64,000 bases of DNA, taken from positions 76,867,067 to 76,931,066 of the forward strand of contig OX359245.1 of NCBI GenBank assembly GCA_947179485.1, written 5' to 3'. The translations under genes and the position numbers were made by a program. Source of the stretch: Allacma fusca (Eukaryota > Arthropoda > Collembola > Symphypleona > Sminthuridae). The first letter of the stretch is position 1. Every line of letters begins with the position of its first letter. Shown here in pieces: positions 1 to 64,000 of this stretch. The notes beneath the pieces were generated by a model. It did not search any database and was not told where the DNA came from. It saw only the letters and a program-made list of their open reading frames with translations.

Positions 1-642
1 TGTACTAGATATTATCCTGATTTTTAGGCTATTAGTTTAGTCTTACAATAAATAGAGTTAAATTAAATCAAATAGAGGAAAAATCCAATTATGGGATATT
101 TTCAAAAGCATTAGACAGCTGGATAATCCGTATTTACTTTAAATCCAATAATGACCGATTTTCTGACAGTAAGCTAATCTATAAGCAAGGAAGTGTGATT
201 ACTAATCCAAATTTGCCAGAATGAAAGAAACAAATACTTGAGTTCTTTTTTATTGAAATAACTGTACAAATTATGCAATCAAATATACGTTTGAAATTGA
301 GAAACCAACAAATAAATTAGTACGTTGTGCGGAATTCAAATTATTTCTAATCAGACGCTTTCATGGTGTTTTCACACCTCAAAAATCCAATTTGTTGAAT
401 TTCATTCCCTCGGAATTCGCCTGAATTCTCATGTAATCTTCTTGTGTATAATTTCCTTTGAATTCGATAAATTCAATACGTTCATTTATCAAAACTTCGT
501 TTATAAAATCACAAAATAAATTCAGTGTCGGTACTTTAGTAAGTCCAGCACTGAACGCGAAACATTACACACTGAAGTATAATTTTGCCATATACTTTAA
601 TAACCACTTCATATAAACTGTTAGCATCTAGCATGCACTGAC
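1..642. repeat. Segmentally duplicated spacer, copy 1 (with 36360-36910 and part of 23600-23850)
   Basis: No gene is seen. Base by base it resembles 36370-36910: shared landmarks are TTGCCAGAATGA, ACAAATACTTGAGTTC, the ACGCTTTCATGGTGTTTTC stretch and CACTGAACGCGAAA. The first 130 bases also resemble 23680-23830. In each copy it lies after a GR-like C-terminus (lost off the window edge here) and before an IR C-terminal piece, so it is part of a duplicated receptor block. The reading frame at 325-519 lies inside it and has no other support. Confidence 0.75.
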
Positions 643-2628
643 CAGTGCTGCGGACAAGTTCAAGTAGTACTTGAGTTTTCAAGTCAAGTTCAAGTCCAGG
701 TCAAGTTCAAGTTCAAGTAGGTAATTTTTTTACTTGAGTCATTCGTGGCAAGTTCAAGTACGTACTAAGCTTGACCTTGACATTCTAAGACAAGTCAGGT
801 TCAAGTATACAAGTAAGACAAATTTACTTGAACCTCAAGTCAAGTTCAGGGTCAAGTACAGTCGACTTTCTTTATAAATGACATCAATAAATCTCCCAAA
901 AAGTGACATTCTAAGGGAACGACGTTATAGAGGCACATAAAATAAATAACGTTTTAATTGCAAATTTTTCGTTTTTAGTTAAATTGGACTCATGTCTCGT
1001 TTCTTTGCAGACATATAGCACATACTATATGTCTATGCAGAATGAGAATATAAATAGTTAGTATTAATTAATAAATAATCATATTTTTCAAAGTTTGCAA
1101 AGCCACAAACACCGTCAACAACAAAGGTCAGGATTGAATAAAGTATTTCCTAAATCTCAATAAGACACTTGTCAGATCATTTACAAAAGTTTTCAAACAG
1201 TGAAAAATGTAATTCCGTTAAAACTATGAATATCAGTTCTTTACTGGATGAGAAAATAAATATAAAAGCTTAGAAATGTAGATTTTACTGGATGGGACTT
1301 CGTCAATGTCGTTAACCAAGCTTGCACATATATTTACAATAATACGGTCCTTCCAGTCTTTTATAACGTCGCTTTATAATAATCCAATGCAATAATTATA
1401 ATGAAATTGAAGCGTAAACAAACTTTTAAATGACAGCACCAGTATCTTATTTAGCTAGGTTTGACGATTTGTCAACGTCAACATGACGTTATAAGGGTAC
1501 GTTTTTCAACTTACGGCTACAAAAAAGCGACTTTATAAAGGAACTGACGTTATAACGAGTGACGCTATAAAGGTAGAAATTATCATATAATGTAGCTTGG
1601 GAGGAACCCATGATGACTTTATAGGGGGAATACCTTTATAGGGAGAGACGCTATAAGGAGAGTCGACTGTAATGGAAAGAAAAAACTTGACCATGAACTT
1701 CAGATTTAATGGTCAAGTTCAAGTAATTTTAGATTGCGCATGCGATTAAGAACGGAAGTAATTTAAAAATCCCAAACCTATTTCATGTCATGTTCAGGGT
1801 ATTTTGTTTGCGCAAGTCAGAAATCAAGTCCATTTGATGAAGGTTTTGTTTGCCTGACGTTGCTCATTGTTAATTGTTGCAGCGGCATATCCATGAAATG
1901 AAAGAATTATCTTGATAATTCATGTTGTGGCTTATAATTATTAGTTTCAACTTCAACTTGTGTAAAAAACTTCCAGTATAAAATGAGCTTGGATGGCCCT
2001 TTACAAAAAGCATTTAATAAACAAGTAATACTAGTTTACTTTATTAATTATCAAGTTAAGAGTAATGGTAATGCTCAAATAGGTATATGTATATATACAT
2101 ACATGAACATTAAATAAAACTCAACACCATGTAATGCTCGTCAGATACACAGTGAAATTCCGTTATAAGAGTTCAGCTTATAAGGAATGTATCGATATCA
2201 GAAATGAATTTGTTTGATCCCAACTTTCATTTACACAAAGATTTAGACGTCCTCATAAGGGAAATTCATTCATAAATTGTACAGTCCCATATATCGGACT
2301 TTGACTTTATTCGGAATACGCTCAAGGATGTCTTCAAAGGGTTTTAAATAAAAATAGTAATTAGTCAAAGTGTTTTCTGAATAGGTTTGGTTTTCAAGTC
2401 AGGTTCAAGTCATGGTCAAGTCAAGTTCAAGTCAAGTTTGGAACTGTGGCTACTTGATCAAGTTGGGATCTTAAAAAATTTACTTGATTTTTTGAACTTG
2501 ATAAGTCAAGTAATTAAACGAACGCGAGTTATCAAGTTCAGGTTGTGTCTTGAAAATTACTTGAAGTTTCGTGGTCAAGTCAAGTTCATGGTCAAGCTTT
2601 GAAATTACTTGACCCGATCGCAGCACTG
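643..2628. mobile_element. Non-autonomous hAT-like element, CAAGT-word family, with nested pogo-like insert
   Basis: Ends are inverted repeats: CAGTGCTGCG at 643-652 and CGCAGCACTG at 2619-2628. It is flanked by an imperfect 8-bp duplication, GCACTGAC (635-642) and GCTTTGAC (2629-2636). The paralogous block near 36905-36920 has a single GCACTGAC followed directly by TAG, matching what follows the right end here, so that copy preserves the empty site. About 200 bp inside each end is packed with TCAAGT/ACTTGA words. No transposase is visible, so it must have been moved in trans. Frames such as 2387-2602 are translations of the word array and are not genes. Confidence 0.9.
859..1669. mobile_element. 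pogo/Tigger-like element nested in the hAT-like element
   Basis: Inverted ends CAGTCGACTTTC (859) and its complement ending GAGTCGACTG (1669) are flanked by TA on both sides (857-858, 1670-1671), the target of Tc1/mariner-pogo transposases. The interior contains many CTTTATA/ACGTTATA words, e.g. at 1540-1660. No transposase frame is visible. Confidence 0.75.
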
Positions 2629-2636
2629 GCTTTGAC

Positions 2637-3157
2637 TAGAAAAAATTGTGCAATCTAACCTGTTCGATAATTTTTTTATTTTCACGTTATAATTTGTGGT
2701 AAGATTTGCGTTCCGGGTGCTATGCAGGTGTCCTATTATGGCCTCATTCTAAATTTTGAGTTCAAAGCTCGACGGAAAGTCCCACAAGCAATTCAAATAT
2801 TTCTTCTCATACTGTGCAAGCAGAGCCCTTTGCGAGTCAAATTATTTTCGTTTAGTGGTGGTTCTCCATTTACTGGGTGTACTGCTTAAAAACAACGCGT
2901 GCAAGTTTTATGCTAATTCTTAGCACTTCGGAATTTCGTGTAATGTGCAAATGTTTTTGTTTTGATCAGAATAATCAAACTTTCCTACTTAGGAATGATA
3001 AATCTGTTCTCACATAAATTTCACTAGTGATTTAGTTTGTCATTAATTTCTTGTCAATTGAAAATTGAGTTAAATTACAATTAGACTCAAATTGATTTAC
3101 TCAGTCCAAAGATCCCACTGAAGATACAAAGTGTAAAAACCCACTTTTGGTTATATT
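2637..3157. repeat. Segmentally duplicated spacer, continuation of copy 1 (with 36911-37444)
   Basis: Resumes the block interrupted by the hAT-like element and matches 36911-37444 (for example TGCAATCT..CTGTTCGATAA, GCAGGTGTCCTATTA, GTTTAGTGGTGGTTC). No gene is seen. Confidence 0.75.
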
Positions 3158-3375
3158 CAAGGGACGTGTACTTTCTGGAATTTTGTGTTTGTGGGACAAA
3201 TGGACAAGAACTTACAATTCTGGATTTCGTAAACTTGTACGCGTTTATTTAAATAACGCCAGGAATGTAAAACGCTTGGAGACTTTTATTTTTGATAATT
3301 CTAATATTTCCGTTCTCTTATAGTTAATTGTTTATGGCTGGTTAGTTTCTTTGCCGTTCGTATTTGCAGCCCGAA
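3158..3375 (+). pseudogene. Ionotropic receptor C-terminal fragment
   Basis: Translates, with stops, to the end of the S2 ligand lobe and the last membrane helix (M3) of the IR at 27326-29595: a GILCLWDKWTR-like stretch, then LIVYGWLVSLP just before 3360. A TAG (3322-3324 region) and loss of the upstream domains make it a relic. Equivalent relics are at 24541 and 37445. Confidence 0.75.
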
Positions 3376-3444
3376 CCCGGCCAAAAACCCGGCCGGGTTC
3401 GCGCCGGCCCGAATCAAATAACCCGCTTCCGGACCCCACCTCTA
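3371..3444. repeat. GC-rich CCCGGCC word cluster, probable hAT end
   Basis: About 70 bp of CCCGGCC, GGGTTCG and CCCGCTTCC words in otherwise AT-rich DNA, reading on the complement from AGAGGTGGGGTCCGGAAGCG. It resembles a lone end of a word-array hAT element; no partner end was found. Confidence 0.4.
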
Positions 3445-3584
3445 ATTCAACTGCGATTCAACCACCAAACCTTTAAAATTCTGTCATTTTTGTGTTTAAT
3501 TCCATGAGAATTCGATACAAACGAGATTTTAACGAAATTCCATTTGGAAAATTTACTACACAATAATGTGTGTTTAATTTATGT
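3445..3584 (+). pseudogene. GR-like receptor N-terminal exon fragment, split by the CACTA-like element
   Basis: Matches the N-terminal exon at 32925-33075 (ACTGCGATTCAACCACCAAA, then ATTTACTACACAATAATGTG). It lacks about 25 bp present there, which breaks the frame. The rest of the same receptor resumes at 9582 beyond the inserted element. Confidence 0.75.
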
Positions 3585-4153
3585 CCCAGTCAGTCCAAAT
3601 ATATAGGATCTTATATGTAAAATCTACAGGATTAAAGTATGGGATATGCGGACGATATCTTAAATGATTCTACCATAGAAATCTATGCGATCATATGGGA
3701 TGTAATCTGATGCAGCATGAGAAATTGAAAATGCAAATCTGATGTTACTTGAGATTGTTCTTATAGGAAAATATAACCCATTGTCTGATGGGAATAACGT
3801 TACTGATGTATCCCGTGTGGCTATAATAAATTTCGGGTTTAAAAGTAAGCAAACCATGCAGCATAACGACATAACAACTTATAAAATTGTATTTATTCAC
3901 ACAGTTTAAATCATCACAAAAATTTAGACCGATTTTTAATTAGGATTTTTCAGAACTTTCAAAAGTTTTCTTGCATCGGAACAGATTCCACGAACACTGA
4001 ACTCAAATTTAATGAATGAAGCAGAACCTCTCTCTAAGCAGCATTCCTTTATCACGAACTCTAATAAAAAATCAGAATTACAAAAAAATAACCACAAGTT
4101 AGACAATACGTTAAAAATAATCTCAATTAAATCTGCATTCATAAAAAAGTTCT

Positions 4154-5604
4154 TTAAACCGAACGTTTTAAAGTGATGAATTTGGGAGGCAATGGTAGGC
4201 GGACTATGCCGGGCGTTGCAGAAGATTTTCGCCCATATACGGAATGATTTGCAATTTCCTCCACAGTAAAAATACCCGTTTGCTCCATCATGGCTCTCAA
4301 AAACTGAGAAGGACTGCCCCTATAACGGTCTCGTATACTTTCAACAAGAACTTTTGGAACCTTCACACCATTGTTAAATTCTTGGAGGTCTGTTTGATCA
4401 ACATATCTTGTCTCTGAAAATGAAAATAAATTCCGTATTTAAAACTTGCGACCTGAGAGTGAAGGCTCATATGATACATCTAAAAATATAATTATACAGA
4501 TTAAATGCTGCAAAAATATAGCTCATTATAATAGCTTACAAAATTAGCTTTAAATTTTGTAATTATAAATGTACAACCGAGTAGTTTTCCAGACAGAAAT
4601 TGATATATTATTATTCGATTGTACAAAGCGTAAGCTATGTATCTATATCTAGGTTGGGGGTATGTAAATATGTGTTATCTCTTTATCCTTTTGAGCAATG
4701 ACATCTGCAGCAGATGACGCCTCAAATGTATCACGCTCATCCTAGATTTGGCAAAAATCATAGAGGGATGAGAATATTGTTAGCATATCGTTGAATCTGA
4801 AAAGTTGTACAAATTGTATCGTTTCTAACCCCGAAATTAGATTCCGCGACTGGGCCATTTTGTTCCAAGTTTTCAGGAACAATTTCCAGATTTTGTTCAT
4901 TAAGACTTCGAATAACATCAAGTGCACCTTAGGGAACCTAAATTAACAAAACTAATTAACGAGCGAGTTTAATTCGACGTGGCGTATCCCTAAACTTACG
5001 GTTAATTTAATGCAATGTTTCTAAGCTGTTTGGACTTTTTTATACTCTGGCGTGGTGGATCCAAAACATTTTCGGATTCCTACGAGGTAGATACATTAAA
5101 TTCAACTCATATTTCGTTTTATTTTCGTCAGATAAATAGTGATCATAATTTTATCTAATCAAAATTAGTTAAATTATTGATAACATCTAATTGATACCGC
5201 ATCATTTGACAGAGCAGATCGACGCTTTCTCTTTTTTCCATTGATTTCAACTTCACAAAAAGACTGGTCACAAGCTTCTATAGCTAAAATTGCTGCCAGA
5301 CGCTCCATTTTGGATTTCTTTCCTTTAGTATAAACAATTTGATTAAATATTCGTGGAACCAAAAAGACAGAATTTCTGGAATTTACTTACTTATGAGCCT
5401 TCAAAAATAAATTGTAAAATGTTTGATAATTAAATCAGAACTGAAAACATGCAGGTACTCAACAATGTCTATTATTGTTGCTTTATCTTCGTCTCCAGTA
5501 TCTTCCCAAAAAACGAAGAGTTCAGATCCAATAGTATCTTGAACTGGTGGAAACGTTTTTGTATCATAGGCAATTATTTCAGCCTTCACTGTAGAATAAC
5601 TCAT
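4154..5604 (-). CDS. BEN-domain protein of the transposon (multi-exon, exact splice sites unsure)
   Basis: On the complement strand several coding blocks lie in order. About 5604-5440 gives a likely N-terminus starting MSYSTVKAEI, with an acidic WEDTGDEDKATIIDIV segment. About 5362-5180 holds VYTKGKKSKMERLAAILAI, the Y.KGK...AKIL pattern usual at the start of these proteins. About 4930-4750 is a linker. About 4420-4154 reads into a BEN-like fold: QFLRAMMEQTGIFTVEEIA, then SVYGRKSS and RLPLPPKFITLK. BEN domains bind DNA and protein. The gene is divergent from the transposase, so a shared central promoter region (5605-6207) is possible. I could not fix exon borders, and decay cannot be excluded because the partner transposase is broken. 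Confidence 0.55.
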
Positions 5605-6207
5605 CGTCAATATAATAAACACAATCGTATAATTTTTGAACTTTATATATTTCCAAATAATTTGTTGTTATAAAATTCTTCAATGTAATGTAAAAAACGA
5701 AATGCGCATTGACGTTCAACTGTTGTAATCTCCACTGTGCTTCTGAATAAAATGGCCGTTGCAAATATTCGGCAAGACCAAGACAGTACTCCCGCCATCA
5801 CGTTAAAGTATATCAAGGGCCAAAATGGTTGCAAGTCTTGAGCATCGTATACATTGATATTTGACTGCATATTTATTTCGTATTTAATTATTTGTACCAT
5901 ACATACAGTTGCACACAGCATACTGTCTTTAATACCTAACCATAAATTATACTGTAACATTGTATTTGGGGAATACAAACAAAGAACCAAAGTTGGGCTG
6001 AATAGCTGAATCAAACAGCGGGAACAGAACAAAAAATAATTGTTGAAAGTGCATATAGTTGTATTTATTTTACAAGGTGTTAGAACCAAGAATTATTAAA
6101 CAAATCTTTGTCTTCATTGACGATTGTTCGATTATTTAAAACCTGGCCAACGATTTAATTTAATTGACAAAATAATTCGATTACATTGTTTTGTAAATAT
6201 TTTCAAT

Positions 6208-8845
6208 ATGTCAAAAAGACTCAAATTCAAATCCACTATTCCAAGACAAACGTACTGGAGCCGGAAACACCGGGTAACTATTAATTAATCACTTAGCTGT
6301 ATAACCCCATTGTTTTGTAAAATGCATGAAAATTTATAGTAACATGAAATTAGACAGCTTCGAAGCAGTTAACTTTACTTGAAAATGTTGTTGTCAACGA
6401 ACCTGTGAACCAAGACGGAGCTATTTTAATGGGAGGTATGTGCCGAAAATTATATTAATTATTTTCCAGTTTATCGGATAACCACATATTTATTCCCGTG
6501 TTAATCATAAATACAATTATGTTTCAAAAGATCCTGAAAATTGGGAAATTTCCAGCATAAGTTCCGAAGATGAATCTTCCCAAGAATTTGGCTTCACACA
6601 TTCTTGAGTGAGAACCAAAATACGGGCCTTTCAGATATTTCAGAAACTTTTATTATGGATACGACTTAGAAATTTAATGAACCCGAAATTACTTGTGAAA
6701 AGGTTAGCAACCGATTCAGTTGATTCTTTACCTATGATTATAAATTATATTAACTTTTAATGTTACGATAAAAGAACTCGAGAGTATAATTTTAAGGGGC
6801 AGAGCAATTTTGTTTTAAACAAAGAAACTTCATATTAAATGCATTGAATGACATTATATAAAAAATCATTTATATCTTCAGATCTACGATGGATGTGCTT
6901 TAACGTTATCCGAGAGCATTGGATTAGTTTTTGCAAAGTGCACACAGCATAACTGGACAGTTGAATCCTTGGAGACTGTTTTATTGCTCATTAAGCTTCA
7001 TATGCCGAAATCTGTCAACTTTCCTACTACCAGAAAACAAGCTGAAAAGTTCTTACCATCAAAAAGGCATTGGATCAACAATATATATTATTGCAAGGAA
7101 TGTCATAACATTTTGGAAAATTTGTCTTGTACCAAATGTCAGAAAGGTTACGAAAACGGTGAAACACTTTGAAATAATCAGCTGATTTTTCAATTGGATG
7201 TGCGAAAGCAATTGGAGCTTCTTCTTTCATTAAAAATCGTCTGCCTCAGTCTGGAGAAAGGACTCCAAAAAAGATCCCAGAATGGAATCCTTGGGGGAAA
7301 ACTTGTTAAGGATTCTATACGAGCACTTGATATTACATTATGCATGAACACTGCCGGTGTCCCTCTATTTAGATCATCTGGAAATTCGCTCTGGCCAGTG
7401 CTTTTTGTAATTAATGAGCTCCCTTTGTATTTGAAAAAATTGTGCATTACTTGGGGCCATTTGGGTGGGAAAGAAGAAAATTGATCCTTTCTTAGTTTTC
7501 CCCAAAGTCATTGAAGATCTTAATTATCTGCAAACAATTCCATTATTTTGGACCGATTCTACTGGAGAACGCGTTTTCGTTGTTAACTGCTGTGTAGATT
7601 CGGTTGCCAGATGCATTCTTCAAGGACATACGCAATTCAACGGAGAGTACGGTTGCACCTTTTGCGAGCAAGAGGGGAAAATTGTCTAAAAAGGAAACGG
7701 GTTCACCCGTATTTATACTCATCAACAGCAAAACCGTCGCAATCATGAATTGTATGTTTCAAAAGTAATGCAATCAGTTTTCACTGGGAATAAAAACAGC
7801 GTCTGTGTTGCTTCTATTACACAACTTTGATATTGTGGATGGTTTTAGAGTGGATTACATGCACTGCGTTTTATTAGGCATTGTAAGAACGTTTCTTTTT
7901 ATTTGGTTAAGGAGCCCGGGGCTACCGTACTATTTAGGTTCTACCAGTGCTTTAATTAGTGAACGCTACGCTTTCATCAAAGTTCCAGACGAAGTGTCTC
8001 GTTTACCCCGTTCCCTTAGCGAAACAAAATATTGGAAGGCTTCCGAATACAAAACATGGTTATTTGTACTGCCAGTTATTCTCGATGGAATATTAGATGC
8101 AAAATTTTTAAATAATTTTTCATTGTTTTGTAACTTTATGCACAAGGTGCTCAGACCATTGGACCTAGCAATAGATTTAGTAAGTTTGGAAGCTCAAGTA
8201 ACTGAATTTATAACACTTTATGGTGTAGAATATTGTGTATATAATGTACACTTGCTTTCACATATGATTGACTGCATTAAAAATTGGGGCCCCGTTTACG
8301 ACAATTTGTGTTTTATTTTTGAAGACCTAAATTGGATGTTGAAAAACTGGGTGAAGAGTCCAAATGGAATTCCAATACAACTTGCTAGAAAATTTCTGTT
8401 GCAAATGGAACTTCAAAATATCGGAAAACAAAAGATGGAATACAACTCAGACTGCGCAAAACTATGTGGATGAAAGCATGGGAAAAATAAGTACGAAAAA
8501 TTTCAAATACTGGGTCCGTTCATTGATTGTTGTCAAGGTTCAAATTATCAGCAAGAAATTCGTTTACTTTGTCTAAAAGCTAAAACTATTATGAAAAGTT
8601 ATCAAGGTATAATTAAACACCATTTATTTAAATGTATAGATAGTGACAAGCGCACAAAAAATATTAAACACCTACCGGGTAGGGTTCTGTCTAAAATTAT
8701 CTGCTTTTTCAAAGTTCAATGCATTGCCTGGACTGAATATCAAATTTACATATTAAGGAAACATCGAAACCTCAGGACGAAAGTTCGACGGGTGTGGCAA
8801 TCCCGGGGTTATCTTAGCCAAATTTGTTTTAAATGGCTTAACTAA
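6208..8845 (+). pseudogene. Decayed CACTA/EnSpm-like transposase
   Basis: Starts at ATG 6208 (MSKRLKFKSTIPRQTYWSRK), like other members, but several stops and at least three frame changes follow (a TGA at 7170-7172; shifts near 7465 and 7690-7800). Recognisable parts in order are: a Cys-rich CKECHN...CTKCQKG finger near 7080-7150; GVPLFRSSGNSLWPVL near 7360, matching the DGLPL..SSNSQLWP catalytic block of the intact relative at 56864; GCTFCEQEGK near 7650; VDYMHCVLLGIV near 7850; and a C-terminal block, YGVEYCVYNVHLLSHMIDC, near 8220-8280. The 222-aa frame at 7805-8473 is the largest intact stretch. Confidence 0.8.
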
Positions 8846-8957
8846 CTCATATTTTTAAAAATAACAGTAATGATTATTTTAAATAATCGAAAAATCAATA
8901 CTTTCAATTTTTCAATTTTTATTGATTGTAATATGCAATATATTGAATGTTACTACT

Positions 8958-9061
8958 AGTATATCATTTGCCTGACGAAGAGTAAAAGCTCGAAACGTTG
9001 CTGCGAATAAAATATAAGCCTTGTATTAAAAAGTGAACCTCTACCCTTATTTAATATATTA
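8958..9061 (+). repeat. 104-bp Penelope-like or hammerhead-like tail, copy 1
   Basis: Nearly identical to 50076-50179. The core CTGACGAAGAG...CTCGAAACGTTG resembles the CUGANGA...GAAA core of small hammerhead ribozymes found in Penelope-like retroelements. It is followed by AATAAAATATAAGCC and ACCTCTACCCTTATTTAATA. It sits between the transposase end and the right terminus of the host element. Confidence 0.6.
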
Positions 9062-9581
9062 TCGTAACAAGTAATTCGATCTCGCCATTTAATAAAGTTA
9101 CTATAGTAAGTTCATTTGATATCATTCTGCCCATGAATTAAGAACATATAATATTTTCATTAATCCGAAATAATAAATACTTAGCAAAATTCGTATAATC
9201 TCGAAACCTATAAGATACTCACAACCACTTTCTCATGCTAAAATACAACAAGATCCTACGAGAAAAGTTCGGATTTGCGTTATTTTTTCTGTTTTTCTAT
9301 CCTATAGGAATCCAATAGTGTTTTTATGCTTGAGGTAGTATTCCCAATCTATAGGATTTTAATGAAAATGTCCTATAGTGCACCAGCTTGCGGGATGTGT
9401 GGCACCTAACGTATAGGATTTTGTAACAACTTCATATAGTCCTCTTGCTTATAAGATTCCCAGGCAAATTCTGACGAGCTGAATGATTTCTGCCAGATCC
9501 TGTATGACTTATGGGATTTCTGATACATTTTCTCACAGAACTTGTATCCTATAAGAAACCATACAGTTTCGAGTGACTGGG

Positions 9582-10085
9582 GTTCCCGCTTTTTCGCCTT
9601 CTTCAACGAATTTACCTTATGGAATGGAGTTTGTTTGAATCTGTGGAGCACATTTACTTCCCAAGCTGTATTTTTTTGCACTTTATTGGACTTCATTGAT
9701 TTTTCTGGAGGAAACCTATCTATTCTCTGGTATCATGGAAGAAATTTCTCAGACGCTTACAGAAGGTGGGTGTTTAATTTTGACTAAATATTTTAGTGTT
9801 ACAAGTCTCTTCCCTTATTTTCGCTTTACTAAAATTGCACACCACGAAATATTTCCATCAAATCATTATGATCAGTTTCTTTTTACCAATGCTAATTTTC
9901 AATTAAAAACATTTCAAAAATACTTATTTTATTACAAAATACATGGCAGGATCGTCCAATGATCTCTTGTCTCAGATCTTTTATTTTGTACCCATTAATG
10001 TTTTTGCTGAGTCCCTCAGCAAAATGTCTCCGGTTTTCTGTCAAGAGCCACAATTCAAATAAAGCCCATTCGCCCCATTTGCCTG
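9582..10085 (+). pseudogene. GR-like receptor body, continuation of the 3445 fragment
   Basis: Matches 33085-33165 followed directly by 34953-35445, so it also shows how the exon looks without the insertion present there. Readable blocks include TKYFSVTSLFPYFRFTKIAHH and a membrane segment near 9990. Frame changes and stops are frequent, and the last quarter, including the C-terminal exon, is absent. Confidence 0.75.
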
Positions 10086-11029
10086 AAATGTCAAATACGG
10101 GTCGGATGAATAGTTTGCGTGTACATTAAAAGTTTCGAATACTTCGGTGTTCATAAGCTGACATCAAGAAACTAATTTAATCGGTAGGGTTGAAATTATT
10201 GTTATTCATTTAGTAAATTAAGATGACTAATTGTAAGAATTTCTGAACGCATGTGTCATGTATTAAGTATTTATCATGAGTAAATGTCAGATGAGAAAAA
10301 GGAACTCAAACGCTGACTCTACAAGAACACACATGCAAGATGAGGAAACTTGACCGCGAGGACGGAACCATTCGCTGACACAGTAGGTAGTGTTAAATTA
10401 TTAAATAATAATACCCAGTGTTAAAACCAACTCAAGACTGTCTATAGAAGAAGAACTAAGAATTTCTGTGAGACATTGACATGATGAAATTATTGTTTAA
10501 CGTTTGAACTTTATTTTTATGTTTATCCGAATTGTTGTAAACTTGTACTACATTAATTGGTATAAATACCCGTGACTTTCGATTAATAAAGAACAGGCGA
10601 ATTCGAAGTTTAGTAAAGCTACATAAAAAAGAGAATAACGCCGCTTATTTCTTTATTTCAACATGTAGTAACAGCGGAATAACATTTAATTCGGGATTCG
10701 AAATGTAACACTCGTTATTAATTATGTTTCACTGCAGATGGTAACAGTGCAAAACTTTAGGGAGCACAGGATTGACAAAGTCTCATTATCGAAAAAAATC
10801 ATCATCGACATTAAAGACCTCTAATGTCAAAATCAATTTTTGTCTTTCCTTTATTGATTTGATAGCCAGTTTTGCATAGATTGTATCCTGGTGAATAGTT
10901 ATACTTGCTGTGTTGTTCTGGTTCCAGAGAAACTAATAAAATATTAATTAAATCGAAAACGAGTTATTTTTAATAAACCAAGTCATATTTTGTATTCGCT
11001 GTTGTTTTTGTTAACCTTTTCAATGCATT
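10086..11029. other. Spacer with a possible LTR-like stretch (10215-10665)
   Basis: Nothing coding is supported. At 10559-10600 TATAAATA is followed by ATTAATAAAGAACAG, and the stretch from TGTAAG at 10213 to CAACA near 10662 begins TG and ends CA, like a solo LTR. No matching flanking duplication or second copy was found, so this stays tentative. Confidence 0.25.
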
Positions 11030-14000
11030 TCATGGATTCAGGAGGTCATTTGTGGGTACATTTATTGCAGCCAAACTGAATGGGCGTAAGGCTTTTCCCT
11101 GCGGAGTTGTTTTCCAAAAATTCAAGCCCAAAAGTATGCCACACGCAAAGTAAATGCAGAGAAAAACCTGTGCCCCAATTCTGTAATGGAGAACTACGCC
11201 ACTGAAAAAAAAACAATGTGAATTAAATCTTAATATAAACCATTTAAGCTTGTATTACAATTTATTGTTTGGTTTCGAGTATAAGCAAACCCATATTAAG
11301 GAAATGATCAACTACTGAAGTAACTATACTTACTTAAACGACAACAAGTACAAGTCATAATTAATTAATTTGATTGATTATTGCTTAGAAAAGTGCCGTT
11401 GAAACGTGATAGTCAATTTGAATTAAAACGTTTATACTTTTAATAGTAAACGGATTGCAGATTGTTTGCAAATTAAAATATGAGAGTTTAAAACCATCAG
11501 TGTACTTACGAAGACTCTCTGAAAGTAAAAACTTCTCTGGCATTAGAGGAGACGGTTGTTGGTGCTGTTTGGTGTTCCCAACCATAGAGAATGTAATTTC
11601 GATAATCTGTCAGTTTCACGTCCAAGTAATTCACTAAATATATTTTCAGTAGTATAATTAAACTGCCAACTTTTTATCAGGGTGGCTGGATTTAAATCAC
11701 TCGATTTTTTCAAATAAATCATTGATTTAAATCAAAATTGACTTCTCAACTTTTTGCGGTTAGATTAAATTTAATTTTACGTCTCCAATTTTCGTAAAAT
11801 GTGCATTTTTGTTTTTACAAATTTTTGGCATGAGACCATTTAGGATTTTGATAATTTTCAGGATAATTTGGGTACGTTGACATATTGATTATCTGTCAAG
11901 AGCTCACAGTCCCATCAAATTTGGATATGAGTGGGTTTTCAAGTATCGTATAATACTAGAGCTTCTGCTGGGGATAATTGAAATGTTCCACAGAAGATTC
12001 CGTCTCGTTTCAAAATCCATTGACAAAAATTTGTGTTCGAATGCCGTCCCGAAATAACACCGGGGCAATATTTATCTGTATATCCCGAAATTGTCTCGTC
12101 CCTAACAGAAACTACAAAAACATCCCAATATCCCATCTTTCTAAAAGAGTACTGTTTAAAGTGGCAAGGTTTGACTGTGTGGATTTTGCATTTCTTTAAT
12201 GTTATACTTTTGTACGAAGAGATATTCACACTTGTTTAAACAATATATTCCCAATGTGGATATAATTTTTCTGTCCCAACATATTCTACCATCCCGTCCC
12301 GAAACATTGTATTTGTACATACTATACATACACATTTTGTATAATGTGTATCGTGAATAAAAATAATAAAAATCCAAATGAGACAGTCGGATTCTGTCCT
12401 ACACAGCGTTTGACTTCAAAAACAAAACTGAATTCGAAATTGTTACAATATAAGAAATACTGTTGATCTTTGGAATTGTCCTTTAACCAGCTTTTTACTT
12501 CATATTAGGTAGTTGGCTTGCCTTTGAAACTTTCTCTCAATACATTCTATTGATTGTTCAAGTTTCATTGGTGCCAACAGTGTACAATATTATTAGGAAA
12601 ATTAAAATCCAAATATTCGTATGGAAATTCTCTCGTACGGTAAAATGTTGAATTTATATCATAAAATATTGATTTAAATAAAAACAATCCGATTTAAATC
12701 AAAAAAATCAGCAACCCTGCATTTTATAGACTAAAATAATACAACCCTTGGATACAGTTTTTAAAAAATAAGTTTCGTTCTGTTCCAGATGTAATAGGCA
12801 GCTCACAATATCACTACAAAAGAAATTGTACAAGTACGGAACTCACAAAGCGACATCTGTCACAATTTGAAGGATAACTCTGCATATCGACTATGTATTG
12901 CAATGATAATAAAATTTGGCTTCAGGGACAAATGTCGTGGAGTTTGTTTAGTAGAGCTACCGTTACCTTCACATGGTATGATATTATTTTGATTTTAAAT
13001 TCATTTTAACACATGACCTTATTTGGAGCCGTACTGATTCTTAAACTAACGACTAAACATAACTCCACGAGTTTATAACTTTAAAACGTAGTTTCAAACG
13101 TGAACGAGAATTTGACTCGAGAATTTTCTTCAAGGAGAGTTAGAGAGTGCGTATGCTTCTAATTTATTTCGATATACATTTAATTTATTTAAAAATGACC
13201 AATAGACTTCTGGAAAGCAATTCTAAATAGGCAATATACATGGCGGGGTATCCTGCGGCCTGATTGTTTTGTAAAAATTAGCAAGATCCTTGAATTAGGA
13301 TTAGCATTAGAATATATTCTAATGTTTAAATAGCATGCAATTATCAAATTAACAACTTAACCGGGGTATACACAAAGGCTTTTCAATTTACCTATTTCAA
13401 CGACCATGGCCAAATCATTTGGAACATTCGCTGCAATTTGTTCAATAGTTTTACGATTGAAACTCCTTCCTTTGACAGGCGAATGTAAAGAACTCAGCCA
13501 TATCTGCGCAGCAGATGGTTTTGGAGTTGTGATTATTAATTGAATTAAATTTTAAGACTAATAAATTGAGAACCAGCTTTTCTATAGAACTGTCAGGCTT
13601 TATTATGTCAGGTGTAAATTTTAATATCCCTGATTCTTTGTCATATTACTTCGTTTGCTTTGTTAAAATAACTTATACACACTTGTGGCTATTACATCAC
13701 AATTCTATTGCCCCGAGCGTTGTTAAACGTTTGGGTTTAACTACAGAAAATAGAAAGCATTTATACTTCCATCAACCAATGGTCTAAGCCAAGAAGAGAT
13801 GGAGTGGAGATTCTGTGAACGCTTTTACTAGTATCTCGAAACCCAATATTTATATGTTCCATGTGTTCATGGTAGTTCAGGAACTGTCATATTCAAGTAT
13901 GTACATACGTCCGAAATTATGGAAATGCTTGAGTTTCAATTTCGGGGAAGTTCAAGGTCAATTCTGCCATTTACGTAAACAACGGACTGAAGTGAATTAG

Positions 14001-15484
14001 AAACAAATATTTCAAAGCAATTAGATGCAGTGTAAATATATTGTGAAATAGTTATTCAACATGATTAGCTCTGGCCAAAAATTAAGACATTTGTATCCCA
14101 AGATATTTTGCAAAGTCCTGAAATATCTCAAATGCAGGTGTCGGATTTTTGTAAATCTCCCTGGAAGATTTTTTCATTTTCCCTGCTGGTCATGATGTCC
14201 CTGTTCGAAGCAAGTTTAAAACTCCCTGTTGACAAAATATTTTTCGTAATACACCCCAACAAATTTGAAAATCCCTGCTGACAAAAAATCATTTTCGTAA
14301 ATCACCTCAACAATTTCGAAAATCCCTGTGGACAAAAATCATTTCGTAAATCACCTCAACAATTTAGAAAATCCCTGTGGACAAAAATCATTTTCAGTAA
14401 AACACCTCAATAATTTCGAAAATCCCTGCCAAAAAAGGTCAACAGATTTGAAAATCCCATTTTAAAATCCCGTTTGAAAATTTCCCTGCTGAAACATTTT
14501 TTTCCCTGCGAAGATTCTACCCGTCTTCCAACATAAATCCGACTCCTGCTCAAATGTTGTATAAAATCTCTTTTGATCGATATCTAATGATTAGTATTAA
14601 AATAGCTCATACTTTTTTCCAGAGGCTTGTGCATGGGAGCTTTCACAAGGCTGTTTTTCTCCAAGATGTCCAACCGTTTGCTAAATCTCGCCGACGCAGA
14701 TTCAATTAATTCTTTCAGTTCATGGGTGCCGTTTTGATAACTCTCTTGCAGTCGTTTGAGAAATACATCATTGGATTCTGCGATTTGCACGGATTTTGAT
14801 AATTTAATTAATATTCGTTGGCAAGCAAGTATATGTTACCACACAAAACCAGGTACTCATATTGGTTTGATTGACTTAAGCCAATCAAATTGCTCGAATC
14901 AAAAGATTTTGCTCGTAAGTATTCCTAAGCCGTTGTTAAAAATATTCTCCTTTCAAAATGAGTCCTTCCAATTTTGTGTAAAACATAAATAATGACTTAT
15001 TAGCAAAACGTTTTCCAACAATCAAAAGTATCTCTCAAATCAGAAGAATTACAATTGATTTTCAAAATATTCTTTAACGCAATTTTTTGGAAAATTTATA
15101 GGCTTTCAAACAAGATGTCTGATTGTTCCTTGCATTAAGAATTTTTGATCGTAAAATCCAAACAATATTCGACTTCAAAATATGAAGGGGAAAATTTAGG
15201 AGGAAGAAGAGAATCTTCAATTGAAATATTAAGCAAGTTGTAAAAAATATTTACAATAAAAATAACTGACTAAGTGAAATTTACGACCTCAGTACACTTA
15301 AACGTGTGGAAAGATTTTGATATATTTGAAAATGTTATTTCAAACAATCATAGTCGTGCCAATCGTAAGCTTTCACAGATTCTATGGTTCCTTCCGAATT
15401 TAAGTTGTCCACAATTGAGAGAGTGGTAGAACAGCATTGTAGAAGAAACACCAATGAAAGTACTTTCCAAATCGTGTTTCCCAT
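11030..15484 (-). CDS. Unrecognised single-pass membrane protein, at least six exons
   Basis: Reconstructed on the complement from phase-matched splice sites. Exon 1 (15484-15377) starts MGNTIWKVLSLVFLLQCC, a clear signal peptide. Exon 2 (14924-14840) has flanking AG and GTAACA. Exon 3 (14777-14613) is a charged helix, FLKRLQESYQNGTHELKELI. A later exon (13503-13392) includes KTIEQIAANVPNDLAMVVEI. The next (11606-11510) reads DYRNYILYGWEHQTAPTTV and ends at GTAAGT. The last (11201-11030) has a membrane span, AQVFLCIYFACGILLGL, and a short tail ending TGA. Phases agree for exons 1-2, 2-3, 13503-11606 and 11606-11201. They disagree between 14613 and 13503, so at least one exon there is missing or damaged. 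Two hAT-like elements lie in introns. Topology suggests a secretory-pathway type I protein; I do not recognise the family. Confidence 0.55.
11678..12719. mobile_element. Non-autonomous hAT-like element, GATTTAAATC-word family
   Basis: Ends CAGGGTGGCTG (11678) and, on the complement, CAGGGTTGCTG (12719) match 10 of 11 bases. Flanks CTTTTTAT (11670-11677) and CATTTTAT (12720-12727) are a 7-of-8 target duplication. GATTTAAATC palindromic words fill the first and last 100 bp. It lies in an intron of the complement-strand gene at 11030-15484. The centre carries a different word array (next entry). Confidence 0.8.
11940..12310 (-). repeat. CCCGTCCC-word repeat, remnant of another element inside the hAT
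   Basis: Contains CCGTCCCGAAAT, ATCCCGAAATTGTC and CATCCCGTCCCGAAAC words. On the complement it is homologous to 42495-42690 (shared AGAAGCTCTAGT and GACGGAATC). It is probably a separate insertion within the 11678-12719 element; exact ends were not found. Confidence 0.55.
12728..13391. other. Intronic sequence, nothing recognised
   Basis: Lies between two proposed exons of the complement-strand membrane-protein gene. No repeat ends or coding blocks are supported. Confidence 0.4.
14135..14548. mobile_element. Non-autonomous hAT-like MITE, CCCTG-word family, copy 1
   Basis: Inverted ends CAGGTGTCGGATTTTTGT (14135) and, on the complement, CAGGAGTCGGATTTATGT (14548). Perfect 8-bp duplication CTCAAATG at 14127-14134 and 14549-14556. 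The interior is a degenerate tandem array of a roughly 60-bp unit, AATCCCTG.(T/G)GACAAAAATC. Relatives are at 38757-39137 and 43050-43252. It is in an intron of the complement-strand gene. Confidence 0.9.
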
Positions 15485-15599
15485 TTTTAACAAGTGATAC
15501 ATTTTCTGATATCTTTGAAATACATGGGTACAAGTCCAGAGTTGGCAAGCGTGTAAGAGGATCTAATACTATTTTTTGTTTTTATAGATATACATATAT

Positions 15600-16478
15600 A
15601 GTGTTTGTCAATTTTTAAATGCGCTGGGTATTTTGCTTGCTCGGTATTTTTTGCCAGCAGGAAGGCAAAAAAGCAATATATGCCTTCACAAATAAATGCA
15701 CGGAAAAAAGGCAAAACAAGATTAGCAAAAATTATGACAAAACAAATCTACTTTTGTGGGGCATGTTGAGATGCAATATTGTACCAAGAGAAAATCAAAC
15801 CTGTCAAGCAGATTCAACAACAATGAATACGATTTAATCGGGTTCATATGCATCGCTGAATTGTTCAAACGCTTCCAAAACTTGTAGTCTTGAATTGTTG
15901 GAATCTTTACCGAATTGTCTTTTAATATCAACTGAAGCGTGCGTGCACGTGGATGTCTGCCTTGAATATTTAACTGCATGCTTTCTTTGAACGTTACCAC
16001 AAAAATTACATTTTCCATTACAGGTTTCAGAACTTGCATTTGAAAATGAGGTCCAGTGTAACCGGATTTTATTTTCTGGTCGTCCCTCGTTTTGGTTTAC
16101 ATTTACCTGGGAGTAAGATACGATGGCGATAAGCCAAAGAAAATTAAAATAAAACAAAAAAATTTATGCTCACAGAATGTTCAATATGCAATGAGATGAG
16201 TTTTGGCTTGCTACTACGTGCAATGAGAAACCAGTACTTTGCAAGTTTTGCATATTCTAAAATTAGCCACGGTCGGAGCATGCACCAATGATGGTGGAAA
16301 TAGAGCGTTCCATGAGCATCGTTAATTTATGGTAAGGAAAAATATATTATAAGCCAATTCTGCCAGAATGGCATAAAAAATTATTTTATGCCCATGTGAA
16401 TAAAAGCCCTAAATGCCTGCCACATATGCTTGCCTAATTTGCCATTTACGCCATGGCATTTAAAAAACGACAAACCCT
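15600..16478. mobile_element. hAT-like element with GGCA/TGCC words and a possible degraded zinc-finger frame
   Basis: Ends AGTGTTTGTCAATTTTTAAA (15600) and the complement of AAAAAACGACAAACCCT (16478) are an imperfect inverted repeat. Flanks ACATATAT (15592-15599) and AGATATAT (16479-16486) agree at 7 of 8. Subterminal GGCAA/TGCC words are dense at 15640-15710 and 16360-16460. A complement frame at 15834-16157 contains CNGKCNFCGNVQRKH, which may be a worn BED-type finger of a transposase; this is weak. Confidence 0.65.
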
Positions 16479-16486
16479 AGATATAT

Positions 16487-17050
16487 GACTGAAAACTGTG
16501 CAAAAACACTGCACAGAATTGACCTTCGCCTGTTCAAAAACTACACGTTTGCCAATGCAAGATAATAAGTCAAAATTCTCAGCGATTCATAACAATAATA
16601 ATTGAATTTATGTCTCACTTAGGACTTACTTAAACTAAACAACCTTTTGTTAAAATAACAATTTCTATTGATTAAAAAGAATTGAAGGGCTATCCAAAGT
16701 TATTGTATTCAGTAGGGGCGCTTGAGAAATATATTGTATTGTAAATTCTATGTTAGGCTTCAATGTACAAATTTTGTGATTGAGTTAACAGTGACATTGC
16801 TTTTTAATCTTCCATGGAATTCAACCTTTCCTTATTTAAGGTTTTTGTCACTTGAAATAAATATCTTTTTTGCTAAAACGAATATACAAAACCTTGAACT
16901 GTCCCAAATACATTGTAAGTAGATACTTTAAAATACTTTTGTGGTTAAGATTTTCAATGCTTAGGCGGACTTGAATGTAATTTCTATTTTGAATTGACGA
17001 TGACAATTTTTATATTATAACTTTTGACGGATTTCAATCTTTCCTGGGAT
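16487..17050. other. Spacer, nothing recognised
   Basis: AT-rich; no gene or element ends were found. Confidence 0.4.
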
Positions 17051-17310
17051 ATGTCTCTTGCAGTGCTCGGACTGGGTACGGGTAATACTCGGGTAAATGG
17101 GTACTACCCGGAACAGGTATGGGTACTACCCTGGTACAGAAGTTGCGTACTCACAAGTACGCGGGTACTACCCGGGTACATACTCTGGATTTTATACAAT
17201 AAAATGGGTACATGTATGGGTACTCACTCAGTGACAATCAGGTATTACCCAAAAGATATGGGTATCACTATATAAAATGTATGTACCCATGGTTGCTGTA
17301 CCCGAGTATT
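17051..17310. repeat. GGGTAC-word array, probable truncated hAT element
   Basis: Begins CAGTGCTCGGACTGGGTAC, a plausible hAT left end, followed by many GGGTAC/GTACCC words. No matching right end was found. The two frames here (17024-17275, 17212-17451) are word-array translations and not genes. Confidence 0.5.
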
Positions 17311-18639
17311 TTTGTGTACTTCTATGATTCCTACTGGGGTCGATTAGTATGGCTAACAATAAGACCTGCCAACCTTAAAATTGCTTGTTTCTTTAAAACA
17401 GATACATGCTTTAGTAATACAGTCAAGTGGCTTCCTTTCATTTATGATTAAGTGGTCGTTGCAATCTAACGCGTCTAATGTTTCCTCTCAAGAATCTAGT
17501 AAAGAAAAAGCGTAGATCGCCAGTTTATCGAATTAAACAATGAAGATCATCAAAAAAGAATTTTAATGGGCAGATTCTTAAGATTAAATTTAATTAGGCT
17601 CATTGAAATTATTTTAGGACGTATTATGAGATAAATTGTGAATAAATAGGTACACATTTGTTAGCTTTAAACCAGATCCTTTTGATATTGCTAGAACTAC
17701 CCAGGGTTGCACATTTCAAAACGGCGAGGGATTTTGTGCAGACAATTTGAGCATTTTCAGTCGTGGGCATTTATAACACTTTGAAAATTTATTGCAGTGA
17801 ATATTTATAAAATTTTAGAATGAAAAATATCATTTCATGCAAGCATTATTTCTATTTCAGTCCCTTTGATTATTGCTGATAATTTTGATGTTAAAAGAGG
17901 AGTCATCTAAACTGGGCATTCAAAACTCTCATAGGGCTGCATTTGAGTCTATTTTCGCCTGCATTGGTCAAAAATTCGCAGGCTCCATTAATGTTAGAAA
18001 GTTTATGAATGTTTGTTCTATAATGTAATATAAAATTAATATTAAATCTTGCCTCCCACTCCCTGAAACCACGATAATCGACTTGGAAAAATGATGATCA
18101 ACTCAAATCAATCCGTATAATATTTTCTGCACACAGTATTCAATTCTATTGTTTTGTAAATATGTACTTTGATGGAAAAACTGGCATGGTCGGGAAATTC
18201 TACTTGCCTCCTATACTTTACTAATCTTGCGTCGTATATGTACGATAATGTCAACAGTTATTGACATCGGAATTGTGTTAAAAGATATTTGGGAAAACGA
18301 TAAGCCGGGAACACAATTGTTTCATGTTTACGAAGTTGAAAAGCAAGTTTTCGCTTATGGAGAGTTTAGTGTTAAATTCGTCCCAATTGGTTGTCCTTCC
18401 ACCATACAAGAATTATTGTTCATTCAGCAAGTAATTATTCTGGCACAGTAGCATTTGAATTTATTAAGTGTTTACTAAAAATACATCATAAATGACATGA
18501 AATGATTTTTAAACAATCTGAAGTGGATATTCTTAACACCTACGGAGAATTCCCAAAACCCCGGGCATTTTTAATGGAGGTCAAAAAATGGACAAATTAA
18601 ACATTTGCAGCTGGAATGACAAATGTCTTCGGGGATTTT
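17311..18639. other. Spacer; one unassigned exon-like frame at 18227-18451
   Basis: Mostly featureless. On the plus strand 18248-18430 reads as plausible protein (VIDIGIVLKDIWENDKPG, then FSVKFVPIGCPSTI) and could be an exon with a donor at CAA/GTAATT (near 18429). It lies upstream of the IR pseudogene at 19046, and a ligand-lobe piece of that receptor is possible. No homology could be shown by eye. Confidence 0.25.
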
Positions 18640-18649
18640 CAATCAGCGA

Positions 18650-18830
18650 AACTTCCAGTACTCGAGTAATAACCGGGTACAAACAATATGTACTCGGGTA
18701 CGGGTACAGGTTTTGGGTACTTTACGGGTGGGGGTAAATTATGGGTACAGGTACTACATTGTAGCATCAAGTATAGGTACGGGTACAGCAATTATTTACC
18801 CGGGTACACGGGCATAGCAACTGTCCTAAA
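18650..18830. repeat. GGGTAC-word array, second truncated copy
   Basis: Starts near CCAGTACTCGAGTAATAACC and continues with GGGTACGGGTACAGG-type words in the same orientation as 17051-17310, so the two are separate left-end fragments and not one element's two ends. Confidence 0.5.
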
Positions 18831-19045
18831 TGCTATATGGTTTTTATGCAGGTGTATTTTATTTTATGTAGTGGTGCTAATAATCCGGTCAGGAACATTT
18901 GCTTGTATGGTGATTATTGACCTGGTCCGGTCTGATTCTCCGGTCTGATCCTGGTCAGGTAGATACAGGTCATACCAGACCACAAAACCATTTTCTTAAA
19001 AGTATTCAAAATAAAAGCTAATGATTTAACGAAATCGTTGCAATA

Positions 19046-20232
19046 CCTCTGACTCAGTGGCCGACATAAGAAATGGCTACATGTTGTTCAGACCCTTTGA
19101 ATCAATTGTGTGCTGGATTTTACTATCGACAACAATGGTTGTAGTATCCGTCGTTAGCTTGGTTTCAATTTGGCATCAATCCACAATAACTCTGTCATCG
19201 CACCATGTTTAATGGTTTGTAAGTGTTTTGCTGGAGCAATGTTACAGTAAATCACCTTTGAAGGGAGAAGCACGGAAAAACAAAACCCTTGTCAAATTCT
19301 ATTCTGTAGTGTGCAGCTTTTGGCTCTGCTAGAATCGTTTTGACCAACTCGTACAAAGGTGTTGCAAAATCGAACTACTCAGTCGGATACCCTTTTGAGA
19401 CAAAGTGGAAGCATTTAAAAGAATTGGAAAATTTTACTCTCTGCACCGTTTCAACGGATAGTTATTGTCACACCCGAAGAGCCTACCTTGAGGAAATATA
19501 TCAGAAAATGATAGCATCCGGGGAGCATTTGGATGAATTCAATTCGAATCTCGGGGTAAATTATTGTCCAAGTTATTTTGACGGGAGTAGTTGCAGAAGC
19601 TGCAGTAGCTGCCAGCTGATTAATAGAATTTGGAAAGAGTATGTAAATTTGCCTTCGGATTTTAAGGTCAAGGAATATGATACCGATTCTATTTATGGTT
19701 TATTATTCAGAATTTACTACATTTGTAAAAACGAACTTAGTACTGACTTCTTGAATACCCAACTGTCGGAATCAAAAACAGCGCTTGTGGTTGTTGAAGA
19801 AGAATTTTTACAGTATTGGGAGCCTTTCATTACAAGAAGCAAATTTTTAAAAGGTAAACGTTTTCATCATAATTTCCATGTTTCGGATGGATTCCTTCGA
19901 AATCAGCTGTTCTTGTATTTTCACAACATACCCAGCAGGGTTTTTAAAAACCGACCGTTGGAAATTTACAAGAGAGTTTTTCATTCTGGAATTTTGGGCT
20001 TATGGGATAAATGGGAGATGATTTCCAAAGGCGGGTCTCAGAGACTGGTAAAGGAAGATCTGAGCAATGCTAGGAATGTAAAACACTTTTAGGCATTGTC
20101 TTTGGAAAATTCTAATATCTCCTTTGTCTTTTGGTTAATTGTTTATGGCTGGTTGGTTTGTTTGCCACTGTTTGCAGTTGAGTTTGGCAGATTTTACTTC
20201 TGGAAATTCCTGGAATTGTTTGTTGCACTTTC
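19046..20232 (+). pseudogene. Ionotropic receptor pseudogene, channel to C-terminus
   Basis: Parallel to 28330-29540 throughout: M1 helix (MVVVSVVSLVSIWHQS-like), pore loop, M2, S2 lobe (19340-20092, with HHNFHVSDGFLRNQLF near 19860) and M3 (FVFWLIVYGWLVCLPLFAVE). Disabling changes are visible against that copy: TAA at 19210-19212 in the pore loop, a 2-bp loss near 19306-19312 before the end of M2, and TAG at 20090-20092 where the other copy has GAG. The N-terminal half is missing. At the SYTANLAAF-equivalent site this copy has intact Ser (TCG), which shows what the TAG in the 27326 receptor replaced. Confidence 0.85.
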
Positions 20233-20274
20233 TACAAATGAGTCTGTACACGTAAATATAGCAATACAGTATAC

Positions 20275-20457
20275 TTACTCGAAGCCAGGTAAAACTTCTG
20301 GGAGGAACTAGTGGCCTTAAAATGAATACCGCTCTAATTTACAATTAGCGGTTTGGCCCATACGTCATCAGTGACGACATTAAATGTTGTCTAAAGGGGG
20401 AAAATATGTGTGTGCTACCTGTAATTACTCGAAGCCAGGTAAAACTTCTGGGAGGAA
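20275..20457 (+). repeat. 33-bp direct repeat, 150 bp apart
   Basis: TTACTCGAAGCCAGGTAAAA followed by CTTCTGGGAGGAA occurs at 20275-20307 and again, identical, at 20425-20457. The intervening 117 bp has no recognised content. Confidence 0.7.
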
Positions 20458-22691
20458 AATCCTGAAGGTATTCTATATATACCAGTGAATGCTACTCTTT
20501 ATGAAATCGAGATGAATAACACATACCGATGAGGCATGTTGTTATAACAGTTTTTCAGTCCATTGGTAGCGTTTACAAGAGATGAGTCTTCTAGGGCAGT
20601 TCAGAAACTCGGTTCTTATGAGTGGACCAAATGTTTATTTTGTGATTACAAAAATATTTTTCCGAGTGAAACAACGAGTGTACAATTAAATTTTGTAGGA
20701 AGGGGTTCCCTTCCAAACAACTAAATTCATTACACATCTCATTGGTAGATAAGGTAAATCTCAAAGCAAATATGCAATTGGCATTTTACTTTCAATTAAG
20801 ACTTTCGTGGGCTTGAATATGTACCTATTCTTTCTCAATTGTTGAGATACAGAATTCAATAACCTTTACTCATCCAGATATATAAACTATTTATATTTAC
20901 TTACGATTTATATATACTTACTAGCAAATCCACCTGTTATCCACAGCTCAATGAATTGTTTTCGAAGCCGTTTTTTATATTGTTCCCACCGAAAAATAAA
21001 ACGATCACTGAAATTAGCCCGTTAAGTCGACTGATCAATGATCAATGTATGATGAGGATTTGTTTCGCTACGGTTTTTTACACATGGCAGAGTTGCAACA
21101 TACCGATATAGCTGATTACAGACCTGTATTCAAACCGAATATTATTCATTTCATATTTGGTTTGCATTTTAATTTTCAACACAACTTCTTTTCTGCTTTA
21201 TATTCGAATGCGGTTACCTAATCAAATCAATACAAAATTTGTATTCGAATTATTAAGTCAAATACAGCCCTAACGCTGTATTTTGATTCAATTCGATTTT
21301 TATGCAAATCGATTGTTCGGTTTGTATTCGGTCCGAATTTCATTCGAAGTTGGTTTTTGAAGTCTTTGCAATTGAAACAAGTCATTGGTATTTACGGTCA
21401 ATGTTTATTTATAGCTTAAATCGAATCAATGAATTTACCCAAGTAAACACAAAATCTTCAAGTGCAACTCCTCTCAACAAATAAGATACAAATAGTATTA
21501 CCACATTTATCTAACTCTTCAGTGTGCGTAAACTTAAGCCAAGCATTTAAGCACATGCATATTTTGATTGTAACCGCAAGCATTGACAGTCCACTGGAAC
21601 ACCCGTTTCGGATGCCCTTAAAAATCCCATTCAATTTTTGCAAGGTAAGGATGCAGAAAATCCTTTTCCTAGTAGATAATAATCATTATTGAAGCAGTCA
21701 CAACTATGCAAAACAACAACAATTGCGGTACAAGTTCAATGCATACGTAGATACAAAGCTTAAATCAATATTATTTCATCATCATTATAATAGGGTACAT
21801 TATTTTAAACCCAAATGTTCGGTAAATTTATAGGTATAAACGAACGAAAAGGTTTTACCCGACAGGAACAGGTACAAGTACAAACCACCTGTCCCTGATC
21901 AGGAAACTTATAGAATAATTTAAATATTTACATTGCCCGGGAAATTGTTTATTTCATTCTAGAATCCTCTAACAACGAAATGCTCTTAACTGCCAGAAAA
22001 ATGGATGTATTTATAAAATTTGTCAAAATTGGTAGTGTTCGGTTATATGTTGACGACTCTACGGGTCTTTGCTGCCACTTCTTGGTAATGAGGCTTTGAT
22101 TTAAACATATTGTAATGAAACTTATTTAGGTTACATTTCGTCGTTGACATAATATTTTTTCAAATTAAAAAAAATTTAAATCCCAATTTTTGGTGTATTA
22201 AAATGCGGCTGAATCCCCATGAAATTCGATACAAGTGTTTTCCTGTATTTTTACATCGTTTACTGTAAACTGGAAGCTTTACAAACTGTTTCATTTCCAG
22301 GTCATTACTTCTGTAATAGTTGCGGATGAATTGCTTTATTTTTTAAATAAAATCCTTAAAAATTACTTTCTATAATAATTAGCATGAGTACAGATCTCAG
22401 AGAATCTAGACCATATCGGTATCGAGCACCTTGTACATAGAGTGTATGTGATTGCACATGTACTGGATATTTATTGCTTACATATGAGCTCTGTGGTTTT
22501 CGAAAGTCTAAAACCAATAACCCGGTATCTTACAAACTACATAATAAACCATTCGTTATCTAATCTGCTTCTGTAAAAAAATAGTTGATTTTCCAGGCGT
22601 CAACTGATGACTGCATGATTTCGTGACGATATAAAACATGCGTCATTCCTTTCCTTATACGGGATGTAGAGACACTTCCCTACAAAAAATT
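20458..22691. other. Spacer with decayed word clusters
   Basis: No gene is supported. 21110-21350 has many TTCGAAT/ATTCGAAT/GAATAC words and 21845-21900 a short GTACAGG cluster, both like worn hAT-type arrays. From about 22400 to 22691 the sequence is homologous to 38465-38720 (CACTGGATATTTATTGCTTA, GACCCGGTATCTTACAAA), the upstream side of the duplicated tRNA block. Confidence 0.4.
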
Positions 22692-22773
22692 CGCAACCTG
22701 CAGGATTCGAACCTGCGCGGGCAGAGCCCATTGGATTAGCAGTCCAACGCCTTAACCACTCGGCCAAAGTTGC
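22692..22773 (-). tRNA. tRNA-Ser, anticodon GCT
   Basis: On the complement an 82-nt sequence folds as a serine tRNA. The acceptor stem is GCAACTT paired with AGGTTGC, with discriminator G. It has a D-arm with GAGTGGTTAAG, an anticodon loop CTGCTAA giving GCT, a long variable arm typical of tRNA-Ser, and a T-arm with GGTTCGAATCC. No intron and no encoded CCA. It decodes AGC/AGT serine codons. Two relics in this window (31385-31443 and 38744-39180) derive from duplicated copies. Confidence 0.95.
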
Positions 22774-23049
22774 TTAGTTGTTCAACTCCCATGTAACTGT
22801 ATACCCTATAATTTTAACATCACATACAACCTGAACTGTGTAAAGCTAATAAGATTTCGCAGATTTAGGAAAGAAGAACACATATATTATGCAAACAAGT
22901 TATGCAGAAAAAAGTTATCCTCCAAGTATTTCGCATCATTACAGTTTGCAGCTACAGCTGGTCAATGCTGATTTATTCTGGCTTAGAATAATTTTCACAT
23001 GCTCATAAATTGTTCCTCGTAAACCCAGGACAAATGATTTTAATGTTCA

Positions 23050-23500
23050 GTACATTCGTTTAACATTGTATTGTATTCACATCCAATCTAGTGTTATAGA
23101 ACTGTTGTTCATTACTACACATGAAAGGGGCAAGTCATATAGTAACTCATTGTATAAAACTTCCTTTTTATACAGTGAAGTAAAGAAGAACCCCATACTT
23201 GCTCTTGTGGAGTTCATGTTAGCTTGTGATGTGAATACCTTGTTTCTGATGCTCTATGATCGGATATTTTTCATCATGTTATAAATTAAATGCTTTCATA
23301 AACCCTTAATTTTGACATCCAATGAAATACGGAAGGGAAAATGTTTACAGGATGATACATCATACACAGGTCAATTCTTCCATGTGTGGTCAACTTGGGT
23401 CAATGTTGTGTGTTCGAGAGAACTGCCACACCAAATTTTGTCAATTTCGTGTAGCGTACTTTGTAAAGGAATGTCCGTAACCTTTCGTTGTATTTAAATT
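23050..23500 (+). pseudogene. GR-like receptor C-terminal fragment
   Basis: Homologous to 35690-36155 of the receptor at 32916. The frame at 23066-23284 keeps NPILALVEFMLACDVNTLF and LYDRIFF, then decays. It shows the undamaged reading GCTTGTGATGTGAAT where the 35.9-kb copy has two extra bases. Following sequence to about 23850 is shared spacer. Confidence 0.7.
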
Positions 23501-23860
23501 GCATTTATACAGACATTCCTTAAAGCTTACAATCATAGGTGCTCTATTTTAACAATTTTTAACGAAATTACCCATTGAAATATTTTTTTTGACAATACAG
23601 TAAAACGACAGAAGTCGTATTTCAATTTTAAATTCCCTTGTATCAAAGTACTGGTATAAAATGCCACTGTCTGTGTTGGCTTTACTAATTCAAAACTTAG
23701 AGCGTTGTACAACCACCTTGATTTTTACACCACTAATTTAGTCTTAAATTCGCTTAAACAAAGGGCAAATCCAGATATGGGACATTTTCAAAGGCATTAG
23801 ACTTGAATATTACACGTGTATTTCTTAGCTAATAAAGATTAGGTTAAAAACATTCACAGC

Positions 23861-24428
23861 CAAAGCTGGGCAAAAAAATTGCCTAACCTAAATCATACAT
23901 ACATTTTATAGTTTTCAAAGAGCATACATTTTGCATACATAAATTTTTCCAGAAATTTAATCATACATATATGCATATAAATAAATTTATGCATAAATAT
24001 ATGTACACGTGCGTATAAAAGTGTATGTTGAACGTTATGAACCTTTATAAAACTAAATAGAATTTATGATGGCTAAGTTTAAAAATATAAATTTCTAGTG
24101 TCGTAGGTTTCAGCCAAAACGTCTAGAAATCGTTTGCATTGCAGCAGGAAATAACAAATGCGAATACACCAATAGACACAGACCCTGCCAAGAAAATACA
24201 GATGGAGTTCGCTGAACATACACGGTGCATACATACCTAAATCTCCCGGCCTTTTATACATACATACATACTCGTACATACAGTATTCACAGCATACATA
24301 TATCATACATTTTTTTAGTAGAAACTTGCAACCTACATATATTGCATACAAATATTCGGAAAATGTGGGAACATACATAAAAAACTGCATATATTTATGC
24401 ATAAATATAGGATATGTGCCCACCTTTG
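23861..24428. mobile_element. Non-autonomous hAT-like element, CATACAT-word family
   Basis: Ends CAAAGCTGGGCA (23861) and TGCCCACCTTTG (24428) match 11 of 12 as an inverted repeat. Perfect 8-bp duplication TTCACAGC at 23853-23860 and 24429-24436. CATACATA words fill both arms. The frame at 24079-24423 is a by-product of these words. Confidence 0.88.
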
Positions 24429-24540
24429 TTCACAGCGCTGTAACTTATAAAAAGTACAGTGTCTAGAAATACTTATGTAACTAATGATCAGAAAGCAAAA
24501 GAATTTCTGAGGTCTGGAACATTTCCTTACTTAGGAAATG

Positions 24541-24755
24541 CTCCAGACTTGTTGGGTTTATGGGACGAATGGACAAGAATTTGCAATACGTAATTTCATA
24601 AACTTGTCCCCGATCATGTAAATAAAGACAAAAATGTAAAAAGTTTCGAGGCTTTATTTTACGGTAATTCTAATATTTTCGTTCTCTTATAATTAATTTT
24701 TTATGGCTGTTTAGTTTCTTTGCCACTGTTCGCAATTGCGTCTTGCAGATCTGAT
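24541..24755 (+). pseudogene. Ionotropic receptor C-terminal fragment
   Basis: Contains GLLGLWDEWTRICN-like and VSLPLFAIA-like pieces of the S2 lobe end and M3, with several stops. It is the counterpart of 3158 and 37445 in the duplicated block. Confidence 0.7.
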
Positions 24756-25346
24756 TAAATCCCGGGACGGAAATTCGAAACGGAATTATATTCAAAAAAT
24801 TTGGACATCCGAATCGATATCGGAATTGGAAAAAAATTGGCAAAAGTATTTGTATTCAAAATTCGATTAGCATAAATAAGGGTATTCGATTATTTTTTTA
24901 ATGAATTGAGATTCCATTAAAGTATCGATTTCGTTGGGTTTTAAAAACCTACGTGTAATATAATTTTCATTATAAGCATTTTTTGAAAGCCGCATACATG
25001 AAATTATAAAACCCGGAAGCGAAATAACGAACGTTTGGTGAACTAAAAATGAATACTATGTTTTGCAAAAATTTCTTTAAAATAGGATGAGATAGCGGCA
25101 TGGTGTGGGTATTACGGGATTATTAAGTGAATCAAGTTTCTCGTTACGTAAATTTTGATCTCATTAGAGGGAGGCCTAAAGATACCGCTGTGTTCAAAGA
25201 TCCTTTTGAAGAATAAAATTGACGTGTGTAAATATTATTTGTAATTTATGCAGTAAATTGGTTTGTTAGAAAAATCATAGTTGTATTTTTTAAACGATAA
25301 TAAAGTAAATAAAAATATTTTACTACAAAATATTTCAACCCCAGTG
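24756..25346. other. Spacer with GAATTCGAT-type words
   Basis: 24760-24950 has CGGGACGGAAATTCGAAACGG and ATTCGAT-rich DNA that looks like one end of a word-array element. Nothing else is seen. Confidence 0.3.
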
Positions 25347-26765
25347 CAGAGCTCCGCACGGGTCGGGTAATTTTTGATACCGAACTTGAACCGGAACCGT
25401 ACTTGAATTTTCGGCTAAAGGCGGAGTCAAATCCGGACTTGCTCGTTCAAGTACGAGTACAAAATCCGATACTCTGAGTGCGGGTTAAAGTACAATGTAG
25501 GCGTACTCGTACTCGGACGGAATTTTCAAGTATTTTTTAAAAACCGGACCGACCCGTACTTGAACTCGTACTTGGACCGTACTCGAGGTTCAAGTACTTT
25601 TTCAATTACTTTTTTTAATTTTAGTTTAAATGAGTTAGCCGCAATTAATTTATCAGAATAAAATTATTCATTGTTTTTGCTATTATTGCTAGCCTTTATG
25701 TAGTACGCGTATCTTCAACGAGCAAAATTATCTGTTTTGCTGATAAATTTCCAAATAATTCATCGTCTGACATCACCGGTGTAGCTGATGTAGTCGCATT
25801 TCTTTACCCAATGATAGTTAACTCTGAGTTTTACCCATGAAATGTTTGAAACAAATAGACAACAACATGACATAGTGTCAGAACTGCCAGCTGTGTCATT
25901 AAAAAAGTTGATATTAAAGTCTTCCATATCCGAAATATTTTTAACTATTACCATTAATACGTTTATGAAGAGAATTTCTTAAACCTAGTTTCCTGTATTT
26001 TCTGTATATGTTCGCAACTCGCCACAATCGTTTATATAAACATACACAATGGCTCTCTGGAAAGGCTACACAATTTTCGACCAAATAGCGCTAAAACTTA
26101 TTATTTATATATACTTCAAACACTGAATAATCAACAAACATGGAAATTTTATAAAGCTGACATTGCTTTATTCTTTGAACCGTGACCTCAGGTAAATGAG
26201 TAAATTAAAAAATATCTAGGGTGTAATCTTCCGTATCCCGTGATAGATCAAGCTCGCAAATACCCATTGCAATGAAGTCTACCCCTGTAAACTGAGTGTG
26301 AACTAAAGTTTCAATACTGTAGCCGCAGCGGTTAGAGATACCATACGACTATTCCATTAATTGTATTTTCAGTAGTTTCACTAAAGTATAACTTTCCATA
26401 TGTACATGTGTTATACAAGGCGGTTCTCGGCTCACATCAAAATAACAACCAATGATACAGGAATTAAGGCATGACTTTTCTACGCATGATTAGGTGGAAG
26501 TACTCGAGTACTTTTTGTATTTCAAGTACGAGTACCAAGTAATTTCAAATTCAATACTTGTACTTGTACTCGAATCTTGCTTCGAGTACTTTTTAAAGAC
26601 TCGTACTTGTTACGATACTCGGTTCAAAATTACTCAAATACAAGTACGCATAGAGTAACTTGACCCGAGAGTACGAGTACATAATTTGTTGTGACTCCGT
26701 ACTCGACCCGTACTTGTACTCGTACTTGAAACTCGAGTAGGTACTCGAACCCGTGCGGAGCTCTG
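25347..26765. mobile_element. Non-autonomous hAT-like element, GTACTCG/TACTTG-word family
   Basis: Perfect 17-bp inverted ends CAGAGCTCCGCACGGGT (25347-25363 and, on the complement, ending 26765). Perfect 8-bp duplication CCCCAGTG at 25339-25346 and 26766-26773. About 250 bp at each end is packed with CTCGTACTTG words. The middle (25615-26490) is ordinary sequence without a transposase. Confidence 0.92.
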
Positions 26766-26773
26766 CCCCAGTG

Positions 26774-27325
26774 CATCAAATCATATAAGTATCATACGAC
26801 GTATAAAACAATTACACACTATAGCATTTTAAAACATAATAGCGTCAAGGGGAGCTAAAGGAAACAAAAAATCCATTCCATTTTAGAACAAAAAAGGTGT
26901 AAGAAATCATATTTGTCAAATAAATACTAGATTAGAACAATATTGAATATTTTTTCGCAGTAACTTGGGCCCATTATTCCAATGGAAACTTGAGACACTT
27001 GAGGAAAGGTGCAATTGTGCTGACTGTTCGATTTATAAATTCATGAGCTATAATATGCAATTTCCCACTTCTAATCCTGTTACACGTTTTTTTTATGATG
27101 GGTTGGAAATAGCATGACAATTGATTTCAAATAACACGACAGTTATTTGAAACGTTACAAGTATAAAAAATTTGGTGTCTTGAGAATTCCTTATACGTCT
27201 TCTTGAAGATATTTCCATCAATCACTTCACACGTATTCAAATTGAACAGTGATGTCTTCAAGGATGGTGTCATTTGATGTGATATCAATAAATACCACTC
27301 GTCTGGACTCGGTGGAATCGCAACC
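26774..27325. other. Upstream region of the IR gene
   Basis: No gene. 27255-27325 is conserved with 55655-55677 plus 61692-61740 (GGTGTCATTTGATGTGA, CTCGGTGGAATCGCAACC), so the duplicated unit includes the receptor's 5' flank. Confidence 0.5.
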
Positions 27326-29595
27326 ATGATTTTCTCAATCGGTACAAAATTTTTTTTTGTATTCGAAATGCTACTTTTACTACCGAATGCTTATTCCTTT
27401 TTAATTTCAGAATACTCTCCATATATTGAATCCACTGGAATACAAAAGTTCGAAATCATTGATTTGACTCCCATTCTAATGAGTTTCCCACCGTGCTTTA
27501 TTAGTTTTTCTTTCAATTATCCAAAAATTTGATTGCTACCATATCCTTGGAAATCCAAAATCCTGTCAAGCAAACATCTCAGGGTAAACGTCTATTCACG
27601 GATGATACTGAAGGAACCCATTTCATTACACCAAAACTAGTTTGGACATTTTGTCTCGTGGTTGTGACATCGGTCCCCGAACTCTTCGGCGATTTACTGC
27701 CTATTACGGCTGAAACTATGATATTTGGTAACGTCATGGCTGTCATTGTCACCCGGTCTACCAGCACCCACTACACTGATATTACGTTCATCAGAAGATT
27801 GAATTCTATACCGTTTTTCTTTTTAAAGGTTAGGAAATCAGACAAAATCTCGAATGAATTGTCAAATCCTCAGAGCAGCGATTGCATTATTGAACAATGG
27901 TCATTCCTATGCTCCGCGTGCGCAAAACGACCCGATCAAAAATGGCATCCTTATGAATCGATCACACGTGACGCGGAAAGTATTCGTTCGTATTCGTATT
28001 TGGTGACAGCAATTCAAAGGGCTAGTGAGGAGGGTAAAAACATTAATTGGAAGCTGGGCGATTCCGAAACGTTTCAACGTCATCTTCACAAACGTTCACA
28101 TTCCTTGCAAAGTAGCGTTTTGCTTGGGATGGATACTTTCCCACCAGAGTTCGAAAATTTTGTGGGCCTAATAGATGCATTATATTTAAACGTGTGGGAA
28201 AGTTTAAATTTTACTTGGAGCAATAGATCAATTCAAACAAGGATAACTTTGAACTTAGGTACACCCAGCTTGACATATTATGGAAATTTTTTTCGAGTGG
28301 AAGTTATAGATATAGATTTTCGAGGATTTAAATTTATGACATCGGACTCGATCACCAATATTGCACATGACTACATGTTCTTCCGACCTTTTCAACCGCA
28401 GGTCTGGTGGGTATTAGTATCGACCACAATGTTTGTGGTGTCTATGGTTGCCGTGGTCTCAATTTGGCATCAGTCCAGAAAATCTCTGACATCACACCAT
28501 CTATTGTGGTTCGTATGTATTTTGTGGGAGCAGTGTCATAAAGATTCGCCTTTGAAGGGCAACGCTCAGAAGAATAAATTCCTTGTGAAATTCTGTTCTG
28601 TAGTCTGCACGTTTTGGATGTTTGCTGGAATCGTGTTGACGCAGTAGTACAAAGGTATTGCTAAATCGGATTACTCCGTTGGGTATCCTTTCGAAACAAA
28701 GTGGAAGTATTTGTCGGAATTAAAAAATTTTACTCTCTACACTGTTTCTACCTACAATAATTGTCAACAACGAAGAACACGCCTTGAACAATCACATTGC
28801 AATTTGACGGAACACAAAGAACAGTTGGCAATATCTGATTGGAATCCACATCTTGCATCATTTTATTGTCCCATTAATTTAGACATCGCAATTTGCACTA
28901 ACTGCTCTAGCTGCCAATTCGTTGACAGGATTCGGGAAAAGTATTTTTGTGCGCTGGCGGAGTTCGGAGACATGCAGAACGATTTCAAATATTATGCTGA
29001 CTTATTATCCAGAATTTATTACGTTTGTGAAAATGAGCTAAATGATGATTTTCTGAATTCACAACTTTCGAAACCCAAAACAGCTCTTGTAGTTAATGAA
29101 GAGGATTTTTTTAAATACCGGGAATTTTTTATAAAAAAAAGATCAAAAGACTCAAGAAAAATTCAAAAGGTGAAACGTTTTCATCACAACTTTCATGTTT
29201 CGGACGGATTCCTTCGCAATCAGCTGTTTGTACATTTTAGTGGCGTACCCTCCACCGTTTTCAAAAACAAACCGTTAGAAAGGTTGAAGGGACTTTTGGT
29301 TTCTGGAATTTTGGGTTTATGGGACAAGTGGACCAGAATTTACAAAGCAGGATTTCATAAACTTGGTCGTGATGATCTAAGTAATGCTAATAGTGTAAAA
29401 AACTTCGAGCCATTATCCATGGATAATTTAAATATATCCATTGTCTTTTGGTTAATTGTTTATGGCTGGTTAGGTTGTGTGCAAGTATTTGCAATCGAGT
29501 TATGTAGACCATACTTCTGGAACATTGTCATGCACTCTTGGACATTTTTGCAGGGGGCTGTAATAAACATAATTTCAGGGGATGATCGAGCATGA
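27326..29595 (+). pseudogene. Near-complete ionotropic receptor (IR) with one frameshift and one in-frame TAG
   Basis: An IR/iGluR-type chemosensory channel of about 755 residues. ATG 27326 opens a signal-peptide-like N-terminus (FVFEMLLLLPNAYSFL). A frame change in the A5/T3 run at 27523-27530 joins it to the main frame. M1 (VWWVLVSTTMFVVSMVAVV) is near 28400-28460, a pore loop near 28490-28540, and M2 (FCSVVCTFWMFAGIVLT) near 28590-28640. After TAG 28645-28647 the same frame runs 316 codons through the S2 lobe (HHNFHVSDGFLRNQLF) and M3 (VFWLIVYGWLGCVQVFAIE). The TAG lies where the paralog at 19340 has TCG Ser, equivalent to Ser of the iGluR SYTANLAAF gating motif. Either a young pseudogene or stop readthrough, as reported for Drosophila sechellia Ir75a, would fit. 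The frameshift could also be an assembly error in a homopolymer. Confidence 0.85.
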
Positions 29596-30850
29596 ATGAG
29601 ACTTAGAAATTGTTTGAACGTGAAAAACTGCCACCGAATGCCCGATTTTTTAAAATATATGAATTTCTATAGCAAACAAATTTAAATCAAATGTGCTCAT
29701 AAATGCAATGACTTTGAAAATAAATTCAAATTATGCCTAAATTGTTGTGACAAATTCACTTCAACATTTCAACACCCATGTATTTAAACCAGTTAAATTT
29801 TCCTGTTTTTGAGAACTTCATTTTCAGAAAGAAATTCACTCATAAAAAACAAATGGCGCTACCACAAACAAGACGCGAAATTAATTTACATTTATACTCT
29901 TCTCAAACGCACTCTACTAAATTGGGTTTCGTTTTGAAAAAAAATTGAAATAAATAACTTAGCTAGAAAATTTACGCTTTGAGTGGTTTTCGATAGCACT
30001 AATTTAAAACAATGAAATAGCCAAACTTGAGAAGAATAATCGATTAGATTTGGGGTGTAGTAAAAACGTGTACTTACATATATGTTTAGTCCATATCTTG
30101 GAATAGACTATGGTTGTGTGTAGACGTATTATTCGTACAGCTGAAATGTTGCAACGAAGGCTTGTGTGACAAGCATTATAAAATATAATTTTGAATCGGT
30201 TACGAAGACTTGGAATGCATACTGGAAGCACTTTCATTTTTAAAATGTTACAAGACAAACAAAAACATTCCTCTCAAATTATACCAGTAAGTTGCTGAAC
30301 AACTTACTGGTAAGGAAGAAACAATTCGAAATTACACTAAAGTCTTACAAATTTGTGTCATTTTTAAGGTTGCGTTTGTTCCATTAACATAAAAGCTGGC
30401 TTGTGCAGTAAAAATATCTTAAAATAAATTTCAAAATATCCAAAATGCCCAATTTATGGGAATTTTCGTATCTCACGGGAAGATAGTTTTGAAGTTTCCC
30501 TGCTGCATCTTATGTTCCTGCAGACAAGGCCCATTAAATTGAAAATCTAATAAAGTTAAAGAAAACTCCAGTCCTATTAATATGATGATGCTCCAATTAG
30601 AAGGAATAGTAGTAAGCGCTACAACGGGAGTGACGTTTGCTACCGTCATTGCCGGCGTAGTTTTAATTTTATGGTTTTATCGGTACAGCGTGTTGTGTAA
30701 AATGATTGGAGCTGCATTGTGTAGTATGAGACAATACTGGAATTGAGATGATATGCTTTATGTAGAGTACGATCAATATGATTGATGCTATATCGGAGAC
30801 TGCAGCAAGCACCTCCGGAGGTTTCCAGAACTCCATCATTCCAGCTACGA
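29596..30850. other. Spacer with a perfect hairpin at 30282-30312
   Basis: No gene is supported. TACCAGTAAGTTG, loop CTGAA, CAACTTACTGGTA forms a 13-bp perfect stem. Confidence 0.5.
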
Positions 30851-31384
30851 GTTAAAGTTGAGAAGATGTTACAAAAGCGAGACAATGGCTACAAACAATA
30901 GTGAGGATGCCGTTGTTAATCTTCAAAATCAAAAGTTGTTAGAAAAACATAGTATCGTTTCCAAGGCTACTACTCAATGAGGCTGAAAACGAACTGCTGT
31001 TGGCAAGGTCAAAAAGAGAAACGTAAATTGAAAAAATGTCCAGAGATCGTGAAATCGAAAATTGACGAAGATTAATAGGATGACTTTGAAAACATAAAGA
31101 GCGAAGAGGAAGTATTATCAATCAAATCCGAGCCTGACATGATTGTACGCCCGAGGAGACAGAGTTGCCAACAACAGCGAGCAACAGATGGTTAGGTTGC
31201 GGAAATAATTTCAACAGTGAATAATAGGGTCCAACTTCCTCCCCAAGGAATCAGTATTAAAAGAGCTGCCAAGTTTCAGTGGCGATCCACAATGGTGATT
31301 TTTATCAACAGTTTCAGAGAACCCCTGAGCTTCATGTGAAAATGTTGTCCGGATTGCAGCGCATGGTAAACCTTCAAAACGATT
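30850..31384 (+). pseudogene. Degraded retroelement gag-like sequence
   Basis: Across several frames there are a coiled-coil-like stretch (NLQNQKLLEK near 30920) and, near 31240-31380, pieces resembling the LPxFSGDPxxW...L...L...MVNLQN signature seen in BEL/Pao-type or other retroelement gag (for example NRVQLPPQGISIKRAAKFQW then RMVNLQNDLTEPS). Many stops. Family assignment is tentative. Confidence 0.35.
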
Positions 31385-31443
31385 TGACGGAGCCTTCAGG
31401 ATTCGAACCTTCGCGTGCAGACCCCATTGGATTAGCAGTCGAA
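31385..31443 (-). pseudogene. tRNA-Ser relic (3' half and anticodon arm)
   Basis: On the complement, GACTGCTAATCCAATGGG, a variable arm and GGTTCGAATCC of the 22692 tRNA are still recognisable, but the 5' third is gone. Following sequence (TGTGCAAACAAGTTGCGCAGA near 31465) matches the downstream flank of the real gene at 22890, so this is a duplicated genomic piece with a deletion and not a SINE. Confidence 0.7.
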
Positions 31444-31539
31444 GAGAAAGCAGACAGATACATTGTGCAAACAAGTTGCGCAGAGGAAAAGTTAGTCTTC
31501 AAAATGCTGCTTCATTTGGGCTTAGGTTGACTGGTACAT

Positions 31540-32915
31540 GAGCCCTTTTTGCTAGTCGTAATTCAAGTACAAATGATTTTTTTTATTGTTCAACAGACGT
31601 ATCAAGCCAGCTCATGCGTCAGTGGATAAGCCCCATATCCTGACAAGTCCAACGGAGCAGCCTAGCTGTTAGAATTCTCTCTTCTAATTCGAGCGAGTGG
31701 ATAGTCTTCGCGTCCGTGACCGTGATGGTAAAAATCAAATATTCGCGCGCTCTAGCTGTATCGACTACCATAGCTATGTGCAGCTAGCTATTGCATACAA
31801 CTATTTACTGCTCTATTGACATTTGCATTTCTGAGCAGTAATAAGACTAATTATTCACATTACACGAACCTCATTTTATAATAAGGTTTTGCAGAAGCAT
31901 TACCATAGCCCGATATTCAGTTCCATAATATGATTCTACATTCCAGTCTTCGTTATTGTATTTAAATATTCGATAGGAAAGTAGTTGGAATCCTCACAGG
32001 TTGAAGAGTCAATGGAATCTGAACTTTTAAATACTTGCTCATTCCCCGGAAGCATAGTTGAAGAACATCATTATTGATGTGACCATTAAGCCTTTGAATA
32101 AAGTGCGGTTGAATTCGTTAAATGGGGCAGTAATTCCATAGTATTTGAATATTGCCAGAAAAATAATAGTCAGTGAAACCTCCGTTCAATACCATGTAAT
32201 TTCAAGGTTCTCAATCACACTCTAAATACAGTCTGAGTTGAACATGGAATTTCCTGGAATAACTCGAGAAATTATTAATACCAAATCAATGAGTGTCAAA
32301 CATTACGCCGTCGGGTGAACAACTTCTGTCTCTCTTATCTGGCGTATCTTTTGTGCCTGCATAAATTAAGGTTGTCGTACACATGCGCAGAATAGGCCTG
32401 GAGCCCACGAAAATCTCCAAGGAGCAAACCAAAATCAGGTATTTTGTCCCTTGAAATGATACCCCATACATTACTGTTTCATATAATCTCGCAGATAAGG
32501 AAGTTCTATTCAAACCAGCTCTTTCTCAAGCATGTATGTATTTTAGGGGTTCCCTCTCAACATTGAGAGAGATACTGCTCAGGCCGTCAAGTGGGCCCAT
32601 TGCAGATTAAGCATACTTAAACCCATGTGTGAATCATTGTCGTTTTTGTATTTTGCATTGTAATAAAATTCTTGGGAGATGTTCTATGGGCATGCTGAGA
32701 GGCACAAAATAAATTAATCGATCGATCAATATAGAGTTAGATCCAAGAAAATTACATTTATTCAGATTGCTCAAGTCAGCACAAATTTTGATACAGTCTG
32801 GAATCAGAACTGCTTCAAATATTGATGTACTTTTAACATTAATGTTTCTAGTGAAGTGCCTCAAAGTGATCCCCCCAATCCCTCCAAGCTAAATATCGAA
32901 TAAATAGAATACACA
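31540..32915. other. Spacer, nothing recognised
   Basis: A GC-richer stretch at 31600-31760 and a complement frame at 32286-32513 were examined. Neither shows a motif I recognise. Confidence 0.3.
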
Positions 32916-35900
32916 ATGCTAACAAAGAATGAACTGCGATTCAACCACCAAACCTTTAAAATTGTATCATTCTTGTGTTTAATTCCATTAGAATTCAATA
33001 AAAACGAGATTTTGATTTATCGGAAGGGTTCCAGACGAAATTTCATTTGGAAAATTTACTACACAATAATGTGTATTCAATTTATGGTCCTGCCTTTTCG
33101 CCTTCTTCAACGAATTTACCTCATGGAATGGAGTTTGTTTGAAATGGTGGAGCACATTTACTTCACACCCAGTCGGAAAACTAAAAGCGCTCGGAAGTAA
33201 TTTTTTAGGTGCCTGTCATTTTAGGGTATGCCATAGCCTACTGGTAAGCTAGGAAGGTAACGGCGCTGTCGTAACAACACGAAGTGGCGAATAAAATCTA
33301 GCGACGCCCGGCTACATTGATTTGATTTAGAAACGACAGTGGTTAGTGTCATCATCTCATAATATGCCCAATGCTTGAAATATGATCAAACTATGAGTAA
33401 ACTCAGCTAAATCGGCAATACATTTCTATATGGTATCAAAACGGTGCGTGCCGGGCATGCTGAATTTTGCTTTGTCAGTTTAATTCTGCGAACGTCGAGG
33501 CAACAACATGTTAGCTCCGGGAATAGTTAACACGAAATTTTTTACAGTTGTCTGTTTCTATACGAAAGAGAGCGGTGGTTCCAATAATATAGTTAACACC
33601 GCAAAGATTAAACTGTCATTGGCCAAATATTAGTGGACCCTCATTGATAAAGTTAATGACAAATCCAAATTCCGTTCCGAAAAGTACTTGGAAACTCCAC
33701 AGCGTTGAAGCCCAAGGAAAATACTGTAAGTTTTACTTTGATTTTTTATTACAACTAACATAATGTAATACGGTGACATCAATTCAATTCATTTTATCAT
33801 TTTATTTTCACCACACTCTTTGGCATTTTTTCAGGGACTCTCAAATCTGCTCGTAAAGCTACGGAAAATGCTTTGGAAACGTCTACTGTAGAAAGCGACA
33901 CTGACAATGAGGTTCTGAGTATAGGGAGGACCAGGCAAAGACGAAAACAACCTTGTCAGAAGGAATCTAAAAGAAGCGACTCCGAAGAGAGAGAAACTAC
34001 TAATCATTGTAGCAACTTGGCTTTATTAACACCAGAACAAGAAATCTTGCAAGGTATTTTCGATATTAGATTTTGTAGAATTTATTTCCGGACACTAGAC
34101 ATTTTTGAGTACCACGTAATTCCTATACAATGTCAAAATATAACGTGTATTGTGTTTTACAGATACATTTTTGAATCCTCCAAACCATCCTCATATTCCG
34201 ACTCCGATCATCACATGGGATTTGTATATAGGATCAGGGTCAGATTGCATTTTACTTGAACATTTGCTAGGATAGGAGCCTCAAGTTACGTTGCAAGAAG
34301 GAAGTCAGATAATATTTACGCATCTTCCGGACACTAGAGAGCTTCTCTATGTAGAAACGAGGGATGCTGGTGCTCGGACAGCACATCGGGGGAAAAATTT
34401 AGCTAAATATTTCAGTATTCGACCATTGTATGTTGAACCGCTCTTAAGTTTCTTATTGCCTGTCTATATTGTTCAAGCTAGCCATGTTTCAAGTGTATTT
34501 ATTATACTCAATTTCAATAATTCGGAAATGTGTATTTTTTCCTTTAAATGTTATGGGCGATGTTGTGTATTCTTATGGTTGTTAATTGCTTAAATAAAAG
34601 AAGTAATAACTACATATCAATAATATGGGCAAATTAGTATAACCATCGCCGCCGCATCATAAGGCATACATCATAAATGATGCGCCTGATATTAATTTGG
34701 GAAGCGCTCACATATATACGGCGGATCAAGGGCGCTATTAATTTCGTATATTGAAGGCGACGTAGTAATGATAGCGCCACTACAGAGGGGCTCCTCATGA
34801 ATAAACTTTGTGCTGCTAACCCGGCAATGCTGGAGCGCACAAGCGCCCACTGATACAGTTCTGACACGCAGGCCGTCCCACGGCTTATATTATTTACGTG
34901 TAGTCGGGCATGCATAGTTTTTCTGTAGCCACCCGAATTTCTTCCGACTGGGCAAGCTGTTTTTTCGTTGTACTTTACTGGACTTCATTGATTTTTCTGG
35001 ATGAACCCTTCCTATTCTCTGGTATCTTGAAAGAAATTTCTCAAACGCTTACAGAAGGTGGGTGTACAATTTTGACTAAATATTTTAGCGTGTTACAAGT
35101 CTCTTCCCTTATTTTAGCTTTACTAAAATTGTACACCACGAAATATTTCCATCCCATCATTATGATCTCTCGGTTTCTTTTCACCAAGGTAAATTTTCAA
35201 TTTAAAACATTTAAAAAATACTTTTTTGTTACAAAATACATGGCAGGATCGTCCAACGATCTCTCGTCTCATTGGCGGAATTACACGTTGCAAGAGATGC
35301 TCGTCGTTTTCCTCCCGTTTGTTATATACACTGCGTCCTTTATTTTGTACCCACTAATGTTTTTGCTGAATCGCTCAGCAAAATTTTTCTGGTTTTCTGT
35401 CATGAGCCACAATTCAAATAAAGCCCATTTGCTTCTCATATTTCCTTTGGCTGAAACCTGCATTTTTTCGACTTTTGCTGCTGGGACAACCCTTGGAGTT
35501 TACGTACAACTCCTTTTCTTTGAAAACGTTTCTCACAATGTAACGGTGGAAGTTATAAATTTGGGGTAAGACATTTTTGTGAACTATAATAATTATTATA
35601 TGTATTCTTACTGGAGTTTTTATCACCAGCTATTTGTAAATTTTCAGGATTCCCAAAGATGGAAATGCATCCGAAGCTGGGATTATCAGAGGAATCAAAA
35701 CACTCCGAGAACTACAAATTGTCAATTCAAAATTTCAATCAAGTTTTTTCAAAATTCATATTAACATTCAAAACAATTGCACTCACAGTTGCCATTCTTT
35801 GCCTTTTTGTAGCAGTCAAAATATTCCGTTCGAACCCTATACTAGCTCTTGTGGAGGTACTGTTAGCCTCTGTGATGTAAATCCAATGTTTACAACGCTC

Positions 35901-36155
35901 TATGACCGAGCGGTTTTCATTCCTTCGAAAATTAAACGCCTCAAGAAGGCCGTGCTTTTGGCATCCGATGAAATACAGAAGAAAGACAATTCTTACAGGA
36001 TGGTTCGCCAAACTTTGAGGCCAATTCGTCCTTGTGGGGTGAAAGTGGGTGAGTTCCATGTGTTTGAGAGGGCTTCCACGCTCAATTTTGTCAAGCGTAC
36101 GTACGTTGCAAGGGATGTTGATAACCTTCCGTTCCATTTGATTGCATTCATGTAG
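32916..36155 (+). pseudogene. GR-like 7TM receptor split by a CACTA-like insertion and frame-damaged
   Basis: The N-terminal block starts at ATG 32916 (MLTKNELRFNHQTFKIVSFL) and is interrupted at 33167. The exon resumes at 34953 and runs to 35565 with several hydrophobic helices (VVFLPFVIYTASFILYPLMF near 35310). An 82-bp intron (35566-35647, GTAAGA...TTTTCAG) leads, phase-consistent, into IPKDGNASEAGIIRGIKTL. The frame changes near 35745-35770, then again near 35860 where CT is inserted relative to 23240. The C-terminus RPIRPCGVKVGEFHVFER fits the GR-type C-terminal helix. Three defects (insertion and two shifts) argue it is dead. Chemosensory GR-like identity is inferred from topology and similarity to the intact gene at 48352. 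Confidence 0.8.
33168..34952. mobile_element. Non-autonomous CACTA/EnSpm-like element in the GR exon
   Basis: Inverted ends CCCAGTCGGAA (33168) and TTCCGACTGGG (34952), flanked by CA on both sides (33166-33167, 34953-34954). Paralog 9650-9670 shows the uninterrupted exon. GCGC(T/C) words are repeated near both ends (33186-33265, 34700-34855). The interior keeps remains of an accessory gene: an exon-like piece STWKLHSVEAQGKYC followed by a GTAAGT-like donor near 33726, and an acidic/basic linker at 33873-34030 resembling the linker of the DUF4806 gene at 58798. No transposase remains. Confidence 0.75.
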
Positions 36156-37444
36156 ATATAGTCAATACTGTAATAACTTACAGATTAGATTGTTAATTTA
36201 GAGGTATGTGCTCTATTTTTAAAATTCTCGATAAAATTACTTGGAGAAATGTTTTGCTGTGCGTAAAATAAAAACGAATTAAATTGTATCTCAATTTTCC
36301 TTGTATCAAATTACAGATATAATTTTTTCGCTGTCTCTGTTGACTTAACTAATTCAAAAACTAGGACCCTTGTACTATTTCCCTGATTTTCACGCCACTA
36401 TATAGTTTAGTCTTACATACGTTCTAATAGATTGCCAGAATGAGAGAAACAAATACTTGAGTTCTTTTTATTGAAATAACTGCACAAATTATGCAATTAA
36501 ATATACTTTTGAAAGGAGAAAGCAATAAATAAACTAGCACTGTGTGCGGAATGCCAATTATTTCTAATCAAACGCTTTCATGGTGTTTTCACACCTCAAA
36601 AATCCAGATTGTTAAATTTCATTCCCTCAGAATTCGCCCGAATTCTCATGTTATCTTCTTGTGTATATGTAAGTTCCTTTGAATTCAATAAATTCGAGAC
36701 GTTCATTTATCACAACTTCATTTATAAAATTATAAAATAAATTCAGTGTCGGTATTTTAGTAAGTACAGCACTGAACGCGAAATATTCCTTTAAAAACAA
36801 CTTCTTACAAACTATTAGCTATTATTGTCTATCTCTAGAAATCAGTGCTTGCTCTGAGTAGATTTGACAATTCAATAAAGCCATTACATTACATTACATT
36901 ATCATCTAACATGCACTGACTAGATAATATTGTGCAATCTGAACTGTTCGATAATTATTTTTATTCTCAGGATATAATTTGGGGTAAGATTTGCGTACCG
37001 GGTGCAATACAGGTGTCCTATTAGGCCCTCATTCTAAATTTTGAGCTCAAGGCTCGACGGAAACTCCTACACACAATGATAATATTTCTCCTTATACAAG
37101 CAGAGACCTTTGCGAGTCAAATTGTATTTTCGTTTAGTGGTGGTTCCCTATTTGGAGGGTGTACTGCTTAAAAACAACACGTGCAAGTTTTATGATAATT
37201 CTTAGCGCTCCGTAATTTCGTATAATGTGCAAATAGATTTGTTTTTTCAAGTTTGTGATCAGAATATTCAAACAGTGTAATCCCTTACGAATGATAAATC
37301 CGTTTTCAAATAAATTTCACTAGTGATTTATTTTTTCATGAATTTCTAGTCAATTGAAAAACGAGTTAACTTAGACTCAAATTGAGTTATTTAGACCAAA
37401 GATCCCTCTGGAGGTATAAATTGTAAAAACCGACTTTTGGTTAT
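36156..37444. repeat. Segmentally duplicated spacer, copy 3
   Basis: Homologous to 1-642 plus 2637-3157 and, at its start, to 23520-23850. It preserves the empty site for the hAT-like insertion at 643. Near 36827-36900 it has about 75 bp absent from copy 1, ending AATAAAGCCATTACATTACA with further TTACA units: the look of a short 5'-truncated LINE tail. Confidence 0.75.
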
Positions 37445-37655
37445 ATCCTAGGGCTTTGGGTTTATGGGACGAATGGACTAGAATTTACAATGCTGGATTT
37501 CATAAACTTACGCGATGATCTAAATAATGATATTAATGTACAAAGCTTGGAAGCTTTATTTTTGGTTAATTCTAATTTTTCTGTTCTCTTATAGTTAATT
37601 ATCTTTGGCTGGCTATAGTTTCTTTGCCACTGTTTGCGTTTGCGTTTTGCAGCCC
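37445..37655 (+). pseudogene. Ionotropic receptor C-terminal fragment
   Basis: Reads GLWDEWTRIYNAGFHKL, then a damaged linker and a TAG before the M3-like segment, matching 29310-29500. Counterpart of 3158 and 24541. Confidence 0.75.
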
Positions 37656-38756
37656 ACTGGTTAAATCCAATAATTTTGAAATCCTGGTTAATTTTACTTT
37701 TAAAATTTGCAATGAATTTAATAATGCTAACAAAACAGAAACGAAAGTTCAATTATACTGCATGGTTATAGGAGCAAAAGAACATTGAAAGTTTGTTAGA
37801 TGACTGGATACTTTTGGATGAAAGTCATAGTATTTAATTTCTCAACTTTTGCAATGCTAATAATATTGCGGATTTAATATGAATTTGATTTTTGAAATGA
37901 TTGTAACGTGTTCCTTTTGCCAAATTTTGTATTCGAACATTGTGTGGAAGATTGAACATTGTTATAATGATCGGGAAGCGTGCAAATCAATTTTGGTGGA
38001 ATTTCGCAAATCTGTAAGTTACGCTTTAGATTCATTACGCGTAAGGGCAACGTTGCGTAATAACATTTCTGTTGCATCGAGTTCAATTCCATCTTAGTGA
38101 TGGGATTCTTCTAGACAAAAATATTGACTACATTAAAATTCCTACGTAATTGATCTTGGATCTTATAGAGTGCAATCAAATTGTTAACTTCAAGATATCC
38201 AATAGTAAGTAGATACAGCAGATATATGCCATAGATTACATATTTAGTATGTGCTTAATTTTGTACCCAATACGAATGGTAAATAATGGGTAATTTCCGC
38301 TAGGACAACACGCATTTTGGAGTGATACATGAGGCCTACGGACTTTCAAAACTGATTTGGCTGACTATTTATTGGTAATAATTTTTGTAATAATTGCAGC
38401 TGAATTGCTTCCTACAGTTGATTGGTATAAGTGGATCTCATACCAACAGAGAACCTAGATGAGCAAAGGTTATTGAACGCCTTACACATAGAGTATTTGT
38501 ATTTGTCCATGCACTGGATATTTATTGCTTATATTTAAACCCTGTAAGTTTCGTAAGTCTAAAACAAATGACCCGGTATCTTACAAAATAGTAGATCACA
38601 ATTGTTTAATCTGCCAATATAAAAACATTAATAGCGTTTGACAACGTCAACCCATGACTGTGTGATTTTAATGACGGGAACAAACGTTATGCCACTCACA
38701 ACATGACCTTTACAGTCACTTCACTGCTACGAAGCAAATGTTTTGCAGTCTGCAGG
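37656..38756. other. Spacer including the upstream side of the duplicated tRNA block
   Basis: 38465-38756 parallels 22420-22690. A frame at 37879-38097 (IVWKIEHCYNDREACKSILV) looks protein-like but is unassigned; it might be a receptor exon. Confidence 0.4.
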
Positions 38757-39180
38757 CAGGGGTCGGATTTATGTGGGAAGACGGGAAGAATCTTCCCAGG
38801 GAAATTTTCAAACGGGATTGCAAACAGGGATTTTCAAATCTGTTGACCTTTTTTTGGCAGGGATTTTCGAAATTTTTGAGGTGTTTTACTGAAAATGATT
38901 TTTGTCAACAGGGATTTTCGAAATTGTTGAGGTTATTTAAAAAATTGATTTTTTGTCACCAGGGATTTTCGAATTTGTTGATCTTATTTTCAGTAGGGAT
39001 TTTTGAATTTGTTGGGGTGTATTACGAAAATTGTTCTGTCAACAGGGAGTTTTAAACATGCTTCGAACAGGGACATCATGACCAGCAGGGAAAAGGAAAA
39101 AAATCTTCCAGGGAGATTTACAAAAATCCGAACCCTGTCTGCAGGATTCGAACCTTGCCGGATAGAGCTTCTGTGGATAA
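38744..39180 (-). pseudogene. tRNA-Ser relic interrupted by a MITE
   Basis: The T-arm sequence TCTGCAGG (38749-38756) recurs after the MITE at 39138-39145 and continues ATTCGAACCTTGCC, parallel to the gene at 22692. The anticodon half is degraded. Downstream sequence matches the real gene's flank (ATAAGATTTCG.AGATTT at 39240). Confidence 0.75.
38757..39137. mobile_element. Non-autonomous hAT-like MITE, CCCTG-word family, copy 2 (inverted)
   Basis: Ends CAGGGGTCGGATTTATGT (38757) and, on the complement, CAGGGTTCGGATTTTTGT (39137). Perfect 8-bp duplication TCTGCAGG. The interior is the CAGGGATTTTCGAAATTGTT array seen reversed at 14135. The frame at 38738-39055 is a repeat translation. Confidence 0.9.
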
Positions 39181-40980
39181 TAATCTGTATATACTTATGT
39201 ATATTTTAACATCGTAGCTAACCTAAACTGTGTAATGCCGATAAGATTTCGTAGATTTTGGAAACAAGAAAAAATACTTTATATCACTGCTGCCCGCCAG
39301 GCTACCTAGTCAAGTCTAATCTACTCTTTAGTGTTTAGAGCCGCAACTAGTAACGTCTGGTCAAGTCAGCTGTATGTTTAAGTAGCAATAGTCAAGTCTT
39401 GTCCTAGTCTTGTCTCTTCAGCTGGTTCAGTGGTCAAGTCTAGTCAATTCTCCTAGTCACATAATATATTTTGCAAAAATTCCTCCGTTCTTTACTATGA
39501 AAAATGTTATTTTCAAAATCTTGAGTTAAAAATTTTCAGATTTTAGAGAATACATCTAGCAAAAAATTAACTCATGTTAATTGAATGCAATGACGTATAA
39601 ATGAGAAACAACACGTGTAGTTTACAACATCAATATAAGTATAATATTTAGTTACATTTTTGAGCAATCAAAAATTGTCAATTTATAAAGTAGTGGTTCA
39701 ATTTTCCGATCTGATTTATCGGCAGTTAACATGGGGATATTATCTGGTATATGAAATCTCCACTGGGCGCACCAAGGAAAATACCCAGTACACGTTATTA
39801 AATTTGTAGTAGGTTGTACGATGGTATAAATTCATTGTACCAGAGAGTTACTGAACCACAAAATGAGATATTACAATGTTAAAAGGCACGTTAGAAAGAT
39901 TGGTTCTCTGGTTTGTGGAGGGGTTTGGGGGAAAGGAAGAAGTACCAGGTGTGTGATTGGTACTAACTGAAAATAAACTGTTAATGACAACGGCAAAACA
40001 CGTAAGTTATAGCGAGTGGTTTTTGGATGTACCAGCAGCATTGGGGGTAGTAATTTTTCTGAAACAGGTGCTGACAGCAAGGAATATGTTTTGATTCCAC
40101 TGAAAACAAACTTGACATTAATGAAGACAAATTTTTTCTGACAATGAGCAATCTCGTAAGTTACACCGAGTGTTTTAACGAAGCCAGGGATTTAAATGGT
40201 ATTATTACCAGTTGACGTGATGTTTGGAATTCGTAAATAGACACTATAATGTTGGGGGTGAATCAGAGTATAAGGAACTGATCTATGGCTGAATTTAATA
40301 CATGAATATGTAAGCGAGGTGGTATCTGATTCCTCTTTGACAGAACCAGTTTTTCTTCCAATTATACCAACTGTGCTCTCCGTGGGGTGAAATGGTACAA
40401 TGTAGCATACCAGGTATTTTTCCTGGTACAAGAAAATGAAGTTTATATAGTGTGAACTACCATAATCACACCAAGTTTATGATCGAGGGCCTCCACCAGG
40501 AAGAAAAGTGTATCTCAAATAATTGGTTTTTAATTTTAGTTGCAATTTGAAAAGTTGCCATAGATTTGTTTTCCAAAAATGAAATGTAGGAAATGTAATG
40601 TAGCTTTCATTATTATCAATTGCATTATTAAGGAAGAAACTGTAACTAAAAACTAGTTTTCCTTAAACATTTTTACGTGACTCAGAGGACAATTTCGTGT
40701 TATTCAAATGTTTTATTCTGTCGAAAGGAGAATCATATACTTACTTAAGCATAGTAAATGGTACTGTAATTTCACTCTGGCTCTCTAGCTGTGATTTTCA
40801 GCTACATGAGGGAGCGTCAAATAATTAAGACTTGACTATCTTTTCCATGGAGTCATGCAAGTCAAGTCTAGTCAAGTCATGTGTTTTCGCAAGTTGCCCG
40901 AGTCTATTCTAGTCAAGTCACATAATAGTAACACCATTTGTAGTCACGTCTTGTCTATTCTTTTACGTCCATTTTGCTTC

Positions 40981-41094
40981 CTAGTCTAGTCAAGTCTAGA
41001 CTTTCCTAGTCAAGTCTAGACTTTCCTAGTCAAGTCTAGACTTTCCTAGTCAAGTCTAGACTTTCCTAGTCAAGTCTAGACTTTCCTAGTCAAG
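40981..41094 (+). repeat. 20-bp tandem repeat in the hAT right arm
   Basis: CTAGTCAAGTCTAGACTTTC is repeated about five times without visible divergence, a recent local amplification of the element's own subterminal word. Confidence 0.9.
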
Positions 41095-41789
41095 TAGTGC
41101 ATCGCATGGGTTCAGGTCGCACCCGGGTATTTGGGTTCAGGTCCAGGTTCAGGTTCAGTATGGGTTCATTTATTTTGGACCCAATAATTTTGGGTCCTTT
41201 CTGGGTACAATATTTTATACCCGTAAAATTGGGTACAGGTTCAGGTTCAGGACCAGGTACAGAGAAAAACCCGGTTTGATTTTACCTGTCAGGACCAGGT
41301 GCAACACATAAAAGACCTGAACCTGATCGCAAAAGACCTGAAATGTTTGGGTTCATTGATTGAAAGTTAAAGGCCGGAGAATTCAAGCTTCCCAAATGAT
41401 TTCCATCGCAAAAGCAATGGCAGGGTGTCCCAGGAACCAGTGAACTTTCATTCTTATGCATTTTAAATATATTTTGTACCAAAAATACCCAATTGTACTT
41501 TTAATACAAGATAAAATTTAAAAAAGTTTGGATTCTCAAGTACCCAAACATATTCAGGTCCGGTCCAAAAATACCCGGGTTCAGGTCGTCTTTCGGGTAC
41601 TTTTTCGGGTTCAGGTACTAATCAGGTGCGGGTACTACAAAAACGCAATTGGGTCAGGTTCAGGATCAAAAAATTTGAACCTGTGAAATGGGTACATTTT
41701 CAGGTACAGGTTCACGCTTTTGAGGTACCCAAAGTTTGGGTCCAGGTTCAGGTACAGGTTCGACTGTTTTGAACCCATGCGATGCACTA
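41095..41789. mobile_element. Nested hAT-like element, GGTTCAGGT-word family
   Basis: Perfect 19-bp inverted ends TAGTGCATCGCATGGGTTC. Perfect 8-bp duplication TAGTCAAG (41087-41094, 41790-41797), which is itself the repeat word of the host element. Both arms consist of GGTTCAGGTACAGG words. No transposase. The small frames here are repeat translations. Confidence 0.93.
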
Positions 41790-41941
41790 TAGTCAAGTCT
41801 AGACTTTCCTAGTCAAGTCTGACTAGACTAGGGCAGCAGTGCTTTATATATAGAAGGCAGAGGTAAAGTTATCTTGCATGTATTTCACATTATTACCGTT
41901 TGCTAAATTCCACCGTGTCATATGCTGTTGTCGATTTTGCA

Positions 41942-42366
41942 ACAAATTTCTCAAACACTTACAGAAGGATGGTTTAGAATATTGACTAAAGAAACAAATG
42001 TAAAAAAAACTCAACCACAAGAACAATGAAACGATTTTCTAAAAGGCAGATAATTTTTACGGAAATCGGTATTGACGATCTTATTTTATTACGAAACCAA
42101 TTACAGGATCGTGCAACGATTTATAGTCTGATCGGTCGAATTACGCCATGCAAGAGATGACCTTAATTTTCCTCCCGTTTTGTATATACACGAAATCCTT
42201 AATTTATACACATTAATGTTTGTGCTGAATCCGTCAGCAAAGTGTTTCTGGTTTTCTGTAATGATCCATAATTCAAATAAAGCCCATTTGAACCTCATAT
42301 TTGCATTGGCTGAGGCCTAGATTTTCTCGACGTTTGCTGCTGAGTCAACCTTTGGAATTTACACAT
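41942..42366 (+). pseudogene. GR-like receptor fragment
   Basis: Parallel to 35033-35510 (ATTTCTCAAACACTTACAGAAGG; ATTCAAATAAAGCCCATTTGA). Heavily mutated, with a deletion of about 90 bp near 42000. Confidence 0.75.
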
Positions 42367-43049
42367 AGTTCATAGTGGATTTGTTGACATTGCTCGACTT
42401 CATGAAAACAATATTGCGACATGCTCTCAGATGGTGTAGATAAATACATATTTTCGTAGAAAATTCATCTGTAAGATTTATTTAGTGTTAATTAGGGTTT
42501 CTGTTGGTGACGCGACGTCCCGGGGTTTTTGGGACGGGACCGGGACAGTTTCGGGATTTGTTTTTGTCCCCATGTTATTTCGGGACGGTGTGGGGACACA
42601 AATTGTTGTCCCAAGGATATTGGGATGGGACGGAATCGTCTGCGGGAAAAAAATGCCCCCATTAGAAGCTCTAGTGTTAATGATTTATTCGTGAATGCGA
42701 ATATATATCGCTGATATATATGGTTTTATTTCATATCACAAAAATACGACTCAGTAAAAAATAAACTGTTATTAGAGCAAGGTTAATATGCAGAATTAGA
42801 GTGACTAACGGTCCTGGTACTATAGTTGATCTAACTTTATCCTCCCAGTCCCAGCGGGTGTACTGTTCAAAAGTATCCAAATGAAAATTCGCAGTAAGAA
42901 TATTGCCTCGGCAACCATTTCTCTGAATAGTTTGACCACAGGGTTAACTGTTACTTGAGCAAAAACAAATTGTTTTTTGAAAGGATTGATATAGTAAGAA
43001 TAGAAAACTGATACAAATTGACCCGAATAATGTTGAGGATATCACAGGC
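42367..43049. repeat. Spacer with GGGACGGGAC-word array (42495-42690)
   Basis: GGGACGGGACCGGGAC words, homologous in reverse to 11940-12310. The left end may be TAGGGTTTCTGTTGG near 42493; no right end was found. The rest is featureless. Frames at 42485-42714 are repeat translations. Confidence 0.5.
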
Positions 43050-43252
43050 CAGGGGTCGGGTTTTTGTAAATCTCCCTGGAAATTCATTTCTGAATTTCCC
43101 TGCTGACTATTATCTCCCTGCTGGTAGGTCCTCAACAATTTCAAAAATACCTGCTGAAAACATGTTCAACGATTTTAAAAATCCCTGTTCGTAAAAATAA
43201 ATCCCTTCCCTGGAAAGAATCTTCCCGTCTTCCTACAAAAATCCTACCCCTG
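43050..43252. mobile_element. Non-autonomous hAT-like MITE, CCCTG-word family, copy 3
   Basis: Ends CAGGGGTCGGGTTTTTGTA (43050) and, on the complement, CAGGGGTAGGATTTTTGTA (43252). Flanks TCACAGGC and TCACATGC agree at 7 of 8. It is the shortest of three family copies. Confidence 0.88.
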
Positions 43253-43986
43253 TCACATGCGGCCTGTAAAACAGGCACTTACTGGAATATTTTGGTTTGC
43301 AAAAAAGTGTTGCTTGAGCAGTGATGTAATTTTTAATAGAAAAGTTTTCATTTGCAAAATGAATCAACAATTTTCTCTGACAATTAAACAGAAAGTATCA
43401 TGTTTGAGAAATCCTTGTTTTCAAGAAACCAATGTTCTGCAAATGCTAATGAGATCTTTTTTGTTGAACTATGTACTTTCATTTATGCTCCTATATTCTG
43501 TATACTAGTGCAAAGGAGGTGTCAAACGTTTCATATTAAAAGAAGAAGGAACAAAGTACATGCTCGTTTTAACTTTAGCGGTCCACAGTTACATGGAAAT
43601 TATAAATAGCCAATCATTATTTATATAGAGCACAAGGCTCAAAGGCTCATAACTCAAATAAGATTGGCGTCAAACCAGTCTAACCTCCCTCAATAGCTCA
43701 AATTCGCGGCGTCTATCTATACTTTCCAACCAAATACAATATGCTCTATATGTAACCTCAATGAATACGATGATATCTATCACTTTCTTTTTAGTTGCGT
43801 TGTGTATAAACCTATTAGAAGCTATTTAACTAATTATCTGAATATGTTCTTTATAACTCCTCGCGCATGGTGCTCCCTACTACCTGTCAACAACGAAAAT
43901 ACCAGAAGTAGCATCGCTCTCTATGTTAGAGGGGCTCTCAAAATCAGAGCGTGGTCCCACAATGAATAACTTCTACTATATATGTG

Positions 43987-44426
43987 TGTTGAGAAGTGAA
44001 ATGGCATAGTTTTGCTACTGTGTAGCAGTAGTAATTGTTACTGCTATTAGTTTTAATTGAAGAAAGTGACATTATTTTATTTAGCTATTTTTGTCATTTC
44101 TAAGTTATTTGACAATAGCAAAAGTATTGAATATTACTTTCATAGTAATAATTGTAATGCATGTATTATGAAATGTAGCATAGCAAGCTTATGTAATGTA
44201 TTACTGCATTGATCTGGTTAAGATGCAATGATGACTAACGTTTGTAACAGAATGCACTAAGACACGGAACTGTTAGCATCTCAATAAATACTCTTGTTAA
44301 TCTCTAGAATAGTAATTCTTGTATTCGGGCAAGTCAATTACTTAATTACAAGTGCAACCAATAACGTTCATAGTAAATCAAATTACATCGGGATTTTACT
44401 ATTTATCAGTCACACACACCTCATCA
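43987..44426 (+). repeat. 5' LTR of the BEL/Pao element
   Basis: TGTTGAG...CCTCATCA, 440 bp. AATAAATACTCTTG near 44284 may serve as the polyadenylation signal. Confidence 0.92.
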
Positions 44427-44493
44427 TTTGGTCCGTCGAGCCGGATAGAGTTTGAATCATTTTTACTGAGGAGATATTGTGGTGACTGACATT

Positions 44494-46284
44494 ATGGATT
44501 CCCTGATTGCAAGAAGAAAGTTGGTGAAGTCCAAGTTAACAAGAGTAAAGGCTAAGGTTGATCATGAGAATGCGCAACTGTGGAATGCGGCTACAGCTGG
44601 GGTCTATGATCAACAAATTACGGATATGTGGAAGGACTTCAATTCATTATTTGAAGAAATTATGTCTTCATGCCCGGAGCAGGAGGAGGAAGTACATCTT
44701 CAACAGTATGATGAAATAGCGGATAGGTTCGATGAAGTTAAGGTGGCAGTGAAGCGCATCATCGGAAGGATGTCAGGCACTGAACCTCAAGCATCGAAAA
44801 GGAGGATGTCGGCTGATGGAGCGTCGGAGCATGCTGTTACGGTGAAGCTGCCAAAGCTGGAGACGCCAACATTTTCTGGTAGTATGTTGGAGTGGACTTC
44901 ATTCAGGGACCTATTTATGTCAAGTATTCATAACCATCCGACACTTAGGGGCGCAGAGAAATTAAGTTATCTCAAAGGTTGTCTGAAGGGAAGTCCAGCA
45001 GAATTGTTGCAGCCGTTTTCAATTTCTGATGCCAATTATGAAGAAGCATGGGCCACATTAAATCGAAGATACCATAACACGCGTGAGTTAATTAAAACTC
45101 ATTTAAATCGACTAATCGATATGCCTATTCTGGAAAGAGAATCAGGAATCGAGTTGCGGAGTATGGTGGACATTGCTTCATCGATAGCGAGAGCATTAAG
45201 GGCACTGGAAAGGCCAATTGATGAAGATAGTGACTTGGCAATGTTGCTCATTACTACAAAGTTGGACAACGAAACTCATAAGTTGTGGGGAACCAAAATT
45301 GGGCGGGAGAGAATTCCGAAGATGGCGGAGCTGATTGAGTTTCTGGATGATCGTGCTGTTATTCTGTGCTCATCGGAATTTGGAAAGAAGTTGCCAATCA
45401 GTGAAACTATGCCGGAAAAGCAGCAGGGGAGCAGTAAGAAAATTGTACATGCTCATCATACAAATACCAATGCTTGCTGTCTATTATGCTCAAGTAAGGA
45501 GCGCATGATTGGGGACTGCGAAGCATTTCTGAAAATGACGGTTGCAGACAGAAGGTCAAAGGTAGTAGAATTGAAGTTATGCTACAAATGCATGCGAGCG
45601 GGTCATTTGGCAACGAAGTGTTTTAGCAGTACAACATGCAGCATTTGTCAAGGAGCTCATCACTCACTTTTACACATACGGAGGAATTCTGGAAGTGAGG
45701 TTAGAACAGAATCGGTAACAACACATATTGGCATTAGTTCTGAATTTTCAACATCAAAGAAGGGATTGATGGCTACTACAGTGATTGCTGTTGAAGATGG
45801 TAAAGGAAGATTGCAAGAATTCAGAGCACTCCTTGACCCAGGCTCCGATGTTAGTTTTGTTTCGGAGAGAGCAGCAAAATCGTTGAAGTTAGAACGGAAG
45901 ATTTGTGATGTTAATATTTCTGGAGTCGGAGAATCGAAAGCGGGAAGTTCCAATTCTGCGGTCACACTTGGATTAAGATCGAACCAAGACGATGATTTCG
46001 AGATGAAAGTCAATGCATACATTCTTCCTAAGGTTACAACGATGTTACCGAAGCGAAAGGTTTATGAAGATGAAGTAAGCCATTTAAGAGGCTTGCCTTT
46101 AGCAGATCCTGGATTTATGGTACCCGGATACATTGATATACTTTTGAGGGCTGATGTATTTTTCGATGTTATGAGATGTGGAAGAGTAACTGGAGCAAAG
46201 GGTAACCCAATCGGACTATTGACTGTGTGTGGTTATGCAATCGGAGGAATATGTCCATCACAATCAATTGAATGCATCAATTGA
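44494..46284 (+). CDS. BEL/Pao gag-protease polyprotein
   Basis: 596 aa from ATG 44494; the five codons upstream have no better ATG. Residues 1-110 are an N-terminal helical region (RKLVKSKLTRVKAKV). About 120-290 is the DUF1759-type gag core (LPKLETPTFSGSMLEWTSF, then EKLSYLKGCLKGSPAELL). Near 370-400 are two zinc knuckles, CYKCMRAGHLATKC and CSICQGAHHSLLH. From about 440 to 590 is the retropepsin-like domain (DUF1758), ending LLTVCGYAIGG. The expected D(S/T)G of the protease reads DPG in ALLDPGSDVSFVS, which may lower or abolish activity. The frame is intact and stops where the polymerase should follow. It would package RNA in cytoplasmic particles. Confidence 0.92.
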   Translation: MDSLIARRKLVKSKLTRVKAKVDHENAQLWNAATAGVYDQQITDMWKDFNSLFEEIMSSCPEQEEEVHLQQYDEIADRFDEVKVAVKRIIGRMSGTEPQASKRRMSADGASEHAVTVKLPKLETPTFSGSMLEWTSFRDLFMSSIHNHPTLRGAEKLSYLKGCLKGSPAELLQPFSISDANYEEAWATLNRRYHNTRELIKTHLNRLIDMPILERESGIELRSMVDIASSIARALRALERPIDEDSDLAMLLITTKLDNETHKLWGTKIGRERIPKMAELIEFLDDRAVILCSSEFGKKLPISETMPEKQQGSSKKIVHAHHTNTNACCLLCSSKERMIGDCEAFLKMTVADRRSKVVELKLCYKCMRAGHLATKCFSSTTCSICQGAHHSLLHIRRNSGSEVRTESVTTHIGISSEFSTSKKGLMATTVIAVEDGKGRLQEFRALLDPGSDVSFVSERAAKSLKLERKICDVNISGVGESKAGSSNSAVTLGLRSNQDDDFEMKVNAYILPKVTTMLPKRKVYEDEVSHLRGLPLADPGFMVPGYIDILLRADVFFDVMRCGRVTGAKGNPIGLLTVCGYAIGGICPSQSIECIN

Positions 46285-46361
46285 ATCAATTTTATCGGAG
46301 TGACCAATTTTATTTCACGATGGGCGGTAGTGTTAAAATAGTTATTTCAAGATGGGCGGAA

Positions 46362-46801
46362 TGTTGAGAAGTGAAATGGCATAGTTTTGCTACTGTGTAG
46401 CAGTAGTAATTGTTACTGCTATTAGTTTTAATTGAAGAAAGTGACATTATTTTATTTAGCTATTTTTGTCATTTCTAAGTTATTTGACAATAGCAAAAGT
46501 ATTGAATATTACTTTCATAGTAATAATTGTAATGCATGTATTATGAAATGTAGCATAGCAAGCTTATGTAATGTATTACTGCATTGATCTGGTTAAGATG
46601 CAATGATGACTAACGTTTGTAACAGAATGCATTAAGACACGGAACTGTTAGCATCTCAATAAATACTCTTGTTAATCTCTAGAATAGTAATTCTTGTATT
46701 CGGGCAAGTCAATTACTTAATTACAAGTGCAACCAATAACGTTCATAGTAAATCAAATTACATCGGGATTTTACTATTTATCAGTCACACACACCTCAAC
46801 A
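46362..46801 (+). repeat. 3' LTR of the BEL/Pao element
   Basis: Same length as the 5' LTR and nearly identical (one internal C/T change and one change three bases from the end). Confidence 0.92.
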
Positions 46802-46933
46802 ATGTGTAATAATCTAAACCTCTAAATCTATATGATATTATATATTTCAAACTCAGTCACTCCCAATTGTGTTGTAGACGTTTCTAAAAAACACGAATAA
46901 ATTCATTCATTTGTTCATTCATAGAGCACAAGG

Positions 46934-48351
46934 ATGTTCATATGTCCTACAAATATTTTACAATACAAGTGTAGTTCATAGATGTATAATGTTATGACGT
47001 CAATAGAGTAATAAATTTAGTTATTATTTAGTTAAACGGTTTTTATTAGTTTTAAAAATAATACTCTAATATTATAAAGGAACTAAGCCAATGATTATTA
47101 TTATGCTTAACAACAGTATAACTACCATCTATTCTGGTTTATTAATAAATAAGTGAGGTCATTCCTGGTTTAGCTCTTGAAATAACGACCTATTTTTATT
47201 ATTCTATCAGGACGCAACCCAACACTATTTCACTGATGCATTTTACATTATTACAGCGCATTGGTTTTTGTGACTGTTTTGCTAATTTTGTCGTAAATAT
47301 TGTTACATAGGCAGAATAAAAGAATAAGTCAGCAACAAAGAACAAAATAAAATGCAAAAAGTAATCTTAGGTTAACTTTACATGTAAAATAAATAAGTAA
47401 AAGAGAGTTTCCGTTAAGACTGAATAGAGAACATCCACAACCCAGAACATCCCAACGACTTATCAGGTTGATGAAAATAATTATTATAATATTCTGGAGT
47501 CGGGTTTTACAAACTTTACTGGGATATCATAAAGTGAACTACAATATTTTATTTAAAATGCGGTAGGTCGTAATATCTTTGCTGGTTATTTTCGCCACAT
47601 TTGGTTTAACGAAATGAATATCCTGGGGTTTAAAATTAAACTTCCGGGATACCGTAAGCTGTAACCTGCGGTTGTTCTTTACGTTTTCCCGGGTTAACAA
47701 CTACTTCAGAAATTCCAACTGTCCCAAAAATTATAATACCATAATACCAAACTTCTACAACAACATTCCACAGGCAATTAAACTTTATGAATTTCCAGTA
47801 CGAGATACAAAATAACTTCGCTAATGAAAACTACACCTGAAAAGAATTCGTTAATCTTGTGAATAGAAACTAAACCAGGTAAGTTTTTTGATAGGTGTAA
47901 ATAGAATACCACATATATGAATTTAAAACTAGTAAAATATGATGCGAATATATCAGGGTAACGAAGCAAACCAAATTGTAAAGACCAATAGCAAAAAGAT
48001 AACTAAATAAATTATTATGAATATATTTATTTATATGCCATTTAGTTATTGTGATACTGTCATAAATCGCAGTACTGTGTTTGAGAAGCAGTGATAAATT
48101 TGTTCATTTGATTAATTGGTTTATGTTCAGTGGTAAAAGTGAAAAAGATTACGTCGTATAAACGAACCTCTAATGCATGGCTTTCTTTTCTGTGGTGGTA
48201 ATAAATATATGTTGAACACTAATAATTATGAAAGAACGCAAAAAATGCTTAAATGAAACAAGCGTTTTCAAGGTGGAGTTTAATAATAAGCACTTAATTT
48301 GCATTATTATGAAGCACGGTAAAGTGAAATATGTAATGCCGTGAATTTCAT
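46934..48351. other. Spacer, nothing recognised
   Basis: AT-rich; no coding blocks or element ends are supported. Confidence 0.4.
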
Positions 48352-49680
48352 TCAGAATGAAAGGAGTAATGTTGCTGTATTTTGGGTAATAATCCCTAGC
48401 AACGTAAGGACAAAACCTCGGTCAGCGTAGTAAAACTCCCCAAAGTAAATTTTAACGGGAACCAAAGATCTGGTGTATCTCTTAAACCACTTGTTTCGAT
48501 TATAACATTTCCATGAGAGTAAAGCATTAGATGTGATATCGTTGAATTGCCCGAGTGCGTGAAATGCAACTATAAGTGTGGTAAAGGACAGGTACGAAAA
48601 TGTCACCATTAACAAGCGCTCAATTCCTTCCATTTTGATTGCTCCATAAAATGACCCGCAAACAACTGTCAGTATACAGATTTCAAAAGTTGGCATAGTT
48701 ATGGACATTAGTGGCAAGGCCTTAATTAAAGTCATTTGCACTATCCTGTAAACTCCAAGCAAGCGTAAAGGTCTACGTAGGGATTGATTTGTTATGTAGT
48801 TTCTCCTCCCAACCCTAAATCCAAAACGAATGCAAATTTGATAAACTCCATGTTTTCAGTAGGGCAGTAAAATGCTCATTGCAATCAAGTTCTTACCGCA
48901 ATTCACTTAACATAGTGCTCACTGGAATTAACAATGCCAATCCTGGAAGAGTAAACATCTCTATTACACAAGAGGCTGATCTCGCCCCATGCCATAAAAG
49001 TAGACATTGGATTACGCGTAATCCGTAGTGCAGCTGTTCTGGATCTGCAAAATGAGCAGACAATGTGTATGGCATATTTGGATAAATCATCGGCAAGACA
49101 GATATAACCGCGCAGTTAAATAACAGCACGTTATGAAAAACAACAAGTAGCACATCATATCTTTCTCTACGAAAATGGGAACGCTGCTTTTGGTTAGTTT
49201 CTCGCAGAATATATTCTGTAAATTATGAAAACAGTATAGTTACAGAAAAGATTGTTTCAATAATTCTATAAATAATTGATGCCTTAAAAAACTATTTTGA
49301 AACTGAAATGAAAATTTTATCGGACCTTCAAATTCATCAAGCAATGAAACGAGCGATTTAATGGTTAGTAGTAATTCATTTTTTAAATGTAGCATTTCGA
49401 GTTGGAGCGCAAGAACGAGAAGCGTCAAAGCGCAAATCATAGTTGCAGGAATGACTGTACCAAGTTTTCCATCTCTCAATGAAATCGCTGAAATTCGAAT
49501 TAATATTATAGGATAAATGCAGAACATAGCAATATGATAATAAAAACAGCATTTTCTGCAGAGAGATTTTGTCACAACTGTTTCTTGTTTTTCAGCTTTC
49601 CATTCAAAAGGGCTGCAGCACAAGGTATTGCATCCTGCAAACCCCTTGTAAATATATTTTTTGGCAAACTTGGAAATCAT
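48352..49680 (-). CDS. Intact GR-like 7TM chemoreceptor, 3 exons, 378 aa
   Basis: Exons on the complement: 49680-49326, 49215-48897, 48814-48352; total 1137 bases, 378 codons plus TGA. The second intron (48896-48815, GTAAGA...TTTAG) is 82 bp. The first (49325-49216) ends TTTACAG but needs a GTCCGA donor, chosen because it alone keeps frame. The N-terminus MISKFAKKYIYKGF is cytoplasmic-looking. Helices include FYYHIAMFCIYPIILIRISA, TMICALTLLVLALQL, LLVVFHNVLLFNCAVISVL and CILTVVCGSFYGAI. The C-terminus YADRGFVLTLLGIITQNTA resembles the gustatory-receptor tail with T.....Q. The C-terminal PVKIYFGEFYYADRG matches the dead paralog's GVKVGEFHVFER. Family identity is inferred; the ligand is unknown. 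Confidence 0.8.
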
Positions 49681-50075
49681 TTCAGTAACTAAAGCTTGAA
49701 GTTGTTAATGCATTTATAAAATACGGAATGTCGAAATTAAAATATTCTTTAACACAGCTCATATAAGCTTGTAAGTTTTGTGAGACGTTACGAAAGTTCA
49801 CTTACGAGGTTTGAGGTGAATTGGAGTACTCTTTCTCTCCTAAGCAGCTGTATGTATCTAAGTGTTTTCTTTGCTAACGGTTTATTCATTAGTTAAAGTA
49901 GTATTGATTGACATTTCATTTCATCACTGAATGTCAAACACATGTCTCATACAAACATTAAAACTCGAAAATATTGTCAGGATATCAGAACACAATAGTA
50001 TCATAATTCTCTTTAGATGTCCATTCTGCGCATGTACGAGTCAATTTAAAGCATCTTGGCACAAAAAAAACTACA

Positions 50076-50179
50076 AGTATATGATTTGTCTGACGAAGAC
50101 TAATAGCTCGAAACGTTGCTGCGAATAAAATATAAGCCTTGTGTTAAAAAGTGAACCTCTACCCTTATTTAATATATTA
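50076..50179 (+). repeat. 104-bp Penelope-like or hammerhead-like tail, copy 2
   Basis: Matches 8958-9061 at all but a few bases. The core CTGACGAAGACTAATAGCTC followed by GAAACG keeps the conserved ribozyme-like residues while the loop differs. It abuts a reversed LTR fragment. Confidence 0.6.
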
Positions 50180-50185
50180 GTAAGA

Positions 50186-50360
50186 TTGATATGCTTCATT
50201 TCATCATACTTGCATTACATTACTTTTGCAATCGCCAAATAACGTTGAAATGGAAAAAATAGATAAATACAAAACATTTCATCTTCTTTAAATAAACCTA
50301 ACAGCATAACAACTACTACTGCTGCACTGTAGCAAACCTATGCTATTTAACTTTTCAACA
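50186..50360 (-). repeat. Truncated, diverged LTR of the same BEL/Pao family
   Basis: On the complement it starts TGTTGAAAAGTTAAATAGCA and follows the first 175 bases of the LTR at 43987 with many changes, then stops at the 104-bp repeat. An older relic of the family. Confidence 0.75.
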
Positions 50361-51590
50361 GCTGTAAAACAGCACTCTCAAAGTGTCATTTACCGATATT
50401 AGTAAGAATACTTGTTTTGTACTTAAACGTCTGTGATAGTAATGTATCATTAACTTGAGAAACAAAAAAATTTTTACATCAAAAGCACTACTTTTTTCGG
50501 CATAATATTTTGTTCAATTTTGTTTCCCCTAACGTATGGTTTTGCCTACCGACAACGTTTTTGGGTTTTACTTCGAGTGTATTTAATTGGAACACTCCAA
50601 GACGACATTATATTTTAAAATGAATGCCGTAATGGATTGTTATATAAATTGCGCCGAACGGTTAAGAGAATTGAAAGTGTATGTACTAGTCTTGATTTTA
50701 ATTCATCAAAGTAAATGACATCCTGAATTAAGTAAGAAATATAATACACAAAAACACATACACGTGTATGTCAAAACGGAATTCTGAATGTTTGTGCAAG
50801 TTGGCTAGTATATATTTAATGAATTTCAGTTCGTAGAGCGCACAAGCCATTTTTGTATTTCGGCAGTAGTATTCTTCCGTACTTTATATATCGTCGGTGA
50901 AGATAAAATTACATAAAAGAAACTAAATGAATGTATACAGGCACCTGGAACATTTCGCATTTAGTAAAACTGTAAATGTAGTGTTACGTCTTTACGTCCT
51001 TTTGTGTATTTACCTATGACTTCTAAAAGTTGAACTTACATTTTCATCCGCCCTAACATATTTCTATGATTTTCCCTCGGTAATAGCTATGTCAGTCTAA
51101 ATATGTTCTTCTACAATTGTTAAATGTTCTCGAAATTTCCTTCAATAGATTCGAATATTTTGATAGTTTGACACAGTTTAAATTGTTGAGGATTGCAGTT
51201 TTACACAAGAGGTAATACGTTTTGCCTTTTAAACCGGATTATTAATCTAATTTTTTATACAGGTCGAGAAGATTTAAATTCACATACCAAAAACAATTTT
51301 TCCGCTTCCGAATCAACTATTTAGAAGATTCTGTACATTTATGACAATGAAATTTCAAAAGTTACCTCATGATTCATGCAAGCTGTTAAATTATTGTAAT
51401 ATTCAACTGGCAATAGTTTCTTCTTAATATTTTTGAAGCAACTAGGGTTTTCGAATTTGTAAACAACGACAGGTTTAAGCTGGTCTATTCCTGTAGAATT
51501 TGAAGCCTACATGACGGTTTTCAGTTATTTTGATAGTTTGCACCCCGTACAGACGATACCTTTTCTATTTACGTTTTTATCTGGTATTCA

Positions 51591-51600
51591 TATATAAAAG
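51591..51600 (+). promoter_or_regulatory. TATA-box-like element upstream of the 58-aa frame
   Basis: TATATAAAAG followed about 15-20 bp later by TTGCATCACAA, suitable for a core promoter of the small frame at 51660. Confidence 0.35.
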
Positions 51601-51659
51601 AGTCCGGTTGCATCACAACTTTAATTAACTTTAGGATTGTAGTATTTCTTTATGTAGTA

Positions 51660-51836
51660 ATGATGGCCATACATTTTCCAGCCAGTTGCTGCCAATATCG
51701 TCGTCAACCTCCGCAGCCTAACTGTAACGCTGTAAAATTTCACTCCGGGTTCTTTTCAAGTTGCCCTGCCAGGCCAAGCTTGACTTGGAATCCGAAATTC
51801 CTAAATTTGCAGCAAACGTTAAGCTTGACCAATTAA
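51660..51836 (+). CDS. Small candidate protein, 58 aa
   Basis: ATG 51660 (a second ATG follows at once) to TAA 51834. The product begins MMAIHFPASCCQYRRQPPQP and holds five cysteines. Base composition is visibly richer in G and C than its surroundings. A good TATA box, TATATAAAAG (51591-51600), lies about 60 bp upstream with TTGCATCAC near the expected start. No polyadenylation signal was identified and no family is recognised, so a chance frame remains possible. Confidence 0.3.
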   Translation: MMAIHFPASCCQYRRQPPQPNCNAVKFHSGFFSSCPARPSLTWNPKFLNLQQTLSLTN

Positions 51837-52452
51837 AAGTGTCAAAATAATTAGAAAATTTCTATTTTGCTGTACATTGTAGTCGTTCATCGAATGTTGG
51901 AAATGCACATGACAGTACTCATTTAGCATTGGGGCAATTTTGAGGTAATCACTTAAGACTTCTTTCGAGTTCTTTTTTCTCCCAAATACAATTCAGTGTG
52001 GACGATTATAAAGCACGGTATTTGCAAACATAAACTGAAGAGATCCCACTTTGAATTTCAAAAATATTTGACGCTTTTTCTCCTAAATTTAAACTATTTT
52101 GACCTGAAACAAATTGGATAGCATAAACTAAAACTAATTGAATGAAGCACACAAGAGTTTATATTAATGCAACTAAAATGTAAGTAGAACCAAGCGATCA
52201 CAATATGACCAATGTAGCAGCATACATAGAATAAATATAAATACAGAGAAGTATCATGTGGCTTAAGAGCCAAAATAATATTCCGGAATGTTTCTGGGTT
52301 GCGTTTGATAAGTAACAATTTTGAAAAATATATAATGGTAATCAAGTCTTGGTTCAGAGTGGCTGGCCCTGATTTACATTATCAGCCAGGTAGTCGATAG
52401 TTTAAAAGTACAAACAGAACATTCACGCGTTGCACCAGTTTAATACAATCTA

Positions 52453-53225
52453 CAGGGAAAACTCGATATAACGGATGGCTCTACAACGGATATTTAGTTA
52501 CACCAGACAGATTTGTTTGTCCCGGCTCCCATATAATTAATGTAAAAATTATTGCATACAACGGGCATTTTTATACCGGAAAATTAGTTATGACGGACAC
52601 ACTTTGAAGCCCTTTGGAAACATTTTTCATACATATAACGGATTTTAAACGGAAATTTATTGCGAAATATTCTACTGGGCCCCTTTGATATGTAATCGTT
52701 ACTCAAGGCAATTCCAACGTTTATTACTTATATATGCATGTATACCATGAAGAGTCATGTTGAGGCCGCATCATTGTACTACATACATTCGTTTAGATTT
52801 ATATTTGCAATTTGTTCACCGTGTTAAAATATCCGAAAAATCAAACGTAAGACGTCCGCTAGTTTTGAAATTCAAAGTGGGATCTCTCAAGCTTAAGTGC
52901 TCTATCATAATCTACAGTGATTGATATTTGGAAGACATTTTTAATTGATTAATTAAAAATTGACCCAAATGCTAGAATGCTACGGTTATGTGCATTTCCG
53001 AACAGTAGAAGAACTTTATGCGCTAGTTCAGCAACCTATAACTAGCTTGTGTGCGTCGAAGTATATATAATTATTGTACTTCGATATTTAATCAATTCGA
53101 TGTTTCTACATGATTGATTATTATATTATTATTCAGGTGTTTGCATGTTGTAATTTGAAGAAATTAAGTCAGTATGCTGAGTAGCATGAATTTCCCTGGA
53201 AATCCGTTATATCGAGATTTTCCTG
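52453..53225. mobile_element. pogo/Tigger-like element
   Basis: Ends CAGGGAAAACTCGATATAAC (52453) and, on the complement, CAGGAAAATCTCGATATAAC (53225) with TA on both sides. CTCGATATAAC is close to Tigger/pogo termini. Internal AACGGAT words; no transposase. Confidence 0.82.
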
Positions 53226-54418
53226 TATTTATCTACTTTGCACTTACAGATATTGCCATTCACAGGGTCGATACACAACTCTGACTTCGCCATATAGCCA
53301 GATTCCCTCTAAATGGTATTTATTCATATGGGGAATCACGTTATTTTGAAAATAAATTTAAAATACAAATTATTAAAGCATTAGACAGGAACAACGGCGG
53401 CGACATTGTGACGGGCAGCCGTCAAGGGTAGAGCTTCCAATGTAGGAAAAATCATAGTTCCGTAGGAAATCAACAAACAATATTGTTTCGGAATCCGTTC
53501 CAGCATTCGGGACACATGATTATTTTAGTTTACACCCTTCGGAACAAAGTAAAGCTTTGTTGTTGTCACAGTTTGTGTTTGGTTCCACAAAATGTTAGTT
53601 TTTCCCGAAAATCTGTTCCTTCCGGAAGCTTTCCGGAATATTTCACAATAAAAGTATACATACTTGAAATATACATATGTAATTATACAACCTTTGATTC
53701 CTACAACTATCATAAACAAGATTGTGCAAGTTTATTGTTTGAATATTAACATTTTCTTTTTTGTGTGTTGAAATTGTAAATATTTTATTCTAAACATGAA
53801 ATGGCAGCCATTAATTAAAATAACATTTTGAGAGTTTTCGATTCAGTTTTCTTGCTTCATTGCCCTTAATGAGTTCCACAAAATTTTGATTTCTATAATG
53901 TTGCAATTTCGAAACTTAAGTCAAAATAAAATATTAAAATCAATTTAAATGACACTACAGAAAGATCGAGAGGGAACCTACCCAAGTAATTGAATATTTA
54001 AAGAAGTTTTGTAATATTAAATTATAATCATACGAAATTGTATTTCAGAAGTCAAAATCATTATTTAAAAAATGATTTTTAAAAAGAAGATCATTTCACC
54101 AACAGAATTTTAATACTAAATTGCTAACGGATCAAGCCGCTAGATTGCGTCGGTGTTGTTATTAGGAATTGGGGTTATACGCCGACAGATGGTTTGCTTG
54201 ATCTGCTCAAAGGGAATGTTGTATCCGCCAAGGCTTTAACAGGTAGGGCGAAAGGGAAAACCTTCTTGATTCCATAAATTAAATTACCTTCAAATGAGGG
54301 TGAATATCCGTTTGTTTTACAGTAAATTGAGCATTTCGTTATCGAAACCAGTTTTTACTAATGATTAACTCTATGTAAACTTTTCTACAGCCACTTATTC
54401 AGACATGGTGAAGGGAAA
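53226..54418. other. Spacer, nothing recognised
   Basis: The overlapping frames at 53483-53749 have no supporting motif. No element ends were found. Confidence 0.35.
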
Positions 54419-55267
54419 TAGTGGTCCCAAACTTTCAATTCTGAATCAAAAAAACTCGATTTGATTCGATTCAGTTCAATTCTGATTCATCATTTTTCGA
54501 TTCAATTCAAAGCATGAAATGAATCATTTCATTCAATTTACTTCATGAATGAAATCACGCGAAATGCCTTGAATCACGATTCAAATCATTCACTTGCAAC
54601 GAATTTGTTTGCATATCACGCTAAAAATGCAGCTAGTAACGCATCACATTAAAAATTTCGTACGTGTTTCTGAGAGACATTTTTGATTTTTGTTGGGAAA
54701 CCGACTTATCAATTACTTTGTAAATAATAATTTTTAAACATGAAATACATCAATTATTATAATTTATTATTACAGCATTTACTAACCGTCCAATTTAGAT
54801 CATAATGTGACAATTAATTAGCAGGATATGCAACTCGAATTTGCTAAAGTTACAGTCAACTCTCGCTATAATCGATGCACAATTTGCAAAATTTGTCCCT
54901 TCTGACCATAGTGTTATACGTTGTGTAAATGGGAATCGGGACTGGAAATCCCAATCCCTTATAAGGGTATCCCTTATAGCGAGAGTACACTGTATTGACA
55001 ATTTTAGCGATAGTGAAATTTTTTGAATTATAATCTTTCGCGGTTTTATGTAGTCATTGTAAAATCCTTAAATAAAATGTTTATGTTACCACCTTTTACT
55101 GTCTGAATGATTTGAATCATCATTCGATTCAATTCAGCACGCAGAAATGAATCAAAGTGAATCCTGTGAATCGTGAATTGAATCGAATCATTGAATTTCA
55201 TTCAGTTCATAATTTGAATTTAATCAAAACGAATTTTTTGAATTGAATTGAAAGATTGGGACCACTA
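54419..55267. mobile_element. Non-autonomous hAT-like element, GATTCAATTC-word family, with nested pogo-like MITE
   Basis: Ends TAGTGGTCCCAAACTTTCAA (54419) and, on the complement, TAGTGGTCCCAATCTTTCAA (55267). Flanks AAGGGAAA (54411-54418) and AAGGGAAT (55268-55275) agree at 7 of 8. GAATCAAATCATTC-type words fill both arms. No transposase. Confidence 0.88.
54853..54992. mobile_element. pogo-like MITE, 140 bp, inside the hAT-like element
   Basis: Ends CAGTCAACTCTCGCTATAA (54853) and, on the complement, CAGTGTACTCTCGCTATAA (54992), TA on both sides. Confidence 0.82.
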
Positions 55268-56863
55268 AAGGGAATGTGTGGAGCCTAAATTCTTATAATT
55301 TATACTTTTCAAAAAATTTCCGGACGTTAAGCATAATTATACTAATACTAGCACAGTCAGCTATTTACAACCCTCGATACTTACATTTGCCGTCCGGAAC
55401 TAGTGCTAGTGCTTATTATAAGTTACTATAGTGATATATACAGACTGTATCGAACTTGGATGAAAAAAAGAAATTCTATGCCCGTGATAAAACTTCTGAA
55501 TCATTATAGGGTACTGTGGGGGGTGAGTATTTGACTCATCTCTCACCTCAAGTTACTCCTTTTGATCCCGTACGACTCACAGCCTTAGAGTTCCACGTAA
55601 TGTTTGTGTTTCAACAAAGCCACAACCACAAATCCTTACCATTATTTTTAGGATTGTTGTCATTTGATGTGACAATTCAGAGATGCGCATCCGCATATTC
55701 GTTACGTTACATTACACTATTACTATGGGTTTTAAAACTGACGTTAATTATCATTACATTACTAAATATCGTATGAAAAATTCATCGCTACCGTTCTGTT
55801 ACTACAAAACAACCGTAATACTCCAGCGTTAGTTTTCGTTACCATTAAAAAATATAAAATAGCCGTTACTTTCCGTTATTGCTATTATTATTGTCCGCTA
55901 GTTATAAACTAAATTATCAAACATCTAGTGACACCAGACCTTCCTGGTAAGCTAGAATTGCGGCCAAAAGCAATTAAAGTTTCTCTGCAGTTCTTGGTTC
56001 ACCTGAAATGTGATCCACTTCCCGACTACCAAATATGGTAATCTCGTCATTTGACCTATGTATATTGAAATTTATTTTTCTAATTTAACTAGCGACCGAA
56101 TTCTCCACGATTGGTTTTTATCTACTAAAACCATTGGTAGAACCAAAGCTTAATTCGTAAGCCGATCACACATCCTTTTTTGTGAGCAAAATCATGTGTA
56201 TTATGCAAGCGAAAGGGCCAACAATTTCCTATGGAAATTCACCATGTTTTCAATAATGTACATAAATGACGATCAGGGTGTTCACATCCAACTGAAGTTT
56301 TTATCATATCCCCCGTTTACTTACATGCGCAAGTTATTCGAAACAAATCCAACAACATAGCGTTTTCTGTTTACATACGCTTAAACGTTATAGTTATTCC
56401 CACAAAAGTTTAGCACACCCTACCCATGTAGCACGAAAAAACTCAAACACGTAAATATTTGGTGCATTTAAGGTGCACATTCGTCACGTTATTAGATTTA
56501 CTTAAAATAAACGTAAAATAAACAGACGCATTTTCCCGTAAAGAACGTGTACAATAATTTACGTTAATTTCACGTGTAAAATTAACCTACTCAGTATCCA
56601 ACAGTTTCTCCCCTACTGGCGAGATTTTGTAACAATTTTTAAAGTAGAATGCGGGGCAAGTCTTTATTATTCCGGCGTGGCTGCAAAGCAATGTGATTTC
56701 TCGTCCATCTTTCTGGTAATGGTTTAGAGTTGCTTCCTTTCCGAAACGTGAGAAATTCAGTGATTGCAGAAACGATTTTTGACAGGTAATTGTAAAATTT
56801 CCATTTATTCGTTATCACTATTAGATTACAATAGAGTAAATTGTGTCATGCAAGCCGATTCAA

Positions 56864-58801
56864 ATGAGCAGAAAGTATAGTTCCAGACATCTTCGTCGAT
56901 TAGCAGCCAGACATGCACAAGACTGCGCGTACTTAATTCGGGAACAAGAAGCTCCATTGTTTAATAATTTATCTCGAAATACTTACTATAATGTCAGCAT
57001 TGAAAGTGCTCCTGGTGAACACGAATTTGTGACTTACTATGGAGATAAACATTTACTTGATAATGTATCTACTGAAGACACCAGACCTTCAGCAATCTCA
57101 AAAGAAGCCACATTTTTGAAGAATTTGAAAGCGTGGACTTTGGAAGAACGTGTGTCTCACAAATGTCTGTCTAAATTATTGAAAATTATTAAGCAAGACC
57201 TTGGGTTTACAGAAGTAGCTACGGACGCACGTACCTTTTTAGGAACTCCAAGACAATCAAAAGTGCACGAAGTTACACCAGGTGTGTACATACATATTGG
57301 TTTGACAGATGGAATTATTAAACAAATTAGTGACCTCGATGAAGATGTCAGTAAAGTAAAGCTTGATTTAAGTATTGATGGTCTTCCGCTTAGAAAAAGC
57401 TCAAATAGCCAGTTGTGGCCAATTCAATGCCGCGTTGTCAGTGACAATGCCGAACCATTTGTGGTAGGTATATACCATGGATATAATAAACCAGCTAACT
57501 GTTCCGATTACCTACGGTGTTTTGTTGATGAAGCTAAATTTGTTTTAACTAATGGCATACAAGTCAACACGAAAAATGTTTGTGTTAAATTACGAGCTAT
57601 TATTGCTGATGCTACTGCTAGATCGTTCATTACGAATACTGTAGGGCACACAGGCTATTCTGCCTGCAGTAAATGTGATCAGAAAGGCCAATACAGCAAC
57701 CGAAGAGTAGTATTTGCATCAGAAATTGGAAACATTCGTACGGATGAGTCAATCAAGCAATTGCAATACCCTGAGTTTTACTCAGGGGGCAGTATTTTAG
57801 AAGAAATTGGAGTTGGATTAACATCGCAGGTACCTTACGAGTACATGCACTTGGTGCTTCTTGGAGCAACTAAAAAGTTACTAAACCTATGGGCACACAG
57901 TAAAAGTTTCAAAGGTAGACTCAGTAGACTCCAATTGATACAGATTTCTAAGCACCTTCTCACAACACGCAAATATGTTACGACTGACTTTCAGCGAAAA
58001 CCAAGAACACTTACTGAATTAGCAAGATGGAAATGCACGGAGCTAAGATTATTTTTACTGTATTTATCACCTGTTGTTCTGCGAAAAATTCTTACCACGG
58101 ACTATTATGAACATTTTATGTGTTTCCAGATAGCTATTTTCATATTGTGCCATTCGGAATTATTTAAGGATTATAAATCTTACGCCCAGACTCTTCTCGA
58201 ATATTTTGTTGGACAGTTCCAAAACTTCTACGGCTACGAACAATTATCGTTTAATATTCATGGACTTTTGCATTTAGTGTCTGACTGCGAAAACTTGGGA
58301 ACTTTAGATGCATTTAGTGCTTTTCCCTATGAAAACAATTTGCAAAAAATTAAAAAGCTTGTTAGGGGTCATTCAAAACCGGCGCAACAGATTTACAAAA
58401 GACTTGAAGAAATCCACTCCAGCAAACAGTTGAAATTGGCTACGAATTTCAGTGAAATTCCCGTATTAAGCAACGACAACAAGAGAATTACATTCCAAAC
58501 ATTTTCACTTAAGAGTAATATTCCCGATAATTTCTGCATGCTATCATGCGGCAAAATTATGGAAATACTGTCATTTGGGGAACTAAACAATGTTATGGTT
58601 GCCAAAGGACGGGATTACAAAGAACCGGAGGATTTATATAAGCGACCATGCAAATCCAGTGATTTAGGGATATCACAATTTTCTTGGAAAAACTTTGTGG
58701 AAATTACCGTTCCGGTCACAGATATAAAATCTAAACTTATGGTAGTTACTTACAAGACTGAATATTTTGTGTGCATTCCAGTTCTACATATATCAAAATG
58801 A
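56864..58801 (+). CDS. CACTA/EnSpm-like transposase, 645 aa, intact
   Basis: Start chosen at ATG 56864 (CAAATGA context). The basic N-terminus SRKYSSRHLRRLAARHA may contact DNA. KLDLSIDGLPLRKSSNSQLW (around residue 175) carries the probable first catalytic Asp. IIADATARSFI, equivalent to the usual DAPAR motif, may hold the second. GHTGYSACSKCDQKGQYSNR is a zinc-binding-like insert. YEYMHLVLLGATKKLLNLW is the signature MHL..LG helix. Near the C-terminal third, LSFNIHGLLHLVSDCENLG and FPYENNLQKIKKLVRG are the block in which the third acidic residue is expected. It would cut and rejoin the element's ends. The broken relative at 6208 shares these blocks. Catalytic residues are proposed by pattern and not proven. 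Confidence 0.85.
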   Translation: MSRKYSSRHLRRLAARHAQDCAYLIREQEAPLFNNLSRNTYYNVSIESAPGEHEFVTYYGDKHLLDNVSTEDTRPSAISKEATFLKNLKAWTLEERVSHKCLSKLLKIIKQDLGFTEVATDARTFLGTPRQSKVHEVTPGVYIHIGLTDGIIKQISDLDEDVSKVKLDLSIDGLPLRKSSNSQLWPIQCRVVSDNAEPFVVGIYHGYNKPANCSDYLRCFVDEAKFVLTNGIQVNTKNVCVKLRAIIADATARSFITNTVGHTGYSACSKCDQKGQYSNRRVVFASEIGNIRTDESIKQLQYPEFYSGGSILEEIGVGLTSQVPYEYMHLVLLGATKKLLNLWAHSKSFKGRLSRLQLIQISKHLLTTRKYVTTDFQRKPRTLTELARWKCTELRLFLLYLSPVVLRKILTTDYYEHFMCFQIAIFILCHSELFKDYKSYAQTLLEYFVGQFQNFYGYEQLSFNIHGLLHLVSDCENLGTLDAFSAFPYENNLQKIKKLVRGHSKPAQQIYKRLEEIHSSKQLKLATNFSEIPVLSNDNKRITFQTFSLKSNIPDNFCMLSCGKIMEILSFGELNNVMVAKGRDYKEPEDLYKRPCKSSDLGISQFSWKNFVEITVPVTDIKSKLMVVTYKTEYFVCIPVLHISK

Positions 58802-61094
58802 ACTATTGGGTTGTTATTACTGAACGTTGTGAAGGAGAAGAAGTTACACCCGTTCCTGAGCTGTGGATGGGTCCAGAGAAAACGACATGCTTCTGGCCGA
58901 CTAAGCTCTCTCCACAAGCAATAAGTACTGCTATTAATAAAGGCGTGAAACCAGGTCAGGATTGGGATGAGCACATCATTATAAAAAAATATGGCCCATA
59001 TAGTAAGTTTGTATTATTGCAATATTTTGAATTAAAATTTAATTCAATTGATTATATATTGTTAGTAAATGTCAAAACGTTCCACATGCACTTCCGATTT
59101 GAGAAGTCCTCTACATGTATATGTATACAATGGAAAGTGGGCCAAATTGAATCTTCGGCAAATGCAAATTGGTACATACAGTTTTTACTTTCAGCAAAAT
59201 GACCAGATGAAATTTTATTTAAAATATGTGCGTAAAACGTTTTGCTATTAGTGAAAACTGCATGTGGGTCCTTTGGATTTGAATATGGCCCACCCCTATG
59301 TTGGAAACTGAAAAGTTGGAATTTCTTTACCATAGTTGGAATTTAAATTATTTCTATTCATTAAAGAAACTTGCCTTGAAGCTAGGCAAAAGTCCAGTCG
59401 CGTAGTGAATAAAAAATCTAAAAGCAGCATGGACGAATGTGACACGCCCCGAAAAAGAACAATCCCAAACAAACTGAATGACTTTGTTCAACCAGCCGCG
59501 AAGAAAATGAAACGTGCAGCTCCTAATCAAGAAAGTCCTAACAGCAACACTGGACCACCATTTCCAGCGTCTTTGCCCAGCAAACCCCTCCAAGCACCAT
59601 TTGGTATTCACAATCCTAATGTTGTCGCAACGACTACGACAGTGACATCCCCGCAAGCATTCACTGAGAATCGTTCTACTGGTAAATACATATAAGTATT
59701 TGTTTCCAATAAAATATTGGTGGTTTACACTAAAAAATTCATTTAAGATCTCCATGGTATGTAAACAGTGCAAACGTTATTTTAATAAATAAATAATATT
59801 TAATTTATGTAAAATATGTTTTAATATATGAATAATATTTATTTTAGGAATATTTAATTCTTTGACTTTTAGATCTCACCAGCTTTGAAAAAATGGTTTT
59901 AGCTGGAATTTCGGTGATCAAAGTTAGACTTTCAACCATTGAGGAAACTCAGACTATGATCTTGCAGCAGCTGAACACAATTAATGGGACCGTTGAAAAA
60001 TCTTCAAGGCCGCATAGGACAGTAAAATTACCTGTGGAGTCCTTGGCAGAGCTGCGAGAACTGGACAGCAAAATTAGTGCCTCCCCAGATACATACACGG
60101 AACTAGTAATGAAATCATAGAAACACTTAAAATAAATATATGAAATATATGAGAAATTATTGCGTATTTCAAACTAGTGCCTTCAACATTACTTATTTTT
60201 GAATTAGGTGAAAGCTTTTGAGTGGCTAATAACATCGGATATTCGTGAATCTACTTATACCATTCTGAGGAAATTAATGGTTGATGTTGTAGCTCAAAAC
60301 CTGAACTGGAAAGGGAGGCACGGCAAAACTCCTTTTGGACAGTTTGAATTGTCTACTCTGATAACTGGTAATATTTTATCATTGCAAAATTTTTAAATGG
60401 TTGTAGTTACATATTAAGTAGGATTGCTGTCACCAAAATGTTTTTACCCGCAATTCATTCCGTTGCCTACATCACTTATGAAACTAATTTGGATATCGTA
60501 AAATACTTATTACGGGAGTTTCTGCCCTGACTTCAATTTTTGTAACTTTTGCTAGGCAAGTATACCTGCCGTATATTGCATACACCGGCTTTGAGGTGGT
60601 TTAATTACTAACAAGGTTTTTCATAGTGAACTTACAATTTGCATAATTTAAAAAATTAAACTGTAGGCTAATACCATAATTTAATCATTATAATCAGCTT
60701 CAGTTACATGTAAAGAATAATAAACTTACAATCATCAGTTTATTTTTCTTTCAGTAAAATTTTATTCAGCTCAACTGAATGTATTTTTTTTCCAGAAACT
60801 GTCAATTTCCGCTTCGGGACGAAAAATGGGAATGAAAAACTCATTCAGAAAGCAATTAAAAATTGGTTGAAAGCTGCCAAAAATCGAATGAAACCGTAAG
60901 CAACAACAAAATGTTTTCTTTAGTATTCAAAAAATACTCGTAGCATTTATTATAATAATAAATAATTAAGCTAATGGAGAATCGTAAATTAAAATAATTT
61001 CAGGACTTCCCTACGTCCAGTTGCTACGGCAAGTTACATCTCAGACCCTTCAGCAGTGGGTGCGGATTCTGATAGCGACACGGACTCAAATTAA
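58798..61094 (+). CDS. DUF4806-domain accessory protein of the transposon, six exons, 367 aa
   Basis: ATG 58798 overlaps the transposase stop as ATGA. Predicted exons 58798-59002, 59367-59681, 59873-60105, 60208-60367, 60796-60895 and 61004-61094 sum to 1104 bases, exactly 368 codons with the stop, and every junction keeps frame. The N-terminal module NYWVVITERCEGEEVTPVPE with CFWPTK and YGPY is the usual opening of this family. A basic/proline linker follows (residues about 75-175). The DUF4806 domain has LPVESLAELRELDSKI, LRKLMVDVVAQNLNWKGRHG and QKAIKNWLKAAKNRMKP. An acidic tail ends SDSDTDSN. Role is unknown; a partner or DNA-targeting function for the transposase is inferred. The donor of exon 3 (GTAATG) is the weakest. 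Confidence 0.8.
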
Positions 61095-62031
61095 CAACAC
61101 ATCGTTTTTTATCAGTTTTGTATTTGTGATTACATACATTTCCGATGTAGCAATAGATGTTCATATGCTTCTAGGGAAGTGGTCGGATTTATTCTTACTT
61201 TAATCATTTTGTTATTCCATTTTTACAAATGTAAATCTTTTACACGGGTGTTGTCGTCTTGATTGCATAAACATGACTATTTTATTATTACATTTTATTT
61301 TTGGAGCACTGATTTGCAATTACATAAGTTATGCACATATTGGGGAAGCAAACTTTCACCCTCGCGCACGTTTAACGAAGACGTTCGCGAAACGCTTGTT
61401 TTAGGTTTCGCATTTCACGCAAATGTTACGTAAAATTATTTACGTTACGAAGCCCGGACATTGTCGCGTGCATTTCACTACAAATTTACCATTCACTTAC
61501 CAATTTAACGCGTCAAAAAAGCGTCTAGTTTACGTTATTTCGTTTCCATGAATACGTGAATTTGACGTAAATTAATGGTCTTTGTGCTACATGGGTAGTT
61601 CCGTCACGCTATTGAATTCAACGTATATAGGCCGTTACGTTAAAAAACGGCGTTATTGTTGGGTAAAAGTAACGTAACGGGCGCATCACTGTGTGACATC
61701 AATAAATATCACTTATCTGGAGTCGGTGGAATCGCAACCATGCTTTTCTCAATCGGTACAAATGTTTTGCTGTACCCGAAAAGCTACTGATTAAGCTGTT
61801 TATTCCTTTTTAATTCCAGAATACTCTACATATATTGAATCCACAGTAATTCAAGTGTTTGAGACCCTTCCGAATATTTAATTCCTAACCATTTTCTTTG
61901 AATGGTGGGGAAATCAGACAACATCTCCAATAAAATGTCAAATCCTCATAGCAATGTTTACATTATAGAACAGTGGGCATTCCTATGCACGGCGTGGGAT
62001 AAACGACCCCATGAATAGCACTCAATAATGG

Positions 62032-64000
62032 TCAATGTTGTTAGTTACTGTTACTCAGTAATAATGTTTGATGCGTATATTATAATTAGGTCATATAAAG
62101 TCATTAGTCCCAGTAAGTACATACCAGGTAGATTGTGAGACCAGTAAGAATTACATCTAATTATTTTTGTTGACATTCAGCTGCATTGCTGACTATAATC
62201 ATGCCGACGATGACCTCGTTTCACTTGACCTCGAACTACTTCTTTTTAATCCTTTCCTGTGTTTCAAGTCTCAACACATTGTAGAAACACTTTTGCATTC
62301 GACATGAGAATTTATTAACCAGGGGCTATTTTGTTCTTTGTCTCACAATTATTCAATTACCAAGTAACATTGTCCTTGAAATAATTAAGGGATTAATAAA
62401 GGACTCTTTGATAGGTATATTTAAATCCATTACAATTTTAATGAAGATGAATCAACAATCTTTTGAAACCTATTTCAATCAAATATTTCTTTTCACAAGA
62501 ACTGGTCTACAATAACTATTGTAAATTCTGCTCCCATTTCCGACTTCCGACCCGGTCGTAAAACCCAGGTTTTTCAAACTTAGCGATGTCAAGGACATCG
62601 AACTTGGCTTGGGACTTGAAGTGTACAAATCCACACAGGTTATACAGGAATATGCTAATATTTTGTTATGGTGACTCTGAAGCATTCTCCCACTCTTTCC
62701 CGTGTAAAACAAACGGCAAGAAAATTTGGAAATATATTTTACTTTGTGTTTATTACGTTTTACCAATTAATCTTATTCTGTCGAGTAGTTTTGTAGGTGT
62801 TGTACGAGATTAGGACATACCGATTCATTATTTAATATTATTATTTTTTCGAGTATGATTCTGAAGATTCTTTTGACGAATGTTCTAGGATTTGCGGAAG
62901 GTGGAGGTAAAGGAAACCCAATGTCAGGAAATTCTTCAGGAGGTATTCCAAACTGAATCACCTTCAAAACTGAGAAAGATTGATGTTTCAAAAGAGCAGT
63001 GCAACAAGCTCTCAATCAAAGAGCTGTCTGATACAACAATGATTCATCTTCCATATACAGGAGGAACTCCTTAAACCCATGTCAAGTAAATAGGGGCAAC
63101 CAGGACAGGGTGATCAGCCGTCATGAATTGAGGCCAGTGGCAGTTACCGATCCTACAATTTGGGGCCCATAGTTCAGTGAGACTTCCAACGAATGGTTGA
63201 AGAATGGTTCGGTTTCATAATGGATTTACGAAGGCTTACATATGAAGTTGTTCGGCGACATAATTGCATTTGTATGCAGAGAAACGAATTCGTATATAAT
63301 AATTGCATCTGCCCATGTAACGTTTAAGAGCTTTTCATTTCACACCGGGTAGAGCGTTAAGAATTACGGAAACCCCCTATTTGAGAATTTTGCCATGTGT
63401 AATTATTACTTACATGCGTTAGTGACTCTGACATAGTGCCCCTCATGGGTACAAACATCCTGTACCTGTTCCTGGACCCAAATAACGGGTACTTTAAGAT
63501 TGTGTACTTTTACCCGTACCTGTACCCATATTAACAGGTCAAATTTTTTGCTGTGGTATTGGTTCGGGTTCGCGCGAGTTGTATCCCTTCGTTCTGACTG
63601 GTTGACCACTATATGCAGGTCTTTCAAGCTGCATTTTTAACTGAAGGGGTATGATCATTAGTCCACTATGAGCAGGTTTCCACTATATAGAAAACCATTA
63701 TATGGAGGGACTTTCCTATGTTAAAGGATAGGAGGTGGGACCGGGAATTAAATTGTGTCCACTATTAACAGGAATCCATTATATGAACGACCATTATATG
63801 CAGGTTTTATTGTAGTAATGGTAATTAGTTTGATGATTTTAATATAACAATTGTGTCGGAATACTTGCACAGTACTACAATGCTTGACCGTTGAACATAA
63901 AAGAGTGCATACTTAAGAGCTGATTAAAACAGGTGGCAGTATCTGTGAAATCCATTAAATGGTGACTTTTGGTAACCCGTGTTTAAAAAACTACTTTTGT
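62032..64000. other. Spacer with minor repeats
   Basis: A frame at 62892-63074 is exon-like but unassigned. 63425-63545 has a short GTACCTGTACCC word cluster like 17051. 63600-63815 repeats CCATTATATG/CACTATATG words and its right side, read on the complement, starts CTACAATAAAACCTGCATAT, like a pogo/Tigger end. Confidence 0.35.

Follow-up and report, generated by a model that had tools for sequence, protein, structure and literature searches.

The window, which is the whole stretch of 64,000 nucleotides of Allacma fusca DNA analysed here, contains elements that are very probably mainly non-autonomous hAT transposons, with arms made of arrays of short words that represent the putative binding site of their own transposase, as in the Ac and Herves type. 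The words are most likely transposase docking sites because larger transposase-bearing elements carry the same word at their ends in three families. The features are given below by position in the window; no strand is assigned to any of them.

643-2628, F1, TCAAGT element, tips CAGTGCTGCG, flanking duplication matching at 6 of 8 bases
11678-12719, F2, GATTTAAATC element, duplication matching at 7 of 8 bases
14135-14548, F3c, copy of the CCCTG family, exact duplication CTCAAATG (words scored with slightly different bounds, 14137-14549)
15599-16479, F4, proposed GGCA element, tips TAGTGTTTGTC/TAGGGTTTGTC
17061-18823, F5, two GGGTAC arms, tips alike in part only
23861-24428, F6, CATACAT element, exact duplication TTCACAGC, partner C1:54877666
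25347-26765, F7, CTCGTACTTG element, exact duplication CCCCAGTG, partner L043
38757-39137, F3a, copy of the CCCTG family, exact duplication TCTGCAGG
39285-41841, F8, CTAGTCAAGT element and host of F9, exact duplication CTTTATAT
41095-41789, F9, GGTTCAGGT element nested in F8, exact duplication TAGTCAAG
42490-42650, GGGAC-rich fragment (GGGACGGGAC), marginal
43050-43252, F3b, short copy of the CCCTG family, duplication matching at 7 of 8 bases
54419-55267, F11, GATTCAATTC element, duplication matching at 7 of 8 bases
55678-61691, CGTTAC element of about 0.84 kb, interrupted by an insertion at about 56423-61600

A slice scan of the window was run independently of the element list in the original prediction. 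A non-trivial 6-mer occurred at least six times in 32 of 425 overlapping 300-bp slices and in 0 or 1 slices of dinucleotide shuffles (n = 10), which confirmed that the word arrays are real, and 26 of the 32 word-rich slices fell inside the predicted elements. The top arm words TCAAGT (F1), GGGTAC (F5), CATACA (F6), AAGTAC (F7), AGTCTA (F8), GGTTCA (F9) and GATTCA (F11) were not reached by any of 100 shuffles; the same was found for CAGGGA of F3 (AAAATC in copy F3c), and GATTTA of F2 was reached in 1 of 100. Nine word families in the window thus hold up against shuffling, but two of the words originally listed, GGCA (F4) and CGTTAC, were not above chance (matched in 25 and 31 of 100 shuffles, respectively) and that of the GGGACGGGAC fragment was marginal (5 of 100). 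The top 6-mer was counted 8–29 times over two arms of at most 300 bp, the highest count being that of the TCAAGT-type 6-mers in F1, and 5 times in the 203-bp F3b.

The predicted 8-bp duplications were exact in F3a, F3c, F6, F7, F8 and F9 and imperfect in F2, F3b and F11 (7 of 8 bases) and F1 (6 of 8), but no recognisable 8-bp duplication was present in the flanks of F4, F5 and the CGTTAC element. In the F7 family, 16 of the 17 copies listed have perfect and distinct duplications, the L014 match being uninformative on this point. The terminal inverted repeats of F7, F8 and F9 are 11 to at least 18 bp long, and those of F1, F2, F3, F6 and F11 are imperfect. CACTA/EnSpm transposons have a 3-bp duplication and CACTA-type ends; this assignment was ruled out by the 8-bp duplications; F8 starts with CACTG yet has an exact 8-bp duplication. 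Several elements have been reshaped by insertion. F1 is one element that contains an unrelated insertion of about 811 bp (859–1669); a single element, split by a 5.2-kb insertion, supplies both CGTTAC arrays as its arms; and F9 sits within the word array of F8, its insertion being marked by the duplication TAGTCAAG. The CCCTG word belongs to three copies of one family (F3a, F3b and F3c). Eight of nine open reading frames in the window had no Pfam family at E 0.001; in the search up to E 1, the frame at 56840–58801 gave a weak match to DUF4218 (0.077) and two other frames gave none.

The arms had been described as carrying the word in mirror orientation, and for most elements this was contradicted by the strand counts. 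When the arms were compared in 17 elements, the dominant strand was the same in 13, opposite in two (F2 and F11) and tied in two, and it was the same in all seven strongly strand-biased elements. A MITE type with inverted-copy arms was rejected on the same 13 of 17 elements. Tandem Repeats Finder reported arrays in F1, F2, F3, F5 and F8, including, in F8, a 20-mer with 5.5 perfect copies and, in F3, units of 51 bp, and none in F6, F7, F9 and F11, where the words are spaced irregularly. Helical phasing of the words was also considered, since 70 of 202 spacings fell in one of five phase bins at first look. It was rejected on a retest that left out the tandem-array families, in which the same-strand 10.5-bp signal (0.122, a value reached by 6 per mille of jittered sets) did not exceed what other recurrent k-mers gave in these arms (0.112); for all word pairs together the signal was 0.065 (p 0.078).

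F6, F7 and F9 each have a transposase-bearing hAT partner with tips, arms and words in common, and the arms of partner and window derivative are homologous. The partners are C1:54877666 for F6, L043 for F7, and L045 and L046 for F9. F9 is an internal deletion of an L045-type hAT, and the interior of F7 is unrelated filler. The hAT dimerisation domain (PF05699) was matched within the F6 partner and within L045; L043 had no profile match of its own, and its hAT domain was assigned from the translated sequence and from 59% identity to a match of PF05699. The words were thus present in the transposase-bearing relatives of all three families, in agreement with the binding-site part of the original prediction. 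No transposase-bearing partner of F1, F2, F3, F8, F11 or the CGTTAC element was found among the matches listed, some of which covered one end only; the end-pattern search for partners of F1 and F2 matched one end only. L047 was considered as a partner of F11 because an F11 end lay close to a hAT match, and was rejected as a different hAT with ATCCGA words that adjoins an F11 copy. At L044, which lies between two F7 ends, no transposase frame of at least 120 aa was recognised; one 154-aa frame is present.

The arms of six further transposase-bearing hATs with defined ends were also rich in words. An exact 8-bp duplication was found at six of eight extended transposase loci; the ends were not located at the other two (C8:49035862 and C8:70607745), nor for L039, L040 and L042. 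In nine element families that have both a transposase and exact 8-bp duplications, the arm word was not reached by 100 shuffles, and one 6-mer had up to 28 copies, as dense as in the window arrays. At nine loci, a set that includes the nested composite L041, the top word was confined, strays aside, to the terminal 300–400 bp, with a density of 0–0.08 per 100 bp between the arms, and the 9 × 9 word matrix was near diagonal. L041 had been taken as a CACTAC transposase element; this was rejected, as an inner hAT (duplication GCTAGTAG, word ATAACG) lies inside a CACTAC element. Dense words may not be universal among hAT loci, because a crude screen of 3′ arms gave a word unreached by 60 shuffles in only 18 of 55 loci and 12 of 32 families. 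The zf-BED domain (PF02892) was matched in three of five N-terminal pieces (E 4.7e-12, 1.6e-8 and 3.2e-11), each joined across an inferred intron; the piece of the F6 partner had no match and that of C9:2573675 fell below the cut-off (0.055).

Divergence was lower in word columns than in the other arm columns, namely 11.6 versus 27.4% for F7, 9.0 versus 20.4% for F6 and 2.8 versus 15.1% for F9, and among 400 random k-mer sets 9, 9 and 2, respectively, diverged as little as the words. For F7 this became weaker with shorter arms (38 of 400 sets at 240 bp and 59 of 400 at 200 bp), and two pairs of closer relatives, the F11 copies (p 0.30) and F7 versus L029 (p 0.38), showed no significant word conservation. 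Furthermore, identity of the dimerisation domain correlated with the word spectrum of the 3′ arm across 17 families (r 0.51, p 0.0002) and, in a second run with L041 and L081 re-cut by eye and L042 added, across 18 (r 0.58, p 0.0001). Without L078, L061 and L047, r was 0.43 (p 0.0003); the ends of L047 were not located, and both ends of a fixed slice served as its arms. By these comparisons, word similarity tracks transposase similarity, partly via common descent, as several arm pairs align.

For these elements we infer binding, cooperativity and mobilisation along the following lines. The transposase of a family would bind the arm words, most probably with the BED zinc finger at its N terminus, and the many sites per end would allow cooperative binding by a multimeric enzyme, which may pick out the ends of its own family before cleavage at the short inverted tips. 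The arms would be kept in non-autonomous copies, as only copies that the enzyme can grip go on moving, and the interior would be free to be deleted (as in F9) or replaced by unrelated filler (as in F7). The words would come to differ among families as binding domain and sites change together.

The arrays could instead be mutational by-products of replication slippage or unequal exchange, like microsatellites and satellites, with no role in binding. The tandem arrays of F1, F2, F3, F5 and F8 agree with such an origin, but we consider it very improbable, as the words of F6, F7, F9 and F11 form no tandem rows, one word fills both arms and is almost missing from the middle, the word is common to the transposase-bearing partner, and in three pairs the words diverged more slowly than the remaining arm. 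The original prediction had proposed runaway amplification of binding sites and, perhaps, competition between families; in this reading, non-autonomous families would multiply their sites and so draw transposase away from one another and from autonomous copies. The density of sites in F1 is indeed very high, and in all three pairs words covered slightly more of the 250-bp arms in the window copy than in its partner (F7, 0.354 versus 0.330; F6, 0.300 versus 0.248; F9, 0.290 versus 0.254). However, counts of the top three words in these arms were almost equal (39 versus 40, 34 versus 30 and 42 versus 37, respectively), the arrays are equally dense in transposase-bearing elements, and partner and derivative arms are homologous. 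This part of the prediction was therefore unsupported and is very improbable, in contrast to the family-specificity of the words. The remaining explanation, that the words act at the level of RNA or transcription, for instance by directing promoter activity, splicing or silencing of the transposase gene, would account for the one-strand orientation; we regard it as most improbable, because gene-less derivatives carry the words just as densely, the words lie at both extremes and do not surround the gene, and several of them match published transposase DNA-binding motifs.

Transposase docking on repeated subterminal sites is a known principle, and what is unusual here is the variety of words in one genome. 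The published motifs matched to our words below were selected post hoc. Ac/Ds of maize has 8-bp duplications and multiple copies of the hexamer AAACGG within its terminal 200 bp, bound cooperatively by the transposase, and its derivatives include internal deletions (Ds-del) and a filler type (Ds2) (PMC3260210); F9 is like the former and F7 like the latter, and AAACGG was matched in the inner hAT of L041, whereas here many families of one genome have different words. In Herves of Anopheles gambiae, C[G/A]ATTCAT repeats at both ends are critical and sufficient for transposase binding, and the variation of binding sites among hAT elements is considered by its authors to secure specificity (PMC3143072). 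The F11 word contains GATTCA, but Herves has several repeats whereas the top 6-mer here occurs 8–29 times in two arms. The BED finger of Hermes binds AAG(T/C), which occurs 17 times at one end and 14 times at the other, and the left-end STR2-7 are antisense and the right-end STR1-5 sense (PMC10368747); F1, F8 and L043 are enriched for AAGT, whereas here both arms are usually dominated by one strand. The hAT-derived CGG-binding proteins have diverse motifs, and those of four hAT-encoded proteins match the subterminal regions of their own models (PMC8097297). Our CGGATA, AACCGA and ATCCGA elements are enriched for CGG, but the motifs there were measured on proteins and here they were read from element arms. 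The original statement that no described system was known to match exactly thus does not stand, as Ac/Ds, Herves and Hermes have subterminal motifs that are repeated and bind transposase, and the motifs differ between hATs. Among the papers listed from the open-licence PMC literature, none was recognised as describing hAT families that each have a word of their own within a single genome.

With many transposases paired with candidate sites, the choice of DNA by BED zinc fingers becomes testable by ordinary binding assays, and the same pairs allow a test of whether transposon families become isolated from one another once their word changes. It is possible, though doubtful, that the elements represent a radiation of private transposase-site pairs, in which each hAT family has its own word, read mainly from a single strand across its two ends, and families with similar tips no longer cross-mobilise. 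If so, the specificity of BED fingers would be recorded naturally in the arms, and dozens of families could together yield a recognition code for this class of finger. Similar tips with different words were observed in CAAAGCTGGGC, which occurs with CATACA, and CAGTCATGGGCA, which occurs with AAGGCA.

Word-rich stretches were searched for by a scan independent of the original prediction, the window being part of contig C1 in a genome of 393 Mb and 91 contigs. A non-trivial 6-mer was found at least six times in 32 of 425 overlapping 300-bp slices, 26 of which were inside the predicted elements, and ten shuffled windows gave 0 or 1 such slices. When both arms of each element were compared with 100 dinucleotide shuffles, none reached the top word of F1 (TCAAGT), the three copies of F3 (CAGGGA, or AAAATC in copy F3c), F5 (GGGTAC), F6 (CATACA), F7 (AAGTAC), F8 (AGTCTA), F9 (GGTTCA) and F11 (GATTCA), and one was as high for F2 (GATTTA). 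A GGGAC fragment was reached by 5/100, and the words of F4 (GGCA; 25/100) and the CGTTAC element (31/100) were not above chance in this test. The 8-bp duplications were exact at six elements, matched at 7/8 positions at three more and at 6/8 at F1. Word-rich stretches absent from the predicted list contain ATTCGA (7 copies, 21151–21450) and CCTATA (6 copies, 9151–9600).

The elements are partly nested, and the features concerned are as follows:
643–2628: F1, interrupted by an insertion of ~811 bp with different ends
859–1669: the ~811-bp insertion in F1, ends CAGTCGACT, TA flanks
56423–61600: 5.2-kb insertion in the CGTTAC element, ends CCCATGTAGCAC, 653-aa frame

The insertion in F1 has 39 relatives at 86–92% identity among the matches listed. 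The two CGTTAC arrays turned out to belong to one element divided by the 5.2-kb insertion, which we take to resemble a CACTA-type transposon; its frame gave a weak DUF4218 match below the cut-off (E 0.077), and copies were found at C1:27785253 (99% identical) and C8:34482903 (95%). Similarly, F9 is nested in the F8 array, its duplication being a piece of the F8 word. The arms were expected to carry words in mirror orientation, but the dominant strand was the same in both arms of 13 of 17 elements, opposite in two and tied in two; with one-strand order in both arms, the sites at the two ends point opposite ways when viewed from the tips.

The ends of these families recur across the genome. The F7 end pattern was found 63+64 times (forward + reverse, exact; control 0), F9 497+505 (up to 2 mismatches; control 0), F11 232+222 (2 mismatches; control 0), F3 1974+2004 (2 mismatches; control 13+10), F1 187+160 (1 mismatch; control 0) and F2 75+74 (1 mismatch; control 1+0), counts that give no family ranking because stringencies vary and some patterns fit only one end. 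Perfect 8-bp duplications, every one different, flanked 16 of 17 F7-family copies, the duplication of the remaining copy being not judgeable.

Partners with the same ends and words were obtained for three families, and are termed transposase-bearing instead of autonomous, as gene intactness is not implied. In locus L043, paired F7 ends enclose an element of 5846 bp (duplication AGAGTGAC), each arm of which carries the F7 words; its hAT-like gene is split. Pairing of F9 ends gave loci L045 and L046 (duplications TTTCACCG and ATGTTGTT, respectively), the former with a scored PF05699 match inside; F9 itself matches bases 1–266 (94.7% identity) and 3667–4094 (89.3%) of a transposase-bearing element 4094 bp long. 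In a screen of 3′ arms from 40 hAT loci, 14 of them read by eye, C1:54877666 was found to end in the F6 tip, as a 3665-bp element with duplication CTCGAGAC. Upstream extension of eight loci gave an exact duplication with 11–12 of 12 matching tip bases in six, and no such combination in two.

The top word of each of nine transposase loci was confined, strays aside, to the terminal 300–400 bp, with 0–0.08 per 100 bp in the middle, and the word matrix was almost empty off the diagonal. The biggest off-diagonal entries are 9 for CGGATA within the AACCGA element and 12 for CGAGTA within L043; both link related transposases, with domain identities of 62% and 59%. Locus L041, counted among the nine, consists of an inner hAT with ATAACG nested in an outer element with CACTAC; CACTAC also lies in the 3′ flank of another hAT, L005. 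In a wider screen, a 3′-arm word unreached by 60 shuffles was found in 18 of 55 loci and 12 of 32 families (70% identity), though the arms were undelimited and true elements were possibly missed; dense words may not be universal. In L052, an end at ~840–1010 with TAGTAGTCGG and AATCGAATC words resembles an F11 cousin and the adjoining hAT reads CAAAGATGGGCAAC at its own end, and at ~540–740 of L081 a tandem array with AAACGTTTCGAGACCCATTGG adjoins a hAT.

Divergence between window copy and partner was measured in the columns of the three top words and in the other arm columns, tips excluded. In 300-bp arms, word columns differed by 11.6% against 27.4% elsewhere for F7, 9.0% against 20.4% for F6 and 2.8% against 15.1% for F9, random k-mer sets being as low in 9, 9 and 2 of 400, respectively. 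The corresponding numbers were 38, 4 and 1 for 240-bp arms and 59, 9 and 4 for 200-bp arms; since random sets match F7 more often at shorter arms, it is the weakest of the three pairs. Word conservation was not significant in the closer pairs, F11 copies (8.5 against 12.0%, p 0.30) and F7 against L029 (5.2 against 7.3%, p 0.38). Furthermore, dimerisation-domain identity correlated with 3′-arm 5-mer spectrum similarity in a first run of 17 families (r 0.51, p 0.0002), in 18 families with L042 included and new boundaries for the L041 and L081 arms (r 0.58, p 0.0001) and in 15 families without L078, L047 and L061 (r 0.43, p 0.0003). Common descent contributes to this correlation, because other arm pairs still align; words also differ despite fairly close enzymes, as in GGTTCA against AGTACG and CCTTCA against AAGGCA (each 59% domain identity).

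Published reports describe subterminal transposase-binding sites, with motifs varying among elements, for Ac/Ds (PMC3260210), Herves (PMC3143072), Hermes (PMC10368747) and hAT-derived binding proteins (PMC8097297); in the cases studied, contact is made by a zinc finger at the N-terminus. Seventeen elements were screened for nine motifs, published or derived, and 10 of the 153 cells had at least three copies, a count reached in no more than 2 of 200 shuffles. The Hermes motif AAGT was enriched in F1, F8 and L043, the Ac motifs AAACGG and AACGG in the inner hAT of L041, the centre of the Herves motif (GATTCA) in F11, and CGG in L043 and the CGGATA, AACCGA and ATCCGA elements; the matches are support and not proof, because the motifs were picked after the words were seen. 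The predicted role of the words as putative transposase-binding sites is supported; they would be bound cooperatively, and the enzymes would mobilise the present elements. Some repeats may be dispensable, because mutation of putative inner BED sites in the Hermes left end left about 70% activity, and scrambling of the region abolished it (PMC10368747). The proposed origin of the arrays fared differently. Neither runaway amplification nor competition between families for enzyme is supported: word counts are nearly equal in window copies and partners, with only slightly higher coverage in the former, and arrays are equally dense in transposase-bearing elements. The elements are probably a set belonging to an already known type of hAT subterminal-site system; in open-licence literature we recognised no description of a comparable number of hAT families, each with its own word, in a single genome.

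The window also contains a further frame with protein-family matches:
44470–46284, within 43987–46661: 604-aa frame matching DUF1759 (E 2.4e-33) and, weakly, an aspartyl protease

A 300-bp direct repeat, identical in its two copies, flanks this frame on either side, and the region 43987–46661 resembles a Pao-type LTR element. Diverged direct repeats at 3135, 19946, 24504, 29263 and 37509 overlap long frames; those tried gave no Pfam match at E 0.001, and the repeats are perhaps a tandem gene family.
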